From NCBI RefSeq assembly GCF_030406905.1, contig NZ_CP129137.1, forward strand, positions 6,355,501-6,419,500: a stretch of DNA of 64,000 bases, given 5' to 3'. The notes below the pieces were generated by a model, which was given only the letters and a program-made list of their open reading frames with translations, did no database searches and was not told the DNA's origin. Below, in pieces: positions 1-64,000 of the stretch. The position numbers were made by a program, and so were the translations under genes. Source of the DNA: Streptomyces sp. HUAS CB01. Its GTDB lineage: Bacteria > Actinomycetota > Actinomycetes > Streptomycetales > Streptomycetaceae. Position 1 is the first letter of the stretch. The number at the start of each line of letters is the position of its first letter.

Positions 1-333
1 TCCGGTGCCGAGGAGGTCCTCCCCCCGGGGAGCGGCCGCGGTCCGGTCCGCCATGAGTGCGCTGCTGAGCCGCCAGGTCAGCCTGGCCGCGAGCAGGCCG
101 GCGAGCACTCCCGCCACCGTGGCGGCGGTCGTACCGAGACCCGTCGTGCCCAGCACGATCGCGCCGGTGAAGCCGAGCATCGAGACGAACCCGGCGATCG
201 CAGGAAGCGACAGCCAGCCGTCGAACATGCCGCCCAGCGCCCCGTCGAGGACACCTTCCAGCACCCCGTCGAGGACGAGCGAGAGCGCCAGGAGGACGAT
301 CCCCGCGATGCCGAGGCCGAGAAACAAACCCAT
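1..333 (-). CDS. NfeD-like membrane protein, partial (3' end beyond window)
   Basis: The gene starts at an ATG at 331-333 and reads leftward off the window edge, leaving 111 residues. The N-terminus is a hydrophobic helix (LFLGLGIAGIVLLALSLVLD). A Gly/Asp-rich loop and a second hydrophobic stretch (IAGFVSMLGFTGAIVLGTTG) follow, with a third segment before PRGEDLLGT. This matches the membrane half of actinobacterial NfeD-like proteins, which often sit next to flotillin-type SPFH proteins. The OB-fold half that would settle the family lies outside the window. The family name is an inference from overall pattern; that this is a membrane protein is visible directly. Confidence 0.6.
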   Translation of the reverse strand, partial: MGLFLGLGIAGIVLLALSLVLDGVLEGVLDGALGGMFDGWLSLPAIAGFVSMLGFTGAIVLGTTGLGTTAATVAGVLAGLLAARLTWRLSSALMADRTAAAPRGEDLLGTG

Positions 334-672
334 ACCAGTACACCCCCCTGACCACCGGTCACCCCGCCGGCCGCATGGTCTCACGCACAACGAGCCGATC
401 TCATTGCCGTGTTACGGCAGTCTTGACGACTTCTTGATGCCGTCCTCTCCGCGGCGCCGGGTCCCATCGGTGAGGCTCCCCCTCCGGGCGGCGGAGCGGG
501 CGGCCGGCAGTCCGCCGAACCCGCACTCCACACGCCTTCCCCTGCCCGGGTGTCGCCGCGGCCCGATGCCTTCTACACGGAAGTAGAGTGCTGGGACCTT
601 GCCGTGCCGCCGAGAGCGCGTACCGACGACGGGCGGGCGCCGACCCGTCCGGGGCAGTGGAGGGACGTCGAC
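334..672. other. Intergenic region between the NfeD-like and LCP genes
   Basis: A divergent promoter region of about 340 bases with no credible gene. It holds a perfect 6-3-6 palindrome (TGCCGT-N3-ACGGCA, 405-419) just upstream of a TTGACG hexamer (423-428). No clear -10 element follows at normal spacing, so the site may be an operator for either flanking gene or coincidence. Confidence 0.4.
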
Positions 673-2079
673 GTGAGTGATGCGCCCGGGCAGCACCCGG
701 CGAAGACCCGAACGACCCCGACGGCGGCTCCGGTCCGCGGTCCCTCCCGCCCTCGTACCCGGCGCGGCCGGAGGGTGTCGTGGGCCGTGTCGGCGCTGGC
801 CGCGCTGCTCGCCGTCACCGCGGCCGCCGGTGTCTGGGTCTACCGCGACCTGCAGGGCAACATCCACTCCGCGGACGTGGACAACAAGATCGGCGACGAC
901 CGGCCGCCCAACATGAGTCCCGGCTCCAAGAACATCCTCGTGGTGGGCTCCGACTCCCGGGCGGGAGCCAACGCCCAGTACGGCAGGGGCCTGTCCACCA
1001 TGCAGTCCGACACGCTGCTGGTCCTTCACCTCGCCGCGAACCGGAAATGGGCGACCGTGGTGTCCTTCCCCCGGGACTCATGGGTGAAGGTGCCGGCGTG
1101 CGACCGCGGTGACGGCAGCACCTCCGGACCCCACCACGCCAAGATCAACGAGGCGTTCGCCATCGGGGGCGCCGGGGGCGAGGTCGCCGGAGCCGCCGCC
1201 TGCGCGATCAAGACGGTCGAGCAGAACACGGGACTGCGCATCGACCACTTCATGTCGGTCGACTTCCAGGGGTTCAAGGGCATGGTCAACGCCCTCGACG
1301 GGATGGAGGTCTGTCCCACGGCCGCGATCCGCGACAGGAAGGCCCGCCTCGACATCCCCGCCGGCTGTCAGACCGTGAGGGACGAGGAGGCCCTGGGCTA
1401 CGTCCGTGCGCGGTACGGCGTCGGCGACGGCTCCGACCTCGGCCGCATCGGCCGGCAGCAGGAGTTCATGCGCGCCCTCGCCGACCGGGCCCAGGAGAAG
1501 CTGACCAGCCCCGGCGCGATGTACGGGCTGCTGGAGTCCGCCACGAAGTCGCTCACCACGGACAAGGGACTCGCGGGAATCCAGCCCCTGTACGGTCTCG
1601 CCTCCCGGCTCAAGGCGATCCCGCCCGGCCGGCTGACGTTCGTGACCGTGCCCAACTACCCCCGCAGCATGGACGTGCCGTCCGACACGGCGAACGTCGT
1701 CTGGCAGTACCCGGAGGCCGCCGACCTGTTCACGGCGCTCGCCCGGGACGAGGAAGTCCGCAAGGAGGCGTTCGCGGACGCCCGGGCGAACCCCCTGTAC
1801 GCGAGCGCCGTCCGGGTACGGGTGCTCAACGGCACCGGCACTCCGGGCCTCGCCGGCGAGGTCGCCCGGTCGCTGCGCCGGGCCGGATTCACCATCACCG
1901 GAACCGGCAACGCTCCCTCGCCGTCGGCCCGGACGTCGGTCACCCACCCGGCCGGACTCGGGCAGCAGGCCCGCGCGCTGGCCTCCCGGCTGCCCGGGGC
2001 CTCCGTCACGGAGAGCGCCGAGGCGCCGGAAGGGCTGGTCACCCTGACCGTGGGGGACGACATCGAAGGAATGCCGTGA
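673..2079 (+). CDS. LytR-CpsA-Psr (LCP) family cell-wall glycopolymer ligase
   Basis: LCP enzymes transfer lipid-linked glycopolymers onto peptidoglycan outside the membrane. Taking the GTG at 673, preceded by GGAGGG at about 659-664, the product is 468 residues. An Arg/Pro-rich cytoplasmic leader is followed by one membrane helix (about 35-56). The LCP domain starts at NILVVGSDSR (about 88-97) and includes SDTLLVLHL and FPRDSWV, with the conserved Asp/Arg residues that bind the pyrophosphate of the lipid donor. A LytR_C domain begins at VRVRVLNGTG (about residue 380). An upstream in-frame ATG at 550 is possible, but the GTG has the better ribosome binding site. A hairpin terminator follows directly. 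Confidence 0.9.
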   Translation: MSDAPGQHPAKTRTTPTAAPVRGPSRPRTRRGRRVSWAVSALAALLAVTAAAGVWVYRDLQGNIHSADVDNKIGDDRPPNMSPGSKNILVVGSDSRAGANAQYGRGLSTMQSDTLLVLHLAANRKWATVVSFPRDSWVKVPACDRGDGSTSGPHHAKINEAFAIGGAGGEVAGAAACAIKTVEQNTGLRIDHFMSVDFQGFKGMVNALDGMEVCPTAAIRDRKARLDIPAGCQTVRDEEALGYVRARYGVGDGSDLGRIGRQQEFMRALADRAQEKLTSPGAMYGLLESATKSLTTDKGLAGIQPLYGLASRLKAIPPGRLTFVTVPNYPRSMDVPSDTANVVWQYPEAADLFTALARDEEVRKEAFADARANPLYASAVRVRVLNGTGTPGLAGEVARSLRRAGFTITGTGNAPSPSARTSVTHPAGLGQQARALASRLPGASVTESAEAPEGLVTLTVGDDIEGMP

Positions 2080-2087
2080 GCCGCGAT

Positions 2088-2118
2088 CCCGTGCGGCCCG
2101 GGGACCGGGCCGCACGGG
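2088..2118. terminator. Hairpin terminator between convergent genes
   Basis: A perfect 14-bp stem (2088-2101 with 2105-2118) and a 3-nt loop lie between the LCP gene (plus) and the DUF6510 gene (minus). It is GC-rich without a T tract, as usual in Streptomyces, and probably serves both directions. Confidence 0.7.
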
Positions 2119-2142
2119 GCTCGTACCCTGGCCCGACCCCCC

Positions 2143-2415
2143 TCACGCGGTACGGAAGCGGAACGCGCCCGTGGCGCCGCCCATGGTCAGCCAGACGTGG
2201 CCGGACTCCTTCACGAGCCTGAGCGCGACCCGGGCGCAGCCGGGGCAGCGGGCCGTGAGCCCCGGTTCGGGCCCGTAGACGTGGAGTTGGGCGAGGGGCC
2301 CGGCCATGGCGCACGTGGGGCAGCGCCACCAGGCCTGGGTGGGCTCGACGGAGAGGATCTCCGAGAGCGGGCCGGCCAGCCAGTTGCCGTCGCGGTGGAG
2401 GGGTGTGTCTCCCAT
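2143..2415 (-). CDS. DUF6510 family zinc-ribbon protein
   Basis: A 90-residue protein with two CxxC pairs (C32/C35 in CPTC and C57/C60 in CPGC), a typical zinc ribbon. The start and end (WRCPTCAMAGPL, GAFRFRTA) fit the DUF6510 family of actinobacteria. It lies just downstream of the flavoprotein and molybdenum-enzyme genes on the same strand, an arrangement common for this family. It is probably an accessory protein of that redox pair; its biochemical role is unknown. Confidence 0.75.
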   Translation of the reverse strand: MGDTPLHRDGNWLAGPLSEILSVEPTQAWWRCPTCAMAGPLAQLHVYGPEPGLTARCPGCARVALRLVKESGHVWLTMGGATGAFRFRTA

Positions 2416-2470
2416 GGCGTCCTCCCGGAGGGAATGAGTGGGCATCGGCCGGGTCCGGCGTGAGGCGCCG

Positions 2471-3181
2471 TCACCCGAAGCGTTCGGTGCGGATCGTGGC
2501 GGGGTCGCGGCCCAGGGCCACGAGCTGGTCGCTGACGGTCTCGACGAAGGCGGTGGGACCGCACACGAAGACGGCCCCGGCCCCCGCGAGCCGCGAGACG
2601 TGCCCGCGCAGGTCGTCGGCGGAGACACGGCCCGGCGCCCGGGTGCTGCCCGGGGCGGCCTTCCGGGTGTACAGGACGTCGACGTCCAGACGGTCGGACC
2701 CGCCGGTGAGCAGCTCGCGGTACCAGAAGTCCTCGGGGGTGCGCACCGAGTACACCAGCTGGAAGTCGCTGGCGGACTTCTCCTCACGGTGGGCACGGAT
2801 CATGGCCGTCAGCGGGACGACGCCCGAGCCGCCGCCGACCAGGAGCACCGGACCGGTCTGTCCGGGCCGCCAGACGAACCAGTAGCCGAGGGGCCCGCGC
2901 ACCTCCACGTCGGCGCCCAGCGGGAGCCCGTCGGCGAGATACGGCGAGACCTCCCCGTCGGCGACGGCCTGCACGCCGAGTTCGACGCGTTCCCCGTCGG
3001 GCGGCGCGGCGAGCGAGTAGCTGCGCGCGGCCTGGTAGCCGTCGTCGGCGGTGAGCCGTACGTCCACGTGCTGGCCGGGGAGGTGTCCGGGCCAGCCCGG
3101 CACCGTGAAGGTCAGCGAACGGGCGGTGGCGGTCTGCGGCACGCGCTCCACGAGGTGGGCGCGGCGCCATGCGGCGGCCAT
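2471..3181 (-). CDS. Ferredoxin-reductase-type FAD/NAD(P)-binding oxidoreductase
   Basis: A 236-residue flavoprotein of the ferredoxin-NADP reductase superfamily. The FAD domain contains the RSYSLA motif (RxYS) and the NAD(P) domain contains GGGSGVVPLTAMI. A C-terminal CGPTAFVETV precedes the end, as in this family. There is no 2Fe-2S ferredoxin domain. The ATG begins 2 nt after the stop of the molybdenum enzyme gene, so the two are almost certainly co-translated. The likely role is electron transfer between NAD(P)H and the molybdenum protein; the physiological substrate cannot be told from sequence. Confidence 0.88.
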   Translation of the reverse strand: MAAAWRRAHLVERVPQTATARSLTFTVPGWPGHLPGQHVDVRLTADDGYQAARSYSLAAPPDGERVELGVQAVADGEVSPYLADGLPLGADVEVRGPLGYWFVWRPGQTGPVLLVGGGSGVVPLTAMIRAHREEKSASDFQLVYSVRTPEDFWYRELLTGGSDRLDVDVLYTRKAAPGSTRAPGRVSADDLRGHVSRLAGAGAVFVCGPTAFVETVSDQLVALGRDPATIRTERFG

Positions 3182-3183
3182 CG

Positions 3184-3783
3184 TCAGTCGTCCCAGGTGC
3201 GCTGTTCGCGCCACGGGTCGCCGTAGTTGTGGTAGCCGACGCTCTCCCAGAAGCCGGGCTCGTCCTCGAGCGTGAGCCGCAGCTCCCGTACCCACTTCGC
3301 CGACTTCCAGAAGTACAGGTGCGGCACCAGCAGCCGTGCGGGGCCGCCGTGTTCGGGGGACAGCGGGTAGCCGTCGTAGGTGTGGACGATCCACGCCTTG
3401 CCGTCGAGGAGGTCCTCGAGCGGCAGGTTGGTGGTGTAGCCGCCGTGGCTGACCGCGACGGCGTGGTCCGCGGCGGTCTCGACGTCCTCCAGGAACGCGT
3501 CGACCGGGACGCCCCGCCACGGGGTGTCGAACTTCGACCACCGCGTCACGCAGTGGATGTCGTGGACCGTGTCCTCCTGGGGCAGCGCCATCATCTCGTC
3601 CCACGTCCAGCTGCGGGATTCGCCGCTCTCGTTGGTCACGGTGAAGGTCCACGTGTCCGTCGGCACGCGGGGGGTGGGGCCGGCCGACAGGACGGGGAAG
3701 GACTCCGTCGGGTACTGCCCGGGAGGGAGCTTCTCCGCCAGACCGCGGCCTCGACCGTGAAAGCCGGGTGAGTAGGTACCCAT
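3184..3783 (-). CDS. Sulfite-oxidase-type molybdopterin-dependent oxidoreductase
   Basis: A 199-residue protein holding only the Moco-binding domain of the sulfite oxidase superfamily. The expected molybdenum ligand is Cys78 in the block DIHCVTRWSKFD. Further family blocks are SHGGYTTNLPLEDLL, YDGYPLSPEHGGPARLLVP and FWESVGYHNYGDPW. There is no Tat signal, heme domain or dimerisation domain, so a small cytoplasmic enzyme is expected. Its partner is probably the flavoprotein encoded 2 nt downstream. Confidence 0.9.
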   Translation of the reverse strand: MGTYSPGFHGRGRGLAEKLPPGQYPTESFPVLSAGPTPRVPTDTWTFTVTNESGESRSWTWDEMMALPQEDTVHDIHCVTRWSKFDTPWRGVPVDAFLEDVETAADHAVAVSHGGYTTNLPLEDLLDGKAWIVHTYDGYPLSPEHGGPARLLVPHLYFWKSAKWVRELRLTLEDEPGFWESVGYHNYGDPWREQRTWDD

Positions 3784-3914
3784 ACCGTCGCCTCCTGAGC
3801 ACCGTTTCCGGTCGGGCCGGGCACGGAGGACGCCGCCTGCGCGGCGCGGGCGCGCCCCGGCCGTCGTGAGTGGTCTCAGGTTCCAGTGTCGGAGGGCGGG
3901 GACGGCACGACCAC

Positions 3915-4388
3915 TCAGGCGGCCGCCGTCGCGCCGGCGACACCCGCGGCGGCCGGCGTGGTCCGCTCCACGGTCCGGGCCAGGTTCGCCAGCAGATTGC
4001 GGTGCCGTAGTTGGATGAAGACTTCCAGGGGCGCCACGTGGACGGTGCCGCCGAAGCCACGCAGCGGGTGCTCGTCCACGATGACCAGGGTCTGCTCACC
4101 CCAGGTGCGCAGTTCGATGCTGACACGGGCCGTGCCCAGCCGGCCGCTGTGGGCTTCCAGCTCCAGCCAGTCGGGGGGCTCGTGGCGCCGTACGACGGTG
4201 TAGCCCTCGTAGGACCAGCGGCCGACGGCGATCGTGTAGGCCAGGGCGGTTCCCACCGCGGGCCACTGCTCGTCGATCGGCCTCGTCGACGCCACCCCGG
4301 TGACCCAGTCGCCGTAGAGCCGGGGGTTCTCCAGCACGGTCCACACCGCTTCCCGGGACCGTCCGATGACGCGGTGCCGTACGGCCAT
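3915..4388 (-). CDS. SRPBCC (polyketide cyclase-like) family protein
   Basis: A 157-residue protein beginning MAVRHRVIGRSREAVWTVL, the usual start of the START/SRPBCC hydrophobic-ligand fold. The helix-grip pattern continues with LYGDWVTG and a long amphipathic C-terminal helix (LRHRNLLANLARTVERT). It may bind a small lipid or polyketide-like ligand; nothing in the sequence names it. It is transcribed in the same direction as the molybdenum group 130 bp away and may belong to the same transcript. Confidence 0.75.
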   Translation of the reverse strand: MAVRHRVIGRSREAVWTVLENPRLYGDWVTGVASTRPIDEQWPAVGTALAYTIAVGRWSYEGYTVVRRHEPPDWLELEAHSGRLGTARVSIELRTWGEQTLVIVDEHPLRGFGGTVHVAPLEVFIQLRHRNLLANLARTVERTTPAAAGVAGATAAA

Positions 4389-4805
4389 GGCAGCGCCTTT
4401 CGCTCGTGTCCGCCCCCGAGGCGCGGGGCGCGGGGCGCGGACATCGTGGGAGCCGGCCTTCCGGTGCGGCCGGGGGACGCGCGCGCCCGGCGCGGTGCCG
4501 TACGCGCCCGTGCGTACGGGGCGGGTGTGCGCGGTCCGCCCCGCCCCGGACGGCTTGTGGAACGCCGGACCAGCTTGCCGAAGGGGGAGGATTCCGGCAA
4601 CAGGAGACAGGTCGGGCACGGGCCGCCCGCCGGTGCCCTGCCGGGCCCTGGGCCGTGTGGCGACAGTCCCTCCCGGCCCGCGACGCCTGGCACGCCCGCT
4701 CGCTGCGTTGTCGGAGTCATCCGCGTACGTCCAGTACGAGGATGATCCTCCGTCCTGCGATCGCACGCACCGGACGCCGCAGACCCTGCCCCGGGGCGGA
4801 CGGAG
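4389..4805. other. Non-coding interval upstream of the SRPBCC gene
   Basis: About 417 bases, GC-rich, with no convincing gene. It should hold the promoter of the leftward SRPBCC gene and the 3' flank of the copper-island secreted protein gene. One perfect palindrome, GAGGAT-G-ATCCTC (4738-4750), is visible; its function is unknown. Confidence 0.4.
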
Positions 4806-5789
4806 CTACTTTCGCCACACGGCCTGGTGCGGGTGAGCGGTGTCGTCGTGCGCCGGCGCCGACGGGACCTCCGGCAGGTCCGTGCCGGGTGGCGCCGCCT
4901 CGCCGGCCCGCACGGTGAACGCGGCGGTGCGGACGGTGCCGTCGTGCTTGAAGTCCAGGAACAGGCGGTACGTCCCCGCGCTCGGGGCCGTGGCCGTGAA
5001 GGAGACGGCCGGGCCGGGCCGGGTCCTGCCGTCGCCCGGTGCGCCCGCGGGGTGGACGTGGAGGTAGGCGAGGTCGCCGGAGCGCAGGGCCACGAGGTGG
5101 CCGTAGGCGCCGAGGTGCGGCTCCAGGTCGGTCACCGGGCGGCCGTCGCGGGTGACGTCCAGCCGGAGCTCCCCGGACGTGCCCGGTCGCAGTTCCCCGG
5201 CCAGGGTGACGGTGTAGCCGTCCACGACGGCCGTGGTGTTCGGGCGGGGTGCCGGTGGCGGGGCGTAGGGGCCGGCGGCGACGAGGTCCGCGCCGAGGGT
5301 GAGGCCCTCGGCGCCCTCGGCGGCGGGGGTGAAGTCGGCGAAGACCCGGTAGCCGCCGGCTGCGGGCAGGGTGACCGGGGCGCTCCAGGTGCCGTCGGCG
5401 GCCTGGACGGGATGCAGATGCCGGTAGGTGAGCAGATCACGGGAGGCGACGATGAGATGGAGTTCCTTCCCGTGGTCGCGCTCGAAGGCGGTGACCGGCC
5501 GACCGGACGCGTCGCGAATGGCGAAGCGCAGATCGGTGCCGCGCCCGGCGGTGAGGTGCGGGGTCCTCAGATCGAGCGTGTAGCCCCTTTCGGAGATCTG
5601 CAGACCCGAGGGCACGGCGGCGTCGGACTGCGCGCTGCCGCTGCCCGGTCCGGGGGAGTCGTGCGCGGCGTGGGCGGCCGGAGGGGACCCGGCGGGCACC
5701 GGACCTACGGCGGTGCCGACGCCGTAGGCGGCGGCGAAGGACGCGGCCAGGGCGGCGCCGAACGCGCCGGCCTTCCAGATCGTGTGCAT
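4806..5789 (-). CDS. Secreted copper-island protein with duplicated HLHP/HVHP module
   Basis: A 327-residue exported protein. The N-terminus (MHTIWKAGAFGAALAASFAAAYGV) is a signal peptide or anchor, followed by a His/Ser/Gly-rich linker. Two homologous beta-rich units follow. Unit one (about 65-170) has ELHLIVASRDLLTYRHLHP and GGYRVFADF. Unit two (about 180-300) has GHLVALRSGDLAYLHVHP and GTYRLFLDF. Each ends in an HxHP motif suited to metal binding. The gene is divergent from copA across a region with CsoR-like boxes and has an AAGGAG site before its ATG. It is probably a periplasm-side copper-binding or copper-handling protein; the exact activity is unknown. Confidence 0.75.
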   Translation of the reverse strand: MHTIWKAGAFGAALAASFAAAYGVGTAVGPVPAGSPPAAHAAHDSPGPGSGSAQSDAAVPSGLQISERGYTLDLRTPHLTAGRGTDLRFAIRDASGRPVTAFERDHGKELHLIVASRDLLTYRHLHPVQAADGTWSAPVTLPAAGGYRVFADFTPAAEGAEGLTLGADLVAAGPYAPPPAPRPNTTAVVDGYTVTLAGELRPGTSGELRLDVTRDGRPVTDLEPHLGAYGHLVALRSGDLAYLHVHPAGAPGDGRTRPGPAVSFTATAPSAGTYRLFLDFKHDGTVRTAAFTVRAGEAAPPGTDLPEVPSAPAHDDTAHPHQAVWRK

Positions 5790-6028
5790 CGCGTTTCTCC
5801 TTCGCGGTTCGCGGGCCCCTTCGGCTTCCTCTGACCATATACCCCTCTGGGGTATAAGCGTCGAGGTGCGGTCGCCTTGCCGCCGGATAGGGGTAGGGGG
5901 TATGTATGACGCCGACGCCAAGTGTACCCCTGGGGGGTATATAGTCTGCAGAGGTAGGATCGGGCGCCGGACGAGGGGAGCCCCGCCGGCGGCCGGCCCC
6001 GCCCCCATCCACGAGCTCAGGAGCAGGG
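5790..6028. promoter_or_regulatory. Divergent copper promoter region with two CsoR-like boxes
   Basis: This 239-bp region is AT-richer than its surroundings. It holds box 1, TATACCCC-N3-GGGGTATA (5838-5856, perfect 8-bp arms), serving the leftward secreted protein. Box 2, TGTACCCC-N3-GGGGTATA (5924-5942, one mismatched arm position), serves copA. A third related GT-rich stretch lies at 5888-5906. Such palindromes are the known type of operator for CsoR copper-sensing repressors in actinobacteria. No csoR gene is in the window. Confidence 0.75.
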
Positions 6029-8290
<2,262 letters not shown>

Positions 8291-8480
8291 GGCCCCGCGG
8301 GGACACACCGCCGTGGCGTCGGCGAGGGTGGTGACACCTCGCGGGCGCCACGGCGGCGTTCTGTCGCCGTCGGTGCGCGGAGTGCGCCGGCGGGTAAGGA
8401 CCGGCGACCCGGCCCGATGGCGACTCGTCGGGCGCCTTGGGCTCGCCGTCGGCGGTGGGGACGGAAGAAGGGGCACCGGG

Positions 8481-8738
8481 ATGTGGGACGCGATCGAACT
8501 GTGGCTGCGCAGGGCCGGCGGGCCACTGCTGATCGGTGCGGTCATGACGGGCTGTGCGATCGCCCGTGACCGGTTGTGGCTGCCGTGGCGCGTCGTGGTT
8601 CTCCTCGGCGGCATCGCGGCGGTGGCCTGCTGCTGTGCCGAGACGTGGCGGCTGATCCGCTCCCGGGAACCGGCCGCGACGGTCCTGGACCGCCTGGAGG
8701 CGGCCGAGCGCGGGGAGGGCGGGGCGGGTCCCGCGTGA
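8481..8738 (+). CDS. Small membrane protein downstream of copA
   Basis: An 85-residue protein starting at an ATG preceded by GAAGAAGG. It has two hydrophobic segments (GGPLLIGAVMTGCAI and VVVLLGGIAAVACCCAETW) around a short Arg-containing loop, then a charged C-terminal tail. A CCC cluster lies in the second helix. No family is recognised. Its place between the copper ATPase and other copper genes suggests, but does not prove, a metal-related role. Confidence 0.55.
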   Translation: MWDAIELWLRRAGGPLLIGAVMTGCAIARDRLWLPWRVVVLLGGIAAVACCCAETWRLIRSREPAATVLDRLEAAERGEGGAGPA

Positions 8739-9086
8739 CGGAGGCCGGTGAGCGCTGAGGTCGGCCGCCGTACGTGTCCGGCGGGCTGTGCGGCCGGCGA
8801 TGACCGTGCTCAGCCGCGTACCGGCCACGGAGACGCGGTGAGGCTCCCGCCCGGACGCCGGAGGCCGGCCCGGACGGCAGGCGGGGGGTGCGCGACCGCG
8901 CCGAATTCCGGGCTGTCGCAGGGCCGACGCGCGGAAAAGGGCCGGGGGGTACGGAGCCGGGCCGCGCTCACGGAGAGGGTCCGGGGGTACGGAAACGGGC
9001 CGCCGGAGAGGTCCGGCGGCCCGTCGAAGACGATTTTCCGAGAGTGCGCGAGGCGTACGGCCCGAAGGGCGGAGTCGTGGCGCGCG
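8739..9086. other. Non-coding interval with DUF4396 terminator
   Basis: About 350 bases between convergent genes with no credible coding sequence. The only clear structure is the hairpin at 8996-9023, annotated separately. Confidence 0.5.
8996..9023 (-). terminator. Hairpin terminator of the DUF4396 gene
   Basis: A perfect 12-bp stem (8996-9007 with 9012-9023) with the 4-nt loop GAGG. Read leftward it is followed by a short TTTCC tract. It lies 64 bp past the stop of the leftward DUF4396 gene. Confidence 0.65.
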
Positions 9087-9644
9087 TCAGTGGTACGCGT
9101 GGGCGACGGCGTGGCCCTTGCCGCGACCGATGAGCCACTTGTTGACCGGGGTCGTCACCACGAAGGCGACGACGAAGCCGCCCAGCAGCGAGGACCAGAA
9201 CAGCGCGTCGGTCAGGTGTGCGTCCATCGCGCCCGGGACCAGGGCGATGATGCCGTTGTCGACGAGCTCCATGACGGCGATGGAGACCGTGTCGGCGGCC
9301 AGCGCGACCTTGACGGCACTCCTGAAGCTCACCCCGGCGCGCAGCACCGCGAACATCGTGAACGAGTAGCCGAAGAGGAACGCGAGCGTGATCGCGAGAG
9401 CCATCGTCGGCACGTTGTCCCACATCAGCGCCGTACCGATCACCATGCCGAGGATCTCACCCACGGCACAGCCGGTCAGGCAGTGCAGTGTCGCCTTCGC
9501 CGCCGTGCCCCAGGTGGCGCCGCCGTGCCCGTGGCCGGCGTGGTCATTGGGGCCGGCAGGGTCGCCGATACCGGCGGGCGAGCCGTGACCCTGATGCCCG
9601 GCCCGGTCGTGCGTGGCACCGGTGTGCCGGGAGGTGTGGTCCAT
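9087..9644 (-). CDS. DUF4396 domain-containing membrane protein
   Basis: A 185-residue protein with a His/Gly-rich cytosolic or exposed N-terminus (repeated H-x-x-H and HGHGG, residues 1-45). Four hydrophobic segments follow, including LHCLTGCAVGEILGMVIG, a hallmark of DUF4396. The His-rich head and the CLTGC motif suggest metal contact. A CsoR-like palindrome lies about 75 bp upstream, placing it in the copper regulon. An alternative ATG at 9668 would add eight residues; the chosen start has a GGGGA about 8 nt upstream. Confidence 0.8.
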   Translation of the reverse strand: MDHTSRHTGATHDRAGHQGHGSPAGIGDPAGPNDHAGHGHGGATWGTAAKATLHCLTGCAVGEILGMVIGTALMWDNVPTMALAITLAFLFGYSFTMFAVLRAGVSFRSAVKVALAADTVSIAVMELVDNGIIALVPGAMDAHLTDALFWSSLLGGFVVAFVVTTPVNKWLIGRGKGHAVAHAYH

Positions 9645-9717
9645 GACGTCATCCCCATTTCGCGTCATTACCGTCCGGTGTGGCCCCCGTCCTCGGAGCC
9701 ACGAGCTGGGTAACAGT

Positions 9718-9734
9718 ATACCCCCTGGGGGTAT
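9718..9734 (-). promoter_or_regulatory. CsoR-like palindrome upstream of the DUF4396 gene
   Basis: ATACCCC-N3-GGGGTAT with perfect 7-bp arms, matching the boxes at 5838-5856 and 5924-5942 in sequence and spacing. Its position 74 bp before the DUF4396 start suggests promoter repression relieved by copper. Confidence 0.75.
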
Positions 9735-9761
9735 TCCCGCATGGGGAACGGCGAGAAGACG

Positions 9762-9792
9762 GGGGAGGGGGTCCGGCTCGGACCCCCTCCCC
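9762..9792 (-). terminator. Hairpin terminator after the DUF305 gene
   Basis: A perfect 13-bp GC stem (9762-9774 with 9780-9792) and 5-nt loop, 13 bp beyond the stop of the leftward DUF305 reading frame. Confidence 0.75.
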
Positions 9793-9804
9793 TCGTCGCC
9801 GGGG

Positions 9805-10313
9805 TCAGTCCCGGCCGAGCAGCTTCCTCATCAGTGCGATCTCACCGCTCTGGGCGCTGATGATGTCGCCCGCCATCCTCTTCGCGGGCGGGTGGACGCC
9901 ACCGGCCCGCTCGGCCTCGGCCATCGCCACCGCCCCCTCGTGGTGCTCGATCATCAGCTCCATGAAGGCGGTGTCGAACGCCTTGCCCGAGGAGGTCTCC
10001 AGCCGGGCCATCTGCCCGGCGCTCATCATCCCCTCCGCGCCGTGCGCGGAATGGTCCGTGCCGCCCACGCCGCGAGGTCCGCCATCTCCACCGCCTGCCG
10101 GTGGTGGGGGACCATGCCCTTCGCGAAGGCGACGTCGGCGGCGTTGTGCTTCCCGACGCCGGGGGAGGCCACCGCGGAGGGGGACGACGCCGCGTGACCG
10201 TTGTGGCGCTTCGGCGTCTCGCCGCTTCCTCCGCACGCGCCCAGGACGAGGGCGACGGCGCCGGTGGCGGCCACGGCGGTGGTACGGCGGACGAGTGAAC
10301 GCTTGCTGTGCAT
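9805..10313 (-). pseudogene. DUF305 lipoprotein gene with out-of-frame internal deletion
   Basis: The 5' part encodes a lipoprotein signal (VALVLGACGGSGE), a His-containing linker and the first DUF305 motif MVPHHRQAVEMADLAA. The frame then runs into a stop near 10026. The 3' part continues in another frame with TDHSAHGAEGMMSAGQMARL, the second motif IEHHEGAVAMA and an intact C-terminus (MRKLLGRD). Intact family members carry roughly 30-40 residues between these parts. The data therefore fit an out-of-frame deletion near 10045-10075. DUF305 proteins are periplasmic His-rich proteins often found with copper genes. A sequencing or assembly error is the main alternative. Confidence 0.75.
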
Positions 10314-11106
10314 GCTGGTGCAACTCCTTGTCGCGCGACCGGACTCGGGCGCGCGGGATCGCGGAAAGGGGCGTGCGAAGGCGCGGCGCCGCTCACCGGA
10401 CGGGCCGGCGCGGGGGAGAGGTGCCGCGCGGGCCGCCCTATACGCGGAGGAGTTGCAGCTCGGCGAGGCCGGGCGGGGCGCGCCCGCCCGGCCTCGTCCG
10501 GCCGGCCCCGTCCGGCGCCGCGACCCTGGGCGCGGCGCCGAGCCCGGGGGCGCACGACCGGCCGGTGACCTCTGTGCGAAGGTCACCGGCCGGTCGCTCG
10601 GGCGCGCAGTGCGGGACCGTAAACCGCACCGTGCGCCTGGCCCGGGGAGGTGGTCGCCGCCCGACGGTGCGGGGCCGGCGCGACAGGACGTTCGAGCCGC
10701 CGGGCGGGGTTCCCGGGCTAGCGGAGCCCGGCCGCCGGGTCTCCGGAGCCGGCCGGGGAGGGCCTTCCCGGACCGGTCCCGGCAGGGCTCCGCCAGGACC
10801 GCGGCGGGGCGATGGGCGATCCGGCCGGCCCTCCCTCAGGTCTGGAAGGGAGCCGGGTCCGCCCGTACCACCGCACTGGCTCGCACGCCGCCGCGGTCCT
10901 CCGGCGGGCGCCGGCCGTGCGGCCGGCGCCGTGTCCTCGCCGTCGGCCACCCCTCATCCGGGCCGGCGGTTCGGACGGCGTACGCACACGGGACCTCCCA
11001 GTCTGCGTGCGTACGCGGTCTCGGTGTCAGCACCCCCGCCCCGGCGACACCACCGGTGCGCTCTCCGCGGGGGCGGGGGAGCGGGACGTCCGTCGTCGCG
11101 CAGTCC
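10314..11106. other. 793-bp non-coding interval between DUF305 and catalase genes
   Basis: No reading frame here shows convincing codon use. It contains the large hairpin at 10555-10596 (annotated separately). It also holds an inverted repeat GCGTACGCAC / GTGCGTACGC (10978-10987 and 11007-11016) with a 19-nt spacer, and C-rich/G-rich complementary tracts at about 11030-11080 that may terminate the catalase transcript. Confidence 0.5.
10555..10596. terminator. 17-bp perfect hairpin
   Basis: Arms 10555-10571 and 10580-10596 are perfectly complementary over 17 bp with an 8-nt loop. It lies upstream of the DUF305 gene and 500 bp beyond the catalase stop. A terminator is likely, though it is far from any stop codon and could be another RNA structure. 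Confidence 0.5.
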
Positions 11107-12570
11107 TCAGTCCTCGCGCAGGACGCGGACCGCCTCCTCAACGCGCTTGCCGTAGTCGGGGTCGGCGGCGTGGAAGTGGGCGAGGTTCTTCTCGATGACG
11201 TCGTCGCGGGAGACCTGGGACAGGCCGCCGGCGATGTTCGCGACGAGACGCGACTTCTCCTCCTCCGACATCAGGCGGTAGAGCTCACCGGCCTGGTGGA
11301 AGTCGTCGTCCTTGGCGTGCAGGGGCGCGGCGTGCGTGCCGGTGTGGCCGTACAGGGCCAGCGGGGCCGACAGGGCGGCGTCGGTCTGCACGGGGCCCGC
11401 GTACGAGTTGGGCTCGTAGTTCTTGTCGTGGCGGGAGCCGTTGCGGGTGGCCATGAAGCCGTCGCGGCCGTAGTTGTCGGCGCCGCCGGGAACGGCCTTC
11501 GGCGCGTTCACCGGGAGCTGGGTGTGGTTGACGCCGAGGCGGTAGCGGTGGGCGTCCGCGTAGGCGAAGAGGCGCCCCTGGAGCATCTTGTCCGGCGAAG
11601 GGCCGATGCCCGGCACGAAGTTGTTCGGGGAGAACGCCGCCTGCTCGACCTCGGCGAAGACGTTGTCCGGGTTGCGGTCGAGGACCAGCCGGCCGACGCG
11701 CTGCAGCGGGTGGTCGGCGTGCGGCCACACCTTCGTGAGGTCGAACGGGTTGAAGCGGTAGTCCGCCGCCTCGGCCGCGGGCATGATCTGCACGTAGAGC
11801 GTCCATGACGGGTTCACGCCGCGCTCGATCGCCTGGAGCAGGTCCGTCTGGTGCGAGTTGGGGTCCCTGCCCGCGACCTCGGCGGCCTGCTCGCCGCTCA
11901 GGCAGCGGATGCCCTGGTTGGTCTTGAAGTGGTACTTGACGAAGAAGGCCTCGCCCTCGGCGTTCGTCCACTGGTAGGTGTGCGACCCGTAGCCGTTCAT
12001 GTGGCGGTACGAGGCGGGGATGCCGCGGTCGCCCATCAGCCAGGTGATCTGGTGCGTGGCCTCCGGCGCGTGCGCCCAGAAGTCCCACACGTTGTCCGGC
12101 TCCTGCTTGCCGGTGAACGGGTCGCGCTTCTGGGAGTGGATGAAGTCCGGGAACTTCACCGGGTCCTTGATGAAGAACACCGGGGTGTTGTTGCCGACGA
12201 GGTCGTAATTGCCTTCCTCCGTGTAGAACTTCACCGCGAAGCCGCGCGGGTCACGGACGGCGTCCGCGCCGCCGAGCGAGTCGGCGACGGTGGAGAAGCG
12301 CAGGAAGAGCTCCGTGCGCTTGCCGATCGTGTCCAGGAACGCGGCCCGGGTGAAGCCGGTGACGTCGTCCGTCACCTCGAAGTAGCCGTACGCGCCGGAG
12401 CCGCGCGCGTGGACGACTCGCTCCGGGATGCGCTCGCGGTTGAAGCGGGCGAGCTTCTCCAGCAGATGCTGGTCCTGGAGGAGGAGCGGGCCACCGACGC
12501 CGGCGGTGGCGGAGTTCTGGTTGTCGGCGACCGGAGCGCCGGACTCGGTCGTAAGCACGCGCTGCGTCAT
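11107..12570 (-). CDS. katA: Monofunctional heme catalase
   Basis: A 487-residue clade 3-size catalase that splits H2O2 into water and oxygen. Visible signatures are the distal His (His54 in VVHARG), the distal Asn in [10 protein letters not shown] (about 127-128), the [10 protein letters not shown] block and the proximal heme Tyr in [14 protein letters not shown]. There is no C-terminal flavodoxin-like domain, so it is a small-subunit enzyme. Its promoter carries a palindrome over the -35 that is shared with the urate operon (see 12616-12656). Its neighbours downstream of the shared theme are glyoxylate-pathway genes, which suggests it removes peroxide made by uricase. Confidence 0.95.
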
Positions 12571-12615
12571 GGGTGGGAGGGCGGCCTTCCGTGCGGGAGC
12601 TGCTGAAGTGTCAGG

Positions 12616-12656
12616 AGCGTAAGTACGCGCCCGAGAAAACGTCAACAGTTTGTTGA
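12616..12656 (-). promoter_or_regulatory. katA promoter with TCAACA-N3-TGTTGA operator
   Basis: Read leftward, a -35 TTGACG (12640-12645) and a -10 TACGCT (12616-12621) are spaced 18 bp. The perfect palindrome TCAACA-N3-TGTTGA (12642-12656) overlaps the -35. The element reads TTCAACAAACTGTTGACG on the coding strand, differing by one base from the element before uraD at 30081-30098. Binding there should block RNA polymerase, so a repressor is expected. Confidence 0.75.
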
Positions 12657-12671
12657 AGTGAAGGAGGTGAA

Positions 12672-12731
12672 TCCGGGCCGTGGCTGCGCTTGGGCGCGAC
12701 AGGACAGGTGTCAGCGCAGCCACGGCCCGGA
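12672..12731. terminator. 19-bp hairpin with 22-nt loop
   Basis: Arms 12672-12690 and 12713-12731 are perfectly complementary over 19 bp. The 22-nt loop is unusually long for a simple terminator. It lies 240 bp past the leftward glxR stop and just upstream of the katA promoter, so it could stop read-through into katA. Confidence 0.55.
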
Positions 12732-12811
12732 CGTGTGCGGGGCCGATGACGGCCCGGGACCGGGGAACCGCAGGGTGGGGCGGGGTGGGCGGACGGCCGC
12801 TTCGGCTGCTT

Positions 12812-12849
12812 CGGTGCCGATCGGGTTCGATCGGGTCCGATCGGCACCG
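12812..12849 (-). terminator. 13-bp hairpin downstream of glxR
   Basis: Arms 12812-12824 and 12837-12849 pair perfectly over 13 bp around a 12-nt loop, about 120 bp past the glxR stop. It probably terminates the hyi-glxR transcript together with the hairpin further on. Confidence 0.5.
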
Positions 12850-12970
12850 GGCGGGCGGATCCCCGGTCGGGTGGCGCCGGAGCGCGGGGGCGGGTGGGCC
12901 TCCGCCGACTGCCCCTCGCCGGACGGGCGGTTCTGGGAGGGCTTCTCCGGTCGGGCGGCCGGCGGGCGGG

Positions 12971-13897
12971 TCAGGCGACCGGCGAGCCCGACAGGCGCTC
13001 GACCGCGCGGAGCAGCGCCGAGTGGTCCAGGCCTCCGTCGCCCTGGGCGCGCAGGGACGCGACCAGCTGGGCGACGACGGCTCCGACCGGCAGCGCGGCA
13101 CCGACGTTCCGGGCGGCGTCGGTGACGATGCCCATGTCCTTGTGGTGCAGGTCGATCCGGAAGCCCGGCGCGAACTGGCGGTCGAGGAAGTTGTCCTTCT
13201 TGCGGGTCAGCACGGTGGAGCCGGCCAGCCCGCCGTTGAGGACGTCCAGTGCCGCCCGCAGGTCCACGCCGGACTTCTCGAGGAAGACGACGGCCTCGGC
13301 GCAGGCCTGGATGTTGACGGCGACGATCAGCTGGTTGGCGGCCTTCACCGTCTGGCCGGAGCCGTGCGGTCCGCACAGCACGATGGTCTTGCCCAGGGCC
13401 TCGAGGATCGGGCGGGCCTCGTCGAAGACGTCCTGCTCGCCGCCGACCATGATCGACAGTACGGCCTCCACGGCGCCGGCCTCGCCCCCGGAGACGGGGG
13501 CGTCCAGCACGCGGATTCCCTTGTCGGCGGCGTTCTTCGCCAGGTCGACGGAGGTCTGCGGGGTGATCGAGGACATGTCGATCAGCAGGGCGCCCCGCTT
13601 CGCGTTCTCCAGGATGCCGTCCGCGCCGTACGCGATGGCCTCCACCTGGGGCGAGGCCGGGACCATGGTGATCACGACGTCGGCGTCCCCGACGGCCTCG
13701 GCGATCGAGGCGGCGGCGGTGCCGCCGGCGGCCGCGAGACGGTCCAGCTTCTCCTGCTCCAGGGTGTAGCCGGTCACCCGGTAGCCCGCCTTGATCAGGT
13801 TCTCGGACATGGGCGAACCCATGATGCCGAGGCCGATCCACGCGATGGTGGGCAGGTCGGATCGGGAGGAGCCGGCGGAGTCTGCGAGGGTGCTCAT
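12971..13897 (-). CDS. glxR: 2-hydroxy-3-oxopropionate (tartronate semialdehyde) reductase
   Basis: A 308-residue beta-hydroxyacid dehydrogenase that reduces tartronate semialdehyde to glycerate in glyoxylate assimilation. The NAD(P)-binding motif is GLGIMG (22-27), the substrate signature is [11 protein letters not shown] (132-142) and the catalytic Lys is K185 in [16 protein letters not shown]-type ribosome binding bases precede the ATG. It lies 60 bp downstream of hyi in the same direction. The glyoxylate carboligase that usually completes the set is not in the window. Confidence 0.88.
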
Positions 13898-13956
13898 CGG
13901 GGTGCCTCTCTTGAAGCGGTGGTACGAAAGGGAGTCGGCGGGCCGCGGGCCGGATG

Positions 13957-14796
13957 TCAGTGCGCGGGCCGGGCCTTCTCGGGGAGCCAGTCGAAGGCGC
14001 GCGCGCTCGGACGGTCGCCGGCCTTGTACTCCAGGCCGACCCAGCCGTCGTAACCGGCCTTCCTCAGCCGGTCGAGCAGCTCCTCGAGGGGCAGCGAGCC
14101 GGTGCCCGGCGCGCCGCGGCCCGGGTTGTCCGCGATCTGCACATGGCCGGTCTTCGCCGCGTACGCGTCGATGGCGGCGGCGACGTCCTCGCCGTTCATC
14201 GACAGGTGGTAGATGTCGAGCAGGAACTTGGCGTTGCCGAGGCCGGTGGCGGCGTTGACCTGGTCCACGACCTCGATCGCGGAGGCCGCACTCACCAGCG
14301 GGTAGAGCGGCGACTCCGGCTTGTTCAGGGTCTCGACCAGCAGGATCGCGCCCACCTGCTCGGCCGCGTGGGCCGCCGTCACCAGGTTCTCCAGGGCGAG
14401 TTCGTCCTGGACCGCCGGGTCCACGCCCTCGACGCGGTTGCCGTACAGGGCGTTGAGCGCCTTGCAGCCCACCGACGCGGCGAAGTCCGCGGCCACGTCG
14501 ATGTTGGCGCGGAAGCGGTCCGACTCCTCACCGGGTACGGAGAGGGCGCCGCGGTCCGGGCCCGGCAGCCGCCCGGCGTAGAAGTTCAGGCCCACCAGCC
14601 GGGTGCCGGAGTTCCTCAGCGCCTTCCTGAGGTCGTCCAGTTCGCTCTGGTCGGGCGTGGGGGTGTCGATCCAGGGCCACCACAGCTCGACCGCCGTGAA
14701 GCCGGCCGCCGCGGCGGCCGCGGGGCGCTCCAGCAGCGGGAGTTCCGTGAAGAGGATCGACAGGTTCACATCGAAGCGCTGGTCCGTGTATCCCAT
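13957..14796 (-). CDS. hyi: Hydroxypyruvate isomerase (TIM-barrel)
   Basis: A 279-residue xylose-isomerase-like TIM barrel. It opens FDVNLSILFTELPLLERP and has AGFTAVELWWPW, the metal-ligand Glu in LLVETLNKPES, DIYHLSMNGED and the C-terminal GWVGLEYKAG. These match Hyi, which converts hydroxypyruvate and tartronate semialdehyde. It is first in a two-gene operon with glxR, behind a promoter with a GAAAC/GTTTC palindrome. Confidence 0.88.
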   Translation of the reverse strand: MGYTDQRFDVNLSILFTELPLLERPAAAAAAGFTAVELWWPWIDTPTPDQSELDDLRKALRNSGTRLVGLNFYAGRLPGPDRGALSVPGEESDRFRANIDVAADFAASVGCKALNALYGNRVEGVDPAVQDELALENLVTAAHAAEQVGAILLVETLNKPESPLYPLVSAASAIEVVDQVNAATGLGNAKFLLDIYHLSMNGEDVAAAIDAYAAKTGHVQIADNPGRGAPGTGSLPLEELLDRLRKAGYDGWVGLEYKAGDRPSARAFDWLPEKARPAH

Positions 14797-14811
14797 GAGG
14801 GGGTGCGCTCC

Positions 14812-14876
14812 TTCCGTATTGCGGAAACTCGTTTCTGCTTAATGGAAGATTGCCTGCAGTGGGGGAGAGCTGTCAA
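14812..14876 (-). promoter_or_regulatory. hyi-glxR promoter with inverted-repeat operators
   Basis: Read leftward, TTGACA (14871-14876) and CAATCT (14847-14852) form a -35/-10 pair with 18-bp spacing. Just downstream are two overlapping inverted repeats: GCnGAAACnnGTTTCnGC (14821-14838) and TTCCG-N5-CGGAA (14812-14826). Their form and position suit an IclR-family repressor such as the allantoin/glyoxylate regulator AllR. The identity of the regulator is inference. Confidence 0.6.
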
Positions 14877-15063
14877 GACCGGGCCGCGATCTGCCCGCGA
14901 TGCGGACCGCTTCCGGGCAGCGGCGGCCCGTTGGCGCCCGGCAGGCGAGGACGTCCCCGGCACGACGCGGCGGCCGGCTGCGTGCCAGAGCGCCCCCGGG
15001 CGGAGCGGGAGGGGCCGGGCAGCGCGTACGCGCCCCGTCCGGGCGGGAAGCGGGCACGGGAAA

Positions 15064-15121
15064 GCGCCCCCTGGGGGACGGTGACGGCCCTGCACGGCCG
15101 TCGCCGTCCCCCAGGGGGCGC
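15064..15121 (-). terminator. 26-bp hairpin terminator of the Mce operon
   Basis: Arms 15064-15089 and 15096-15121 pair over 26 bp with a single G-T wobble and a 6-nt loop. It lies 20 bp after the stop of the last Mce-operon gene and is the strongest hairpin I see in the window. Confidence 0.85.
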
Positions 15122-15140
15122 AGCGCTTCCTTCCCGGCGG

Positions 15141-16016
15141 TTACAGCGCGTCGACCGCGCTGACCTTCCACCCGCCGGGGGTCCGGGTGAGCTCCATCCG
15201 GACCCGGTTCAGATCCACCCGGGGCCCGTCGACACGGGTACTCCTCGTCACCTGGTTGACGAAGAGCAGGACCACGGCCCGGTCCGGTGAGGCCGACACC
15301 ACCGAGGCCGCGGGGCTGCCGCCGCCGGGCGGCGTCACCACCGAGGCCTTGACCACCCCCTGGTACTTCTTCGCCGTGGGTGCCACGACCTTCGTGGTCG
15401 TCCGGCGGTACTCCTCCAGGAACGGCCCGGTGAGATGGCCGCGGGCCGCGGCGAAGTCCCGGTCCAGATGCCGGTGGTCGTACGAGAGCACGGCCGGTGC
15501 CGCCTTCCGCGCCGCCGCCAGTGCCCCGGCCCGCCCCTCCTCCGCCTGCCGGCCGTCCGCGTACGCCGTGCCGAGCACGGCCGCGGCGATCAGCCCGGCG
15601 ACGGTGAGCACGGCGAGTACCGCGCAGATCAGCAGCCGGCGCCGCGGGGACCGCCGGCCGCCCGGGACGCCGTCGTCCTCCGCCGGGGCGCCGGCCGCAC
15701 GCGCGGCGTCCGGCTGCTCCCGGTCCCGCTCCACGCGGTCCGGCCCCCCACGGTCCGGCTCCTCCCAGTCGGGTGCCTCCCAGTCGGGCTCACTGCCCTC
15801 GGGCGGAGGGTCCTCGGCGCGCAGCGTCCGCCCGGACACCACACCGCCGGGACCGGCGGCGGGCTGTCCGGAGCCGTCGGTGCCGGGCGCTGCGCGCCGG
15901 CCGCCCCCGGTCTGCTGGGCCTGTTCGGCACGCTTGGCCGCCGCCCGGGCTGCGGCGGTCATGGAGCGCCGGGCGGGGGAGCCGGTGCCGCGGCCGCGGG
16001 TCGTCGTGTTCGCCAC
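15141..16016 (-). CDS. Mce-associated membrane protein (second copy)
   Basis: A 291-residue protein, GTG start with GAGGAG upstream. Residues 1-120 are disordered and rich in Ala, Gly, Glu and Pro with repeats of (A/E)PDWE. One membrane helix follows (LLICAVLAVLTVAGLIAAAVLG). An extracytoplasmic domain then has YDHRHLDRDFAAARGHLTGPF and VNQVTRSTRVDGPRVDLNRV, as in Mce-associated (Mas) proteins that accompany and stabilise Mce complexes. It is the last gene of the operon and paralogous to the preceding gene. Confidence 0.8.
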   Translation of the reverse strand: MANTTTRGRGTGSPARRSMTAAARAAAKRAEQAQQTGGGRRAAPGTDGSGQPAAGPGGVVSGRTLRAEDPPPEGSEPDWEAPDWEEPDRGGPDRVERDREQPDAARAAGAPAEDDGVPGGRRSPRRRLLICAVLAVLTVAGLIAAAVLGTAYADGRQAEEGRAGALAAARKAAPAVLSYDHRHLDRDFAAARGHLTGPFLEEYRRTTTKVVAPTAKKYQGVVKASVVTPPGGGSPAASVVSASPDRAVVLLFVNQVTRSTRVDGPRVDLNRVRMELTRTPGGWKVSAVDAL

Positions 16017-16063
16017 GGGGATTCTCCTCACTGGTGGTCGTACTGGCGTGACGGGGGCGGGGG

Positions 16064-16990
16064 TCAGCCGACGAACTCCACGTTCGACGTCAGCCAGCGG
16101 CCGCCCTCGAGCACGAGATCGAGCTGGAGCCGGTAGGTACGGGACTGGCCCTCCGGTGCGGCCGAGTTGGTCACCTTGCTGTCGGCGACGACCAGCACCC
16201 GGGCGGTGCGCTCGTCGGAACGGGCGATGCCCGCCTCCAGGACCTGCCCTTCGGAGACCGACTTGTTCGCGGCGACGAGCTTGGTCAACTCCGCCGTCTG
16301 CGCAGCGAACTGCTCCTTGAACTCGCCCGCCGCGCCCTTGAGGACGTTCGCGCTGTCCCGTTCGTAGTGCCGGTAGTCGAGCGAGGTGAAGTTCAGCGCC
16401 GACCGGCGGGCGGCGGCCAAAATGTCCTGTCGGCGCTGCTCGTCGGCGTGCTGCTCGTGCACCCGGAAACCGAGCCACAGGGACAGGGCCGTCGTCACGA
16501 CGGTCGCCGACGCGAGCAGGGCGGCCACCGCCCTGCCGTGGCGGGCGGCGGTGACCGCCCGCGCCCCGAGCCGGCGGATCGCCCGCACTGCTCCCGGCAC
16601 GGACCCCCTGCGCACACCGCTCGCCGCGCGGGTGGGGGCCGCGGCGCCGGGCGCCGGGCCCGTCTCCCTGACGTCGGCTGATGGGCCGGCCTCCCGGCCC
16701 CCGGCCGCCGGGTCCGTCTCCCGGGCGTCGCCCGCGGGGTCGGTCTCCCGGCCCTCGGTCACCGGGCCGGTCTCCCTGACCTCGCCCGCCGGGCCCGTCG
16801 CTCGGCCACGGACCGCAGGGGCCGTCCTCTCGCGCCCGCCTGCCGGGTCCTTCGCTCCGCCACGGACCGCGGGCCCCGTCGTCCCGCCCCCGCCCACCGG
16901 ATCCGCGCCCCCGATCACCGTGACCGCCGAGGCGTCCTCCGGGCCGGGCGCCGTCACGTCCGTCATGCCATCGGTCCCACGAGCAGCCAT
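16064..16990 (-). CDS. Mce-associated membrane protein (first copy)
   Basis: A 308-residue protein. The first 140 residues are a low-complexity segment of repeated ETGPxxx/ETDPAG-type units. A membrane helix (VAALLASATVVTTALSLWLGF) and a Mas-type domain follow (LDYRHYERDSANVLKGAAGEF, YRLQLDLVLEGGRWLTSNVEFVG). The ATG at 16990 has a perfect AGGAG 8 nt upstream inside the last Mce gene. The ATG at 16966 overlaps that gene's stop as ATGA, like the other junctions of this operon, and is a real alternative start. Confidence 0.8.
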   Translation of the reverse strand: MAARGTDGMTDVTAPGPEDASAVTVIGGADPVGGGGTTGPAVRGGAKDPAGGRERTAPAVRGRATGPAGEVRETGPVTEGRETDPAGDARETDPAAGGREAGPSADVRETGPAPGAAAPTRAASGVRRGSVPGAVRAIRRLGARAVTAARHGRAVAALLASATVVTTALSLWLGFRVHEQHADEQRRQDILAAARRSALNFTSLDYRHYERDSANVLKGAAGEFKEQFAAQTAELTKLVAANKSVSEGQVLEAGIARSDERTARVLVVADSKVTNSAAPEGQSRTYRLQLDLVLEGGRWLTSNVEFVG

Positions 16991-18237
16991 TGCCACGACT
17001 CCTTTCCGAACACGCTCTGTTCGCCGCCCGTCGAGCCGATCTCGACGGGCGTTCCGTCCGGTCCGGCGGCCGCGCCGGTCTCCGGGTCGTACGGGGTGAC
17101 GTACGCGGCCGGGTCCGCGCCGCGGGAGCGCCCCGAGGCCCCGGGAACGTTCTGCGCACCGCGTACCGAGCTGGGGCCACCGCGCGGGGCCGAGCAGCGC
17201 GCGCCCGTGTTCGCCGGCCGATCGGCGGTGTCCGAGGGGTCGCGCCGCTGGGTGCCGTAGCCCTGCCGGCACGCCGGCGGGTCGTCCGCGTTCGCCACCA
17301 TGCCGAAGTGGGTGGTGCCGTCGCCCGGGATCACCGTGTAGCTGCCCGACACCACCACGGGGAAGGTGACCAGCGCCTGCTCCACACCGGGCAGCCGGGC
17401 CACCGTGATCTGGCCGCCGCTGATCAGATTGCCCAGCAGGACCGGCAGATGGGGCCGGGTCTCCGTCAGCAGCGCGTCGACCTCCTGCGCGGCGGGCGCG
17501 CCGGCGCCGACGAGCCGGCGGATGTCGCCGTCGGAGGACTTCAGCTCAGCGGTGAGCGCCGCCAGATCCCGCGAGAAGGACCGGATCGCCGAGCCCTGCT
17601 CCACCTGGGTGCCGAGCACCTTCCGGGAGTCCTCGATGAGGGCGACCGTCTGCGGCAGCGACTCGGACGCCGACTCGACCAGGTTGTTTCCGGAGTCGAC
17701 CAGCCTGCCCAGCTCCGGACCGGTGCCCGCGAACGCCTTGCCGAGCTCGTCGACCGTGATCCGAAGGTCCTTCCTGCCGACCGAGTTCACCAGCCGGTCC
17801 AGGCTCAGGACGACGTCCGTGGTGGGCAGCGGCACGCGGGTGTCGCCGCGGGCGATGACGCTCCCGTCGCGCAGGTACGGGCCGCCCGTTCCGCGCGGCT
17901 GCAGATCGACGTACTGCTCGCCTACCGCCGAACGGTTCGCCACCACCGCCACCGTGTCCGCCGGGATCCGGGCGCCGTCCTCGACGTCCAGGTCCACCGA
18001 CACCCCGTCCCGCCCGGTGAGCCGCAGTTCCCCGACCCGGCCGACGGGCACTCCCCGGTAGGTGACCTCCGCACCCTCGAACACCCCTCCGGAGTCGGCG
18101 AGGTCGGCCCGCACGGTGTAGCCGCGGTCGAGGACGGCGTCCACCAGTCCCGTGTAGCGGGCCCCGACGTACGACACCCCGACCGCGGTGAGCGCGGCGA
18201 ACGCCGCGAGCTGGATCCTGACCGTACGTGTGATCAC
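16963..18237 (-). CDS. mceF: Mce family protein, sixth in operon (MceF-like)
   Basis: A 424-residue Mce protein with an N-terminal helix (IQLAAFAALTAVGVSYVGARY) and a Mce domain (GYTVRADLADSGGVFEGAEVTYRGVPVGRV). A helical region with ARLPGVEQALVTFPVVVSGSY and a long polar C-terminal tail follow. Mce hexamers form a channel carrying lipids across the cell envelope. The GTG start overlaps the stop of the preceding gene as GTGA. The C-terminal 100 residues are variable and probably disordered. Confidence 0.88.
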   Translation of the reverse strand: MITRTVRIQLAAFAALTAVGVSYVGARYTGLVDAVLDRGYTVRADLADSGGVFEGAEVTYRGVPVGRVGELRLTGRDGVSVDLDVEDGARIPADTVAVVANRSAVGEQYVDLQPRGTGGPYLRDGSVIARGDTRVPLPTTDVVLSLDRLVNSVGRKDLRITVDELGKAFAGTGPELGRLVDSGNNLVESASESLPQTVALIEDSRKVLGTQVEQGSAIRSFSRDLAALTAELKSSDGDIRRLVGAGAPAAQEVDALLTETRPHLPVLLGNLISGGQITVARLPGVEQALVTFPVVVSGSYTVIPGDGTTHFGMVANADDPPACRQGYGTQRRDPSDTADRPANTGARCSAPRGGPSSVRGAQNVPGASGRSRGADPAAYVTPYDPETGAAAGPDGTPVEIGSTGGEQSVFGKESWQWLLVGPMA

Positions 18238-19526
18238 GGCTGCATCCCCTTCAGCATCAGCTCCGCGAGGGCCGGATCGACCCCCGGCGGACGTCCGTCG
18301 CCGCCGTGACCGCCGACGTACGACGCGTGACCGCCGGTGCACACCGGCGGGCACAGTCCGCCACCGCCGCCCGGAGGCGGTGCGGGAACGGAAGGCCCGC
18401 CCGGCAGCGCCGTGGGCTCCGGAACGCCCGGCACGTCCGGGACGTCGGGGACGTCCGGGAGCTCCGGCGGCAGATCCGGCAGGTCGGGCAGTGGCGGGGC
18501 GTCCGGCCCGCCGGGTGCCGACGGCTCGTCGGCGAGATTGCCGTAGACCGAGGCGAGGTCGAGATCGGCGGTGATCCTCAGATTGACGTAGTCGCCGTGG
18601 ATCGCGTCCACGGCGTTGCGCGGGAACGGGTACGTCGTCATCAGCTCCAGGGCGTTGGGCAGATCGTCACCCGCCTTGTTGAGCTGTTCCAGGATCGGCC
18701 GGAGGCTCTTCAGGTTCGCCACGGTGTCGTCCCGCGAGGCGTTGATCACCTGAGTGCCGGTCTTCCCCAGCTTCGACAGCGACGTGAGCATGGCCGTCAG
18801 GCTGCGCCGCTGGTCGGCGAGGACCTTCAGCGCCGGAGGCACCGTGTCGAGGGCCCCGGCGATGGTCTTCTTCTCCCGGGCCAGCCGCTTGGCGAGCCGG
18901 TCGACGCCGGCCAGCGCGCGGACGATCTCCATGCGCCGGTCGTCGAGGCCGCCGATGAAGGTGTCCAGCTCCGTCAGCAGGGACTTGACCCGGTTCTCAC
19001 GGCCTTCCAGCGCCTTGTTGAGCTCGGTCGTGATCGTCTTCAGCTGGGCCACCCCGCCGCCGTTGAGCAGCGCGGACAGGGCGGACAGCACCTCCTCGAT
19101 CTCCGGATTGCGGCCGCTGCGGGAGAGCGGGATCCGGGCGCCGTCCTTCAGCCGGCCGGCCGGGGCGGCGTCCACGGGCGCGGACAGCGCCACGTACTTC
19201 TCGCCGAGCATGCTGGTCTGCCGCAGTTCGGCCACGGCGTTGGCGGGCAGCTTCACCGAGTCCTCGATGCGCAGCCGCACCCGGGCGTGCCAGCCGTCCA
19301 GTTCGACCTTCTCCACCGCGCCGACGGTGACGTCGTTCACCTTCACCGCAGACTGGGGCACGAGGTCGAGCACGTCCCTGAACTCGACGGTCACCCGGTA
19401 GGCGTTGCCGTCGGCCGCCGCGCCGCCGGGCAGGCCGACGTCGTGCAGTCCGCTGAACTCACAGCCCGTCAGCAGCAGCGCACCGGCCGCCGCCCACACC
19501 GCTGTGCCGGTGCGCAGCGCCCTCAT
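18234..19526 (-). CDS. mceE: Mce family lipoprotein, fifth in operon (MceE-like)
   Basis: A 430-residue lipoprotein with lipobox LLLTGC (Cys22), matching the usual rule that the MceE subunit is lipidated. The Mce domain (YRVTVEFRDVLDLVPQSAVKVNDVTVGAV) is followed by helices and LMTTYPFPRNAVDAIHGDYVNL. The C-terminus is a Pro/Asp/Val repeat (units of PDVPDV) then Gly/Pro with two Cys (LCPPVC). The gene overlaps its neighbours by ATGA at the 5' end and GTGA at the 3' end, so translation is coupled. Confidence 0.9.
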   Translation of the reverse strand: MRALRTGTAVWAAAGALLLTGCEFSGLHDVGLPGGAAADGNAYRVTVEFRDVLDLVPQSAVKVNDVTVGAVEKVELDGWHARVRLRIEDSVKLPANAVAELRQTSMLGEKYVALSAPVDAAPAGRLKDGARIPLSRSGRNPEIEEVLSALSALLNGGGVAQLKTITTELNKALEGRENRVKSLLTELDTFIGGLDDRRMEIVRALAGVDRLAKRLAREKKTIAGALDTVPPALKVLADQRRSLTAMLTSLSKLGKTGTQVINASRDDTVANLKSLRPILEQLNKAGDDLPNALELMTTYPFPRNAVDAIHGDYVNLRITADLDLASVYGNLADEPSAPGGPDAPPLPDLPDLPPELPDVPDVPDVPGVPEPTALPGGPSVPAPPPGGGGGLCPPVCTGGHASYVGGHGGDGRPPGVDPALAELMLKGMQP

Positions 19527-20686
19527 GCGCGGGCCTCCAGGATTCCGCCGAGCGTCCGGTCGACCGCGCCGGTCCCGGACACCGCCCGCGTGCCGGCAGG
19601 CCCGAGCTCCGGCAGGGAGTCGAACAGTTTCCGCAGGTCCGCGCAGTCCTTGCTCTTCGCGTCGCCGGTCGTCCGCAGCAGCGAGCAGAGCAGCGCCGCC
19701 GGATCCTGCGGATGGTCGGGGTTGTTGCGGGTGTCGAGCGTCCCGGCGGACGGGTTGTAGGCGTTCTGCAGGTTGGACAGTCCGGCCGGGGCGACCTCCA
19801 GCAGCTCCGCGAGCGCGGCGCGCTGGGTGACCAGCACCTTGGTGACCTTGCTCAGACCCTCCACGTTCGACGCCAGCGACCGCTTGTTCGCCCGTACGAA
19901 GTCGGACACGTCGGCGAGCGCCACTCCCAGGTGCCGCAGCGCCGCCGCGAGGTCCTTGCGCTCCGCGGCGAGCTGCCCGGCCACCTTCGCGAGGCTGTCG
20001 TTGAACGACCGGACGTTCTTGTCGTCGGCGGCCAGCGCCGCGGTGAACACCTGGAGGTTGCGGACGGTGGAGAACAGGTCCTGCCGGCCGTCGGACAGCG
20101 TGGTCACCGCCAGGGAGAGGTCCTCCACCGACTGGTGGATCGCGCCGCCCTGCCCTTCGAGGTTGTCCGCGCTCACACCCAGCAGCCGCGACAGCGCGCC
20201 CTTGTCGTTCGCGCCGCGCGGACCGAGCGCCTCCGACGTCGTGTGGAGACTGTCGAAGACCCGGTCCAGCTCCACCGGTACGGCCGTGCGCCGCTCCGGG
20301 ATGACAGCGCCGCTGCGCATCACCGCGCCGTTCCGGTACACGGGCAGCAGCTGCACGTAACGGTCGCTGACCACCGAGGAGTTGATGATCGCGGCCTTGG
20401 CCGCGGCGGGGACCTTCCGCCCTGAGTCCCACTCCAGTACTACCCGCACCCGGCGTCCCTCCGGGGTGATCTCCTTGACCTCGCCGATCCGGACGCCCAG
20501 CACCCTGACGTCGGATCCGGGATAGATGCCGACCGTCCGCGGGAAGTACGCGGTGACTCGGACCGGATCTTCCCGCGGCCACAGGACCACGGCGCTCGCG
20601 GCGGCCAGCGCGAGGGCGGTCACCAGCGCGACCCTGCGCAGCACGGGTGTGCGCGGGACGCGTATGCGCGACAGGGGCGCTTTCAC
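19523..20686 (-). CDS. mceD: Mce family protein, fourth in operon (MceD-like)
   Basis: A 387-residue Mce protein. Its N-terminal helix (LVTALALAAASAVVLWP) is followed by VRVTAYFPRTVGIYPGSDVRVLGVRIGEV, the Mce domain, then a long helical needle region and two cysteines near LLCSLLRTTGDAKSKDCADL. The GTG start at 20686 overlaps the upstream stop as GTGA. In family terms it is one of six non-identical subunits of the transport tube. Confidence 0.88.
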   Translation of the reverse strand: MKAPLSRIRVPRTPVLRRVALVTALALAAASAVVLWPREDPVRVTAYFPRTVGIYPGSDVRVLGVRIGEVKEITPEGRRVRVVLEWDSGRKVPAAAKAAIINSSVVSDRYVQLLPVYRNGAVMRSGAVIPERRTAVPVELDRVFDSLHTTSEALGPRGANDKGALSRLLGVSADNLEGQGGAIHQSVEDLSLAVTTLSDGRQDLFSTVRNLQVFTAALAADDKNVRSFNDSLAKVAGQLAAERKDLAAALRHLGVALADVSDFVRANKRSLASNVEGLSKVTKVLVTQRAALAELLEVAPAGLSNLQNAYNPSAGTLDTRNNPDHPQDPAALLCSLLRTTGDAKSKDCADLRKLFDSLPELGPAGTRAVSGTGAVDRTLGGILEARA

Positions 20687-21687
20687 GAGGGACCTCCCGT
20701 CCGCGGGACCACCGGAGTGGCGACCATGTTCTGGATGTAGCTGTCGAACCATCGGCCGTTGCCGAGGGTGTTGGTGAAGACGCGCACGTAGGGCGCGAGC
20801 AGCCGCACGCTGCGGTCGAGAGCGGCCTGGTTGCGTTCGAGCATGCCGACCACCTGGTTCAGGCCCTTGAGCGCCGGCCCGATCTCCTTGCTGTTGTCCT
20901 CGACCAGCCCCGACAGCTGGATCCCCAGCGCGGCGGAGCTCTTGAGCAGGGCGTGGATCGCCGCCCGCCGCCGGGAGATCTCCTGGAACAACGCGTCACC
21001 GTCCTTCACCAGAACGGAGAACTCGCGGGATCGCTCGGCGAGGACCCCGCTGACGCCGTTGGCGTGGTCGAGGAGTTCGCGCAGCGCCCGGTCGCGGGAG
21101 GCGACCGTGCGGGAGATCTGCGACAGGCCCTTCACCGACTCCCGTACCTCGGCGGGGGAGTCCTCGAAGGTGGTGGAGATCGTGTTCAGCGCCGTGGCCA
21201 GCCGCTGGGTGTCGACCTTCTCCGTGGTCGTGGTCAGATCGCTGAAGGCGGTCACGACGTCGTAGGCGGGCGTGGTCCGGTTCAGCGGGATCTCGCTGCC
21301 CGGCCTCAGCCGGCCCGGGCCCTCGGGCCTCAGCGCCAGGTACTTGGCGCCCAGGATCGTCTTGACGCGGATGGCCGCACCCGTCCTGGTGCCGAAGGCC
21401 GGCTCGCCCTTGACCCGGAAGACCACCCTGACGTGGTCCCCGTCCAGATCCACCTCGTCGACCTTGCCGACCTTCACCCCGGCGATGCGGACCTCGTCGC
21501 CGGGCTTCAGGCCGCCCGCCTCCGAGAACGCCGCGGTGTACGTCTCGCCGTCGCCGATCAGCGGCAGGTCGTCGGCGTTGAACGCGGCGACGGCCAGCAG
21601 CGCCAGCGTGGTGAGGCCGACCGCCCCGATGGTCACGGGATTCCGCTCCCGGAACGGGATCATGCGCATCCTCAGGCGTCCCTTCAT
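20683..21687 (-). CDS. mceC: Mce family protein, third in operon (MceC-like)
   Basis: A 334-residue Mce protein with a short basic N-terminus, membrane helix (VTIGAVGLTTLALLAVAAFN) and Mce domain (YTAAFSEAGGLKPGDEVRIAGVKVGKVDEV, GAKYLALRPEGPG). A helical region ends in FDSYIQNMVATPVVPRTGGPS. The ATG at 21687 overlaps the previous stop as ATGA. An ATG just upstream (21693) and one inside (21663) are weaker choices. Confidence 0.88.
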   Translation of the reverse strand: MKGRLRMRMIPFRERNPVTIGAVGLTTLALLAVAAFNADDLPLIGDGETYTAAFSEAGGLKPGDEVRIAGVKVGKVDEVDLDGDHVRVVFRVKGEPAFGTRTGAAIRVKTILGAKYLALRPEGPGRLRPGSEIPLNRTTPAYDVVTAFSDLTTTTEKVDTQRLATALNTISTTFEDSPAEVRESVKGLSQISRTVASRDRALRELLDHANGVSGVLAERSREFSVLVKDGDALFQEISRRRAAIHALLKSSAALGIQLSGLVEDNSKEIGPALKGLNQVVGMLERNQAALDRSVRLLAPYVRVFTNTLGNGRWFDSYIQNMVATPVVPRTGGPS

Positions 21688-22727
21688 GCGCACCTCGCCC
21701 GGGCGACATGGAGCTCCGGTGTGATGACCTCCCTGGTCTTCGGCAGCACCACCCGGCCGTCGAAGTCACAGAGGTAGAAGTTGAACCAGGAGCCGTACGA
21801 GGCGGTCCCCGTCAGCTTGTTGAGCTTGTTCGGCAGCCGCTTCAGCACGCCCTCCACGGTCTTCTCGTTGTCGTTCAGCGTTCCGGTGAGGTCCCGCAGC
21901 TCCGCGATGTCGTCGCGCAGCGGAGGGCGGGCGTCCTCCAGCAGGCCCGAGGTCGCCTCCGTCAGCTCGTTGATGTTCACCAGCGACTCGCCGATCGGCT
22001 TGCGGTCGGCGGAGAGACCGGAGACCACCCGCTGGAGCTGCTTGATCAGCCCGGAGAACCGGGCGCCGCGCTCGTCCAGGGTCGTCAGCACCGTGTTGAG
22101 GTTGTCGATCACCGACCCGATCAGCTCGTCGCGGTCGGCGAGGGTGCTGGTGAGCGAAGCGGTGTGCGCGAGCAGGCTGTTCACCGTGCCGCCCTCGCCC
22201 TGGAGCGTCTTGATGATCTCGGTGGCGAGCTGGTTGACGTCCTCGGGGCTGAGCGCAGCGAACAGCGGCTTGAAACCGTTGAGCAGCGCGTTCAGATCGA
22301 GCGCGGGCTGGGTGCGGGAGAGGGGGATCAGGCCGCCGGCCGGCAGCCTCGTGCCGTCGCCGGGGCCCTCCGTCAGCGCGATGTACCGGGAGCCGACCAG
22401 ATTGCGGTAGCGGATCACCGCGCCCGTGCCGGCGTACAGCGGGCGGTTCTCCGTCACCGTGAACGTGACCTCCGCCAGTGTCCGGTCCCGTATGCCGATC
22501 TCCCGCACCTCCCCGACCCGCACCCCCGCGACGCGGATGTCGTCGCCCTCCTCCAGGCCGGTGACATCGCTGAACACGGCCCGATAGGTGTGCTCGGGGG
22601 CGAAGGAGAAGGTGGCGATGGTCGCCGCGAGCAGCGCCGTCGCGAGCACGGTCACCACCGCGAAGAGGCTGAACTTGATCAGCGGCGACGCGGTCTCGCC
22701 CGCCCGTCGCAAACGCACCGACCTCAT
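21684..22727 (-). CDS. mceB: Mce family protein, second in operon (MceB-like)
   Basis: A 347-residue Mce protein. The helix IKFSLFAVVTVLATALLAATIATF precedes the Mce domain (YRAVFSDVTGLEEGDDIRVAGVRVGEV, RYIALTEGPGDGTRLPAGGLIPLSRTQPALDL). The SYGSWFNFYLC block near the end is typical of MceB subunits. Coupled at both ends by ATGA overlaps. Confidence 0.9.
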   Translation of the reverse strand: MRSVRLRRAGETASPLIKFSLFAVVTVLATALLAATIATFSFAPEHTYRAVFSDVTGLEEGDDIRVAGVRVGEVREIGIRDRTLAEVTFTVTENRPLYAGTGAVIRYRNLVGSRYIALTEGPGDGTRLPAGGLIPLSRTQPALDLNALLNGFKPLFAALSPEDVNQLATEIIKTLQGEGGTVNSLLAHTASLTSTLADRDELIGSVIDNLNTVLTTLDERGARFSGLIKQLQRVVSGLSADRKPIGESLVNINELTEATSGLLEDARPPLRDDIAELRDLTGTLNDNEKTVEGVLKRLPNKLNKLTGTASYGSWFNFYLCDFDGRVVLPKTREVITPELHVARARCA

Positions 22728-23965
22728 GCGACGCTCACCGCCGTCCCCCGGGCCATCGGGCCGAACAGCAGGGTGGCCACCGCGGGCACCTCGTCCGCGG
22801 GCACACCCATGACGGGCGCGACGAGCGACCCGACGGCGCGCTGCTCGGCCCCGGTCGCGGACACCGGCCTGCCCGCCGCTCCGCCCGGGGTGACCCTGGC
22901 GGTGCCGTCGTCCAGCTTCACGTCCGGTGCCGGGACCTGCGGCCGGGGCATGCCGTGGCAGTTGGGTCCTGAGCGCTCCCCCCAGCGGGGTTCCTCGCCG
23001 GGCCGGTACCCGGGCCGCGGACGGACGAACTCGAGGGTGATGTGCATCTTCCCGCCTCTGAAGGTCTGTTCCGACGCGGCCTCCTGCCTCACCAGCCCGT
23101 CCAGGAGGCAGGGATACTCCGGCGAGTAGCGGGCGAACAGCGCCAGCGTGGGGCGCGAGACCCGGCCCAGGGTGATCAGCCGCTCCCCGTTGTCGTCCAG
23201 GAACCCGTCCGCGGTCCCCGCGACGCCGGCCGTCGCGGTGAACATGGCGGCCAGCTGCTCCTGCTTCGCCACGACGGTGCGGCTGGTGGTGAGGGTGTTC
23301 CGCAGGATCCTCATCAGGTCCGGCGCGGCGTCCCCGTACACCTCGGCCACGTCCGCGAACCGGGAGATGTCCTCCTCGAGCGACGGCAGATGGGGATTGA
23401 GCCGGCGGAGGTACCCCTCGACCCGCGTGAGGTTGTCGCCGATCCGGTCGCCCCGGCCCTCCAGCGCGGTGGAGAACGCCGAGAGCGTGGCGTTGAGTTC
23501 GGCGGGGCGGACGGTGCGCAGCAGCGGCAGCAGATCGTTCATCAGCCGCTGCACCTCGATACCGGCCGCGGTGCGGTCCTGGGTGATGACGTCACCGGCG
23601 CGGATCGACCGCGCCGGGGGGCCGCCGGGGGCCGCCACCAGGTCGACGTACTTCTCCCCGAACAGCGTCTTGGGCAGCAGCCTCGCCCGGACGTCGGCCG
23701 GGATGCGCGGGACGTGCTCCGGGGCGAGCGCGAGGTCGAGCGTTGCCTTCTCCCCGTCGGCCCGCACCCCGCGCACCTCGCCGACCAGCAGCCCGCGCAG
23801 CTTGACGTCGGCCTGCGGCTCCAGCTGGTTGCCGAGGACGCCGGTCTCCAGCGTCACCCGGACGACGGGGGTGAAAGCCTTCCGGTACACGGCCACGGAC
23901 AGCGACAGCAGCAGCGCCAGCACGGCGATGAAGACGATTCCGTGGATCCTCCGTCGGACACGCAT
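22724..23965 (-). CDS. mceA: Mce family protein, first in operon (MceA-like)
   Basis: A 413-residue Mce protein, immediately after the two permease genes. N-terminal helix IVFIAVLALLLSLSVAVYRKAF, then VRVTLETGVLGNQLEPQADVKLRGLLVGEV and LFGEKYVDLV (Mce domain). Helical region and a C-terminal part with CHGMPRPQVPAPDVKLDDG, similar to MceA ends. The start is 5 nt after the second permease stop; the end overlaps mceB. Confidence 0.9.
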   Translation of the reverse strand: MRVRRRIHGIVFIAVLALLLSLSVAVYRKAFTPVVRVTLETGVLGNQLEPQADVKLRGLLVGEVRGVRADGEKATLDLALAPEHVPRIPADVRARLLPKTLFGEKYVDLVAAPGGPPARSIRAGDVITQDRTAAGIEVQRLMNDLLPLLRTVRPAELNATLSAFSTALEGRGDRIGDNLTRVEGYLRRLNPHLPSLEEDISRFADVAEVYGDAAPDLMRILRNTLTTSRTVVAKQEQLAAMFTATAGVAGTADGFLDDNGERLITLGRVSRPTLALFARYSPEYPCLLDGLVRQEAASEQTFRGGKMHITLEFVRPRPGYRPGEEPRWGERSGPNCHGMPRPQVPAPDVKLDDGTARVTPGGAAGRPVSATGAEQRAVGSLVAPVMGVPADEVPAVATLLFGPMARGTAVSVA

Positions 23966-23970
23966 CGGCC

Positions 23971-24798
23971 CTACCCCGCAATCCGTACGGTCGTGCTGGC
24001 GCCCCAGATCGCCAGGCTGAGGAAGAAGTCCAGGACGTTGATGGCGACGATGGAGGTGCGCACGGCACGGCCGACCGCGACGCCGACGCCGGCCGGGCCG
24101 CCGCTCGCGTGGTAGCCGTAGTAGCAGTGCACCAGGATGATCACGACGGCGAAGACGATCACCTTGCCGAACGACCACAGCACGTCGACCGGCGGCAGGT
24201 ACTGCTGGAAGTAGTGGTCGTACGTGCCGGCCGACTGGCCGTGGTAGCCGGTCGTGATCGTCCGGGCGGCGAAGTACGAGGACAGCAGCCCGATCACGTA
24301 GAGCGGGACGACGGCGACGAACCCGGCGACCATCCGGGTCGTCACCAGGAACGGCAGCGACGGGACGCCCATCACCTCCAGGGCGTCGGTCTCCTCGCTG
24401 ATCCGCATCGCGCCGAGCTGGGCGGTGAAGCCGGCCCCGACGGTCGCCGACAGCGCCAGGCCGGCCACCAGCGGGGCGATCTCCCGGGTGTTGAAGTACG
24501 CGGAGAGGAACGCGACGAAGTTGGAGGTGCCGAGCTGGTTGAGGGCGGCGTACCCCTGCAGGCCCACCTCGGTGCCGGTGAAGAAGGACAGGAACGCGAT
24601 CACGCCCACGGTCCCGCCGACGACGGCGAGCGCGCCGCGGCCGAAGCTGACCTCGGCGAGCAGCCGCAGGACCTCCTTCCGGTAGCGGCGCAGGGTGCGT
24701 CCGGTCCAGGCCAGCGAGCGTCCGTAGAAGGACAGTTGGGCGCCCAGCTCCTCCAGGGAGCGCAGCGGTCGCCCCACGAGACGGTCGATCAGCGCCAC
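23971..24798 (-). CDS. yrbE1B: MlaE/YrbE-type permease, second
   Basis: A 275-residue permease with about five membrane segments (for example VVGGTVGVIAFLSFFTGTEVG and VAVVPLYVIGLLSSYFAA). The cytoplasmic coupling block is MRISEETDALEVMGVPSLPFLVTTRMVAG, matching the EExDALxxMG signature of MlaE. It forms the membrane core with the first permease and is driven by the ATPase. The GTG start is 2 nt after the first permease stop. Confidence 0.92.
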   Translation of the reverse strand: MALIDRLVGRPLRSLEELGAQLSFYGRSLAWTGRTLRRYRKEVLRLLAEVSFGRGALAVVGGTVGVIAFLSFFTGTEVGLQGYAALNQLGTSNFVAFLSAYFNTREIAPLVAGLALSATVGAGFTAQLGAMRISEETDALEVMGVPSLPFLVTTRMVAGFVAVVPLYVIGLLSSYFAARTITTGYHGQSAGTYDHYFQQYLPPVDVLWSFGKVIVFAVVIILVHCYYGYHASGGPAGVGVAVGRAVRTSIVAINVLDFFLSLAIWGASTTVRIAG

Positions 24799-24800
24799 GG

Positions 24801-25571
24801 TCAGCCCTTCTGCGGAACGACTTGGAAGTACACGGCGGTCATCACGAAGTTCGTGACGAACAGCAACATGAAGGTGATGACCACCGACTGGTTCACCGCG
24901 TCGCCGACGCCCTTCGGACCGCCCTTGGCCGTCAGCCCCTTGTACGAGGCGACGATGGCCGCGATCGCCCCGAACACCAGCGCCTTCAGCTCGGCCGCCC
25001 ACAGGTCGGACAGCTGGGCGAGCGTGGTGAACGACGCCAGGTAGGCGCCGGGAGTGCCGTTCTGCAGGACGACGTTGAAGAAGTAGCCGCCCGCGACCCC
25101 GACCACCGACACCAGGCCGTTGAGCAGCACCGCGACCACCATCGACGCCAGCACCCGGGGGACCACCAGACGGTGGATCGGGTCGATGCCCAGTACCTGC
25201 ATCGCGTCGATCTCCTCGCGGATCTTGCGCGCGCCCAGGTCCGCGCAGATCGCGGTGCCGCCGGCGCCCGCGATCAGCAGGGCCGTCACGATCGGCGACG
25301 CCTCCCGCAGCACGGCGAGCACCGAGGCCGCGCCCGAGAAGGACTGGGCGCCGAGCTGCCGGGTCAGACTGCCGATCTGCAGCGCGATCACCGCGCCGAA
25401 GGGGATCGAGACCAGCGCCGTCGGCAGGATCGTGACACTCGCGATGAACCAGGCCTGCTGGATGAACTCCCGTATCTGGAAGGGCCGTCGGGGCAGCGTC
25501 CTCAGGACGTCCAGCGCCATCGCGAACAGGCTGCCGGAGTGCCGGAGCGCCCCGGTGGGGGAGAGGCTCAT
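24801..25571 (-). CDS. yrbE1A: MlaE/YrbE-type permease, first
   Basis: A 256-residue MlaE-family permease with the coupling block ARKIREEIDAMQVLGIDPIHRLVVPRVLA and hydrophobic segments LIAGAGGTAICADLG and MVVAVLLNGLVSVVGVAGGYFFN. Its ATG overlaps the ATPase stop as ATGA. It heads the run of transport genes that continues into six mce genes. Confidence 0.92.
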   Translation of the reverse strand: MSLSPTGALRHSGSLFAMALDVLRTLPRRPFQIREFIQQAWFIASVTILPTALVSIPFGAVIALQIGSLTRQLGAQSFSGAASVLAVLREASPIVTALLIAGAGGTAICADLGARKIREEIDAMQVLGIDPIHRLVVPRVLASMVVAVLLNGLVSVVGVAGGYFFNVVLQNGTPGAYLASFTTLAQLSDLWAAELKALVFGAIAAIVASYKGLTAKGGPKGVGDAVNQSVVITFMLLFVTNFVMTAVYFQVVPQKG

Positions 25572-26518
25572 GCTCCTGCCACCTCCTTGCGTCCGCGCAG
25601 CTCCGCCTCGCGCCGTGCGATGGCCTCCCAGCGGGGCGGCCGGGTGATGCCCGGGCTCGGCAGCAGTCGGGGGGTCATCCCGTGGGCTCCCCCGTCGTCC
25701 CCGGCTCCCGTGCCCCGGTCCAACTGCGCGAGCTCCCGCTCGACCTGGGCGGCGTCCTTCTCCTCCGCCATGCCGATGGGCCCCTGCATCCGGCCGTGGA
25801 GGAACTGCCGCACGACGGGCTCGTCACTGGTCAGCAGCCGCTCGCGGGGACCGAACATCACCAGCTCCCGGCGGAACAGCAGCCCGATGTTGTCCGGGAC
25901 CTGGCGGGCGGAGGCGATGTCGTGGGTGACGATGAGGAAGGTGGCGTCGATCTGCGCGTTGAGATCGACGATCAGCTGGTTGAGATAGGCCACCCGTACC
26001 GGGTCGAGTCCCGAGTCCGGCTCGTCGAAGAGGATGATCTCCGGGTCGAGCACCAGGGCGCGGGCCAGCCCGGCCCGCTTGCGCATCCCGCCGGAGATCT
26101 CGCCGGGCAGCTTCTCCTCGGCGCCGATCAGACCGACCATGTCCATCTTCTCGAGGACGGTCCGCCGGATCTCGGTCTCGGACCTGCGGGTGTGCTCGCG
26201 CAGAGGGAAGGCGATGTTGTCGTACAGATTCATCGACCCGAACAGAGCGCCGTCCTGGAAGAGGACGCCGAACAGTTTCCGCACCTCGTACAGGTCGTGC
26301 TCGCGCAGCCGGGTGATGTCCCGGTCGGCGATCCGCACCGACCCCCGGTCGGGTCGGAGCAGCCCGACGAGCGTCTTGAGGAACACCGACTTCCCCGTGC
26401 CCGAAGGGCCGAGCATGACCGAGATCTCCCCGGCGGGCAGCGTCAGCGACACGTCCTGCCAGATGATCTGCCGGCCGAAGGACTTGGTCAGTCCCTCCAC
26501 GCAGATCTCGACACCCAT
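25568..26518 (-). CDS. mkl: Mce-system ABC transporter ATPase
   Basis: A 316-residue ATPase of the Mkl/MlaF type that powers lipid transport. Walker A is GPSGTGKS, the signature is SGGMRKRAGLARAL, Walker B is IILFDEPDSGLDP and the switch His is in VTHDI. Residues after about 240 form the C-terminal extension seen in actinobacterial Mkl proteins. The ATG at 26518 has GAAGGG 8 nt upstream; a GTG three codons earlier is possible. It overlaps yrbE1A, so the whole system through the Mas proteins looks like one operon. Confidence 0.93.
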   Translation of the reverse strand: MGVEICVEGLTKSFGRQIIWQDVSLTLPAGEISVMLGPSGTGKSVFLKTLVGLLRPDRGSVRIADRDITRLREHDLYEVRKLFGVLFQDGALFGSMNLYDNIAFPLREHTRRSETEIRRTVLEKMDMVGLIGAEEKLPGEISGGMRKRAGLARALVLDPEIILFDEPDSGLDPVRVAYLNQLIVDLNAQIDATFLIVTHDIASARQVPDNIGLLFRRELVMFGPRERLLTSDEPVVRQFLHGRMQGPIGMAEEKDAAQVERELAQLDRGTGAGDDGGAHGMTPRLLPSPGITRPPRWEAIARREAELRGRKEVAGA

Positions 26519-26882
26519 CCGGTACACCCTTCAGCCGTTGAGCAGCTCCGACACCTGCTCTACGGGGAGGGGCGGGGCGTCCGTCGCGGCGAGGACGAGA
26601 TTTTTTCGCCGCAGGGCGGAGGGGTGCTCAGGGTCGCGCCGCGGTGCGTGCGCGCCGGGACGGGCGAACGGCTACGGAGGGGCCCGCCCGCGGTGCGTGC
26701 GCGCCGGGACGGGCGAACGGCTACGGAGGGGCCCGCCCGCGGTGCGGGAACGGCCCGGCGGGCGCGTTCCCGCGCGCCGGGGGTTGCGGGCGGGGCCTGG
26801 TCCGCGGGTACGGGAGGGTGCGGGGTGGGGCCAGGGGGAGTGGTGTCGCCTCCGGGACCGGCGGGTGCGGCCCGGCCCGGGG
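26519..26882. other. Intergenic region upstream of the Mce operon
   Basis: About 360 bases between the sigma factor stop and the ATPase start. It contains an A/T tract (GATTTTTTCG at about 26600), a 49-bp tandem repeat (26642-26739) and otherwise GC-rich sequence. It must hold the Mce operon promoter unless that operon is read through from the sigma gene. No -35/-10 pair stands out. Confidence 0.5.
26642..26746. repeat. 49-bp tandem repeat, two copies plus 7 bp
   Basis: Two identical 49-bp units at 26642-26690 and 26691-26739, followed by the first 7 bases of a third. Each unit starts CGGTGCGTGCGCGCC and ends GGCCCGCCCG. It lies in the leader region of the Mce operon. It may arise from replication slippage or hold a duplicated protein site. 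Confidence 0.9.
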
Positions 26883-28004
26883 TCAGGGCGAGGGCGTCTT
26901 CCCCGGGAGCGACGGTGCGGACGACGGCTCCGACGGCAGGACCCGGTCAGGGACGCTGAGGGCCGGAGCGTCCGCGGTGGGAGCTTCGGCAACGGCCTGC
27001 CCGGTCACGGCGGGTGTGGGCGGGGTGTCCGGAGCGGTCGGCAGCCCGGGCAGCGCCGGCAGATCGGAGACCGCGGGCACCTTCGGCACCTTCGGTACGT
27101 CGGGGACCGACGGCACCGCGGGCGCGGGCACCGGCGGCAACGAGGGCAGCGCCGGGTCCGGCAGGAGCAGCGGCGCGACCGGTCCGGCGCCGGTCGGCCC
27201 GTCCGGCGTGGGCGTCACGGGGCCGGAGGAGGCCGTCGCCCCGTCGGCGCCGCGTGCCGCGTCGTCGGCCGCCGGCCACACGTCGGCCGTCTCGGACGTG
27301 GCCGGGGCCGGTCCCGGAGTGTCCCCCTCGTAGGCGTACGGCACGACGAAACCGGCGACCGCCAGTGTCGCCGCGGTCGACGCCGCGACCACCAGATGAG
27401 CGTGGCCGCCCGTCCGGGGCCGGCGCCCCAGCAGCCACAGGACCAGCCCCAGCGTGCCCGCGAGCGACGCGCGCAGCGTCCGCCGCGCCCGGGCCAGCAG
27501 CGACTCCACCGTCCGGTAGCTCAGCCCCATCTCCCGGGCGACCTCACCGACGTCGAGGTCCTCGGACTTCAGCCGCAGTGCCTCGGCCTGCCGCGCGGGC
27601 AGCTCACCGCTGCGCACGGCCAGCCACCTGGCCTCGGCCCGGTCGCAGACGACCTCGTCGACGGGCGCCGGCCGCGGCGCCACCAGCCGCGGGCTGCTGC
27701 GCACCTCCGCCTCCCGGTTGACCTGCCGGTACCGGTCGACGCACAGCCGCATCGTCACCGTCGTCAGCCACGCACCCAGCCGCTCGTCGTCGAGATGCGG
27801 GTTCTCCGCCGCGCGCAGCATCGCCTCGTGCACGGCGTCCTCGGCGTCCTCCGGGCTCATCGAACGCCGGCGCGCCACCTTGAGCAGGTCCTCGCGGTGG
27901 CTCCAGGCGCGCTGCCAGCGTTCCTGCGACCGCTCGCGCGGCGGGCCGTACGCCGCCCGATTCTCCAGCCCGCCCGAATGCGTCGCATGCGTGTCCGTCG
28001 CCAT
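26883..28004 (-). CDS. ECF-type sigma factor with membrane anchor and Pro-rich outer tail
   Basis: A 373-residue protein. The sigma-2 region lies at about 32-95 (SPEDAEDAVHEAMLRAAENP, LGAWLTTVTMRLCVDRYRQ). The sigma-4 region lies at about 132-180 (LPARQAEALRLKSEDLDVGEVAREMGLSYRTVESLLARARRTLR). A membrane segment follows (about 201-223, HLVVAASTAATLAVAGFVV). The last 145 residues are rich in Pro, Ala, Val and Thr with repeated PxVPxV units, probably outside the membrane. The sigma factor is thus tied to the membrane by its own chain. It lies directly upstream of the Mce operon and may control envelope or lipid functions. Confidence 0.85.
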   Translation of the reverse strand: MATDTHATHSGGLENRAAYGPPRERSQERWQRAWSHREDLLKVARRRSMSPEDAEDAVHEAMLRAAENPHLDDERLGAWLTTVTMRLCVDRYRQVNREAEVRSSPRLVAPRPAPVDEVVCDRAEARWLAVRSGELPARQAEALRLKSEDLDVGEVAREMGLSYRTVESLLARARRTLRASLAGTLGLVLWLLGRRPRTGGHAHLVVAASTAATLAVAGFVVPYAYEGDTPGPAPATSETADVWPAADDAARGADGATASSGPVTPTPDGPTGAGPVAPLLLPDPALPSLPPVPAPAVPSVPDVPKVPKVPAVSDLPALPGLPTAPDTPPTPAVTGQAVAEAPTADAPALSVPDRVLPSEPSSAPSLPGKTPSP

Positions 28005-28059
28005 GAGGGCCCCTTCGCACTCACCCCGCCGGTCCCGTCCTGCCCGGCGGGGGGCGACA

Positions 28060-29172
28060 TTACCGCCCGGTATCGAGGGTTGTGGAGGGGGTGCGGCGCA
28101 TCGAGTCCGTACCGTTGCCGACCAGCGGATCCGTGCCCGAGGGCACTCCGCCGCCGGGCAGCGGTGTCACGGGCCCCGGGACGGGCGGCACCGGGCCGGC
28201 GGGGCCCGCGGGTCCCTGCGCGCCCCCCTCGGCGGGCCGGGGATCGGGGGCCGCGGTGGACCCCGGGGGCCGGGTGCCCTCCCCTCCGCCCGGTCCGTCC
28301 GGGCGCGCTGAAGCGGACGGCTGGGACGCGGCGGGCCGGGGCGTACGGGACGGCGCCGGCTGCGGACGGGGAGCGGCCGGACCCGCCGCTCCCAGGTCCG
28401 GCACCACCAGGTGTCCTTCCAGGAAGTAGGCGTACCAGGCCCGCACCGTGCGCAGATAGGCCCTCGAGCGGTTGTACCCGAGGACCGCGCGGTCCAGGTC
28501 GCCCGGGTCGGACAGGTCCCGTCCGCCCGCGCACAGATACCGGCCCGCGGCGAGCGCCGCGTCGTAGACGTTGGACGGGTCCGCGCGGCCGTCGCCGTTG
28601 CCGTCGGCGCCCCAGACCGCCCAGGTCGACGGGATGAACTGCATCGGCCCGACGGCGCGGTCGTACACCGTGTCCCCGTCGTACGCGCCGCCGTCCGTGT
28701 CCGTGATCCGCGCGAAGCCGTTGCCGTCCAGCCGCGGCCCGAGGATCGGCGGAGACGCCGTGCCGTCCGGGCCCACCCGGCCGCCGCGCGCCTGCCCGGA
28801 CTCCACCTGGCCGATGGCGGCGAGCAGCTGCCGGCGGAGCCCGCAGCCGGGCGTGCTGCGCGACAGTTCCGCTTCGGCCCGCAGGTAGGCGGCGAAGACG
28901 GTGGAGGGGAGCGTGCCCCCGGTCGTCACCGCGCTCCCGTCGACCGCGCCTTCCGGGGCCATGCCCTCGCGCCCGCGCGGCCGCAGCGGCGGTAGTTCCG
29001 TGCGGTAGGCGGAGTCGCCCGAGACGCTCGGTCCGGGCGCCGCCGGTACCCCCTCCGTGCCCGCGGTCGCCGAGGGCACGGCCCCCTGCGCCTGCGAGGC
29101 GGTCAGCACCGCCATCGCCGCCGCCGCGACCGCCGTCCCCCGCACCGCTCTGCGTCCGTGACCCGTCAACAC
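28060..29172 (-). CDS. Secreted lytic transglycosylase with Pro-rich tail
   Basis: A 370-residue exported protein, GTG start with AGGGAGGGG upstream and a signal peptide ending near QAQGA (residue 30). The transglycosylase domain (about 85-265) has the catalytic Glu124 in AAIGQVESGQARGG, VGPMQFIPSTWAVWGADGNGDG and VLGYNRSRAYLRTV. These match soluble lytic murein transglycosylases. The last 100 residues are a Pro/Gly/Ala linker, perhaps spanning the wall. It is divergent from the urate regulator genes and shares its direction with the sigma factor gene. Confidence 0.88.
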   Translation of the reverse strand: MLTGHGRRAVRGTAVAAAAMAVLTASQAQGAVPSATAGTEGVPAAPGPSVSGDSAYRTELPPLRPRGREGMAPEGAVDGSAVTTGGTLPSTVFAAYLRAEAELSRSTPGCGLRRQLLAAIGQVESGQARGGRVGPDGTASPPILGPRLDGNGFARITDTDGGAYDGDTVYDRAVGPMQFIPSTWAVWGADGNGDGRADPSNVYDAALAAGRYLCAGGRDLSDPGDLDRAVLGYNRSRAYLRTVRAWYAYFLEGHLVVPDLGAAGPAAPRPQPAPSRTPRPAASQPSASARPDGPGGGEGTRPPGSTAAPDPRPAEGGAQGPAGPAGPVPPVPGPVTPLPGGGVPSGTDPLVGNGTDSMRRTPSTTLDTGR

Positions 29173-29347
29173 GGCCCACCCCTCCCTCGTCGTGCCGCCG
29201 CACCGTTCCGACCGGGGGTGCGGCTTCCGTCATCGGCTCTACGCGGGACGCGGGCGGATCCGTCGCACGGCGGCCGCTTCTTTCCGGTGTCGCTGTATTC
29301 CGGCACCGCCCGGCGGACGCCCGTGCGGGCGGGCTTAACGTGGGGGC

Positions 29348-29641
29348 ATGCGATTGCGAGTGGAGTTCACGACAGAACCCTTCGACCTCGACGAGGCCCC
29401 GGCCCATGCGGTGGTCGCCCGCGAGGTCATCCAGGCCGCCGACCTGGACGCCGTGGACGTGGGCCCCTTCGGCAACACGGCCGAGGGCGGCGCGGACGCC
29501 GTGCTCACCGCAGTCGACTCGCTGCTGCGCCGGGCGTTGGGCGCCGGGGCCACCCGGGTCTCGCTGCAGGTCAACGTGATCGGGCAGCACGACGCCGCGC
29601 CGGCGGTCCGTGACGGCGCGGACGAGGAGGGGGAGCAGTGA
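29348..29641 (+). CDS. Small conserved protein, DUF77/thiamine-binding-like
   Basis: A 97-residue protein with the pattern of a ferredoxin-like alpha/beta fold: MRLRVEFTTEPFD, VVAREVIQAADLDAVDVGPFGNTAEG, AVLTAVDSLLRRALGAGATRVSLQVNV. The G-(N/T)-xxEG turn and the closing GATRVSLQVNV strand resemble DUF77 (MTH1187) thiamine-binding proteins. The match is by pattern only. Its stop overlaps the start of the next gene as GTGA, so it is probably a partner of that regulator. Confidence 0.6.
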   Translation: MRLRVEFTTEPFDLDEAPAHAVVAREVIQAADLDAVDVGPFGNTAEGGADAVLTAVDSLLRRALGAGATRVSLQVNVIGQHDAAPAVRDGADEEGEQ

Positions 29642-30015
29642 CCGAGCCCGGAGACCACCCTCTGGTCAACGCCGTGAAGCCGCTGGTGGACGCGATGGGC
29701 GCGGAGATCCTCCGCCCCGAGCAGGCCCAGGCGGACGATGTCGTCCTCTCCTGGGAGGGCGCCGAGGTGCTGGCCGTGCGGCTGCCGCAGCTGTCCGACT
29801 CGCTGGACCACATCCTGGCCGCCATGGAGCGGCGTCACGGCATGCCGCTGTCGGCCCTCGACCGCAAGGCGAAGCAGTCGGTGGTGCGGACGCTGGAGGC
29901 ACGCGGGGCCTTCTCCGTACGGCACGGGGTGGAGACGGTGGCGAGCGCCCTCGGGGTCAGCCGGTTCACCGTCTACAACTACCTGAACAGGGAGAACGCC
30001 GCCAAGGGTGACTAG
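29638..30015 (+). CDS. YheO-like helix-turn-helix regulator
   Basis: A 125-residue protein. The C-terminal block SALDRKAKQSVVRTLEARG and FSVRHGVETVASALGVSRFTVYNYL (about 75-117) is the HTH found at the end of YheO/DauR-type regulators. The usual PAS-like N-terminal domain is short or divergent. It lies just upstream of the urate operon, separated by a T-tract terminator, and is a candidate regulator for it. Candidate binding sites are the palindrome at 30082-30096 and its twin before katA. Confidence 0.75.
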   Translation: MTEPGDHPLVNAVKPLVDAMGAEILRPEQAQADDVVLSWEGAEVLAVRLPQLSDSLDHILAAMERRHGMPLSALDRKAKQSVVRTLEARGAFSVRHGVETVASALGVSRFTVYNYLNRENAAKGD

Positions 30016-30034
30016 GTGGCCACGATCCGTACGC

Positions 30035-30067
30035 AGCCGCCGTCCATATGTCGGGACGGCGGCTTTT
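30035..30067 (+). terminator. Rho-independent terminator after the HTH gene
   Basis: An 11-bp stem (30035-30045 with 30054-30064), 8-nt loop and TTTT run make a classic intrinsic terminator. It separates the regulator operon from the uraD promoter just downstream. Confidence 0.85.
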
Positions 30068-30081
30068 CTGTCCACGAAGTT

Positions 30082-30122
30082 TCAACAAAGTGTTGACGGG
30101 CTGTCGGGGGAAGGCGTTAGCT
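30082..30122 (+). promoter_or_regulatory. Urate operon promoter with TCAACA-N3-TGTTGA operator
   Basis: The palindrome TCAACA-N3-TGTTGA (30082-30096) overlaps a TTGACG -35 (30093-30098). A weak -10 TTAGCT (30117-30122) follows at 18 bp. The 18-bp element TTCAACAAAGTGTTGACG differs by a single base from the katA element, with the same promoter geometry. A common repressor is the simplest reading. Confidence 0.75.
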
Positions 30123-30170
30123 ATCCGCAGCCCGTCCGACGCACCCTGCAGAACAGCCACGGAGGCTCCC

Positions 30171-30683
30171 GTGTCTTCGACTTCCGTACCGGGCCTCACC
30201 CGGTTCAACACCTCGACGGACAGCGAGGCCCAGGCCGTGCTGCACGAGGTGTGCGCCAGCTCGGCATGGGGCGGCGAGCTGCTCGCCCGGCGCCCCTACG
30301 CCACCGTCGAGGCCCTCTTCGCCGCCAGCGACGCCGCCATGGCCGGGCTGACCGCCGAGGACCTGGCCGAAGCGATGGCGGGGCACCCGCCGATCGGCCG
30401 GCCGAAGCCCGGGGACCCGACCTCCTCCCGCGAGCAGAGCGGGATGGCCGATGCCTCCGAGGAACTCAGGGCCGAGATGCTCGAACTCAACCTGGCCTAC
30501 CAGGACAAGTTCGGCCATGTCTTCCTGATCTGCGCCACCGGCCGCACCGGTGAGCAGATGAGGGACGCCGTCCGGGAGCGGATCGACCACTCGCCGGAGC
30601 AGGAGCGCGAGATCGTCCGCGCCGAACTGGGGAAGATCAACCGGATCCGGCTGAACCGTCTCGTGGAGGAGGAGAGCGCATGA
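30171..30683 (+). CDS. uraD: 2-oxo-4-hydroxy-4-carboxy-5-ureidoimidazoline decarboxylase
   Basis: A 170-residue OHCU decarboxylase, the third step from urate to (S)-allantoin. The catalytic His is in the conserved block MAGHPPIGRPKPGD. Other family blocks are WGGELLARRPYATVEALF, LNLAYQDKFGHVFLICATGRT and EREIVRAELGKINRIRLNRLV. The GTG start at 30171 has GGAGG at 30161-30165. It leads a three-gene operon and overlaps uraH by ATGA. Confidence 0.93.
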   Translation: MSSTSVPGLTRFNTSTDSEAQAVLHEVCASSAWGGELLARRPYATVEALFAASDAAMAGLTAEDLAEAMAGHPPIGRPKPGDPTSSREQSGMADASEELRAEMLELNLAYQDKFGHVFLICATGRTGEQMRDAVRERIDHSPEQEREIVRAELGKINRIRLNRLVEEESA

Positions 30684-31069
30684 GCACCGACACCACGGCG
30701 TCCGTGTCCACCCACATCCTGGACACCAGCGTCGGCCGCCCCGCCGAGGGCGTCGCCGTCTCCCTGTCGGCCCGCGAGGGTTCCGGCGGCGAGTGGAGGG
30801 CGCTCGGGGGGTCCGCGACCGACGCGGACGGCCGGTGCAAGGACCTGCCGGCGCTGCCGGAGGGCACCACCCACGTACGGCTCGACTTCGAGACCGAGCC
30901 GTACTTCGCGAAGAAGCAAGCCGAGGCCCAGCAGGACGCCCCCGCGAATCGGGACAGCGGTGCGTTCTTCCCGGAGGTGGCGATCACGTTCGCCGTCGTG
31001 TCGGGCGAGCACTACCACGTACCGCTGCTGCTCAACCCGTTCGGCTACTCCGTTTACCGAGGGAGCTAG
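30680..31069 (+). CDS. uraH: 5-hydroxyisourate hydrolase
   Basis: A 129-residue transthyretin-like HIU hydrolase, the second step of urate breakdown. It has the N-terminal active-site block THILDTSVGRPAEG and the diagnostic C-terminal tetrapeptide YRGS. The middle FFPEVAITFAV and HYHVPLLLNPFGYSVYRGS are typical. No signal peptide is present, so it acts in the cytoplasm beside UraD and uricase. Confidence 0.95.
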   Translation: MSTDTTASVSTHILDTSVGRPAEGVAVSLSAREGSGGEWRALGGSATDADGRCKDLPALPEGTTHVRLDFETEPYFAKKQAEAQQDAPANRDSGAFFPEVAITFAVVSGEHYHVPLLLNPFGYSVYRGS

Positions 31070-31075
31070 CAGACA

Positions 31076-32023
31076 ATGACAGCCACATCCCGACCCGGCC
31101 GCCCCGTACTCCTGGGACAGAACCAGTACGGCAAGGCCGAGAACCGCGTCGTGAAGATCACGCGGGACGGCGACACCCACCACATCAAGGACCTGAACGT
31201 CTCGGTAGCGCTCTCCGGCGACATGGAGGACGTCCACTACTCCGGTTCGAACGCCAACGTGCTCCCGACCGACACCACCAAGAACACGGTGTACGCGTTC
31301 GCCAAGGAGCACGGCATCGAGTCCGCCGAGCAGTTCGGCATCCACCTCGCCCGCCACTTCGTCACCTCGCAGGAACCGATCCACCGCGCGCGCATCCGCA
31401 TCGAGGAGTACGCCTGGGAGCGCATCGCGACCTCCGACGCCAACTCCAGGTTCATCGGCGCCGACGAGGTCAGGCACTCCTTCGTCCGCAAGGGCCAGGA
31501 GACCCGCCTCACCCAGATCACCTACGACGGGGAGTCGTGGGAGGTCGTCTCCGGGCTCAAGGACCTGGTCGTCATGAACTCGACGAACTCCGAGTTCTGG
31601 GGCTACGTCAAGGACAAGTACACGACGCTGCAGGAGGCGTACGACCGCATCCTGGCCACCGAGGTCTCCGGCCGCTGGCGGTTCAACTGGACCGACGACG
31701 AGCAGAAGGCGCCCAACTGGGAGAAGTCCTACGAGCAGGTGAGGAAGCACATGCTCCACGCCTTCGCCGAGACCTACTCCCTCTCGCTGCAGCAGACGCT
31801 GTACCAGATGGGCGCGCGCATCATCAACCACCGCGCGGAGATCGACGAGGTCCGCTTCTCCCTGCCGAACAAGCACCACTTCCTCGTCGACCTGGAGCCG
31901 TTCGGGCTCAAGAACGACAACGAGGTCTACTTCGCCGCCGACCGGCCCTACGGCCTCATCGAGGCGACGATCCTGCGGGACGGCGCCGAGGCGCGGATCC
32001 CGGTCGACCTGACCAACCTCTGA
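31076..32023 (+). CDS. uox: Urate oxidase (uricase)
   Basis: A 315-residue uricase that oxidises urate to 5-hydroxyisourate and releases H2O2. The catalytic Lys lies in QNQYGKAENRVVKI and the Thr in DTTKNTVYAFAKEHGIES. Later blocks are LKDLVVMNSTNSEFWGYVKDKYTTL and NKHHFLVDLEPFGLKNDNEVYFAADRPYG. It starts 6 nt after uraH and ends before a strong hairpin. Its peroxide product explains the likely link to katA. Confidence 0.96.
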   Translation: MTATSRPGRPVLLGQNQYGKAENRVVKITRDGDTHHIKDLNVSVALSGDMEDVHYSGSNANVLPTDTTKNTVYAFAKEHGIESAEQFGIHLARHFVTSQEPIHRARIRIEEYAWERIATSDANSRFIGADEVRHSFVRKGQETRLTQITYDGESWEVVSGLKDLVVMNSTNSEFWGYVKDKYTTLQEAYDRILATEVSGRWRFNWTDDEQKAPNWEKSYEQVRKHMLHAFAETYSLSLQQTLYQMGARIINHRAEIDEVRFSLPNKHHFLVDLEPFGLKNDNEVYFAADRPYGLIEATILRDGAEARIPVDLTNL

Positions 32024-32078
32024 CGGGCCGCCCCGGCCCCGGAGGCCGGGGGAGGTCGCCCGTCGGACGGGACCGGCC

Positions 32079-32110
32079 GCGGCCCCGTCCGTCCGACCGG
32101 ACGGGGCCGC
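32079..32110 (+). terminator. Hairpin terminator after uricase
   Basis: A perfect 13-bp stem (32079-32091 with 32098-32110) and 6-nt loop, 56 bp after the uricase stop. It closes the uraD-uraH-uox operon. Confidence 0.8.
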
Positions 32111-32138
32111 ACCGGAGACGAGGGAGCAGGTGGTTTCC

Positions 32139-32154
32139 TTGACACGTGCACGTG
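32139..32154 (+). promoter_or_regulatory. Possible promoter/operator before the 8-oxoguanine deaminase gene
   Basis: TTGACA (32139-32144) overlaps the perfect palindrome CACGTGCACGTG (32143-32154). No good -10 follows, so this is a candidate site only, about 140 bp upstream of the start codon. Confidence 0.35.
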
Positions 32155-32293
32155 GGGCGGACCGCCCGCGGCGGTCCCGCCCACCCGGTCCTCCCACCCT
32201 TTTCGGCACCCACGGTCCCCGGACCGTGGCACTCAAATCCTCCAGGGTCCTGCCGTGCCCGCACCGCCACCGAAAGACAAAGGACGCACCGCC

Positions 32294-33685
32294 ATGGCAG
32301 CATCGGCAGCAGCCCCGCGCATCGTCATCGAGAACTGTTCGATCGCGACCGTGGACGCCCATGACACCGAGTACGCCTCCGGCCACATCGTCGTCGCCGG
32401 CAACCGCATCGAGTCGGTCGGTCCGGGCAGGGCGCCCGAGAACCTGGAGAACGTGGTCCGCCGCGTAGACGGCACCGGCCACCTCGCCACCCCCGGCCTG
32501 GTCAACACGCACCACCACTTCTACCAGTGGATCACCCGCGGTCTCGCCACCGACCACAACCTGTTCGACTGGCTCGTCGCGCTCTACCCGACCTGGGCCC
32601 GCATCGACGAGCAGATGGTGCACTCCGCCGCACAGGGGTCCCTGGCGATGATGGCCCGCGGCGGCGTCACCACCGCGATGGACCACCACTACGTCTTCCC
32701 GAAGGGCTCCGGCGACCTCTCCGGCGCCATCATCCGGGCCGCGTCCGGGATGGGTGTCCGCTTCACCCTGGCCAGGGGCTCCATGGACCGCAGCGAGAAG
32801 GACGGCGGCCTGCCGCCGGACTTCGCCGTCGAGACCCTCGAAGGGGCCCTGGCCGCCACCGAGGAGACCATCGACACGCACCACGACGCCTCCTTCGACG
32901 CGATGACGCAGATCGCCGTCGCCCCCTGCTCCCCGTTCTCGGTCTCCACCGAACTGCTCAAGCAGGGCGCCGAACTGGCCCGCCGCAAGGGCGTACGCCT
33001 CCACACCCACGGCAGCGAGACCGTGGAGGAGGAGAAGTTCTGCCACGAGCTCTTCGGCATGGGCCCCACCCAGTACTTCGAGTCCACCGGCTGGCTGGGC
33101 GAGGACGTGTGGATGGCGCACTGCGTCCACATGAACGACTCCGACATCGAGGCGTTCGCCCGGACGAGGACCGGAGTCGCCCACTGCCCCTCGTCCAACG
33201 CCCGCCTCGCCGCCGGCATCGCCCGGGTCCCCGACATGCTGAGGGCCGGCGTTCCCGTCGGCCTCGGCGTCGACGGCACCGCCTCCAACGAGTCCGGCGA
33301 ACTCCATACCGAACTGCGCAACGCGCTGCTCATCAACCGCCTCAACCCGGTGCACCGCGAAGCCGCGCTGAATGCGCGTCAGGCGCTCCGCCTGGGCACG
33401 TACGGCGGCGCCCAGGTCCTCGGCCGGGCCACGCAGATCGGGTCCCTGGAGCCGGGCAAGCTCGCCGACCTGGTCCTCTGGAAGCTGGACACCCTCGCCC
33501 ACGCCTCCATCGCCGACCCGGTGACCGCCCTCGTCCTCGGCGCGGCGGCCCCGGTCACGCTCTCCCTCGTCGACGGCGAGCCGGTCGTCGAGAACGGCCG
33601 GCTGCTCAAGGCCGACGAGGACGCCATCGCCCGCTCCACGCGGGACGAGGCCCAGCGCCTCGCGCGGATCGCCGCGCAGGCCTGA
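32294..33685 (+). CDS. 8-oxoguanine deaminase (amidohydrolase)
   Basis: A 463-residue amidohydrolase that would turn 8-oxoguanine into urate, feeding uricase. Metal and catalytic motifs are NTHHHFYQW, LHTHGSETVEEE, the His in MAHCVHMNDSD and the Asp in GVDGTASNESGEL. The sequence resembles 8-oxoguanine and guanine deaminases rather than dihydropyrimidinases. The ATG is preceded by AAAGGA. Placement between uricase and a purine permease supports a purine substrate; guanine itself is an alternative. Confidence 0.87.
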   Translation: MAASAAAPRIVIENCSIATVDAHDTEYASGHIVVAGNRIESVGPGRAPENLENVVRRVDGTGHLATPGLVNTHHHFYQWITRGLATDHNLFDWLVALYPTWARIDEQMVHSAAQGSLAMMARGGVTTAMDHHYVFPKGSGDLSGAIIRAASGMGVRFTLARGSMDRSEKDGGLPPDFAVETLEGALAATEETIDTHHDASFDAMTQIAVAPCSPFSVSTELLKQGAELARRKGVRLHTHGSETVEEEKFCHELFGMGPTQYFESTGWLGEDVWMAHCVHMNDSDIEAFARTRTGVAHCPSSNARLAAGIARVPDMLRAGVPVGLGVDGTASNESGELHTELRNALLINRLNPVHREAALNARQALRLGTYGGAQVLGRATQIGSLEPGKLADLVLWKLDTLAHASIADPVTALVLGAAAPVTLSLVDGEPVVENGRLLKADEDAIARSTRDEAQRLARIAAQA

Positions 33686-33729
33686 CACCCCGGTTCTCCG
33701 GCCGAGGGGGACGGCCCTCGGCCGGCGGG

Positions 33730-33754
33730 CCGCGGACCCGAGCGGGGTCCGCGG
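33730..33754 (+). terminator. Hairpin terminator after the deaminase gene
   Basis: A 10-bp stem (33730-33739 with 33745-33754) with a 5-nt loop. A second imperfect hairpin (arms around 33762-33775 and 33786-33802) follows and ends in a T-rich stretch (GGTTTCTTTTG). Together they separate the deaminase and permease genes. Confidence 0.7.
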
Positions 33755-33948
33755 CAGCCGCCTCCGGGAGGTGTGCGCCGACACGGCACACGCCTCCCGG
33801 AGACGGTGGTTTCTTTTGTGCCGGCATCCCACGGCACCTCCACACGGGCGCACACCAGCACCACCTGGAACACCTGCATCACGCATCACTTCTGACCTCC
33901 CTGACACCCACGTCGCAGCCGACGTGTCAACCGACCGGAGGAATTGCC

Positions 33949-35412
33949 GTGGCAGCCAAGCCAAGGTTCCGCAAAGACGCAGATGCCGCGCCCGGCGACC
34001 AGGAGCATCCCGCCCCCGGCGACCCGGCGCACCCGGGTGACGGAGACCGCAAACACCCGGTCGACGAGACGCTCCCGCCGTTCAGGATGTTCACCAGCGG
34101 CCTGCAGCACGTGGCCGCCATGTACGCGGGTGTGGTCGCCCCGCCCATGATCGTGGGGCCCGCGGTCGGCCTCGGCGCCCGGGACACCGCGTTCCTCATG
34201 GGCGCGAGCCTGTTCACCGCGGGCATCGCCACCCTCCTCCAGACGCTGGGCTTCTGGAAGGTCGGCGCCCGGCTCCCCTTCGTCAACGGCGTCTCGTTCG
34301 CCGGTGTCACCCCGATGATCGCCATCGGCAGGGACCGGGGCCACGACGGCATCGCAGTGATCTTCGGCGCGATCCTCGTCGCCAGCGTGCTGGGCTTCGT
34401 CCTCACGCCGTACTTCTCGAAACTCGTACGGTTCTTCCCGCCCGTCGTCACCGGCACCGTCATCACGCTCATCGGTGTCTCCCTGCTGCCCGTCGCCTTC
34501 AACTGGGCCCAGGGCGGCGACCCCGCGGCCCCCGACCACGGTTCGACGGAGAACATCGGCATGGCCGCGCTCACCCTCGTGATCGTGCTCGCGCTGCGGA
34601 GACTGCTGCGCGGGTTCCTGCAGCAGATCGCCATCCTCCTCGGCCTCGTCGCCGGCACGCTCGTCGCCGTCCCGCTCGGTATGACCGGCCTGGACGCCCT
34701 GCGCGGCGCGGACGTCTTCGGCTTCCCCACGCCGTTCCACTTCGGTGCGCCGCAGTTCGAGATCGCCGCGATCGTCTCCATGTGCATCGTGATGCTCGTC
34801 TGCATGACCGAGTCCACCGCCGACATGCTGGCCCTCGGCCGGATCGTGGACCGGCCGGCGGACGAGCGGATCATCGAGGGCGGGCTGCGCGCCGACACCC
34901 TCGGCAGCGCGATCAGCCCCCTCTTCAACGGCTTCATGTGCAGCGCGTTCGCCCAGAACATCGGCCTGGTCGCCATGACGAAGGTCCGCAGCCGCTATGT
35001 CGTGGCGGCAGGCGGCGGCATCCTGATCCTGCTGGGCCTGTGCCCCGTCGCGGCCTCCGTCATCGCCCTGGTCCCGCTGCCGGTCCTCGGCGGCGCGGGC
35101 ATCGTCCTCTTCGGCTCGGTCGCCGCCAGCGGCATCCAGACGCTGGCCGCGGCGGCCCTGGAGAAGGGCGAGAACGCACTGATCGTGGCGGCCTCCGTGG
35201 GCATCGGGCTGATCCCGATCGCGGCACCGGAGTTCTACCACGCCTTCCCGAAGGACCTGCTGGTGGTGCTCGACTCCGGTATCTCGACCGGCTGCGTGGT
35301 CGCCATCGTGCTTAACCTGGCCTTCAACCACCTCGGCCGCGACCGGGCCCGGGCCGCCGGGGCGTCACCGTCCGAGGCGCACCGCGAGCCGGATCCGGTC
35401 CCGGTGCACTGA
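33949..35412 (+). CDS. NCS2 family purine (urate/xanthine) permease
   Basis: A 487-residue membrane transporter with a charged, Pro-rich N-terminus (about 40 residues) and around 12-14 hydrophobic segments. NCS2 blocks include GLQHVAAMYAGVVAPPMIVG, FPPVVTGTVITLIGVSLLPV, the ESTADMLALGRIVDRP region with the key Glu, and SAFAQNIGLVAMTKVRSRYV. The GTG start has GGAGGA at 33937-33942. Context with uricase and a deaminase points to urate or xanthine import rather than uracil. Confidence 0.9.
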   Translation: MAAKPRFRKDADAAPGDQEHPAPGDPAHPGDGDRKHPVDETLPPFRMFTSGLQHVAAMYAGVVAPPMIVGPAVGLGARDTAFLMGASLFTAGIATLLQTLGFWKVGARLPFVNGVSFAGVTPMIAIGRDRGHDGIAVIFGAILVASVLGFVLTPYFSKLVRFFPPVVTGTVITLIGVSLLPVAFNWAQGGDPAAPDHGSTENIGMAALTLVIVLALRRLLRGFLQQIAILLGLVAGTLVAVPLGMTGLDALRGADVFGFPTPFHFGAPQFEIAAIVSMCIVMLVCMTESTADMLALGRIVDRPADERIIEGGLRADTLGSAISPLFNGFMCSAFAQNIGLVAMTKVRSRYVVAAGGGILILLGLCPVAASVIALVPLPVLGGAGIVLFGSVAASGIQTLAAAALEKGENALIVAASVGIGLIPIAAPEFYHAFPKDLLVVLDSGISTGCVVAIVLNLAFNHLGRDRARAAGASPSEAHREPDPVPVH

Positions 35413-35432
35413 AGCGCCGCCGCCACTGGCGT

Positions 35433-35464
35433 ACGGCGACGGCGCCCCGGCGCGCCGTCGCCGT
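35433..35464 (+). terminator. Hairpin terminator after the permease gene
   Basis: A perfect 13-bp stem (35433-35445 with 35452-35464) and 6-nt loop, 21 bp past the permease stop. Confidence 0.75.
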
Positions 35465-35496
35465 CGCGGTGCGGCGTCAGGGACGGGTTCGGGCAC

Positions 35497-35558
35497 GGCC
35501 CGTCGGCCCGTCGGCCCGTCGGCCCCCAAGCCCCCGACTCCCCGACTCCCCGACTCCC
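35497..35558. repeat. Two adjacent 8-bp triplet repeats
   Basis: GGCCCGTC occurs three times in tandem (35497-35520) and, 14 bp on, CGACTCCC occurs three times in tandem (35535-35558). They lie in the non-coding space between the permease terminator and the convergent TIGR03086 gene. Slippage-type microrepeats; no function is evident. Confidence 0.85.
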
Positions 35559-35650
35559 CGGCTTCCCCGGCCCCACGGAGCCCTGGGGCGGTCTGCGGCC
35601 GGACGGGACCTGGGACCCCGGTGCACGGGCCCCTGCCCCGCAGCCCCGTC

Positions 35651-36391
35651 TCAGTCCCCGGGACGCCAGTCCGGCCGGCGGCCGCTGAGGCCGATGACCC
35701 GGTCGAGCAGCGGGGCGTCGTCCGGTACGGGGACGACCGGGCCGAACATCCCGTCGCGGCCGCCGTCGTCCGCGGCCGGGGCCATCAGTCCGTACGACAC
35801 CCGCAGACCGGCCTCGTCGGGCGTGTAGTCCTGGCCCGTGGCGCGCGCCAGGTCCCAGCCGTGGACCAGGAGCTCGTTGAGGGCGACCCTCCCCGCGGCC
35901 GCCGCCGGGAAGGTGATCCCGCCCGCCCGGGTGTCGCCGTCCCAGGCGCCGGGTGCACGCCAGGCGGTCACCAGCTCGTCCAGCAGCCTCGGCAGTTCCG
36001 CGCGCCAGTCGTCCGCCAGGACCCACTCCACGGCGCCCGGGTCGACCGCGGTCGACGGCCCGAGGTCCTTGCGCGCGGCGTCCCGGAAGGCCGCCGACAG
36101 CCCGATGACATGGGCGAGGAGTTCCCGTACCGCGTACTTCGGGCACGGGGTCGGCTCCCCGAGGCTCGCGTCCGTGACCCCCTCGGCCAGATGGGCCAGC
36201 GCGGTGGCCACCGCGCCCAGGTCCGGCGTCTCCGTTCCGGCCGTGCCGGTCGTTCCGGTCGTGCCGGCCGTGCCCGTCGTGCCGTCCATGCCGTCCATGC
36301 CGTCCACTCCGTTCCTGCCCAGCCTGCCGGGCGGGCTGTCCGTGCTGTCGGTCCCCAGGAAGTGCGGACCGATCGACGGGCCGGAACTCAT
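35651..36391 (-). CDS. TIGR03086/maleylpyruvate isomerase-type (DinB-fold) protein
   Basis: A 246-residue protein of the DinB/mycothiol-dependent metalloenzyme fold. Family blocks are LLAHVIGLSAAFRDAAR and LNELLVHGWDLARATGQ, each with a probable metal His, and SYGLMAPAADD near the end. Residues 26-55 are a Gly-Thr-Met/Ala repeat (GMDGMDGTTGTAGTTG) encoded by 9-bp repeats, unusual for the family. An internal ATG within that stretch could be the true start, since the ATG at 36391 has a weak ribosome binding site. Confidence 0.75.
   Translation of the reverse strand: MSSGPSIGPHFLGTDSTDSPPGRLGRNGVDGMDGMDGTTGTAGTTGTTGTAGTETPDLGAVATALAHLAEGVTDASLGEPTPCPKYAVRELLAHVIGLSAAFRDAARKDLGPSTAVDPGAVEWVLADDWRAELPRLLDELVTAWRAPGAWDGDTRAGGITFPAAAAGRVALNELLVHGWDLARATGQDYTPDEAGLRVSYGLMAPAADDGGRDGMFGPVVPVPDDAPLLDRVIGLSGRRPDWRPGD
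36228..36312. repeat. 9-bp coding repeat in the TIGR03086 gene
   Basis: Variants of the 9-mer (T)GCCGTCCA / GTGCCGGTC repeat at least eight times. Read leftward they encode alternating Gly, Thr, Met, Asp and Ala triplets. The repeat lies at the N-terminal end of the protein ahead of the conserved fold. Confidence 0.7.
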
Positions 36392-36742
36392 CGGTGGGAG
36401 TCCCGCGGTGCCCGGCGCCGTGACCGGAAGGGCCCACCGGCTCCCGACACGCCCTGCACGGCGCCTCGCCGCGTTGCCGCCCCCGGGTGCGTCCGGTACG
36501 AGGGCGATGCTCCGCGGCGCGCCGCACCGCACCGGACACCCCGACCTTCCCGGCGGACCCCGGCAGACCTCCCCTGCCACGGCACAGCGGGCCGGACCCG
36601 CCCGCGGGGAACCCCGGGCGCGCCACCGCCGGGCCCGTACGGTGCCGCCGCGTCGCACGGTCCGGCGGCCGCTCTCGCCCGATCGGGCCATCCTCCGCCG
36701 GGCAAGCGCCCCTGCCCCGGTGTACGCCCATACGCTCCCCAG
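36392..36742. other. Divergent intergenic region
   Basis: About 350 GC-rich bases between the leftward TIGR03086 gene and the rightward 720-residue gene. No clear promoter hexamers, operators or hairpins were recognised. Confidence 0.4.
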
Positions 36743-38905
36743 GTGACCCGTACCACTGCCCTGAACACCGGCCTCGACGCATTCCTCGACTGGGCGGAGA
36801 CGGAGCGGAAGACCGTCCTGCCGCCCCGCCCCGCGGACGCGGTGCTGACCCTGCTGGCGCTGCACGGCGCCGACCGCCGGGCGGGCGTCCCCGAGCCGAC
36901 GCCCGAGCTGGTGCGCCGGGTGCTCGCCGAGGACCTGCCCCTGCTGCTGTGGGCGAGCCCGGACGAGACCGACGCCGTCCCGTCCGTCCTCACCGCGCTC
37001 ACCGACCGCGTCCGCGACGCCGGCCGGCTGAACGCCAAACGTCATGCGCGAGTCCTCGCCGCGGTCGACGACGCCGTACCCGTGTTCGTACGTGCCCTCG
37101 GCGACCCCCGGAATCTGACCTGGCCCCGCTGGTACGCGTCGCTGCTGCGGGCGGACGGGGTCGACGCGGACGACCCCGAGGCGGTGCGCGCCTGGCTGGC
37201 CGCGCTCGCCGCCGCGCCCCATGCGGAGCGGCCCGCGCTTCCCGAACCCCTGCACCGCTCGGACGTCACGGCCGCCACCTTCGCCGCCCGCATCCGGCTC
37301 ACCGACGCGCTGCTGTCGGCCTTCGCCCACGACGTGGAAGGGCCCTCGCCGGCGGGGCCGCTGCTGCCCGCGACACCCGTCCTGGAGGCCGCCCGCCCCG
37401 AGGAGGCGCTGACGTCGGAGCTGGAGGCGCTGGCGGTGGCCCTGACCGACCGCTGGACGGCCGCGGGCCTCGCCGAGGCCCTCTCCGGCCCGTACGAGGG
37501 TCTCGCCCCCGGCCCCGAGGCGCTGCCCCATGTCGTCCTCGCCGACCGCTTCCTCGACGAACACCTCGACCAGCACGGGGACTCCGCGATCCCGCTGCCC
37601 CCACCGGCCGCCGTGCCCGGGTCCGGTGAGATCCGGGCGCTGCTGCACGCGGCCCCGCTGCCCGCGGCACTCGCGGCCGGGAGCGACGACGTCCGGGACC
37701 TCGCCGAGCAGTGCGGGTTCCCCGGTCCGGCGGAGGCCGTCTGGACCGACGGCACCCCGCAGGAACTCGTCGAGCTCGGTGCCGACGTCCTCGCCGCCGT
37801 CGTGGAGCGCATCGCCGCCGGGTCCGCCCCGGACAGCGCCGCCGACGAGGAGTACGCCCTCGACGCGGCGCATGTGCTCTACGGGCTGTACGCCCGCGGC
37901 GGCACCCCCGAGTCCGTGGCGCGCAAGGCGTCCGGCCACACCGACCTGACCGTCCCGCCCGAACTCGAGGACGCCCCCGCGACCGTCCCTGCCTCGGCCC
38001 CGCCCGGGTACGAGACCCCGGCGCTCGCCGAACTGTCCGCACTGCTCGGCCTCCCCGGTCTCACCGAGGAGGACCGCTCGGTGGTCGACGGCCCGGCACG
38101 TGCGCTCGCCGAGGTGGTCGACGAGCTGACCCGGACCGGCTGTGTCTTCCGCACCGGCGACACCTACGGGCTCACCCCGCTCGGCAACGCCGTCGTCCGC
38201 CACGTCCTCGCCGTGGGCCATGTCGCCGCGCCCGACGAGCACGAGATCACCTCGTGGGACGCCGCACGGACCGTCGCGGCCGTCCAGTACTGGCCACCGG
38301 CCGTCGCCGCGGCGGCCGTCACCGCGTGGACGACGGCCAGGGGCGCCACCGACCCGGTGTGGAGCGAGCTGCTGGACGCCGTCTCCGCGGCCAAGTCCGC
38401 CGACTTCTACCGCACGCTGACGACGGGTCTCTTCGACCGGCTGGATCGCGCGCGCATCCCCGACGGGCCCCTGCGGGCCGCCCTCACGGACCCCGTCACC
38501 GGCGCCCACGCCCACCGGCTCCTCCGCTCCCGGGGCGAACCCGCCGACGAGGGCCTCGTGCCCCTCACCGCCCGGGCCACGCTCCTGCTGGAGGACCTGG
38601 ACGCCCGCTGGACCGCGGACATGCGGGTGTTCGTGGCCGCCGCCGACGAGGACCGCGCCCCCGAGCCGGCCCCCACCGCTCTCATCGACGCCTTCGACGA
38701 GGCCGCCGCCGGCTGGCCGGGCGGCGCCGCCTCCCTGCTGCCGGCGCTGACGGAGGTCGATCCGGCGAGCGCGGTCCGCGTCCTGGAGGACCTGCGTGGC
38801 CGTCACCCGGACGGCAGGGTGGCAGACTTGGCGGCACACGCCGTGAAGACGGCGAAGGCGACGGCGAAACGGTCCGCGGCACACCACCGCGGCACGGGAG
38901 GGTGA
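36743..38905 (+). CDS. Large protein of unknown function
   Basis: A 720-residue soluble protein, GTG start. It is rich in Ala, Leu, Asp and Glu with long amphipathic helices and no signal peptide or membrane segment. A winged-helix-like stretch is visible near residues 440-480 (VVDELTRTGCVFRTGDTYGLTPLGNAVVRHVLA). The C-terminal 60 residues (DPASAVRVLEDLRGRHPDGRVADLAAHAVKTAKA) look like a HEAT-type helical repeat. No enzyme motif was found. Its stop overlaps or adjoins the SelW-like gene, so the two probably act together. Confidence 0.75.
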   Translation: MTRTTALNTGLDAFLDWAETERKTVLPPRPADAVLTLLALHGADRRAGVPEPTPELVRRVLAEDLPLLLWASPDETDAVPSVLTALTDRVRDAGRLNAKRHARVLAAVDDAVPVFVRALGDPRNLTWPRWYASLLRADGVDADDPEAVRAWLAALAAAPHAERPALPEPLHRSDVTAATFAARIRLTDALLSAFAHDVEGPSPAGPLLPATPVLEAARPEEALTSELEALAVALTDRWTAAGLAEALSGPYEGLAPGPEALPHVVLADRFLDEHLDQHGDSAIPLPPPAAVPGSGEIRALLHAAPLPAALAAGSDDVRDLAEQCGFPGPAEAVWTDGTPQELVELGADVLAAVVERIAAGSAPDSAADEEYALDAAHVLYGLYARGGTPESVARKASGHTDLTVPPELEDAPATVPASAPPGYETPALAELSALLGLPGLTEEDRSVVDGPARALAEVVDELTRTGCVFRTGDTYGLTPLGNAVVRHVLAVGHVAAPDEHEITSWDAARTVAAVQYWPPAVAAAAVTAWTTARGATDPVWSELLDAVSAAKSADFYRTLTTGLFDRLDRARIPDGPLRAALTDPVTGAHAHRLLRSRGEPADEGLVPLTARATLLLEDLDARWTADMRVFVAAADEDRAPEPAPTALIDAFDEAAAGWPGGAASLLPALTEVDPASAVRVLEDLRGRHPDGRVADLAAHAVKTAKATAKRSAAHHRGTGG

Positions 38906-38913
38906 GGCGCCAG

Positions 38914-39234
38914 GTGCCCGAGGCGGACGAGGCGCCCGGACCCGGGGCGGATCGGGGAACGGCCGGGCACCGGCTGCAGATCGAGTACTGCACCCAGTGC
39001 CGCTGGCTGCCCCGCGCCGCCTGGCTCGCCCAGGAGCTCCTCGGCACGTTCGACCGATCCGAGCTCAACGAAGTGGCGCTGAAGCCCGGGATCGGGGGCG
39101 TGTTCGTCGTACGCGTCGACGGCGAGGTCGTCTGGGACCGCCGTGAGCAGGGCTTTCCCGAGCCCACCGCGGTGAAGCGGGCCGTCAGGGACCGGGTCGC
39201 GCCCGGGAGGACGCTGGGCCACAGCGAACGGTAG
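38914..39234 (+). CDS. SelT/SelW/SelH-like (Rdx) protein
   Basis: A 106-residue thioredoxin-fold protein. The CxxC redox motif is in QIEYCTQCRWLPRAAWLAQELL, where selenoprotein W relatives carry Cys-x-x-Cys or Sec. The block VALKPGIGGVFVVRVDGEVVWDRREQGFPEPTAVKRAVRDRV is the diagnostic Rdx C-terminal half. The GTG at 38914 was chosen; a GTG at 38902 that overlaps the previous stop as GTGA is the alternative. Probably a thiol-redox protein; the partner is unknown. Confidence 0.85.
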   Translation: MPEADEAPGPGADRGTAGHRLQIEYCTQCRWLPRAAWLAQELLGTFDRSELNEVALKPGIGGVFVVRVDGEVVWDRREQGFPEPTAVKRAVRDRVAPGRTLGHSER

Positions 39235-39386
39235 GCGGCGGACCGGCCTCCCGCCGCGGCGGTCTCCGCCGCCGTCGCCCCTGCCGTCGCCTTCGTTCGG
39301 TCCCCTGCCCTCCGCCCTCTTGCCCGGTGCGGCCGGACTGTGCGATACAGGTCTGGACCAATGCCCCGGCGGACGGAGGCAGTCCG

Positions 39387-40361
39387 GTGCAACGCCCCCT
39401 GTTCTTCCCCGTGTTGACGTGCGCGTCCGCACTGCTGCTCACGGCGTGCGGCGGCGACGCCCGGGCCGCGGACACCCGCAGCCCCTCCGTGCCGAGCGGC
39501 GTCACCGCCCAGGCGAGCAGTGCCACGTCCGTGCACGTCATGTGGGAGCACGCCACGGACGACACCGGCGTGAGCGGCTACGAGGTCTTCCGCGCCGGCA
39601 CGAAGGTGAAGTCCCTCCCGGCGGCCACGCACATGACCGACATCGACGGCCTCGCCCCCTCCACCGCCTACGCGTTCACGGTCCGCGCCCTCGACGGCGC
39701 CGGCAACGCGTCGGCGCACAGCGCGCCGGTCCCCGTCACCACACTCGCCCCCGCCGTCGAGGACCGGCGCCCGCCCGGCCGCCCCGGAGCGCCGACGGGG
39801 CGGGCCGAGGGGAGCCGTGCGGTCACCCTGTCCTGGGGGGCCTCGGCCGACGACCGCGGAGTGACGGCGTACGACGTCTACCAGGCGGACTCCCGCATCC
39901 ACAGCGTGCCCGGCACCACCACCACGGCCCGGGTCACGGGCCTGCGTCCCGGCACGGTCTACACGTTCACCGTCCGTGCCCGGGACGCGGCCGACAACAC
40001 CTCACCCGACAGCGCCCCGCTCGACCTGACGACCGCCACGGCTCCGGGCGGCGGCCCCAACACGGCCCCCACCCGGCTCACCGCCGTCATCCGGCCCTCG
40101 GCGCCCCCGGCCCACGCGGTCGAGCTGACCTGGACACCCCCGGCCACCGGCGCCCCGGTCCGGGAGCACCAGCTCTTCCTCAACGGCAGACTCGCCACCA
40201 CGATCGTCTGGGGGGCCGAACCGCCGCCCGGTCCGGCCACCTACACCCTCACCGTGACCGACCCGCCGGGCACCCGCTACTCGCTGAAACTGCGCGCCAG
40301 GCTCCCGGACGGGAACTGGGGGGACTTCTCGGCGCAGCGGACCGTGGTGGTGGGGGACTGA
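39387..40361 (+). CDS. Lipoprotein with three fibronectin type III domains
   Basis: A 324-residue lipoprotein with lipobox LLLTAC (Cys21) and GTG start behind GGAGG. Two clear fibronectin type III domains share PSVPSGVTAQASSATSVHVMW / PGAPTGRAEGSRAVTLSWGAS openings, GVSGYEVF / GVTAYDVY and TAYAFTVRALDGAGNAS / TVYTFTVRARDAADNTS. A third, more diverged one follows (PTRLTAVIRPSAPPAHAVELTWTPP). No catalytic domain is attached. It is likely a surface adhesion or carbohydrate-associated protein. Confidence 0.87.
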   Translation: MQRPLFFPVLTCASALLLTACGGDARAADTRSPSVPSGVTAQASSATSVHVMWEHATDDTGVSGYEVFRAGTKVKSLPAATHMTDIDGLAPSTAYAFTVRALDGAGNASAHSAPVPVTTLAPAVEDRRPPGRPGAPTGRAEGSRAVTLSWGASADDRGVTAYDVYQADSRIHSVPGTTTTARVTGLRPGTVYTFTVRARDAADNTSPDSAPLDLTTATAPGGGPNTAPTRLTAVIRPSAPPAHAVELTWTPPATGAPVREHQLFLNGRLATTIVWGAEPPPGPATYTLTVTDPPGTRYSLKLRARLPDGNWGDFSAQRTVVVGD

Positions 40362-40398
40362 GGCGCGTCCCGGCCACCGCACCGGCGCCGCCCCCTGC

Positions 40399-40740
40399 TT
40401 CAGCGCACCGCGGAGGGCCCGCCGGTCGTCGTGGTCCCGGCCGCCGGGGGAGTGGACGGGCTCGCCGTGGCCGCGGCAGCCGGGAATACCGGCGACCTGC
40501 ACCGGCACGGCGCTGTCGGCGGCGGTCCCGTTCCCCAGCCGGCCCAGGGAGTTGCTGCCCCAGGCGCGCACCGTGCCGTCACCCATGAGCGCCGGACTGT
40601 GGCTGTCCCCGGCCGCGACGGCCGGCGCGCCCGCCGCGCAACCCCGCGGGCCTGCCGCGGACGCACCGGGCACCGACACCGACACCGACAACACCACGGA
40701 AAGCCCCGCCAGCAGAGCGTCGGTCGACTTCCCGGCATGA
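40399..40740 (-). pseudogene. Remnant of a secreted RCC1-repeat protein gene
   Basis: One leftward frame reads a signal-like stretch (DALLAGLSVVLSVSVSVPGASA). It is followed by AVAAGDSHSPALMGDGTVRAWG and SNSLGRLGNGTAADSAVPVQV, a single perfect RCC1/ATS1 repeat unit. The only ATG near the signal (40738-40740) is in a different frame from the repeat. After the one repeat the frame loses similarity. Full RCC1 proteins have seven or so repeats. This looks like a decayed, truncated copy. Confidence 0.55.
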
Positions 40741-40866
40741 CGGTGCGCATCGACGGCAGGCCCGTCGGGCGGACAGGGGGCGGGTGGCACGGCCCCGGAA
40801 CGCGGTGGTCCCCCGCGTGGGGCCCGCACGGCGACCGGGCGCACGCACGGTATCGGCGTCGGTCCT

Positions 40867-41715
40867 TCAGGAGGTCCGGAGCGGGGTGCCGGGGGCGGGC
40901 GACACGGGTACGAACCGCACCCGGAACATCTTCGGCCACCACTTGCCGGTCAGCAGGAACTGATCCGTTTCCGGGATCGCCGCGATCCCGTTGAGGACGT
41001 CCGTGCGCCGCCGCTCGGCCGCGCCGATCAGGCCGGACGCGGCGATCTCCCCCGTCACCCGTCCGCTGCCGGCGTCGATCCGTACGATCCGGTCGGTGGG
41101 CCAGACGTTGGCGTACACGAGGTCGCCGACGCACTCCAGCTCGTTGAGCCGGTCCACCCGCCGGCCGTCGAGGGTGACGACGACCGAGCCCGTCCTCCGG
41201 AGGGTCCCGGGGTCGCGGAACACGAGCCGGGACGAGCCGTCGCTCGTCACCAGACGGTCGTGCCGCGACTGGTGGCACACCCCCCAGCCCTCACCGTCGT
41301 ACGGGACCCGGCGGAGCTCGGTCAGCGTCCTCGCGTCGCGTTCGATCGCGACGCCGTCGCGCCAGGTGAGCTGCCACAGCGTCGGTCCCATGACCGTCAT
41401 CCCCTCACCGAACAGCGGCGCCGCCAGCCGCTCGTGCCGGGAGGGCGGGGCACCCGGCGGACCGGACCCGATCGCCGACCGGCCGCTGACACCCGTGCTC
41501 TCGTAGAGCCTGCCGTGGGCCATCTCCAGGCCCTGGGTGAAGGCGTCCGGGTCGTGCGGCAGGGTCTCGACGACCTCCACCCGCAGCCGCTCGACCGGCG
41601 CCGCCCGTCCGTTCACCCCCGGCGCCCCGTCATCGGCACCGCCCGCCCCGCAGGACGTCACGGCCCCCGCGGCGAGGACCAGGGCGGCCAAGGGGGCCAC
41701 GCACGCGACACGCAT
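40867..41715 (-). CDS. Glutaminyl-peptide cyclotransferase-like lipoprotein
   Basis: A 282-residue bacterial (plant-type) glutaminyl cyclase. It has a lipobox AVTSC (Cys22) and the family blocks HDPDAFTQGLEM, YESTGVSGRS, LFGEGMTVMG, LWQLTWRDGVA, LNELECVGDLVYANVWPTDRIVRID and VLNGIAAIPETDQFLLTGKWW. These form the five-bladed propeller that converts N-terminal Gln to pyroglutamate. The region after YESTGVSGRS is shorter and more polar than usual. It is predicted to act outside the membrane. Confidence 0.87.
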   Translation of the reverse strand: MRVACVAPLAALVLAAGAVTSCGAGGADDGAPGVNGRAAPVERLRVEVVETLPHDPDAFTQGLEMAHGRLYESTGVSGRSAIGSGPPGAPPSRHERLAAPLFGEGMTVMGPTLWQLTWRDGVAIERDARTLTELRRVPYDGEGWGVCHQSRHDRLVTSDGSSRLVFRDPGTLRRTGSVVVTLDGRRVDRLNELECVGDLVYANVWPTDRIVRIDAGSGRVTGEIAASGLIGAAERRRTDVLNGIAAIPETDQFLLTGKWWPKMFRVRFVPVSPAPGTPLRTS

Positions 41716-41902
41716 GTCCCGCACCCTCGCACGACGCCCCGGCCCCGGGCGGTGTCCCTGCAGCGGCTCACCGGGGGATTCGCCCCCATGCCGTATCACC
41801 GTGCCGCGCTCCCCGGACGCGGGCGAGCTCCCGGACGGCGCGGTGCCGTCCGGGAGCTCGCCCGTACCTCGGTGGTGCCGCCGTGCGAGGCGGTCAGTCC
41901 GG

Positions 41903-42811
41903 TCAGCCCCGCTGCGAGGCGTTGCGCCGGCGCTTCGCGACGACCAGCGCGCCACCGCCGAGCAGCAGCAGACCGCCGGTCGCGGTCAGCAGGACCGCCG
42001 TTCCGTCGGAGGAGCCGGTGTCGGCCAGCGAGGGCCCGGAGTCCTTGTCGTCGTCCGAGTCGTCGTGGTCGGACTTGCCGCCGTCCCCGTGGTCGTCGTC
42101 ATCGTCGTCGTCGTAGTCGTCGTCGTGGCCGCGACCGTCGTGGTCGTCACTGCCGTTGTGGCCGTGGTCGTCGTCACCGCCGCCGGGACGCCCGTGGTCG
42201 TCGTCACCGCCGCCGGGGCGCCCGTGGTCCCCGTCCCCGTGGTCCCCGTCCCCGTCCCCGTCGCCGTCGCCGTCCCCGTCGATGGTCACCCGGACGGTGA
42301 GGACGAGGTCGGACCGCGCGCCGCTGAGCTGGAAGTAGTAGGCGCCCTCCCGCGTTCCCTCGGGGACGGTGAAGGTCGCGTCCACGACGCCGTTCGCGTC
42401 GGCGGTCCACGTTCCGAGCGTCACGACGGGCCGGTCGCCCCGGCCGGTCGACATGGTGGTGGACGGGCTCGGCGAGGGGCTGGACTTGGGGTCGGCCGCG
42501 GTGAAGGTCTGCGGGACGGCCGCGGAACGGCCCAGCGCGGCCGCGCCGCCGGGTCCGCCGGCACCGCCACCGCCACCGCCACCGCCCACGGGCACGAGGC
42601 GGCCGGTGGTCTGCTCATTCGGAGTGAAGCCCCGTCCGAGGAAGTCGACCACCTGGCCGAGCTCCAGGACGAGGTCCACGTCCTCGACGGTCAGATTGGG
42701 GGCGGGCGGGTACTGCGCGAAGGCCGGCTGGGCGGCGATCAACGGGGCTGCGGCAACAAGGCTTGCGGCAGCGGCGGCCACGACGAGTCGCCGTACGGAG
42801 CGTCTGGGCAT
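41903..42811 (-). CDS. Sortase-anchored (LAxTG) wall protein with Asp/His/Gly-rich repeat
   Basis: A 302-residue surface protein. A signal peptide ends at AQPAFA (about 32). A folded region has LTVEDVDLVLELGQVVDFLGRGF and VTLGTWTADANGVVDATFTVPEG, an Ig-like beta pattern. Residues 176-261 are an acidic repeat built of DGDG, DDDHG, HGRPGGG and DDHD units. A class E-type sorting signal LADTG (from 262), a membrane helix and KRRR end the protein. AAGGAG precedes the ATG. The acidic His-rich spacer should bind Ca2+ or transition metals and extend the protein through the wall. Confidence 0.88.
   Translation of the reverse strand: MPRRSVRRLVVAAAAASLVAAAPLIAAQPAFAQYPPAPNLTVEDVDLVLELGQVVDFLGRGFTPNEQTTGRLVPVGGGGGGGGAGGPGGAAALGRSAAVPQTFTAADPKSSPSPSPSTTMSTGRGDRPVVTLGTWTADANGVVDATFTVPEGTREGAYYFQLSGARSDLVLTVRVTIDGDGDGDGDGDGDHGDGDHGRPGGGDDDHGRPGGGDDDHGHNGSDDHDGRGHDDDYDDDDDDDHGDGGKSDHDDSDDDKDSGPSLADTGSSDGTAVLLTATGGLLLLGGGALVVAKRRRNASQRG
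42026..42286. repeat. Simple-sequence coding repeat (GTC/GTCGTC, GTCCCC)
   Basis: The plus strand shows runs of GTCGTC, GTCCCC and a repeated 27-bp unit encoding GDDDHGRPG. It encodes the Asp/His/Gly spacer of the wall protein and is prone to length variation. Confidence 0.85.
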
Positions 42812-43396
42812 GGTTTCTGGCTCCTTAGTGGAAGACGCTTGACGAGTGGTGATCGTTATTGCTTTTCGAAAGAGAAGTTCGAACCGCTTTGCAGGACAGG
42901 TTGTTCGCCGCACCGACGGCGGACCGTGGCCACCGCCCCGGCGCCCGGGGACGGCCGCGAGGCGGGCGACCGCGCTGTGCCCGGCCACCGGGCGTTCGGC
43001 GGCCGGACCGAGCCCGTGTGCTGCTCCGGGACTGCGGCGCCTTCTGCTCGCCGTCGTTCGTTCGCATGGGTAGGTCAGAAGCAGACATCGACGTGCCTTT
43101 CGCACCGCCTCCACCGACACTCGTGGTCGTCACTCCGTCCGACCGTTCGTGAAGATCAAGCGCTCGATCCGTAGACATGAACCGGCCCGTCCGAAACAGG
43201 CGCACCACGGGGTTCGGCAGGACGGTGTACGAGCAGCACTCGGATGGCCCTGGCCGGTCGCGTACGGGGGCCGGACCGTGGTCGCGGAATCGTGGTCACG
43301 GCTCCTGGGGGACGTCTGCCGCGGGCCCGGAGCCCCGGATCGCACGGCCGTGCGTCCGGTCCCCCCGACGCGGGTGGGACCGGACGCCCCCGGCGG
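42812..43396. other. 585-bp intergenic region before the exopolysaccharide cluster
   Basis: It holds the promoter side of the wall-protein gene, which is AT-richer at 42840-42900 with the inverted repeat TTCGAA-N7-TTCGAA (42865-42883). It also holds the fcl terminator at 43352-43387. The middle shows no credible gene. Confidence 0.5.
43352..43387 (-). terminator. Hairpin terminator of the wzc-fcl operon
   Basis: A perfect 12-bp stem (43352-43363 with 43376-43387) around a 12-nt loop that can pair further (CCC with GGG). It lies 10 bp after the fcl stop. Confidence 0.8.
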
Positions 43397-44389
43397 TCAG
43401 AGCCGCAGCGCGCCGGTGTCGCGGTGCTCCGTGTACCAGGCGTACGTCCGGGCCAGGCCCTCCCGCAGGCCGATCCGCGGCTCCCAGCCCAGGGCGGTGA
43501 TCCGGGAGATGTCGAGGAGCTTGCGGGGAGTCCCGTCCGGCTGACGCGGGTCCCACTCGAGGGTCCCCCGGTAGCCGACGACCTCCGCCACCAGTTCCGC
43601 GGCCTCACGGATCGTCAGGTCCGTGCCCGTGCCGACGTTGACCGGGCCGTCCGCGTCGTAGTGCTCCAGCAGATGGAGGCAGGCCCGGGCCAGGTCGTCC
43701 ACGTGCAGGAACTCCCGGCGCGGCGCCCCGGAGCCCCAGTTCACGACCTGCGGTGCGCCCTCCCTGCGGGCCTCGTCGAAGCGCCGGATGAGCGACGGCA
43801 GCACATGGGAGTGCTCCGGGTGGAAGTTGTCCCCGGGGCCGTACAGATTGGTCGGCATGGCGCAGATCCACGGCAGCCCGTACTGGCGCCGCACCGCCTG
43901 GACCTGCTGGATCCCGGCGATCTTGGCGATGGCGTAGGCGTCGTTCGTCGGCTCCAGCGGGCCGGTGAGGAGCGCTTCCTCCCGGATGGGCTGGTCGGCG
44001 AACTTGGGGTAGATGCAACTGGACCCCAGGAACAGCAGCCGGCCGGTGCCGTGCTCCAGCGCGGCGTCCAGCACGTTGACCTGGATTCGCAGGTTGTCGG
44101 AGAGGAAGGCGGCCGGCCGGGTGGCGTTGGCCCTGATCCCGCCCACCCGGGCGGCGGCCAGCACCACCACGTCCGGCCGGGCGGCGGCGAACCAGTCGAA
44201 GACCTCACGGCGCTCGCGCAGGTCCAGCTCCGCGGAACCGGGCCCCACGAGGTCGGTGAAGCCCTCCCGCGTCAGATGCCGCCACACGGCCGAACCGACG
44301 AGGCCGCGGCTTCCGGCCACGAGCACGCGGGCCGAGCGGTCGAGGGGGCGGCGGACGGCCCCGTACGGCTCGGACACCACCACGGTCAT
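43397..44389 (-). CDS. fcl: GDP-L-fucose synthase
   Basis: A 330-residue short-chain dehydrogenase that epimerises and reduces GDP-4-keto-6-deoxymannose to GDP-L-fucose. The NADP motif is VAGSRGLVGSAV. The catalytic triad is Ser in LFLGSSCIYPKFA plus Tyr and Lys in NDAYAIAKIAGIQ. The blocks TNLYGPGDNFHPEHSHVLPSLIRRF and FLHVDDLARACLHLLEHY are diagnostic for Fcl/WcaG. Its ATG overlaps the stop of the chain-length kinase gene as ATGA. Gmd, which makes its substrate, is encoded divergently. Confidence 0.93.
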   Translation of the reverse strand: MTVVVSEPYGAVRRPLDRSARVLVAGSRGLVGSAVWRHLTREGFTDLVGPGSAELDLRERREVFDWFAAARPDVVVLAAARVGGIRANATRPAAFLSDNLRIQVNVLDAALEHGTGRLLFLGSSCIYPKFADQPIREEALLTGPLEPTNDAYAIAKIAGIQQVQAVRRQYGLPWICAMPTNLYGPGDNFHPEHSHVLPSLIRRFDEARREGAPQVVNWGSGAPRREFLHVDDLARACLHLLEHYDADGPVNVGTGTDLTIREAAELVAEVVGYRGTLEWDPRQPDGTPRKLLDISRITALGWEPRIGLREGLARTYAWYTEHRDTGALRL

Positions 44390-46011
44390 GACTGCACGCT
44401 CCGTTCGACGGCCACCGGGCGGGGTGACTCGTCGGCGAGCGCATGCACGGGCGCGGTGAGCCGGGCGTCCGGCCCGCCGCCGGGGGTGGGCAGGGCCGCC
44501 GGGGCGGTGCCGGCGGGCCGTGATCGGCGGACGGCCCGCGCGAGCAGGGCCAGGCCGAGGACGCGGCCGAGGAAGCGGCCGAGCCGCGCCGGACGGAGGG
44601 GGCGGGCGAACCTCGCGAGGCGGCCGAACCGGCCGGTCGTGTGGGACTGCGGCCGGTACTCGTAGGCGTACCCGTGAGCGCCGCGGTCCTCCTTCGGCGA
44701 CGCCATGTTCAGGACCGTGCCGACCACCGAGGCGCCCACGTGCCGCAGGGCGCGCAGCGCCTCGGCGATCTGGTCGCGGCTGGTGCGGGAGGCCCGTACG
44801 ACGAGGAGGTAGCCGTCCACCTCGGACGCGATCACGGAGGCGTCAGCGACGGGGAGGACCGGTGCGGTGTCCACCACCACGTGGTCGAACTTCTCGGCGA
44901 GGCCCCGCAGTACGGCCCTCAGCTGAGCACTGCCCAGCAGCTCGGTGGGGTTCGGTGGCACCGCGCCGCTGGTCAGTACGGAGAACGAGCCCGCGGACTG
45001 CAGCAGTTGCTGCACCTCGGCACGGCCGATCAGCGCGGTGGTGAGCCCGGCGTCACGGATCAGCCCCAGCGTGCGGGCGGTGGAAGGGCGCCGCAGGTCG
45101 GTGTCGACCAGGCACACCGAGGCTCCGGTCTCGGCCAGTGTCGCGGCGAGGTTCACCGCGACGCTGGTCTTCCCCTCGCCGGACAGCGGGCTGGTCACCG
45201 CGATCACCTTCGGCGGCCGGTCCACGTCCACGAACTGCAGACAGGTGCGCAGCCGCCGGAAGCCCTCGGCGCGGAGCCCGTGCATGTCGTCGCGGAGCGC
45301 CAGCGGCCGGCTGGTCGCCTGGGGGTCGTGCACGATGCTGCCGAGCACGGGCGGTCCGCCGAAGCCGGCCAGGGCGTCGGTCAGCGCCTTGGACGTGCGG
45401 ACCGACGAGTCCAGCGTCTCCCTCGCCAGCGCGAAACCGGCCCCGAGGATCAGCCCGGCCAGGAGCCCGAGTGCGACGTTCACGGCCGGCCGCGGCGAGA
45501 AGGGCGCGGCGGGCACGGAGGCCGGCTCGGTCACGCTCAGCCGCACCGGCGACGACTCGGCGTCGACCGGGCGCTCGAGCCCGCGGATCACCTCGGTGAA
45601 CCGTTCGGCGACGGCGTTGCTGATACGCGCCGCCCGTGCCGCCCGGGTGTCGGTGACGGTGAGCTGGAGGAGCACCGTGTCGGGCTGGGCCGTGGCGCTG
45701 ATCTTGCCGCTCAGCGCGGCCGGCGACATCTTCAGCTTCAGCTGCTTGACGACGTGCCCGGTCACCAGGGGGCTCGTCGCCACCTCGGCGTACGACCGGA
45801 CACGGGCCTGCGTGAAGAGGTTTCCCTGGGCGAGCTGGGCGGTGTCCTCGTCGGTGCTGCCCTGCAGTGAGACGAAGAGCTTGGCGGTGGCCCGGTACTC
45901 GGGGACGGCCGTGTAGGTGAGGAGTACACCGGCCGCCGTGCCGAGCAGCGTCAGCACGGTGATGGCGCGCCAGCGGCGAGAGAGGACTCGTAGGTAGTCG
46001 CGAAGGTCCAA
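44386..46011 (-). CDS. Chain-length regulator fused to tyrosine-kinase-type ATPase (Wzc/CpsD-like)
   Basis: A 541-residue protein with a Wzz domain between two membrane helices (about 17-35 and 176-196). A BY-kinase domain follows. Walker A is SPLSGEGKTS (274-283), Walker A' is LVDTDLRRPS (301-310) and Walker B is VVVDTAPVL (378-386). A small tyrosine cluster, YAYEY (448-452), follows the kinase core. The last 90 residues are basic with no further Tyr. The start is a TTG with GGGGA upstream; no ATG or GTG is available. It should control polysaccharide chain length and export with the Wzy/Wzx proteins. Confidence 0.88.
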   Translation of the reverse strand: MDLRDYLRVLSRRWRAITVLTLLGTAAGVLLTYTAVPEYRATAKLFVSLQGSTDEDTAQLAQGNLFTQARVRSYAEVATSPLVTGHVVKQLKLKMSPAALSGKISATAQPDTVLLQLTVTDTRAARAARISNAVAERFTEVIRGLERPVDAESSPVRLSVTEPASVPAAPFSPRPAVNVALGLLAGLILGAGFALARETLDSSVRTSKALTDALAGFGGPPVLGSIVHDPQATSRPLALRDDMHGLRAEGFRRLRTCLQFVDVDRPPKVIAVTSPLSGEGKTSVAVNLAATLAETGASVCLVDTDLRRPSTARTLGLIRDAGLTTALIGRAEVQQLLQSAGSFSVLTSGAVPPNPTELLGSAQLRAVLRGLAEKFDHVVVDTAPVLPVADASVIASEVDGYLLVVRASRTSRDQIAEALRALRHVGASVVGTVLNMASPKEDRGAHGYAYEYRPQSHTTGRFGRLARFARPLRPARLGRFLGRVLGLALLARAVRRSRPAGTAPAALPTPGGGPDARLTAPVHALADESPRPVAVERSVQS

Positions 46012-46221
46012 GGTGTCCGTCCCCGATCGGATCCGGTGAAGGGGTGGGTGGTGATGGGTGGGGCGGTGCCCCACCTTACGGCGAAAGGGGCGAAAGGCGA
46101 CATAACGCCACATTGCATAAGAAATGCAGTAATTGTTCCCTACACTGGTGAGGTGCCGGGGCGCCCACCTGCAAGGGAGCCTTCCGTCGCTTCGTGAAAC
46201 CTCATCAGCCAAGGAGCGCGT
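46012..46221. promoter_or_regulatory. Divergent promoter region of the exopolysaccharide cluster
   Basis: A 210-bp AT-rich island between the leftward chain regulator and rightward gmd. It holds TGCAT-N5-ATGCA (46114-46128) and a TACACT hexamer (46141-46146) that could be a -10 for gmd. Both transcripts probably start here, so their expression may be co-ordinated. Confidence 0.55.
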
Positions 46222-47262
46222 GTGACCGTCAAAACGGCACTCATCACCGGCATCACGGGCCAGGACGGCTCCTACCTCGCCGAACTGCTGCTGGAGAAGG
46301 GGTACCGGGTGCACGGAATCGTCCGCCGCGCCTCCACCTTCAACACCGAACGCATCGAGCACCTCTACCGCGACCCGCACGACCCGGAGGCACGCCTCTT
46401 CCTGCACTACGGGGACCTCACCGACGGGACGCGGATGACGGGCCTGCTGGAGCAGGTGCAGCCGGACGAGGTCTACCACCTCGCGGCCCAGTCGCATGTG
46501 CGGGTGTCGTTCGACGAGCCCGAGTTCACCGGGGACACCACGGGGCTCGGCACCACCCGGCTGCTGGAGGCCATCAGGAGGACGGGCCTTCCCTGCCGCT
46601 TCTACCAGGCGTCCAGCTCGGAGATGTTCGGCGCCGCCCCGCCGCCCCAGGACGAGGGCACCCCCTTCCACCCCCGCTCGCCCTACGGGGCGGCGAAGGT
46701 GTACGCGTACTGGGTCACCCGCAACTACCGCGAGGCATACGGCATCCACGCCGTCAACGGCATCCTGTTCAACCACGAGTCCCCGCGCCGCGGCCCGACG
46801 TTCGTGACCCGGAAGGTGGCCGTGGCCGCCGCCCGGATCAAGGCCGGCCTGCAGGACGTGGTCCACCTCGGCAACCTCGACGCCCGCCGGGACTGGGGCT
46901 ACGCCGCCGAGTACGTCGAGGCCATGTGGCTGATGCTGCAACAGGACCGGCCGGACGACTACGTGATCGCCACCGGCGCCAGCCACAGCGTGCGCGAGTT
47001 CGTCGAGCAGTGCTTCGCCCACGTCGGCCTCGACTGGCGCGACCACGTGCGCTTCGACGAGCGCTATCTGCGCCCGACCGAGGTCGACCACCTCATCGGC
47101 GACGCCACCAAGGCGGAGAAGCAACTCGGCTGGCGCGCGACGGTCCACGCACCCGAACTGGCCCGTCTGATGGTCGATGCGGAGCTGGGCGCCCTCCAGC
47201 ACGGCACCGCCCCCGGCGACCACTCCGCGCCGCCCGTCGTCCCCGCTCCGGCCGCGCGGTGA
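46222..47262 (+). CDS. gmd: GDP-mannose 4,6-dehydratase
   Basis: A 346-residue enzyme giving GDP-4-keto-6-deoxymannose, the precursor of GDP-fucose. NADP motif [35 protein letters not shown], the catalytic Ser/Glu in [11 protein letters not shown] and Tyr-x-x-x-Lys in [22 protein letters not shown]. Also [16 protein letters not shown] and [23 protein letters not shown] start. First gene of a long rightward operon. Confidence 0.96.
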
Positions 47263-47266
47263 CCCG

Positions 47267-48196
47267 GTGCCCGCCGATCGCATTCCGCCCGGAGGCGCCC
47301 CGCGCGGCGTAGCAGTCCTGATGACCTGTCACAACCGCCGGGACAGGACGCTCGCGGCCCTCGCCTCGGTGCACGCCCAGACCGGTCTCCCGGCCGGCAC
47401 CCGCTGCACGGTCCACCTGGTCGACGCCGGCAGCTCCGACGGCACGGCCGACGAGGTGCGCGCCGCCTTCCCCCGCACCGACGTGGTGACGGTCGGCACG
47501 GACGTCCACTGGGGCACCGGCACCGGGATCGCCGCCACCCGCGCCGATCCCGCCGCCCATGTGCTGTGGCTCAACGACGACGTGGTCCTCGACCCGGGGG
47601 CCCTCGCCGCACTGCTGCGCACCGCGGCACCCCTGGACCGCCCGGCCGTGGCCGTCGGCGCCATGCGCTCCGGCGACGGAACCCGCACCACCTACAGCGG
47701 CTACCGCCTCGTCCGGCCCCGGCTCCGCCCCCCGGTCCTGGAACGGGTCGAGCCGGACGACCGGCACGCGAAGCCGTGCGACACCTGCAACGGCAACGCT
47801 GTCCTGGTCACCGCCCCCGCCCGGCGTGTGCTGGGCGACCTCGACCCCGCCTTCCCGCACCGCATGGGGGACCACGACTACGGGCTCCGTGCCCGCCGGG
47901 CCGGTGTCCCGCTGCTGCTCGCACCGGGCCACGTCGGCATCTGCGACGACAACTCCGGTGCGGTGAAGGGCACTTCGGCCGAACCCGGGCTCGACGCGCG
48001 CACCGCGCTGCGGAGGCTGGTGTCGGTGCGGGAGCAGCCGCCGGCACCGTGGTGGCGGTACTGCCGCCGCCACCTCGGCCCCTGGGCGCCGCTGGTCTTC
48101 TGCTCCCCGTACGTCAAGACCGCCCTGCGGTCCACCGTCCGCCGGCCGGGAGCCCTGCCGCGGCACCGGCCCTCGTCCCTCCGCGCCGAACCCTGA
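47267..48196 (+). CDS. Family 2 glycosyltransferase
   Basis: A 309-residue GT-A glycosyltransferase. It opens VAVLMTCHNRRDRTLAALASVHAQ and has the nucleotide-sugar site VHLVDAGSSDGTADEVRAAF. The metal-binding DxD-type motif lies in HVLWLNDDVVLDPGAL and an acceptor-side block is HRMGDHDYGLRARRAG. The GTG start is 4 nt after the gmd stop. It should add one sugar to the lipid-linked repeat unit; which one is unknown. Confidence 0.85.
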   Translation: MPADRIPPGGAPRGVAVLMTCHNRRDRTLAALASVHAQTGLPAGTRCTVHLVDAGSSDGTADEVRAAFPRTDVVTVGTDVHWGTGTGIAATRADPAAHVLWLNDDVVLDPGALAALLRTAAPLDRPAVAVGAMRSGDGTRTTYSGYRLVRPRLRPPVLERVEPDDRHAKPCDTCNGNAVLVTAPARRVLGDLDPAFPHRMGDHDYGLRARRAGVPLLLAPGHVGICDDNSGAVKGTSAEPGLDARTALRRLVSVREQPPAPWWRYCRRHLGPWAPLVFCSPYVKTALRSTVRRPGALPRHRPSSLRAEP

Positions 48197-48283
48197 CCGG
48201 CCGGGCACGCGGCCCGGCCGCACCGCCCGGCCGCGCGGCCGGGTTCACCCCCAGCGCGTTCCCCCATCCCAGAACGGATCACG

Positions 48284-49780
48284 GTGCGACTCCTACCCGT
48301 TGACCCGCAGACCCTGCTGGTGGTCCTCGCGGCGCTCCCGCTCGTGGGGCTGCTGCTGTGGGTCTTCGCCCGGCACTGCGGGATCGCCATCGGGCTGCTG
48401 CTGGCCGTGCCCGTGTGGTCCGTCGCCGTCGACGGGCAGACGGCCAGTCTGGACCTCGGCGTCCGCCTGTATCCGGCGGACGTCCTGACCGCCTGCGCCC
48501 TGTGCGTCGCCGCGGCCCGTCTGCCGCGTCGCGACCTGCGGGCCCGTTCGGGACTGCTGCCCGTCCTGGTGCTGGTCGCGCTGGCCGGCTGGTCGACCCT
48601 GCGGGGAGTCGCCGCCTTCGGTATCGAGGCCGCGGGCAACGACGCCCGGGTCTACTTCTGGCACTTCCTCGCCTTCGCCCTGTACGTGGCCACCCTCCCC
48701 CTGAACGCCCCGCTGAGCAGGGTCGTCCCCCGGGCCTGGCTGGCCTCCGCGGCGGCGTACGTGCTGCTCAGTCTGGCCGGCTGGCTGGGCCGAGGGCTGC
48801 ACTCGCTGACCACGCACGTGGCGGTGGACGGGGTGACGGTAGACCCGAGGCCCGTGCCCGCCGGCGCGGCGCTGGTGATCGCGCAGGGCGCGATGCTGCT
48901 CCTGTGCCTCCCGGCGCGCGGCCGCTCAGGGCCCGCTTCGTCGGAACCCGGCACGCGGAAGGCCGCACGGCGGGGTGTGCTCGCGGTGCCGGCGGCCTTC
49001 CTCCTCCTCGTGCTCGTGGCCCTGCTGCAGCACCGCACGGTGTGGGTGGGGGCCGTGGCCATGGCGCTCGGCTGGTGGGTGCTGCGTCCCGCGCGCGCCG
49101 GTCAGCGCATGACCTCCGCGATCGCGGGGGCAGTGGTGCTCTCCTTCGCGGCACTGCTGTACTCCATCGGCGCGTTCGGCTCGATCGGCGCGTCGCTCGC
49201 GGACTCCTTCAACGAGACCCAGGGCACCCGCAGTTCGTTCGTGTGGCGAGTGCTCGGCTGGCAGGAACTGCTGAACGCGGCGCGTACACCGATGCAGTGG
49301 CTCCTGGGATCCCCGTTCGGCTCCGGTTACGCGCGCTCCATCGAGGGAGGGCTCGTCACGGTCTCCCCGCACGACTACTACCTGCACCTCGTGCTGCGCC
49401 TGGGCCTGGTCGGACTGGTCGCGCTGCTCGCCCTGTACGTGGTGGTGTGGCGCCGGCTCGACCGCGGAGGGGAGGGGAACCTGGCCCCGCGGCTGGTGAT
49501 CATCGGCCAGTTGGTGCTCTTCGTCGCCTACTCGGCGCCGCCGGAGCAGGCGGTGCTCCTCGGATGGTGCCTGTGGCAGGCACGCGCCTCGGAGGCGGAC
49601 GCGGCCCGCCGGCCGTCCCCCGCCGGCGCCGGCACGCCCGCGCCTCCGCCGGGGCACGTTCCCGCTCCCGCGACCGGCGTGCCCGGACCGGCGGCTGTCC
49701 CGGGCGGCGACGCGGTGGGCGCCGCGCCCGCCCCTGCCGGGGCGCGGTGGCCCGGCGGACACGGACGGCACGGCGTGTGA
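48284..49780 (+). CDS. O-antigen ligase/polymerase-type membrane protein (Wzy-like)
   Basis: A 498-residue membrane protein with about ten to twelve hydrophobic helices. It has the Wzy_C-type segment FLLLVLVALLQHRTVWVGAVAM, a large outer loop with SFNETQGTRSSFVWRVLGWQELL and PFGSGYARSIEGGLVTVSPHDYYLHLVLRLGLVG (the conserved H-N/D-x-xL area). The last 70 residues are a Pro/Ala/Gly tail. It is the best polymerase candidate for the repeat unit. GTG start. Confidence 0.78.
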   Translation: MRLLPVDPQTLLVVLAALPLVGLLLWVFARHCGIAIGLLLAVPVWSVAVDGQTASLDLGVRLYPADVLTACALCVAAARLPRRDLRARSGLLPVLVLVALAGWSTLRGVAAFGIEAAGNDARVYFWHFLAFALYVATLPLNAPLSRVVPRAWLASAAAYVLLSLAGWLGRGLHSLTTHVAVDGVTVDPRPVPAGAALVIAQGAMLLLCLPARGRSGPASSEPGTRKAARRGVLAVPAAFLLLVLVALLQHRTVWVGAVAMALGWWVLRPARAGQRMTSAIAGAVVLSFAALLYSIGAFGSIGASLADSFNETQGTRSSFVWRVLGWQELLNAARTPMQWLLGSPFGSGYARSIEGGLVTVSPHDYYLHLVLRLGLVGLVALLALYVVVWRRLDRGGEGNLAPRLVIIGQLVLFVAYSAPPEQAVLLGWCLWQARASEADAARRPSPAGAGTPAPPPGHVPAPATGVPGPAAVPGGDAVGAAPAPAGARWPGGHGRHGV

Positions 49781-49989
49781 ACACCGCGGTCCGCACGCAA
49801 CGGCGTCACGCGGCCTGCGTCGGGCCGTTCCCGGCCGGGGTTTCGCGTACGGGACGAGAACGCCGGAGCCGTCCCGGGCATCGTGTTGTTCCACGCTCCG
49901 GAAAGCCGCGGAGGGTAGATCTGACCTTCACGGACGGATTGACGAGACGGACGTGCGGCGTCGTCGACCGCGGAGCGAGGAGAACACCG

Positions 49990-50625
49990 GTGGAGTGGAC
50001 ACGCACTGCGGGAACCATCGCCCAGCGAATCGCGGGATGGGCCACCCTCGCTGTTTCGAGGGTGACAGTGGCCCCGAAAGTGACGGCGATCGGCCGTCCG
50101 ATCGTGTGTCAGGCCGAGGGATCCAGTATTGAAATCGGCTCCGGTACCACGCTGATCTCGCGGGCTCCGAACACTCCCCTCGGAGTGGCCCGTCCGGTCA
50201 TCCTGCGCACTCTGCGACCTGGCGCCCGCATGGTGATCGGGGAGCACACCGGACTGAGCGGAGCGACGATTTGCGCATCGATTTCCGTGACGATCGGAAA
50301 TCGCGTTCTGATGGGTGCCGACGTGCTCATCGCGGATTCGGACTTCCATCCGGTCGACATGGTTCCCCGTCGATTCGAGCCCGAGTCCCGGGCCGCCGCC
50401 GCCCCGGTCGTGATCGGTGACGACGTGTTCCTGGGCGCGCGCAGCATCGTCCTCAAGGGCGTCGAGATCGGTGCCGGGACCGTTGTCGGCGCAGGCGCCG
50501 TCGTCACGTCCTCGCTCCCCCCCGGTGTGGTGGCCGGGGGAGTCCCGTGCCGCGTTCTGCGACCCCTGGCGCCGGCCTCGCACGACGGGAGCGGGAGGCA
50601 AAGCCACGGGACTCGGGCCTTCTGA
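49990..50625 (+). CDS. Hexapeptide-repeat acyltransferase
   Basis: A 211-residue left-handed beta-helix acyltransferase with repeated hexapeptides (IEIGSGTTLIS, VTIGNRVLMGADVLIADSDFHPVD, VVIGDDVFLGARSIVLKGVEIGAGTVVGAGAVVTSSLPPGVVAGGVPCRVLRPL). The catalytic His is probably in DFHPVD. It should O-acetylate (or similarly acylate) a polysaccharide sugar. GTG start at 49990 with GAGGAG upstream. Confidence 0.88.
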   Translation: MEWTRTAGTIAQRIAGWATLAVSRVTVAPKVTAIGRPIVCQAEGSSIEIGSGTTLISRAPNTPLGVARPVILRTLRPGARMVIGEHTGLSGATICASISVTIGNRVLMGADVLIADSDFHPVDMVPRRFEPESRAAAAPVVIGDDVFLGARSIVLKGVEIGAGTVVGAGAVVTSSLPPGVVAGGVPCRVLRPLAPASHDGSGRQSHGTRAF

Positions 50626-50981
50626 GGCCCCGAACGCCAGGGCGGCCCGCCGGAGGACGGGCCGTGCGGGCCCCGGGAACAGGGCTCCCGGTGTCCGTAC
50701 GTCCCGGTGCACGGATCACCGAAGCAGGCGGACGTTCACGACACGGACTTCCTCCGTTGATCCGGCCGGTATTTTCCGCGTTGTGGAGAATTCCCCGGGG
50801 TGGCCTTTGCGGACCGGGTCATGACGAGGGCGTGTCAGTTCCGAGCCGAAAGAGCGCTGGGATAGCCTGTGGATTCGGCGCGGCTGCATCCGTGCATGCC
50901 GATATCCGTTTCCTTTCGGGCGTGCCGGCGTCGTATCCCGTCCGCCCGGCGCGATGTGCAGCAAGTTTGAGGAGAGGCGTC
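50626..50981. other. Intergenic region within the rightward exopolysaccharide operon
   Basis: A 356-bp gap, large for this cluster. It holds a 7-bp hairpin (50643-50649 with 50658-50664) after the acyltransferase and an AT-richer stretch (about 50740-50870). It may contain an internal promoter for the methyltransferase and later genes. Confidence 0.45.
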
Positions 50982-51686
50982 ATGCCACATCCCGGATTCT
51001 TCGTCCATCGTCTGCCCGTGGGGCCGGTCATGCCCGAGCGGGACGCGCTCCTGCTCGAACTCTGCGCCGGGCGCCGGGTGCTGCACATCGGCTGCGCCGA
51101 CTCACCGCTGACCGAGGAGAGACTGGACGACGGATCGATCCTCCACGCCAGGCTGCTGAAGACCGCCTCCGCGGTGCTCGGGGCGGACATCGACGCCGAG
51201 GGCATCGAACTCCTGCGGAACCGGCTGGGCGGGGAGTACACCGTCATGGACGTCTCCGACCCGGCCGACAGGTCCGTCGCCGCCGCGTTCAAGCCCGACA
51301 TCGTCCTGGCCGGCGACGTCATCGAGCACGTACGGGACGCCGCCTCGTTCCTCCGGGGCATCGCGGACCTGATGCGGGAGGCGGGCAACGGGGCCGAGTT
51401 GATCCTCTCGACTCCCAACGGCCTCGCGTTCAAGGGAATGGTCAACACCATGAGGGGGTGGGAGAGCATTCACCCCGACCACGTGTACGTGTTCACCCCC
51501 GCTTCCCTGGCCCGCCTGGTCTCGGACTGCGGACTGCATCCGAGCCGGTGGCTCTTCTACCACGTCCTCGGGTCCGGAAAGCGCGTCCGGGAACGCTTTC
51601 TGCGGGCCGCCTCCCACGCCGCCGTCAGACTCCGCCCGGCGTTCTCCGAGGGCCTCGTCCTCGTCTGCAAGGCACCCTCGCTCTGA
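50982..51686 (+). CDS. SAM-dependent methyltransferase (class I)
   Basis: A 234-residue methyltransferase. Motif I is VLHIGCADSPLTEERL, the acidic strand is AVLGADIDAEGIELL, then DIVLAGDVIEHVRDAASFLRGI and LILSTPNGLAFKGM. The ATG has GAGGAG 8 nt upstream. It resembles sugar or lipid-carrier methyltransferases of polysaccharide clusters. Acceptor unknown. Confidence 0.85.
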   Translation: MPHPGFFVHRLPVGPVMPERDALLLELCAGRRVLHIGCADSPLTEERLDDGSILHARLLKTASAVLGADIDAEGIELLRNRLGGEYTVMDVSDPADRSVAAAFKPDIVLAGDVIEHVRDAASFLRGIADLMREAGNGAELILSTPNGLAFKGMVNTMRGWESIHPDHVYVFTPASLARLVSDCGLHPSRWLFYHVLGSGKRVRERFLRAASHAAVRLRPAFSEGLVLVCKAPSL

Positions 51687-51746
51687 CCTCCCGAAGCCGG
51701 TCACGGTACGGCCGTTCCCCTTCGTGCGGCATGAGGTGGTTCCTGC

Positions 51747-53300
51747 GTGAAACCCGCTGACGCCGACCACGCCCCCGCGGTCGGGGCCCGGTCCGCCCTC
51801 CACTGGCTGGGGTGGAACTGGTCCGGCTCCGCCGTGCTCCTGGTGCTCCAGCTCGCGTACACCATGTACACCGGGCGGACCGTGACGCCCGGCGCGTTCG
51901 GCGCGTACGCCATCGCCCTCACCATGATCCAGTTGCTCGGGTACGTGTCCAACGGCGGGCTGGCCACCTATGTACTGCGGGCCGGGGTGCTGACGCGGCC
52001 CGCCGTGCGCGCCGCCTGGCGACTCGGGACGGCCTGCGGGGTCCTCTGCTTCCTGGTGGTCCAGACGGCGGCCCCCCTGGTCGGCTCGCTGTGGGACATG
52101 CCCGAGATGACGCCGCTGCTCCGCCTGCTCGGCTGCCAGTTCCTCGTCCAGCCGGCGGCCACGGTGGTGATCGCCACGCTGCGCCGCACCGGGCGGGCCC
52201 GCACGGCGGTCACCTGCGAACTCGCAGGCCAGGCGAGCGGCATCGCCGTCGGGGTGGCCCTGATCGCCCTCGGGTGGAACCCCCTCGGGCTGGCCGCCGC
52301 ACAGCCCGCGGCGGCGGCCGTCACCCTGGCGATCGTCACGCTCCGGCCCACCGCCCGCCCCGCGCTGCCCCCCGGCCCTCCGGTCCGGGCGCGAGAACTG
52401 CTGGCGCCCTCGGGGTTCCTGGCCGGCTTCGGCCTCCTGGAGTTCGTCGGCACCAGCTCGCCCACCTGGACGGCCGGCCACCTCTTCGGGGCGGGCGCCA
52501 CCGGTGCCTACTCCCGCGCCTCCTACTTCGTCGGCCTCCCCTCCCAAGTCCTCTTCCAGGGCCTGAACTCGGCGGCCACCCCGCTGCTCGCCGAGCGCCG
52601 GGCCTCGGACCGCCTCGTCGGCGGCCGGGCGGCGGAGCACGTCGTGTGCGCCGCGTCGGCGGCGACCTTCGTCGGCTTCGGGGCACTGTGCGGGCTCGGG
52701 CCGGCCGCGCTCGGACTGCTGCTCGGTCCGGGCTGGACACTCGCCACCGCCCTGGTGCCCCTCACGGCGGCAGGGGCCGGCATGGCTCTGCTGTGCCGGT
52801 CCGGAATGATCGTCGACCAGACCCGGCACGCGGGCGGGGTGGTGCTGGCGACCCAACTGACCGTGCTCTCCACCACGTTCGCCGGTATCGCCGTCGCGGT
52901 CGCCGAGCAGAGCCTCGTCCTCCTCGCCGGCGCGGCGGCGCTCGGGCAGGCGGCCGGGCACCTGGTGCAGATCGGCGGCTGGCACCGGGCCGGCCTGCTG
53001 CACACGGGGACGGCGCTGCGCATGCACGCGATCCACGCCGTCATCGGTGCCGGGCTGGGTGGTGCGGCCGCGCTGGGGGGCGCGGGCCGTCCCCCGGCCG
53101 CCGGACTCGGCTACGGCCTCGTCTGCATGCTGCCGGTCGTCCTGCTCTGCGCCCTCCTGCGCCGCCGGATTCCGCTGTACGCGGTGGCCGCCGCGACGGG
53201 GATGCTGCGTGCCCCCCGAGCACGGCACGCCGGCCCCGAACCACTCGGAGCGGGAGTCCGGTTCGCCGCCGCGGCCCGTGACGACGTGAAAGGAAGCTGA
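51747..53300 (+). CDS. Wzx-type polysaccharide flippase
   Basis: A 517-residue membrane protein with about 12-14 helices in MOP/Wzx style. It opens WLGWNWSGSAVLLVLQLAYTMY and has VTPGAFGAYAIALTMIQLLGYVSNGG. A central block YSRASYFVGLPSQVLFQGLNSAATPLLAERR matches polysaccharide biosynthesis C-terminal domain proteins. It would flip the lipid-linked repeat unit to the outer face. GTG start; the next gene follows after 2 nt. Confidence 0.85.
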   Translation: MKPADADHAPAVGARSALHWLGWNWSGSAVLLVLQLAYTMYTGRTVTPGAFGAYAIALTMIQLLGYVSNGGLATYVLRAGVLTRPAVRAAWRLGTACGVLCFLVVQTAAPLVGSLWDMPEMTPLLRLLGCQFLVQPAATVVIATLRRTGRARTAVTCELAGQASGIAVGVALIALGWNPLGLAAAQPAAAAVTLAIVTLRPTARPALPPGPPVRARELLAPSGFLAGFGLLEFVGTSSPTWTAGHLFGAGATGAYSRASYFVGLPSQVLFQGLNSAATPLLAERRASDRLVGGRAAEHVVCAASAATFVGFGALCGLGPAALGLLLGPGWTLATALVPLTAAGAGMALLCRSGMIVDQTRHAGGVVLATQLTVLSTTFAGIAVAVAEQSLVLLAGAAALGQAAGHLVQIGGWHRAGLLHTGTALRMHAIHAVIGAGLGGAAALGGAGRPPAAGLGYGLVCMLPVVLLCALLRRRIPLYAVAAATGMLRAPRARHAGPEPLGAGVRFAAAARDDVKGS

Positions 53301-53302
53301 CC

Positions 53303-54463
53303 ATGCACATCGGCTTTGCCGGTCCCGTGGACCTCACGACGCTCCGCGACCGGCTGCCGGAGGGCGTCCCGCCCGTCTACGCGTTCCCGTACACCGGCTG
53401 GCTGGTGCGCACCTGGCTGGAACAAGGACACCGGGTGACCGCCTACGCCCTGAGCGCCGAGGTGAGCGAGCGTCGTGTGTACGGGGACGGCGATCCGCTG
53501 CGGATCGTCGTCGTACCGCAGCGCCCCCAGGCCCGGCACCGCGCGCGCGACTTCTTCCGCCGCGAGCGCCGGGAGCTGGCCGCGGCCATGCGTGCGCACC
53601 CCGCCGACGTGATCAGCGCCCACTGGACCTACGAGTTCGCCCTCGCGGCGGCGGACAGCGGACTGCCGTCCTGCGTCACCGCCCACGACGCGCCCCTCCG
53701 CGCCGCCTGGGAGATGCGCAGCGCCTTTCGCTGGACGCGCCACAGCCTGGCCCTGCCCGCCGTGCACCGGGCCACCGCCCTGAGCGCCGTCAGCCCGTAC
53801 ACGGTGCGGCATCTGCGGCGCTGTCTGGGCGTGCGGCGACACGTCCAGGTGATCCCCAACGGCGTGCTGCTCGACTCCCTGCCACGGGCCGGGGCTCCCC
53901 GCCGCGACGCGGAACCGGTGTTCGCCTCGGCGTTGCAGGGGTGGGGCCGGCTGAAGAACGGAACCGGGCTGCTGCAGGCCTTCCGTCTCGTGCGCGACCG
54001 GCTTCCCACGGCACGACTGCTGACGTTCGGCCATGGATTCGGCCCCGGCGGGCCCGCCGAGAGCTGGGCCGTGGGGAAGGAGCTCCACCACGGGGTGGAC
54101 TTCGTCGGACGCACCGACCATCCGCTCATGGCGCAGCGCCTCGCCCGGGAGGCCGACGTGCTGGTCCACCCGTCCCTCGCGGAGAACCTCCCCCTGACGA
54201 TCCTCGAGGCCATGGCGATCGGCGTGCCGGTCGTGGCGGGTGCCCGGAGCGGAGGGGTGCCCTGGGTGCTCGACGGCGGTCGCGCGGGCGCCCTGACGGA
54301 CGTCGACGACCCGGCGGTGCTGGCCTCGACCATGACGGAGCTCGCCCGGGACCACGAGCGGCGGGCACTGCTCGCCGAGCGGGCCCGGAAGCGCGTCGAG
54401 GGCGACTTCCGGCTCCAGGACGTGGCCCGTGCCTACGTCGACTGGTTCCGTACGGCCTGCTGA
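53303..54463 (+). CDS. Family 4 (GT-B) glycosyltransferase
   Basis: A 386-residue GT-B enzyme. Its N-terminal domain opens MHIGFAGPVDLTTL and has DVISAHWTYEFALAAADSGLPSCVTAHDAPL. The C-terminal donor site is LVHPSLAENLPLTILEAMAIGVPVVAGARSGG, with the E-x7-E motif of GT4 retaining enzymes. It starts 2 nt after the flippase gene. Sugar specificity is not readable from sequence. Confidence 0.88.
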   Translation: MHIGFAGPVDLTTLRDRLPEGVPPVYAFPYTGWLVRTWLEQGHRVTAYALSAEVSERRVYGDGDPLRIVVVPQRPQARHRARDFFRRERRELAAAMRAHPADVISAHWTYEFALAAADSGLPSCVTAHDAPLRAAWEMRSAFRWTRHSLALPAVHRATALSAVSPYTVRHLRRCLGVRRHVQVIPNGVLLDSLPRAGAPRRDAEPVFASALQGWGRLKNGTGLLQAFRLVRDRLPTARLLTFGHGFGPGGPAESWAVGKELHHGVDFVGRTDHPLMAQRLAREADVLVHPSLAENLPLTILEAMAIGVPVVAGARSGGVPWVLDGGRAGALTDVDDPAVLASTMTELARDHERRALLAERARKRVEGDFRLQDVARAYVDWFRTAC

Positions 54464-54578
54464 CCCCGCACCGCCCGCCGCCTCTCGCCCGGACCCCGTA
54501 CGCCGGGCGGGCGTCCACCACCACCGGCCTCCTCCCCATCGAATCCCGACGCACGCGCGAACCGGCTCTGGAGGGCCC

Positions 54579-55346
54579 ATGTCACAGCACCAGCTCACGA
54601 GGCACTACGACACCAAGTACGCGGCGGACGCGACGAGCGAGGCACCCGTCCCGCTCAGCCTCGACCAGCCACTGCCCAGGGACCGGTTCTCCGCGGCCGT
54701 GGCCGAACTGCCCCGGAGGCTCCCGAAAGGCGCGGACGTCCTGGAACTCGGCGCCGGCAACGGCCTGATCGCCCGGAGTCTGCTCGCGGGGGGAGTGCCG
54801 TTCGGGTCGTACACCCTCGGCGACCTGTCCGAGGCCCGGATGGCCGGACTGCGGCGGAACTTCACCGACCCCCGGTTCCGGTTCGCGCAGACGGACGCGG
54901 AGCGGCCCTCCGCGACCGTCCAGGGGCCCTTCGACGCCGTGCTGATGGTGGCCCTGATCGAGCACCTCGTGGATCCGCTCCGGGCCATGATCGATGTCCG
55001 CTCGCTCCTCAGGCCCGGCGGATTCGTGTACGTGGACACGCCCAACATCGCCAAGTGGACCCGCCGGGTGAAGCTCGCGCTCGGGCGCTTCCCCTCCACG
55101 GCCTCCGACAACGAAGGGCTCACCACGTACGCCGGCCGCGAGGTGGACCTGCACGACGAGGGCCACCTGCACTACTTCACCTACCGGTCACTGGAGCTCA
55201 TGCTGACCGGCCGCTGCGGCTTCTCACGGGTGGAACGCACGGGCTACTTCATCGGCCCGCGGCCCATCGACGCCCGTGTGGGGACCCGGCTGGCCCGCAG
55301 GTACCCGACCGTCTTCTCGGAGATCGCCTGCTTCGCCTACGCGTAG
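54579..55346 (+). CDS. SAM-dependent methyltransferase
   Basis: A 255-residue class I methyltransferase. Motif I is VLELGAGNGLIARSLL. Further on are FDAVLMVALIEHLVDPLRAMIDV and GGFVYVDTPNIAKWTRRV, followed by a DLHDEGHLHYFTYRSLELML region seen in polysaccharide-cluster methyltransferases. The ATG has GGAGGG nearby. Last gene of the rightward block, facing the leftward FkbM gene. Confidence 0.85.
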   Translation: MSQHQLTRHYDTKYAADATSEAPVPLSLDQPLPRDRFSAAVAELPRRLPKGADVLELGAGNGLIARSLLAGGVPFGSYTLGDLSEARMAGLRRNFTDPRFRFAQTDAERPSATVQGPFDAVLMVALIEHLVDPLRAMIDVRSLLRPGGFVYVDTPNIAKWTRRVKLALGRFPSTASDNEGLTTYAGREVDLHDEGHLHYFTYRSLELMLTGRCGFSRVERTGYFIGPRPIDARVGTRLARRYPTVFSEIACFAYA

Positions 55347-55448
55347 GGGACGTAGGACGGGCCCGCGCCGCCGTCCGGACGACCGCCCGGGCCACCGAGG
55401 ACGCCCTGCTCCGCCGAGCGGACGCGGCATCCGCGGCGGCCCGGGTCC

Positions 55449-56279
55449 TCACGCGGGCCTCACGGACGCCAGGTAGTTGCTCACCCCGCGGAAGTGCTCG
55501 AGTTCCTCGGTGTACTCCCGCACGGGCAGCAGGACCCCGCCGGGGCAGATCCGCCACATCCGGTAGCCGAGCGGGGAGAGCAGGTCCCAGAAGTCCCGGA
55601 AGAAGGTGCGGGAGTAGACGTTGGCCGAGCCGAACTCGAAGGCGATGGTCGTCACCCTCCGGTCCCTGAGGCTGCCGGCCGCCCCGCGCAGGGCCTGGAA
55701 CTCCGCTCCCTCGATGTCGAGCTTCAGCAGGTCGATCCGCTCGACCCCCCACCTCTCGACCTCGCGGTCGATGGTGGTGACCGGCACCTTCTCCTGATGT
55801 GCCGTCATATCACCGAAATAGGAGTCGCGGCGGCGGTGGACGGACGCCACGCCCGAGCCCGGAGTGTCGGCGAAGATCGTCGCGGAGCCCTCCTCGTCGC
55901 TCACCGCGGCGGGAATGACCACCTGGTTCGGGATCCTGGCCCCGGCCAGGGCCGACTGGCACGCGGGCTGTGGTTCGAACAGGAAGAAGCGGCCGTTCCG
56001 CGTGCCGAGGGCGGAGCGCAGCCCGGCCGACCACTGGCCGTAGTTCGCACCCACGTCGAAGACCACCGGGGCCTCGACGCCCCGGAGGCAGCGCCGCGCG
56101 GCGACGATCTCGCCACGCAGGTCCCAGCCGGTCCCGGCGCCCCTTCCCTGGAGGATCTCCAAGTAGATCTCGAGCAGACGGGTCCCCTGCCGCATCCGCC
56201 GGCTGCTCGCCAGCCGGCACAGCTGGGGCGCCGCGGCCTTGGCGGTCCGGCCGAGGAGGCCGGCTTCATGTACCTGCAT
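55449..56279 (-). CDS. FkbM family methyltransferase
   Basis: A 276-residue FkbM-type O-methyltransferase. Motif I is VVFDVGANYGQWSAGLRSAL and later blocks are FFLFEPQPACQSAL and the diagnostic DLLKLDIEGAEFQALRGA. AAAGGAAT precedes the ATG. It overlaps the preceding glycosyltransferase gene by 14 bp. It probably methylates a sugar hydroxyl. Confidence 0.9.
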   Translation of the reverse strand: MQVHEAGLLGRTAKAAAPQLCRLASSRRMRQGTRLLEIYLEILQGRGAGTGWDLRGEIVAARRCLRGVEAPVVFDVGANYGQWSAGLRSALGTRNGRFFLFEPQPACQSALAGARIPNQVVIPAAVSDEEGSATIFADTPGSGVASVHRRRDSYFGDMTAHQEKVPVTTIDREVERWGVERIDLLKLDIEGAEFQALRGAAGSLRDRRVTTIAFEFGSANVYSRTFFRDFWDLLSPLGYRMWRICPGGVLLPVREYTEELEHFRGVSNYLASVRPA

Positions 56280-57471
56280 GCGGATTCCTTTGGTCTCGTT
56301 CCATCGCCTGCAGCAGCCCGTCGCCGAAACGCGCCGCCATGCCCTCCGTCGTGTACGCCGCGACATCGCTCCGGCAGGCCGTACGGAGGGCCTCCAGCCG
56401 TGCGGGGTCGCGCAGCAGCGCGGTCACGGCGCCGACGTAGGCCGTGGGGTCGTCCGGCGCGACCAGCGCGTTGCGGCCGTCGGCCAGGTACTCGAACTCG
56501 GGGGCGTGCCAGGGCCAGTCCGTGGTGACGACGGGCGTGCGCAGGGCGAAGGAGTCCACCGCGCAGAGTCCGACCCGGCCCGGCATCAGCATGACGTCGC
56601 CCACCGCCCCGAGCGGCCCGGCGCTCGCTCCGCCCCGCCGGCCCACCGCGACGACCGGGCTGCCGGGCCGGTTCGCTGCGGCCTCGACCAGGTGGCGGTC
56701 GGCGCCGTCGCCCGCCACCAGCAGCCGGAAGCCCGGGAGTTCGGCGGCGATGCGGTCGGCGCACTCCAGCAAAAACGGGATCCGCTTGGGCGCGTCCAGC
56801 CCTCCGAGGTACAGGGCGGTGCGCCCCTCGGTCAGGCCGTACCGCTCGCGCAGCAGCGCCGCCTCGGCGAACTCCGCCGTCCCCGGCCGCACGGCCCGGG
56901 CGCGCGCGGCGACGAGCTCCGCGGTGTCGACGGAGTTGCGCACCACGGTGATCCGGTCGCGGGGGAAGCCCCGGGAGGCGACGTGCGCCGCTCCGCCCTC
57001 GGTGTAGGCGAAGAACCAGGATCCGAGCCGGGTCAGGGCGCCCTTGGCGACGGCTTCCACGCGGCTCGGCGGCTTGGTGTAGGTCCGGCCGTGCCCCCAG
57101 AACGCGACCCGGGGGGCGCGCCGCGGGCGGCCCGTCGACCGGAGGAGCAGGGGGTACGCCTCCAGGTTGTGCAGCGCCTGCTCCAGGACGACGAGGTCGG
57201 CGGAGGCGGCCCGGCGCCGCACTCGGCGCCAGAGCAGGGACCTTCCTCCCGGCAGGGCGACGCGCCGGGTGTCGACCTGGGTCGCGCAGGCGCAGGACGC
57301 GGCGTCCCCGCGTTCGGCCTGGTGCGCGGGCGCGGGCCCGTGCAGCACTTCGAGTTCCACACCCTCGGCGGCCAGCCGTGTCTGCAGCCGGTCGAAGAAG
57401 GACGTGCGGTAGCCCGGGACGTACGGCTGCACCACGACCACGCGGCGCCGGCCGCTTCCGGCGGTCACCAC
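56266..57471 (-). CDS. Family 4 (GT-B) glycosyltransferase
   Basis: A 401-residue GT-B enzyme opening VVVVQPYVPGYRTSFFDRLQ. Domain blocks include VAFWGHGRTYTKPPSRVEA, ALYLGGLDAPKRIPFLLE and the donor-binding VGLCAVDSFALRTPVVTTDWPWHAPEFEYL, in which the second Glu is kept. GTG start overlaps the previous gene by 7 bp. One of three consecutive GT4-like genes in the leftward block. Confidence 0.87.
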   Translation of the reverse strand: MVTAGSGRRRVVVVQPYVPGYRTSFFDRLQTRLAAEGVELEVLHGPAPAHQAERGDAASCACATQVDTRRVALPGGRSLLWRRVRRRAASADLVVLEQALHNLEAYPLLLRSTGRPRRAPRVAFWGHGRTYTKPPSRVEAVAKGALTRLGSWFFAYTEGGAAHVASRGFPRDRITVVRNSVDTAELVAARARAVRPGTAEFAEAALLRERYGLTEGRTALYLGGLDAPKRIPFLLECADRIAAELPGFRLLVAGDGADRHLVEAAANRPGSPVVAVGRRGGASAGPLGAVGDVMLMPGRVGLCAVDSFALRTPVVTTDWPWHAPEFEYLADGRNALVAPDDPTAYVGAVTALLRDPARLEALRTACRSDVAAYTTEGMAARFGDGLLQAMERDQRNPHAGT

Positions 57472-58712
57472 GACGGCTCCGCGACAGCGGCCGCCGGCCG
57501 GCTCGCGGCCCGCGCCAGGGCCTGCGCGTACACGGCCTCGATGCCGGCCGTCCAGGACCGTGCGCTGTACCGCTCGGCGTGCACCCGGCGGCAGTGCTCA
57601 CGCAGCAGGGGGAAGCGCTCGCGTGCCGTCACGAGGGCGTGCGGCAGCTCGCCCGAGGCGCCGTAGACCGCCCCCGTACCGTCCCTGCGCACACTGTCCG
57701 CCGCCGCCGAGCCCGCGAGGGCGAGCACCGGCACTCCCGCCGCCAGCGCCTCCTGGCACACGAGCGCGGTGGCGGACTCGGGGCAGACGCTGGGGAAGAC
57801 CAGACCCGTGTAACGCGGCAGCCGGGCGGCGACCTCCTGGCGCGGGAGGGGGCCGAGCAGCCTGACCGCGCCGGGTGCGACCTCCCTGCACGCCGACTCC
57901 AGCGGTCCGGAACCGATCACGTCGAGGGGTTCGCTCTCCGGCCAGTTCCGGAGCAGGGGCAGGATGCCCTTCTCCTCGCTCAGCCGTCCGGCGTACACCC
58001 ATCGCGCGGCCGCCGCGGGCCGGTCCCCGGGGCCGGTCCCCGGACTCCCCGACGCGACGAAGTTGGGTACCAGGGCCAGCTTTTCCGGGGGCACCCCGAA
58101 CCGCTGGTACAGGTCCCGGCTGCGCTCGGAGAGCACCACCAGCCGCTCGGCGCGCCGCAGAAGGGGATGGGCCGCCGCTCCGTGCCGCCCGGCCCAGGTG
58201 AGGGGGAGCGTCGCGCCGCGCCGGCCCCGGTAGCACCCGTGCCGCAGTCCTGTCCACCGGTCGCCGTCGGGGCACGCGGTGCAGGTCTTCCCGTCGCGGA
58301 AGAGCGTGGCGGCCGCGCACACCGGCCGGTAGTTGTGGAGCGTGGCGACCACGGCGCCGGGCCAGCGGTCCAGCCAGTCGGTGGCGAAGTTGGGGAACAG
58401 GTTGTGCACGTGCACCACGTCGGGGCCGAGCCGGCGGAGTTCTGCCAGCGGCGACCTGCCGCGGCCCGTGGCGACCCGGACCGCCGCACGCAGGGTGTAG
58501 CCGCGCTCGGTCTCCAGCGCGTCGGTGTGGGCGGCGACCAGGGTGACGTCGTGCCCGGCGGCGCGCAGCGCCTCCGCCTGGTCGAGCACGGCGGCGTTCT
58601 CCCCGCTCGGCCGGCGGGAGGAGTAGAAGCTGTGCACCAGCGCCACGCGGTGGGCCGCCGGGTTGCCCGGTGGACGGTCCGTCCGGGGACGGGGTGCCTC
58701 TTGTGCTGGCAT
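57465..58712 (-). CDS. Family 4 (GT-B) glycosyltransferase
   Basis: A 415-residue GT-B enzyme. It opens RVALVHSFYSSRRPSGENAAV and has DVVHVHNLFPNFATDW and an inserted Cys-rich turn (GKTCTACPDGDRW). The donor block is PESATALVCQEALAAGVPVLALAGSA with E-x7-E. The ATG at 58712 gives a short Pro-rich leader. The CxxC-type turn is shared with a subset of GT4 proteins and may bind zinc. Confidence 0.88.
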   Translation of the reverse strand: MPAQEAPRPRTDRPPGNPAAHRVALVHSFYSSRRPSGENAAVLDQAEALRAAGHDVTLVAAHTDALETERGYTLRAAVRVATGRGRSPLAELRRLGPDVVHVHNLFPNFATDWLDRWPGAVVATLHNYRPVCAAATLFRDGKTCTACPDGDRWTGLRHGCYRGRRGATLPLTWAGRHGAAAHPLLRRAERLVVLSERSRDLYQRFGVPPEKLALVPNFVASGSPGTGPGDRPAAAARWVYAGRLSEEKGILPLLRNWPESEPLDVIGSGPLESACREVAPGAVRLLGPLPRQEVAARLPRYTGLVFPSVCPESATALVCQEALAAGVPVLALAGSAAADSVRRDGTGAVYGASGELPHALVTARERFPLLREHCRRVHAERYSARSWTAGIEAVYAQALARAASRPAAAVAEPSW

Positions 58713-58795
58713 GCGGTCTGCTGCTCTTTCCGGTCGCGGATGGGCGGTGGGCGGTGGGCCGGCCGTGGGACGACGGCCCGCGCCGGCCCGGCACG

Positions 58796-60133
58796 TCAAC
58801 GACGGTTCAGTACGGCCTCGTACAGCCGCTCGGCGAACTCGGCCTTCGCGGCCCAGGTGTGCTGCCTGGCCCACCGAGGCCCGGCCTCCGCCGTGCGGCG
58901 GCGGGCCTCCTCGTCGGCGAGCACCCCCGCCAGCGCGTCGGCGAGGCGCCACGGCAGGTCCGCCGGGTCGCCCAGCGGTACGGGGGCCGCGCAGCCCGGC
59001 GCGGAGAAGTCCCCCACGCCCTGGTGGTCGAGATGCACCACGGGCAGCCCGCGGGCCCACGCCTCGAGGTTCTGCACGCCGAAGGAGTCGCGGAGGCTGG
59101 TGAAGAGCAGCACGTCCGCGTCGTCGTACGCGGCGAGGGTGTCCTTCCAGGGCAGCCGGCCCCGGAAGGACACGGAACCGGTGAGGCCCAGCCGGGCGGT
59201 GAGCCGCTCCAGGTCCGCGCGGAGCGGGCCGTCCCCGAGCACCACGAAACGGGCGTCGGGAACGCGGTCCGAGAGGAGCGCGAACGCCCTCAGGGCCAGT
59301 TCCGGCGCCTTGATGGCGGTGAGCCTCCCGACCCAGAGCACGGTCGGCGGGCGGTCCGGCCGCTCCGGCCCCTCCCGCGCGGGCTCCCGCAGCAACTCGT
59401 CGGGCACACCGTCGCTGAGGACCATGCGGGGATCGGCGCGGCCCAGGCGGCGGGCCCGTCGCGCGGTGTCGCGATTGGTGGTGAGGACCAGGGCCGCCTC
59501 CCGGACCGTCGCACGGCACGTCGGACGCAGGCTCATGCCCCGCACCCACAGCAGCTCCCGCACCATCTCCTGGAAGTACGCGGGTCCCAGCCAGCGGCGG
59601 TGGCTGCGCGGCGCGGTCTGCCCGCCGCCCACGGGGCCGAACACCAGCGGCGGTCCGAGCCGCCGCAGCGCGCTGCCGCCCACGAGCGAGCCGTACGACA
59701 CGTGGTGCACCAGATCGGCGCCGCCGAGCCCGTGGCCGCGCGCGTGTTCCAGGGCGCGCCGCTGCCATCCGTCGTAGTGGACGAACTCCAGGGCCTGGCC
59801 GCGCAGGAAGCCCGGCAGCAGACGGACCCACCAGGGGCGGGGCGGGGCCGGCACGACATGCGTCCTGATCCGCCGCCCCACCGGACCGAGGGCCTCGATC
59901 CGCCTGCCGATGTGCTCCGTGTTGCCGCCGTGGGGGCGGGTCAGCAGCTCGACCGTGTGTCCGCGCCGGGCCAGCGCCTCGGCCCAGGCCCAGCCCATGC
60001 CCGGCTCGGTGCCGCGGCTCGGGTCGCACGCGTACGACGCCAGGACGATGCGCAGGGCCCGCGAGGCGGGGGCGGGCGGGGGGGCGTCGTGCCGGTGGCG
60101 TACGTCCGGGGCCTCACCGGTCGGAGCCGTCAA
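58796..60133 (-). CDS. Family 4 (GT-B) glycosyltransferase
   Basis: A 445-residue GT-B enzyme. It opens LRIVLASYACDPSRGTEPGMGWAWAEALARRGH, a signature of one GT4 subgroup. It also has VLWVGRLTAIKAPELALRAF and the donor block LRDSFGVQNLEAWARGLPVVHLDHQGVG. The only workable start is TTG at 60133. It overlaps the previous gene's TGA (TTGA) and has GAGAGGG just upstream, so translation is coupled. Confidence 0.86.
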   Translation of the reverse strand: MTAPTGEAPDVRHRHDAPPPAPASRALRIVLASYACDPSRGTEPGMGWAWAEALARRGHTVELLTRPHGGNTEHIGRRIEALGPVGRRIRTHVVPAPPRPWWVRLLPGFLRGQALEFVHYDGWQRRALEHARGHGLGGADLVHHVSYGSLVGGSALRRLGPPLVFGPVGGGQTAPRSHRRWLGPAYFQEMVRELLWVRGMSLRPTCRATVREAALVLTTNRDTARRARRLGRADPRMVLSDGVPDELLREPAREGPERPDRPPTVLWVGRLTAIKAPELALRAFALLSDRVPDARFVVLGDGPLRADLERLTARLGLTGSVSFRGRLPWKDTLAAYDDADVLLFTSLRDSFGVQNLEAWARGLPVVHLDHQGVGDFSAPGCAAPVPLGDPADLPWRLADALAGVLADEEARRRTAEAGPRWARQHTWAAKAEFAERLYEAVLNRR

Positions 60134-61059
60134 CGCGCCCTCTCCCGCCTGCTGACGAGCGCCGTCCCGGCGTCCGGGGGGCGCGTCGGCGGGGCGGACG
60201 CGCCCGGTGGCGTCCGGAGGGCCGCCTGCCGGACGACACCCCCGACGAACCGGGCGTTGCCGAACAGATAGCGCCGCCACAGCCGCCGCGGCTCGCAGCC
60301 CAGCCGGAACAGCCATTCCAGTCCGCCGTTCTGCATCCAGGGCGGTGCCTGCCGTTTGCTGCCCGCGATGAAGTCGAACGCGGCGCCCACCGCCACGCTC
60401 ACCACGGGCAGTGCGGCGCTCAGTTCGGCCGCCCGGTGGTCCTGCAACGGGGTGCCCAGGCCCACCCAGACGATGTCGGCACCGACGGCACGGATGTCGT
60501 CCTCCTGCCCCCGCAGCTCCTGGGAGGTCAGCGACCGGAACGGCGGGGAGCAGGTCCCGGCGAGCACGGCCCGGGGGAAGCGCCGCCGCAGTTCGCGCTG
60601 CAACGCCGCCAGCACCTCCGGTGTGGAGCCCAGCAGATAGTGGCGCAGTCCCGTGCCCTGGCTCATGGAGAAGACGTCCAGCATGAGGTCCGGGCCGTAC
60701 ACCCGTCTGCGCGGCAGGGCCGTGCCCCGGTGGAGGAGTTGGTTCGCCCAGACCACGGGCTGTCCGTCGGCGAGATTGAGGAACGCCGAGCGGAGGGTCC
60801 TCAGCAGGGCCGGATCCCTGTCGCCGAGGGCGAGGGTGTAGGCGTTGCACAGGTGCACGTCACTCCCCACCGGGGCGGCGGCGGTTCCGCCGCCTTCCCC
60901 CGCCCGGTGAGCCTCGCGCGCCTTTCGGACGTGCAGGGCGCGGTGCACCACCCGGCGCGCCGCGCCTTCACGGGTGTGCGCCGTGACGGGCACGCCCAGG
61001 CACGAGACCACGGGGGCGGCCGCTGTGTCGTTCGCCGTTCGATCGCCGAGCGCCGTCAT
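60130..61059 (-). CDS. WecG/TagA/CpsF family glycosyltransferase
   Basis: A 309-residue GT26 enzyme. Diagnostic blocks are CNAYTLALGDRDPALLRTLRSAFLNLADGQPVVW, VYGPDLMLDVF, HYLLGSTPEVLAAL and DIVWVGLGTPLQDHRAAELSAALPVVSVAVGAAFDFIAGSKRQAPPWMQNGGLEWLFRLGCEP. This family adds the second sugar onto undecaprenyl-linked sugar. It overlaps the epimerase gene by ATGA. Likely partner of the sugar-phosphate transferase at 62186. Confidence 0.92.
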   Translation of the reverse strand: MTALGDRTANDTAAAPVVSCLGVPVTAHTREGAARRVVHRALHVRKAREAHRAGEGGGTAAAPVGSDVHLCNAYTLALGDRDPALLRTLRSAFLNLADGQPVVWANQLLHRGTALPRRRVYGPDLMLDVFSMSQGTGLRHYLLGSTPEVLAALQRELRRRFPRAVLAGTCSPPFRSLTSQELRGQEDDIRAVGADIVWVGLGTPLQDHRAAELSAALPVVSVAVGAAFDFIAGSKRQAPPWMQNGGLEWLFRLGCEPRRLWRRYLFGNARFVGGVVRQAALRTPPGASAPPTRPPDAGTALVSRRERAR

Positions 61060-62054
61060 CGACGGGCCGTGCCGTTCAGCACGGTGACGGGATGCCGCCG
61101 GGGGACGGTGCCGAAGTCGTCGAAGTCGATCCGGCGGCGGAAGTCCTTGATGGTCTCGCGAAGGCCGTGCTCGACCGGTGTCGTGGGATTCCAGTCCAGC
61201 AGTTCGCGGGCGAGGGTGATCGCCGGACGGCGCTTGCCGGGATCGTCCTGCGGCCGGGGGACCAGCACGATCTCGGACGGGGACTCGGTGAGCTTGCTGA
61301 TCCACTGGGCCAGTTCGAGCATGGTGATCTCGTGCGGATTGCCGAGGTTGACGGGCCCTCCGTGGCTGCTCCCGATCATCCGCAACAGCCCGTCGACCAG
61401 GTCGTCCACGTAGCACAGGGACCGGGTCTGGGTGCCGTCCCCGGTGACCGTGATCGGCTCTCCCCGCAGTGCCTGGCGGATGAACGTCGGGATCGCCCTG
61501 CCGTCGTCCGGACGCATCCGGGGACCGAAGGTGTTGAAGATGCGCACGATCTTGGCGTCCACGCCCCGGTCCCTGCGGTACGCCATCGTCAGGGCCTCGC
61601 CGAAGCGCTTCGCCTCGTCGTACACGGAACGCGGGCCCACCGGGTTGACGTGACCCCAGTAGCTCTCCGGTTGCGGGTGGACCTGCGGGTCCCCGTACGA
61701 CTCCGAGGTGGAGGTCAGCAGGAAACGGGCGCCCTTGGCGGCTGCCAGGTCGAGGGCGTGCCAGGTGCCGGCCGACCCCACGCGCAGCGTCTCCAGGGGC
61801 AGTCTGAGGTAGTCCGCGGGGGAGGCGGGCGAGGCCAGGTGGAACACGGCGTCCACCGGTCCGCTCACGCTCAGGCCCGCGGTGACGTCCCGGCACTCGA
61901 ACCGGAAGCGCGCATCGCCCATCAGGTGGGCGACGGTGTCCTCGCTGGACGTCACGAGGTTGTCCACGCACAGCACGGAGTGGTCTGCGGCGAGCAGGCG
62001 CTCGCAGAGATGGGAGCCGATGAACCCGGCCCCACCCGTCACTACAGCACGCAT
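61056..62054 (-). CDS. UDP-glucuronate decarboxylase-like NAD-dependent epimerase (UXS type)
   Basis: A 332-residue extended SDR. The NAD motif is GGAGFIGSHLCERLL, the active site is LLTSTSESYGDPQVHPQPESYWGHVNPVGPRSVYDEAKRFGEAL, and the blocks RIFNTFGPRMRPDDGRAIPTFIRQAL and YVDDLVDGLLRMI follow. The SYGDPxxHPQxExYWGxVNPxGxRSxYDExKR pattern is that of UDP-xylose synthases. The ATG at 62054 with GAGAGGA upstream begins right at MRAVVTGG; an upstream start at 62096 is weaker. It would supply UDP-xylose. Confidence 0.88.
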   Translation of the reverse strand: MRAVVTGGAGFIGSHLCERLLAADHSVLCVDNLVTSSEDTVAHLMGDARFRFECRDVTAGLSVSGPVDAVFHLASPASPADYLRLPLETLRVGSAGTWHALDLAAAKGARFLLTSTSESYGDPQVHPQPESYWGHVNPVGPRSVYDEAKRFGEALTMAYRRDRGVDAKIVRIFNTFGPRMRPDDGRAIPTFIRQALRGEPITVTGDGTQTRSLCYVDDLVDGLLRMIGSSHGGPVNLGNPHEITMLELAQWISKLTESPSEIVLVPRPQDDPGKRRPAITLARELLDWNPTTPVEHGLRETIKDFRRRIDFDDFGTVPRRHPVTVLNGTARR

Positions 62055-62185
62055 GAAGGTCCTCTCGACCGCCACGTCGCGGGTCGGCGGCGGCAAGGTG
62101 ATGTGTCATTGCCGAGGCCTGCCCCGACATCGTGTTTGCATCTATTTGTCGGTTATCGACTATTCGAGACGTTAGGTGACTGAAT
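62055..62185. promoter_or_regulatory. Divergent promoter region, AT-rich
   Basis: A 130-bp AT-rich stretch (especially 62130-62185) between the leftward epimerase operon and the rightward sugar-phosphate transferase. A short inverted repeat GTCG-N5-CGAC (62148-62160) is present. It probably carries both promoters. Confidence 0.5.
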
Positions 62186-62896
62186 ATGCCTCCGCGATGG
62201 GCAACTTTCCCCCGTTCAGTTGAAGAGGACGGTGGGGCGGCCTCACCCGTCGCAGTGACGGCCGCTCACCGTCCCGCTTGGTCCGGACGGCCGAAGCCCG
62301 GACGTCCGGCCGTCAAACGGACGATCGACGTCGTCGGAGCCGCCGCCCTGCTCCTGCTGCTGTCGCCGCTGCTCCTCGCGGTGGCCGTGGCGGTGAAGGC
62401 GGACTCCCCGGGACCGGTGCTGTTCCGGCAGAAGCGCACGGGCCGGTACGGCCGGGAGTTCGAGGTCCTCAAGCTCCGCACGATGCACGTCGGGGCGGAG
62501 CGGATGAGGGACGCGCTCGACGCCCGCAACGAGTCCGACGGGCATCTGTTCAAGATCCGCGAGGACCCCCGGGTCACCACGACGGGCCGCTGGCTGCGCC
62601 GCTGGTCCCTGGACGAACTGCCGCAGCTGGTCAATGTGCTCAGGGGCCAGATGTCCCTGGTCGGCCCGCGGCCGCTGCCGGTCGGGGACTCCGCGTTCAC
62701 CGAGGAGGCACGCCGGCGGCTGCTGGTCCGGCCCGGCCTCACCGGGCTGTGGCAGATCGGCGGACGGTCCGACCTCGGCTGGGAGGAGGCGCTCCGTCTG
62801 GACCTGGAGTACGTGCGCGCCTGGTCGATCCGCATGGACCTGCGCATCCTCGTGCGCACCCTGCCGGCCGTCGCGCGCGGCGACGGCGCCTACTGA
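62186..62896 (+). CDS. Undecaprenyl-phosphate sugar phosphotransferase
   Basis: A 236-residue initiating enzyme of the bacterial sugar transferase family, of the short form with one membrane segment (VVGAAALLLLLSPLLLAVAVAV). Catalytic blocks are DSPGPVLFRQKRTGRYGREFEVLKLRTM, RWSLDELPQLVNVLRGQMSLVGPRPLPV and RPGLTGLWQIGGRSDLGWEEALRLDLEYVR. It loads the first sugar phosphate onto undecaprenyl phosphate. It lacks the N-terminal CoA-like domain of long WcaJ forms. Confidence 0.93.
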   Translation: MPPRWATFPRSVEEDGGAASPVAVTAAHRPAWSGRPKPGRPAVKRTIDVVGAAALLLLLSPLLLAVAVAVKADSPGPVLFRQKRTGRYGREFEVLKLRTMHVGAERMRDALDARNESDGHLFKIREDPRVTTTGRWLRRWSLDELPQLVNVLRGQMSLVGPRPLPVGDSAFTEEARRRLLVRPGLTGLWQIGGRSDLGWEEALRLDLEYVRAWSIRMDLRILVRTLPAVARGDGAY

Positions 62897-62938
62897 CGCG
62901 GCGTGCGACGCACGGCCGCCCCACGGAGGGAGACGCGC

Positions 62939-64000
62939 ATGCCGCGTCCGGAACAAGGCTTCGTGCCGCGCCTCGTGCGCCGGGCGGGGCGATGGTGCCG
63001 ACGCCGGCCCGTCCTGGCCGCGGTGTGCGGTGCCGCGGGACTGATCGTGGCCGGCGCCGTCTGGATCGTCGTCACCGGCGTGCTCGCCCGCCACGAACTG
63101 CTCGCCGCCCAGCGGAGCCTGGAGTCCCTGCGCCACCAGGCCGCTCCCGGCTCGCCTGCCGCTCAGGCCACGCGCACCCCCGAGGACGCCGTGCGCGAGG
63201 CGTCCGCCCGGGCGGCCGGAGCACACCGCCTCACCACCGGCCCGGCCTGGTACGCGGCCGCGCACATGCCCGTCATCGGCGGTCCCGTCCGTACCGTGCG
63301 CGGCGCCGCCGAGGCGGCCGACCGGCTGACTCGCGACGTGCTCTCCCCCCTCGCCGGCACGGCCGGTGAACTCGTCGCCGGCAGCGGGACGGACGCCGGG
63401 CACCTCGACCTCTCCGCACTGCGCCGCGCCGCTCCCGCCCTGCACGAGGCAGCGCGCAGCGCCTCCGACGTACGCGCCGACGTGGCCGGTCTGCCCCGCA
63501 GCACCTGGCTGCCGGCCGCCGACCGGGCCCGGGCCCTGCTCGCCGGACAGCTCGACCGCATCGTCCCCGCCACGGTCGAGGCCGCGGCCGCGGCGCGGGT
63601 GATGCCGTCCATGCTCGGCGAGAGGAGCCCGCGACGGTACCTGGTGGTCTTCGAGAACACGGCGGAGGCCCGCGGAACCGGCGGGCTGCCCGGCGCGTTC
63701 GCGATCCTCACCGCGGACCGGGGCCACCTGGGATTCGAACGCTTCGGCAACGACAGCGAGTTGGCGAAGGTCCGGGCGTCCGTCGACCTGGGGGCCGAGT
63801 ACACCGCGATGTACGGCCGTCACGTGCCCACCGGTGTCTGGGTCAACTCCAACGTCAGCCCGCACTTCCCGCACGCGGCACGCATCTGGAGCGCCATGTG
63901 GCGGGAGCACAGCGGCCAGCGGCTGGACGGCGCGTTCTCCCTCGACCCCGGCGCGCTGGCAGGGCTCCTCGCCGCCGTCGGCCCCGCCAGGCTCCCCGAC
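62939..64000 (+). CDS. DUF4012 domain-containing protein, partial
   Basis: The gene runs off the right edge with 354 residues in frame. After a basic leader there is a membrane helix (LAAVCGAAGLIVAGAVWIVVTGVLA). Then comes the DUF4012 region with YAAAHMPVIGGPVRTVRGAAEAADRL, RRYLVVFENTAEARGTGGLPGAFAIL and VWVNSNVSPHFPHAARIWSAMW. These are diagnostic of DUF4012, an exported domain often found in polysaccharide clusters. GGAGGG precedes the ATG. Function unknown; a role in polymer assembly outside the membrane is suggested by the context. Confidence 0.88.
   Translation, partial: MPRPEQGFVPRLVRRAGRWCRRRPVLAAVCGAAGLIVAGAVWIVVTGVLARHELLAAQRSLESLRHQAAPGSPAAQATRTPEDAVREASARAAGAHRLTTGPAWYAAAHMPVIGGPVRTVRGAAEAADRLTRDVLSPLAGTAGELVAGSGTDAGHLDLSALRRAAPALHEAARSASDVRADVAGLPRSTWLPAADRARALLAGQLDRIVPATVEAAAAARVMPSMLGERSPRRYLVVFENTAEARGTGGLPGAFAILTADRGHLGFERFGNDSELAKVRASVDLGAEYTAMYGRHVPTGVWVNSNVSPHFPHAARIWSAMWREHSGQRLDGAFSLDPGALAGLLAAVGPARLPD

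Follow-up and report, generated by a model that had tools for sequence, protein, structure and literature searches.

Introduction

Regulators of the YheO/DauR type pair a PAS-like N-terminal sensor domain with an HTH_22 domain (PF13309). In Streptomyces coelicolor an allantoin regulon is reportedly governed by AllR, a member of the IclR family, while DUF77/MTH1187-fold proteins form a widespread family whose role is, to our knowledge, unsettled. Urate repressors of the HucR type belong to the MarR family, are encoded beside uricase and have their operator in the uricase promoter (PMC5487221).

Here we describe a locus of Streptomyces sp. HUAS CB01 in which the promoters of a catalase gene (katA) and of a urate operon (uraD, uraH and uaZ) carry the same palindromic box. 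The window, meaning the whole stretch of DNA analysed, spans 64,000 nucleotides of contig NZ_CP129137.1. Within it no MarR gene lies among the immediate neighbours of the urate operon, which has an HTH_22 gene upstream and an amidohydrolase gene downstream.

Results

A shared palindrome at the katA and uraD promoters

The boxes at katA and uraD agree at 17 of 18 positions, and the core TCAACA-N3-TGTTGA is perfect in both (Table 1). A sequence-only reading of this DNA had located the two sites and described their overlap with the -35 hexamer and an equal spacing of 18 bp to the -10; all of this is borne out, the -10 of uraD being a weak one, absent from the promoter scan's own list. With up to two mismatches allowed, the window holds three matches against 0.29 expected, a number reached in 2 of 100 shuffles; the third is a one-mismatch copy at 22085, within the ORF 21684-22727. 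The twin site is genuine and above chance. An HTH gene had also been placed just upstream of the uraD promoter, and its position is as described, but a terminator-like hairpin intervenes.

Table 1. Coordinates of genes and putative regulatory features in the window
Feature	Position	Strand	Evidence or remark
katA, catalase	11107-12570	minus	PF00199, E 4e-187
Putative -10 of katA, TACGCT	12616-12621	minus	18 bp from -35; listed by promoter scan
Operator box at katA	12640-12657	minus	reads TTCAACAAACTGTTGACG; overlaps -35 TTGACG (12640-12645)
glxR, tartronate semialdehyde (2-hydroxy-3-oxopropionate) reductase	12971-13897	minus	TIGR01505, above cut-off
hyi, hydroxypyruvate isomerase-like	13957-14796	minus	PF01261; TIGR03234 300.5 bits, below cut-off of 353.45
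IclR/AllR-type 15-mer at hyi	14812-14826	minus	reads TTCCGCAATACGGAA; assignment to AllR putative
DUF77/Thiamine_BP protein, proposed sensor subunit	29348-29641	plus	PF01910 23.7 bits (cut-off 24.9); 4-base overlap (GTGA) with HTH_22 gene
HTH_22 (YheO C-terminal type) protein, proposed DNA-binding subunit	29638-30015	plus	PF13309, E 1.4e-20; co-occurrence with box
Terminator-like hairpin and T run	30037-30069	plus	9-bp perfect arms; between HTH_22 gene and uraD promoter
Operator box at uraD	30081-30098	plus	reads TTCAACAAAGTGTTGACG; overlaps -35 TTGACG (30093-30098)
Putative -10 of uraD operon, TTAGCT	30117-30122	plus	18 bp from -35; read from sequence, weak consensus match
uraD, OHCU decarboxylase	30171-30683	plus	PF09349, PRK13798; start from domain match and Shine-Dalgarno-like CGGAGG
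uraH, hydroxyisourate hydrolase	30680-31069	plus	TIGR02962
uaZ, urate oxidase	31076-32023	plus	TIGR03383
8-oxoguanine deaminase-type amidohydrolase, 3' of uaZ	32294-33685	plus	NF006055 637.9 bits (cut-off 532)

Further targets in the genome

A search of the whole 8.1-Mb genome for the perfect core, which the sequence-only reading had proposed, returned just three places, all of them promoters: katA, uraD and the urease gene ureA. Allowing up to two mismatches raises the count to 185, whereas the reversed pattern gives 74. A degenerate 17-mer matches exactly at ureA, katA, uraD and the allantoinase gene allB, and at 23 places with at most one mismatch (6 for a control pattern); these 23 take in the malate synthase gene aceB and 18 further places that our list of named targets leaves out. 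The copies upstream of allB and aceB are weaker. At katA, uraD and aceB the box overlaps the -35 hexamer and at allB it sits just past the predicted -10, positions expected of a repressor site; at ureA the promoter scan gave no clear -10. The proposed link between katA and uraD therefore stands insofar as both carry the same box, but the two are not an isolated pair. This distribution supports a predicted regulon that extends beyond katA and uraD to ureA, allB-alc and aceB, and that would join urate oxidation, peroxide disposal, allantoin cleavage, urea hydrolysis and glyoxylate use.

Conservation of the box

Across Streptomyces the box lies upstream of uraD in 80 of 80 regions and upstream of katA in 74 of 86, the other 12 katA orthologues having no good box; it is also found at 24 of 30 allR loci. 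All 55 boxed katA promoters at the named loci have TANNNT at 17-18 bp. Both arms, the one at the -35 and the distal one, are equally conserved, and the spacer is variable. Conservation of one box at both promoters throughout the genus makes joint control of katA and urate breakdown, as originally suggested, a well-supported prediction.

Perfect sites were tallied in 26 genomes: of 73 in all, 25 lie at uraD, 15 at katA, 6 at ureA and 2 at allB. The 25 off-target sites comprised 14 within coding sequence, 8 at a cyclophilin-like gene for which we know of no purine role, 1 at a DUF6986 gene and 2 others. The allB loci of three genomes (G047, G015 and G023) have no box though HTH_22 is present. 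Outside the family, exact 17-mers occur in ten genomes of the class, among which only G205, a carrier of the fused regulator described below, has one at a urate gene; queries with purine genes gave no match at the other nine loci. Two of these nine lie in coding sequence (G373 and G356) and two between ORFs (G336 and G206); at the remaining five (G260, G221, G190, G163 and G351) the ORF filter showed no gene.

The box follows HTH_22 rather than AllR

Of 32 genomes of the family, 27 have HTH_22, and the box accompanies it in 26; the five that lack HTH_22 are all boxless (Fisher p 3e-5, against 0.10 for AllR). The box occurs in four of seven genomes without AllR (G010, G011, G017 and G034, with no orthologue match above about 44% identity), and the canonical box is missing from 3 of 25 with AllR (G008, G012 and G025). 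G008, a single genome, keeps the urate operon and lacks both HTH_22 and the box; it alone among the five HTH_22-negative genomes is shown to retain the operon, G012 and G025 having no urate operon in their allR flanks and G018 and G043 being left out. In G022 HTH_22 stands without a DUF77 neighbour and without the box, and in G130 HTH_22 is frameshifted and the box altered by one base. Control of the box by AllR only was rejected on this double dissociation in co-occurrence. The sequence-only reading had also named Fur, MarR and IclR proteins for binding tests; of these the comparison covered the IclR protein AllR, which does not fit the box.

The HTH_22 protein (125 aa) scores 73.5 bits against PF13309 (gathering score 29.6), and the domain search found HTH_22 only, with no PAS-like N-terminal domain. 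Its partner falls just short of the PF01910 cut-off, which a fused homologue exceeds at 41.2 bits, and is homologous to the N-terminal domain of the fused regulators. Sequence comparison with the PDB gave no match for the HTH_22 protein and one for the DUF77 protein, a ribosomal protein at E 0.38. Upstream of the pair itself the box is missing, and a search for it around full-length YheO-like paralogues yielded no usable result. The HTH product put forward at the outset gains support as the candidate regulator from co-occurrence, natural losses and fused homologues: it is likely the binder of the box, with the product of the overlapping DUF77/Thiamine_BP gene, and the regulator is probably this two-gene unit.

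Fused homologues in other actinobacterial families

In other actinobacterial families the HTH_22 and DUF77 domains are joined in one protein, in one case with the box before uricase, and both Pfam domains are present in 114 of the 120 listed homologues of the fusion. Outside the family, the box lies between the regulator and the urate genes at five of five loci (four fused, one split), drawn from the higher-scoring HTH_22/DUF77 matches, with lower-scoring ones left out; each of these boxes was equalled in 0 of 2000 shuffles. Box and regulator stand together at urate genes in five actinobacterial families, our own included. An AF2 model of the fusion predicts a confident N-terminal domain, the best PDB matches of which are DUF77/MTH1187 proteins.

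A second operator

A single motif for all purine genes was considered and fails, since gcl and hyi carry a different box of 15 bp. This AllR-type box is also found at allB, and 49 of 55 katA promoters contain both types; uraD promoters show no enrichment for it. The allR gene (IclR family; L019:6775-7581) is divergent from allB, the promoter of which has both boxes. We take these sites to belong to a second regulator, probably AllR, with a separate box that marks gcl, hyi and allB as well as the majority of Streptomyces katA promoters examined.

Discussion

We propose, with a probability of about three in four, that the katA and uraD sites are operators of one regulon controlling the conversion of urate to ammonia and glyoxylate together with the removal of the H2O2 made by urate oxidase. 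The box, TTCAACA-N3-TGTTGAA/C, would be bound by the HTH_22 protein with the DUF77 protein as its partner; the ferredoxin-like DUF77 part may sense a metabolite of the purine pathway and cause the HTH_22 part to dissociate from the box.

It is conceivable that another, unlinked transcription factor binds the box and that the HTH_22/DUF77 pair is simply carried along with the urate operon through linkage, as might be suspected from the boxless promoter of the pair itself and from boxes preceding genes unrelated to purines. We consider this unlikely, given the association of box and regulator at urate genes in five families, the absence of the box along with HTH_22 from G008 despite its urate operon, and its absence from G022, where HTH_22 lacks DUF77. 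A role for AllR as binder of this box besides its own is still less probable: the divergence of allR from the doubly boxed allB promoter and the frequent pairing of boxes at katA speak for it, but the two boxes have different sequences and lengths (15 vs 17 bp), and each of box and AllR is found without the other.

The overlap with the -35 hexamer at katA, uraD and aceB might also mean that the shared sequence is an extended -35 promoter element and no operator, a reading made very improbable by the allB box that follows the predicted -10, by the equally conserved distal arm with its variable spacer, and by the mere three perfect copies in 8.1 Mb. Least credible is a peroxide sensor of the Fur/PerR or CatR type that ties uricase to oxidative stress. 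Such a sensor would fit katA as a target and the H2O2 that uricase yields, but urease and allantoinase, also among the targets, make no peroxide, and the two other catalase genes found in the genome have none of its perfect boxes.

For a large group of soil bacteria, our preferred reading, an operator for the HTH_22/DUF77 pair, predicts a specific regulator, a sharply defined operator and a set of targets through which urate use would be controlled. Such a regulon would explain the wiring of catalase to purine breakdown, and the DUF77/UPF0045 fold would gain a testable role in metabolite sensing for transcription. We put at even odds the broader idea of an actinobacterial transcription-factor family in which a DUF77/MTH1187-fold metabolite sensor serves an HTH_22 domain, fused in several families and split into overlapping genes in Streptomycetaceae, and controls a regulon for the conversion of urate to ammonia that has peroxide defence built in. 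In a literature search covering titles and abstract openings, with few subscription journals, we recognised, among the papers listed, none that treats this box or a urate regulator of the HTH_22/DUF77 type.

The AllR regulon resembles this system in the IclR gene divergent from allB and in the TTCC-type boxes at gcl, hyi, allB and many katA promoters, but the katA/uraD box has another half-site and length, occurs at uraD and ureA, and tracks HTH_22. As with HucR-type repressors, the candidate regulator gene adjoins the uricase genes and the putative operator lies in their promoter; here, in contrast, the candidate combines HTH_22 with a DUF77 domain and would have several unlinked targets. The C-terminal HTH_22 domain of YheO/DauR-type regulators is the same as that of the window protein, whereas the partner or fused domain here is DUF77/Thiamine_BP in place of a PAS-like one. 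The MTH1187/UPF0045/DUF77 proteins of PDB entries 1yqh, 1lxn and 2eky, the best fold matches to the N-terminal part of the modelled fusion, are single-domain chains of about 96-104 residues, whereas the domain described here comes with a DNA-binding one, either in the same protein or encoded in the same operon.

A shared box at the katA and uraD promoters

The sequence-only reading held that the promoters of catalase (katA) and of the urate operon (uraD-uraH-uaZ) share an operator-like element, and its description of both sites is confirmed: they are identical at 17/18 positions, the TCAACA-N3-TGTTGA core of this box is perfect in each, and TTGACG, the -35 hexamer, lies within the box, followed by an 18-bp spacer and then TACGCT (katA) or TTAGCT (uraD). 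In the full genome (8,098,788 bases) the perfect core occurs three times. A degenerate 17-mer is matched exactly at four places, each a pathway promoter, and with up to one mismatch at 23 places versus 6 with a reversed control; the window holds three box matches (two mismatches or fewer) against 0.29 expected.

The box (one mismatch from TTCAACAN3TGTTGAA) was present upstream of uraD at 80/80 named Streptomyces loci from a uricase scan, which are best matches and hence biased towards near relatives (the window's own uricase is a 99% match to S. wuyuanensis, which places the organism in Streptomyces or very close to it). With 30 catalase loci added from a search of 121 Streptomycetaceae genomes, it was present, by the same definition, in 74 of 86 katA upstream regions, the remaining 12 showing three mismatches (seven regions) or five to seven (five regions). 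In aligned promoters the box arms are near invariant, and at uraD the left flank is partly conserved as well. Among 30 loci of allR, the IclR-family gene divergent from allB, 24 carry the box with at most two mismatches; it was not found at L257 and L267-L271, and three of these six (L267, L270, L271) have no adjacent allB.

Census of perfect cores and predicted targets

Perfect cores were found in 40/41 genomes of the genus, at one to five per genome, against 0 or 1 with the reversed control. We classified 73 places among those listed, from 26 genomes, identical 100-base contexts being counted once (L408 and L413 were dropped): uraD accounts for 25, katA for 15 (one, L230, within a catalase tblastn match), ureA for six (two within an N-terminal extension of the query ORF; two, L225 and L240, assigned by eye), allB for two and a DUF6986 aldolase for one, while 12 lie inside a MarR gene, two inside an LCP-like gene, eight at a cyclophilin-like gene flanked by cydA and hisC, and two elsewhere (L232, L434). 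The uraD site is present in 25 of the 26 genomes; the 26th (G121) has one of its five places among those listed.

The perfect palindrome in a conserved MarR-family coding sequence, seen in many Streptomyces (L222, L226, L238, L187), is probably a codon coincidence and inflates naive motif counts. The cyclophilin-like gene (PF04126) has a perfect box 9-27 bases 5' of it in eight Streptomyces census genomes. In G152 a perfect palindrome directly 5' of an AMP-binding (adenylation) gene is either chance or another target.

Boxes, predicted targets and neighbouring features
Feature	Position	Sequence	Remark
katA box	window 12640..12657 (-)
uraD box	window 30081..30098 (+)
ureA (urease gamma) box	C1 (own-genome contig):1001027	perfect core, third in genome	about 60 bases 5' of conserved ureA start
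allB-alc (allantoinase, allantoicase) box		TTCAACAGTTCGTTGAA, near-perfect	upstream; divergent from IclR gene
aceB (malate synthase) box		ATCAACAAACCATTGAA	upstream; overlaps -35 (TTGAAC, 17 bp, TACTAT)
gcl 15-mer		TTCCGTATTACGGAA	AllR-type
hyi 15-mer	window 14812-14826	TTCCGCAATACGGAA	AllR-type
allB 15-mer		TTCCACTCTGTGGAA	AllR-type
Cyclophilin-like gene boxes	L223:1578, L224:1540, L229:1550, L231:1578, L233:1563, L234:1517
AMP-binding gene palindrome (G152)	L232:1519
DUF6986 aldolase-like gene	L236:1557-2837		with box
DUF6986-like protein (G205)	L330:5223-6479		urate cluster
Second exact 17-mer (G205)	L329:4849
Minus-strand ORF run	window 20683-26527
ORF matching MCE family proteins	window 22724-24178		within the run
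ECF-like protein	window 26883-28004		373 aa

The aceB place is one of 19 inexact matches to the degenerate 17-mer in the genome, and the aceB-type 17-mer also occurs in the flanks of six further allR loci (L243, L244, L247-L250). As judged from these sites, the predicted targets would span the route from urate to ammonia and glyoxylate, with catalase added. Because the box sits over the -35 or directly 3' of the predicted -10, its arrangement suggests that the bound box would repress the target promoters. In the window, a run of minus-strand ORFs separates the katA-glxR-hyi cluster from the urate operon, and near the regulon genes there is also an ORF for an ECF-like protein that carries domains for regions 2 and 4 of sigma-70.

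The candidate regulator

Immediately 5' of uraD lie a DUF77/Thiamine_BP gene (29348..29641, +) and an HTH_22 gene (29638..30015, +) with a four-base overlap, a pair we propose as the regulator. The HTH_22 protein was strongly matched in 20 of the 22 genus genomes within a sample of 246 genomes from the class; a 17-mer search, likewise of 246 class genomes, found the exact sequence in these 20 and not in the other two (G068, G086), each of which has one degenerate-pattern match whose spacer is that of the coincidental MarR-gene palindrome. Among 36 chosen genomes, exact TTCAACAN3TGTTGAC adjoins uraD at 26/27 HTH_22 loci from other genera of the family; in the exception, G022 (L288), HTH_22 and uraD are present, and neither a DUF77 neighbour nor a box was detected. 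In G130, HTH_22 is split over two frames and the box is altered by one base.

AllR was considered as the binder of the katA/uraD box and rejected. Both data sets cover 32 family genomes, among which related ones are not independent; here the box (scored as [TG]TCAACAN3TGTTGA[AC]) was present in 26/27 genomes with HTH_22 and 0/5 without (Fisher 3e-5), versus 22/25 with AllR and 4/7 without (p 0.10), so that it does not follow AllR. Genome G008 retains uraD-uraH-uaZ, allB, alc, aceB and allR, all within 39 kb; it has no HTH_22 match, no box better than three mismatches in those 39 kb, and one degenerate match elsewhere (GTCAACGGGCCGTTGAA). G012 and G025 have no urate genes in the retrieved flanks and are therefore no test of the regulator-box link.

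We infer that AllR recognises a different, IclR-like 15-mer found at gcl, hyi and allB. This AllR-type box (two mismatches or fewer) occurs in 49/55 boxed katA promoters of named Streptomyces loci versus 1/55 when shuffled, so that in the majority of these species two regulators probably act on catalase. No AllR-type match better than three mismatches was found in the 80 uraD promoters, and no clear one at the window's own katA.

Fused candidate regulators outside the family

In genome G205 (family f33), DUF77 and HTH_22 domains form a single 190-aa protein, whose gene is followed by TTCAACAAACTGTTGACG and then uricase. Among the 120 fusion homologues listed, with names including Phycicoccus, Pedococcus, Knoellia, Marmoricola and Amycolatopsis, 114 have both Pfam domains and six HTH_22 alone. 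The best extra-family matches in a 394-genome class scan comprise four fusions (G205, G445, G500, G489) and one split pair (G446); at 5/5 of these loci (G205 and G445 belonging to one genus) the regulator is separated from the urate genes by a region that contains the box, exact to TTCAACAN3TGTTGAC in four and with one mismatch in one, and 0/2000 Markov shuffles of each region matched its box.

The second exact 17-mer of G205 lies 5' of a DUF3311 and sodium:solute symporter gene pair, a transporter operon that is not a known purine gene and is a candidate transporter of the regulon. A DUF6986 aldolase-like gene carries the box at L236, and a similar protein is encoded in the G205 urate cluster, possibly a glyoxylate-side enzyme.

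Among the papers listed by searches of an open-access library, none was recognised as dealing with this operator or an HTH_22/DUF77 regulator, which does not prove absence from print. In the proposed mechanism HTH_22 would be the DNA-binding partner, and the DUF77 part is likely the sensor, because it is fused to HTH_22 or gene-overlapping and because the sole genome in which HTH_22 was found without DUF77 has no box. The AlphaFold model of the fusion (mean pLDDT 78.9, pTM 0.50) has a confident N-terminal domain, a low-confidence linker (87-112) and a helical C-terminal part, and its best PDB matches are DUF77/MTH1187 proteins.
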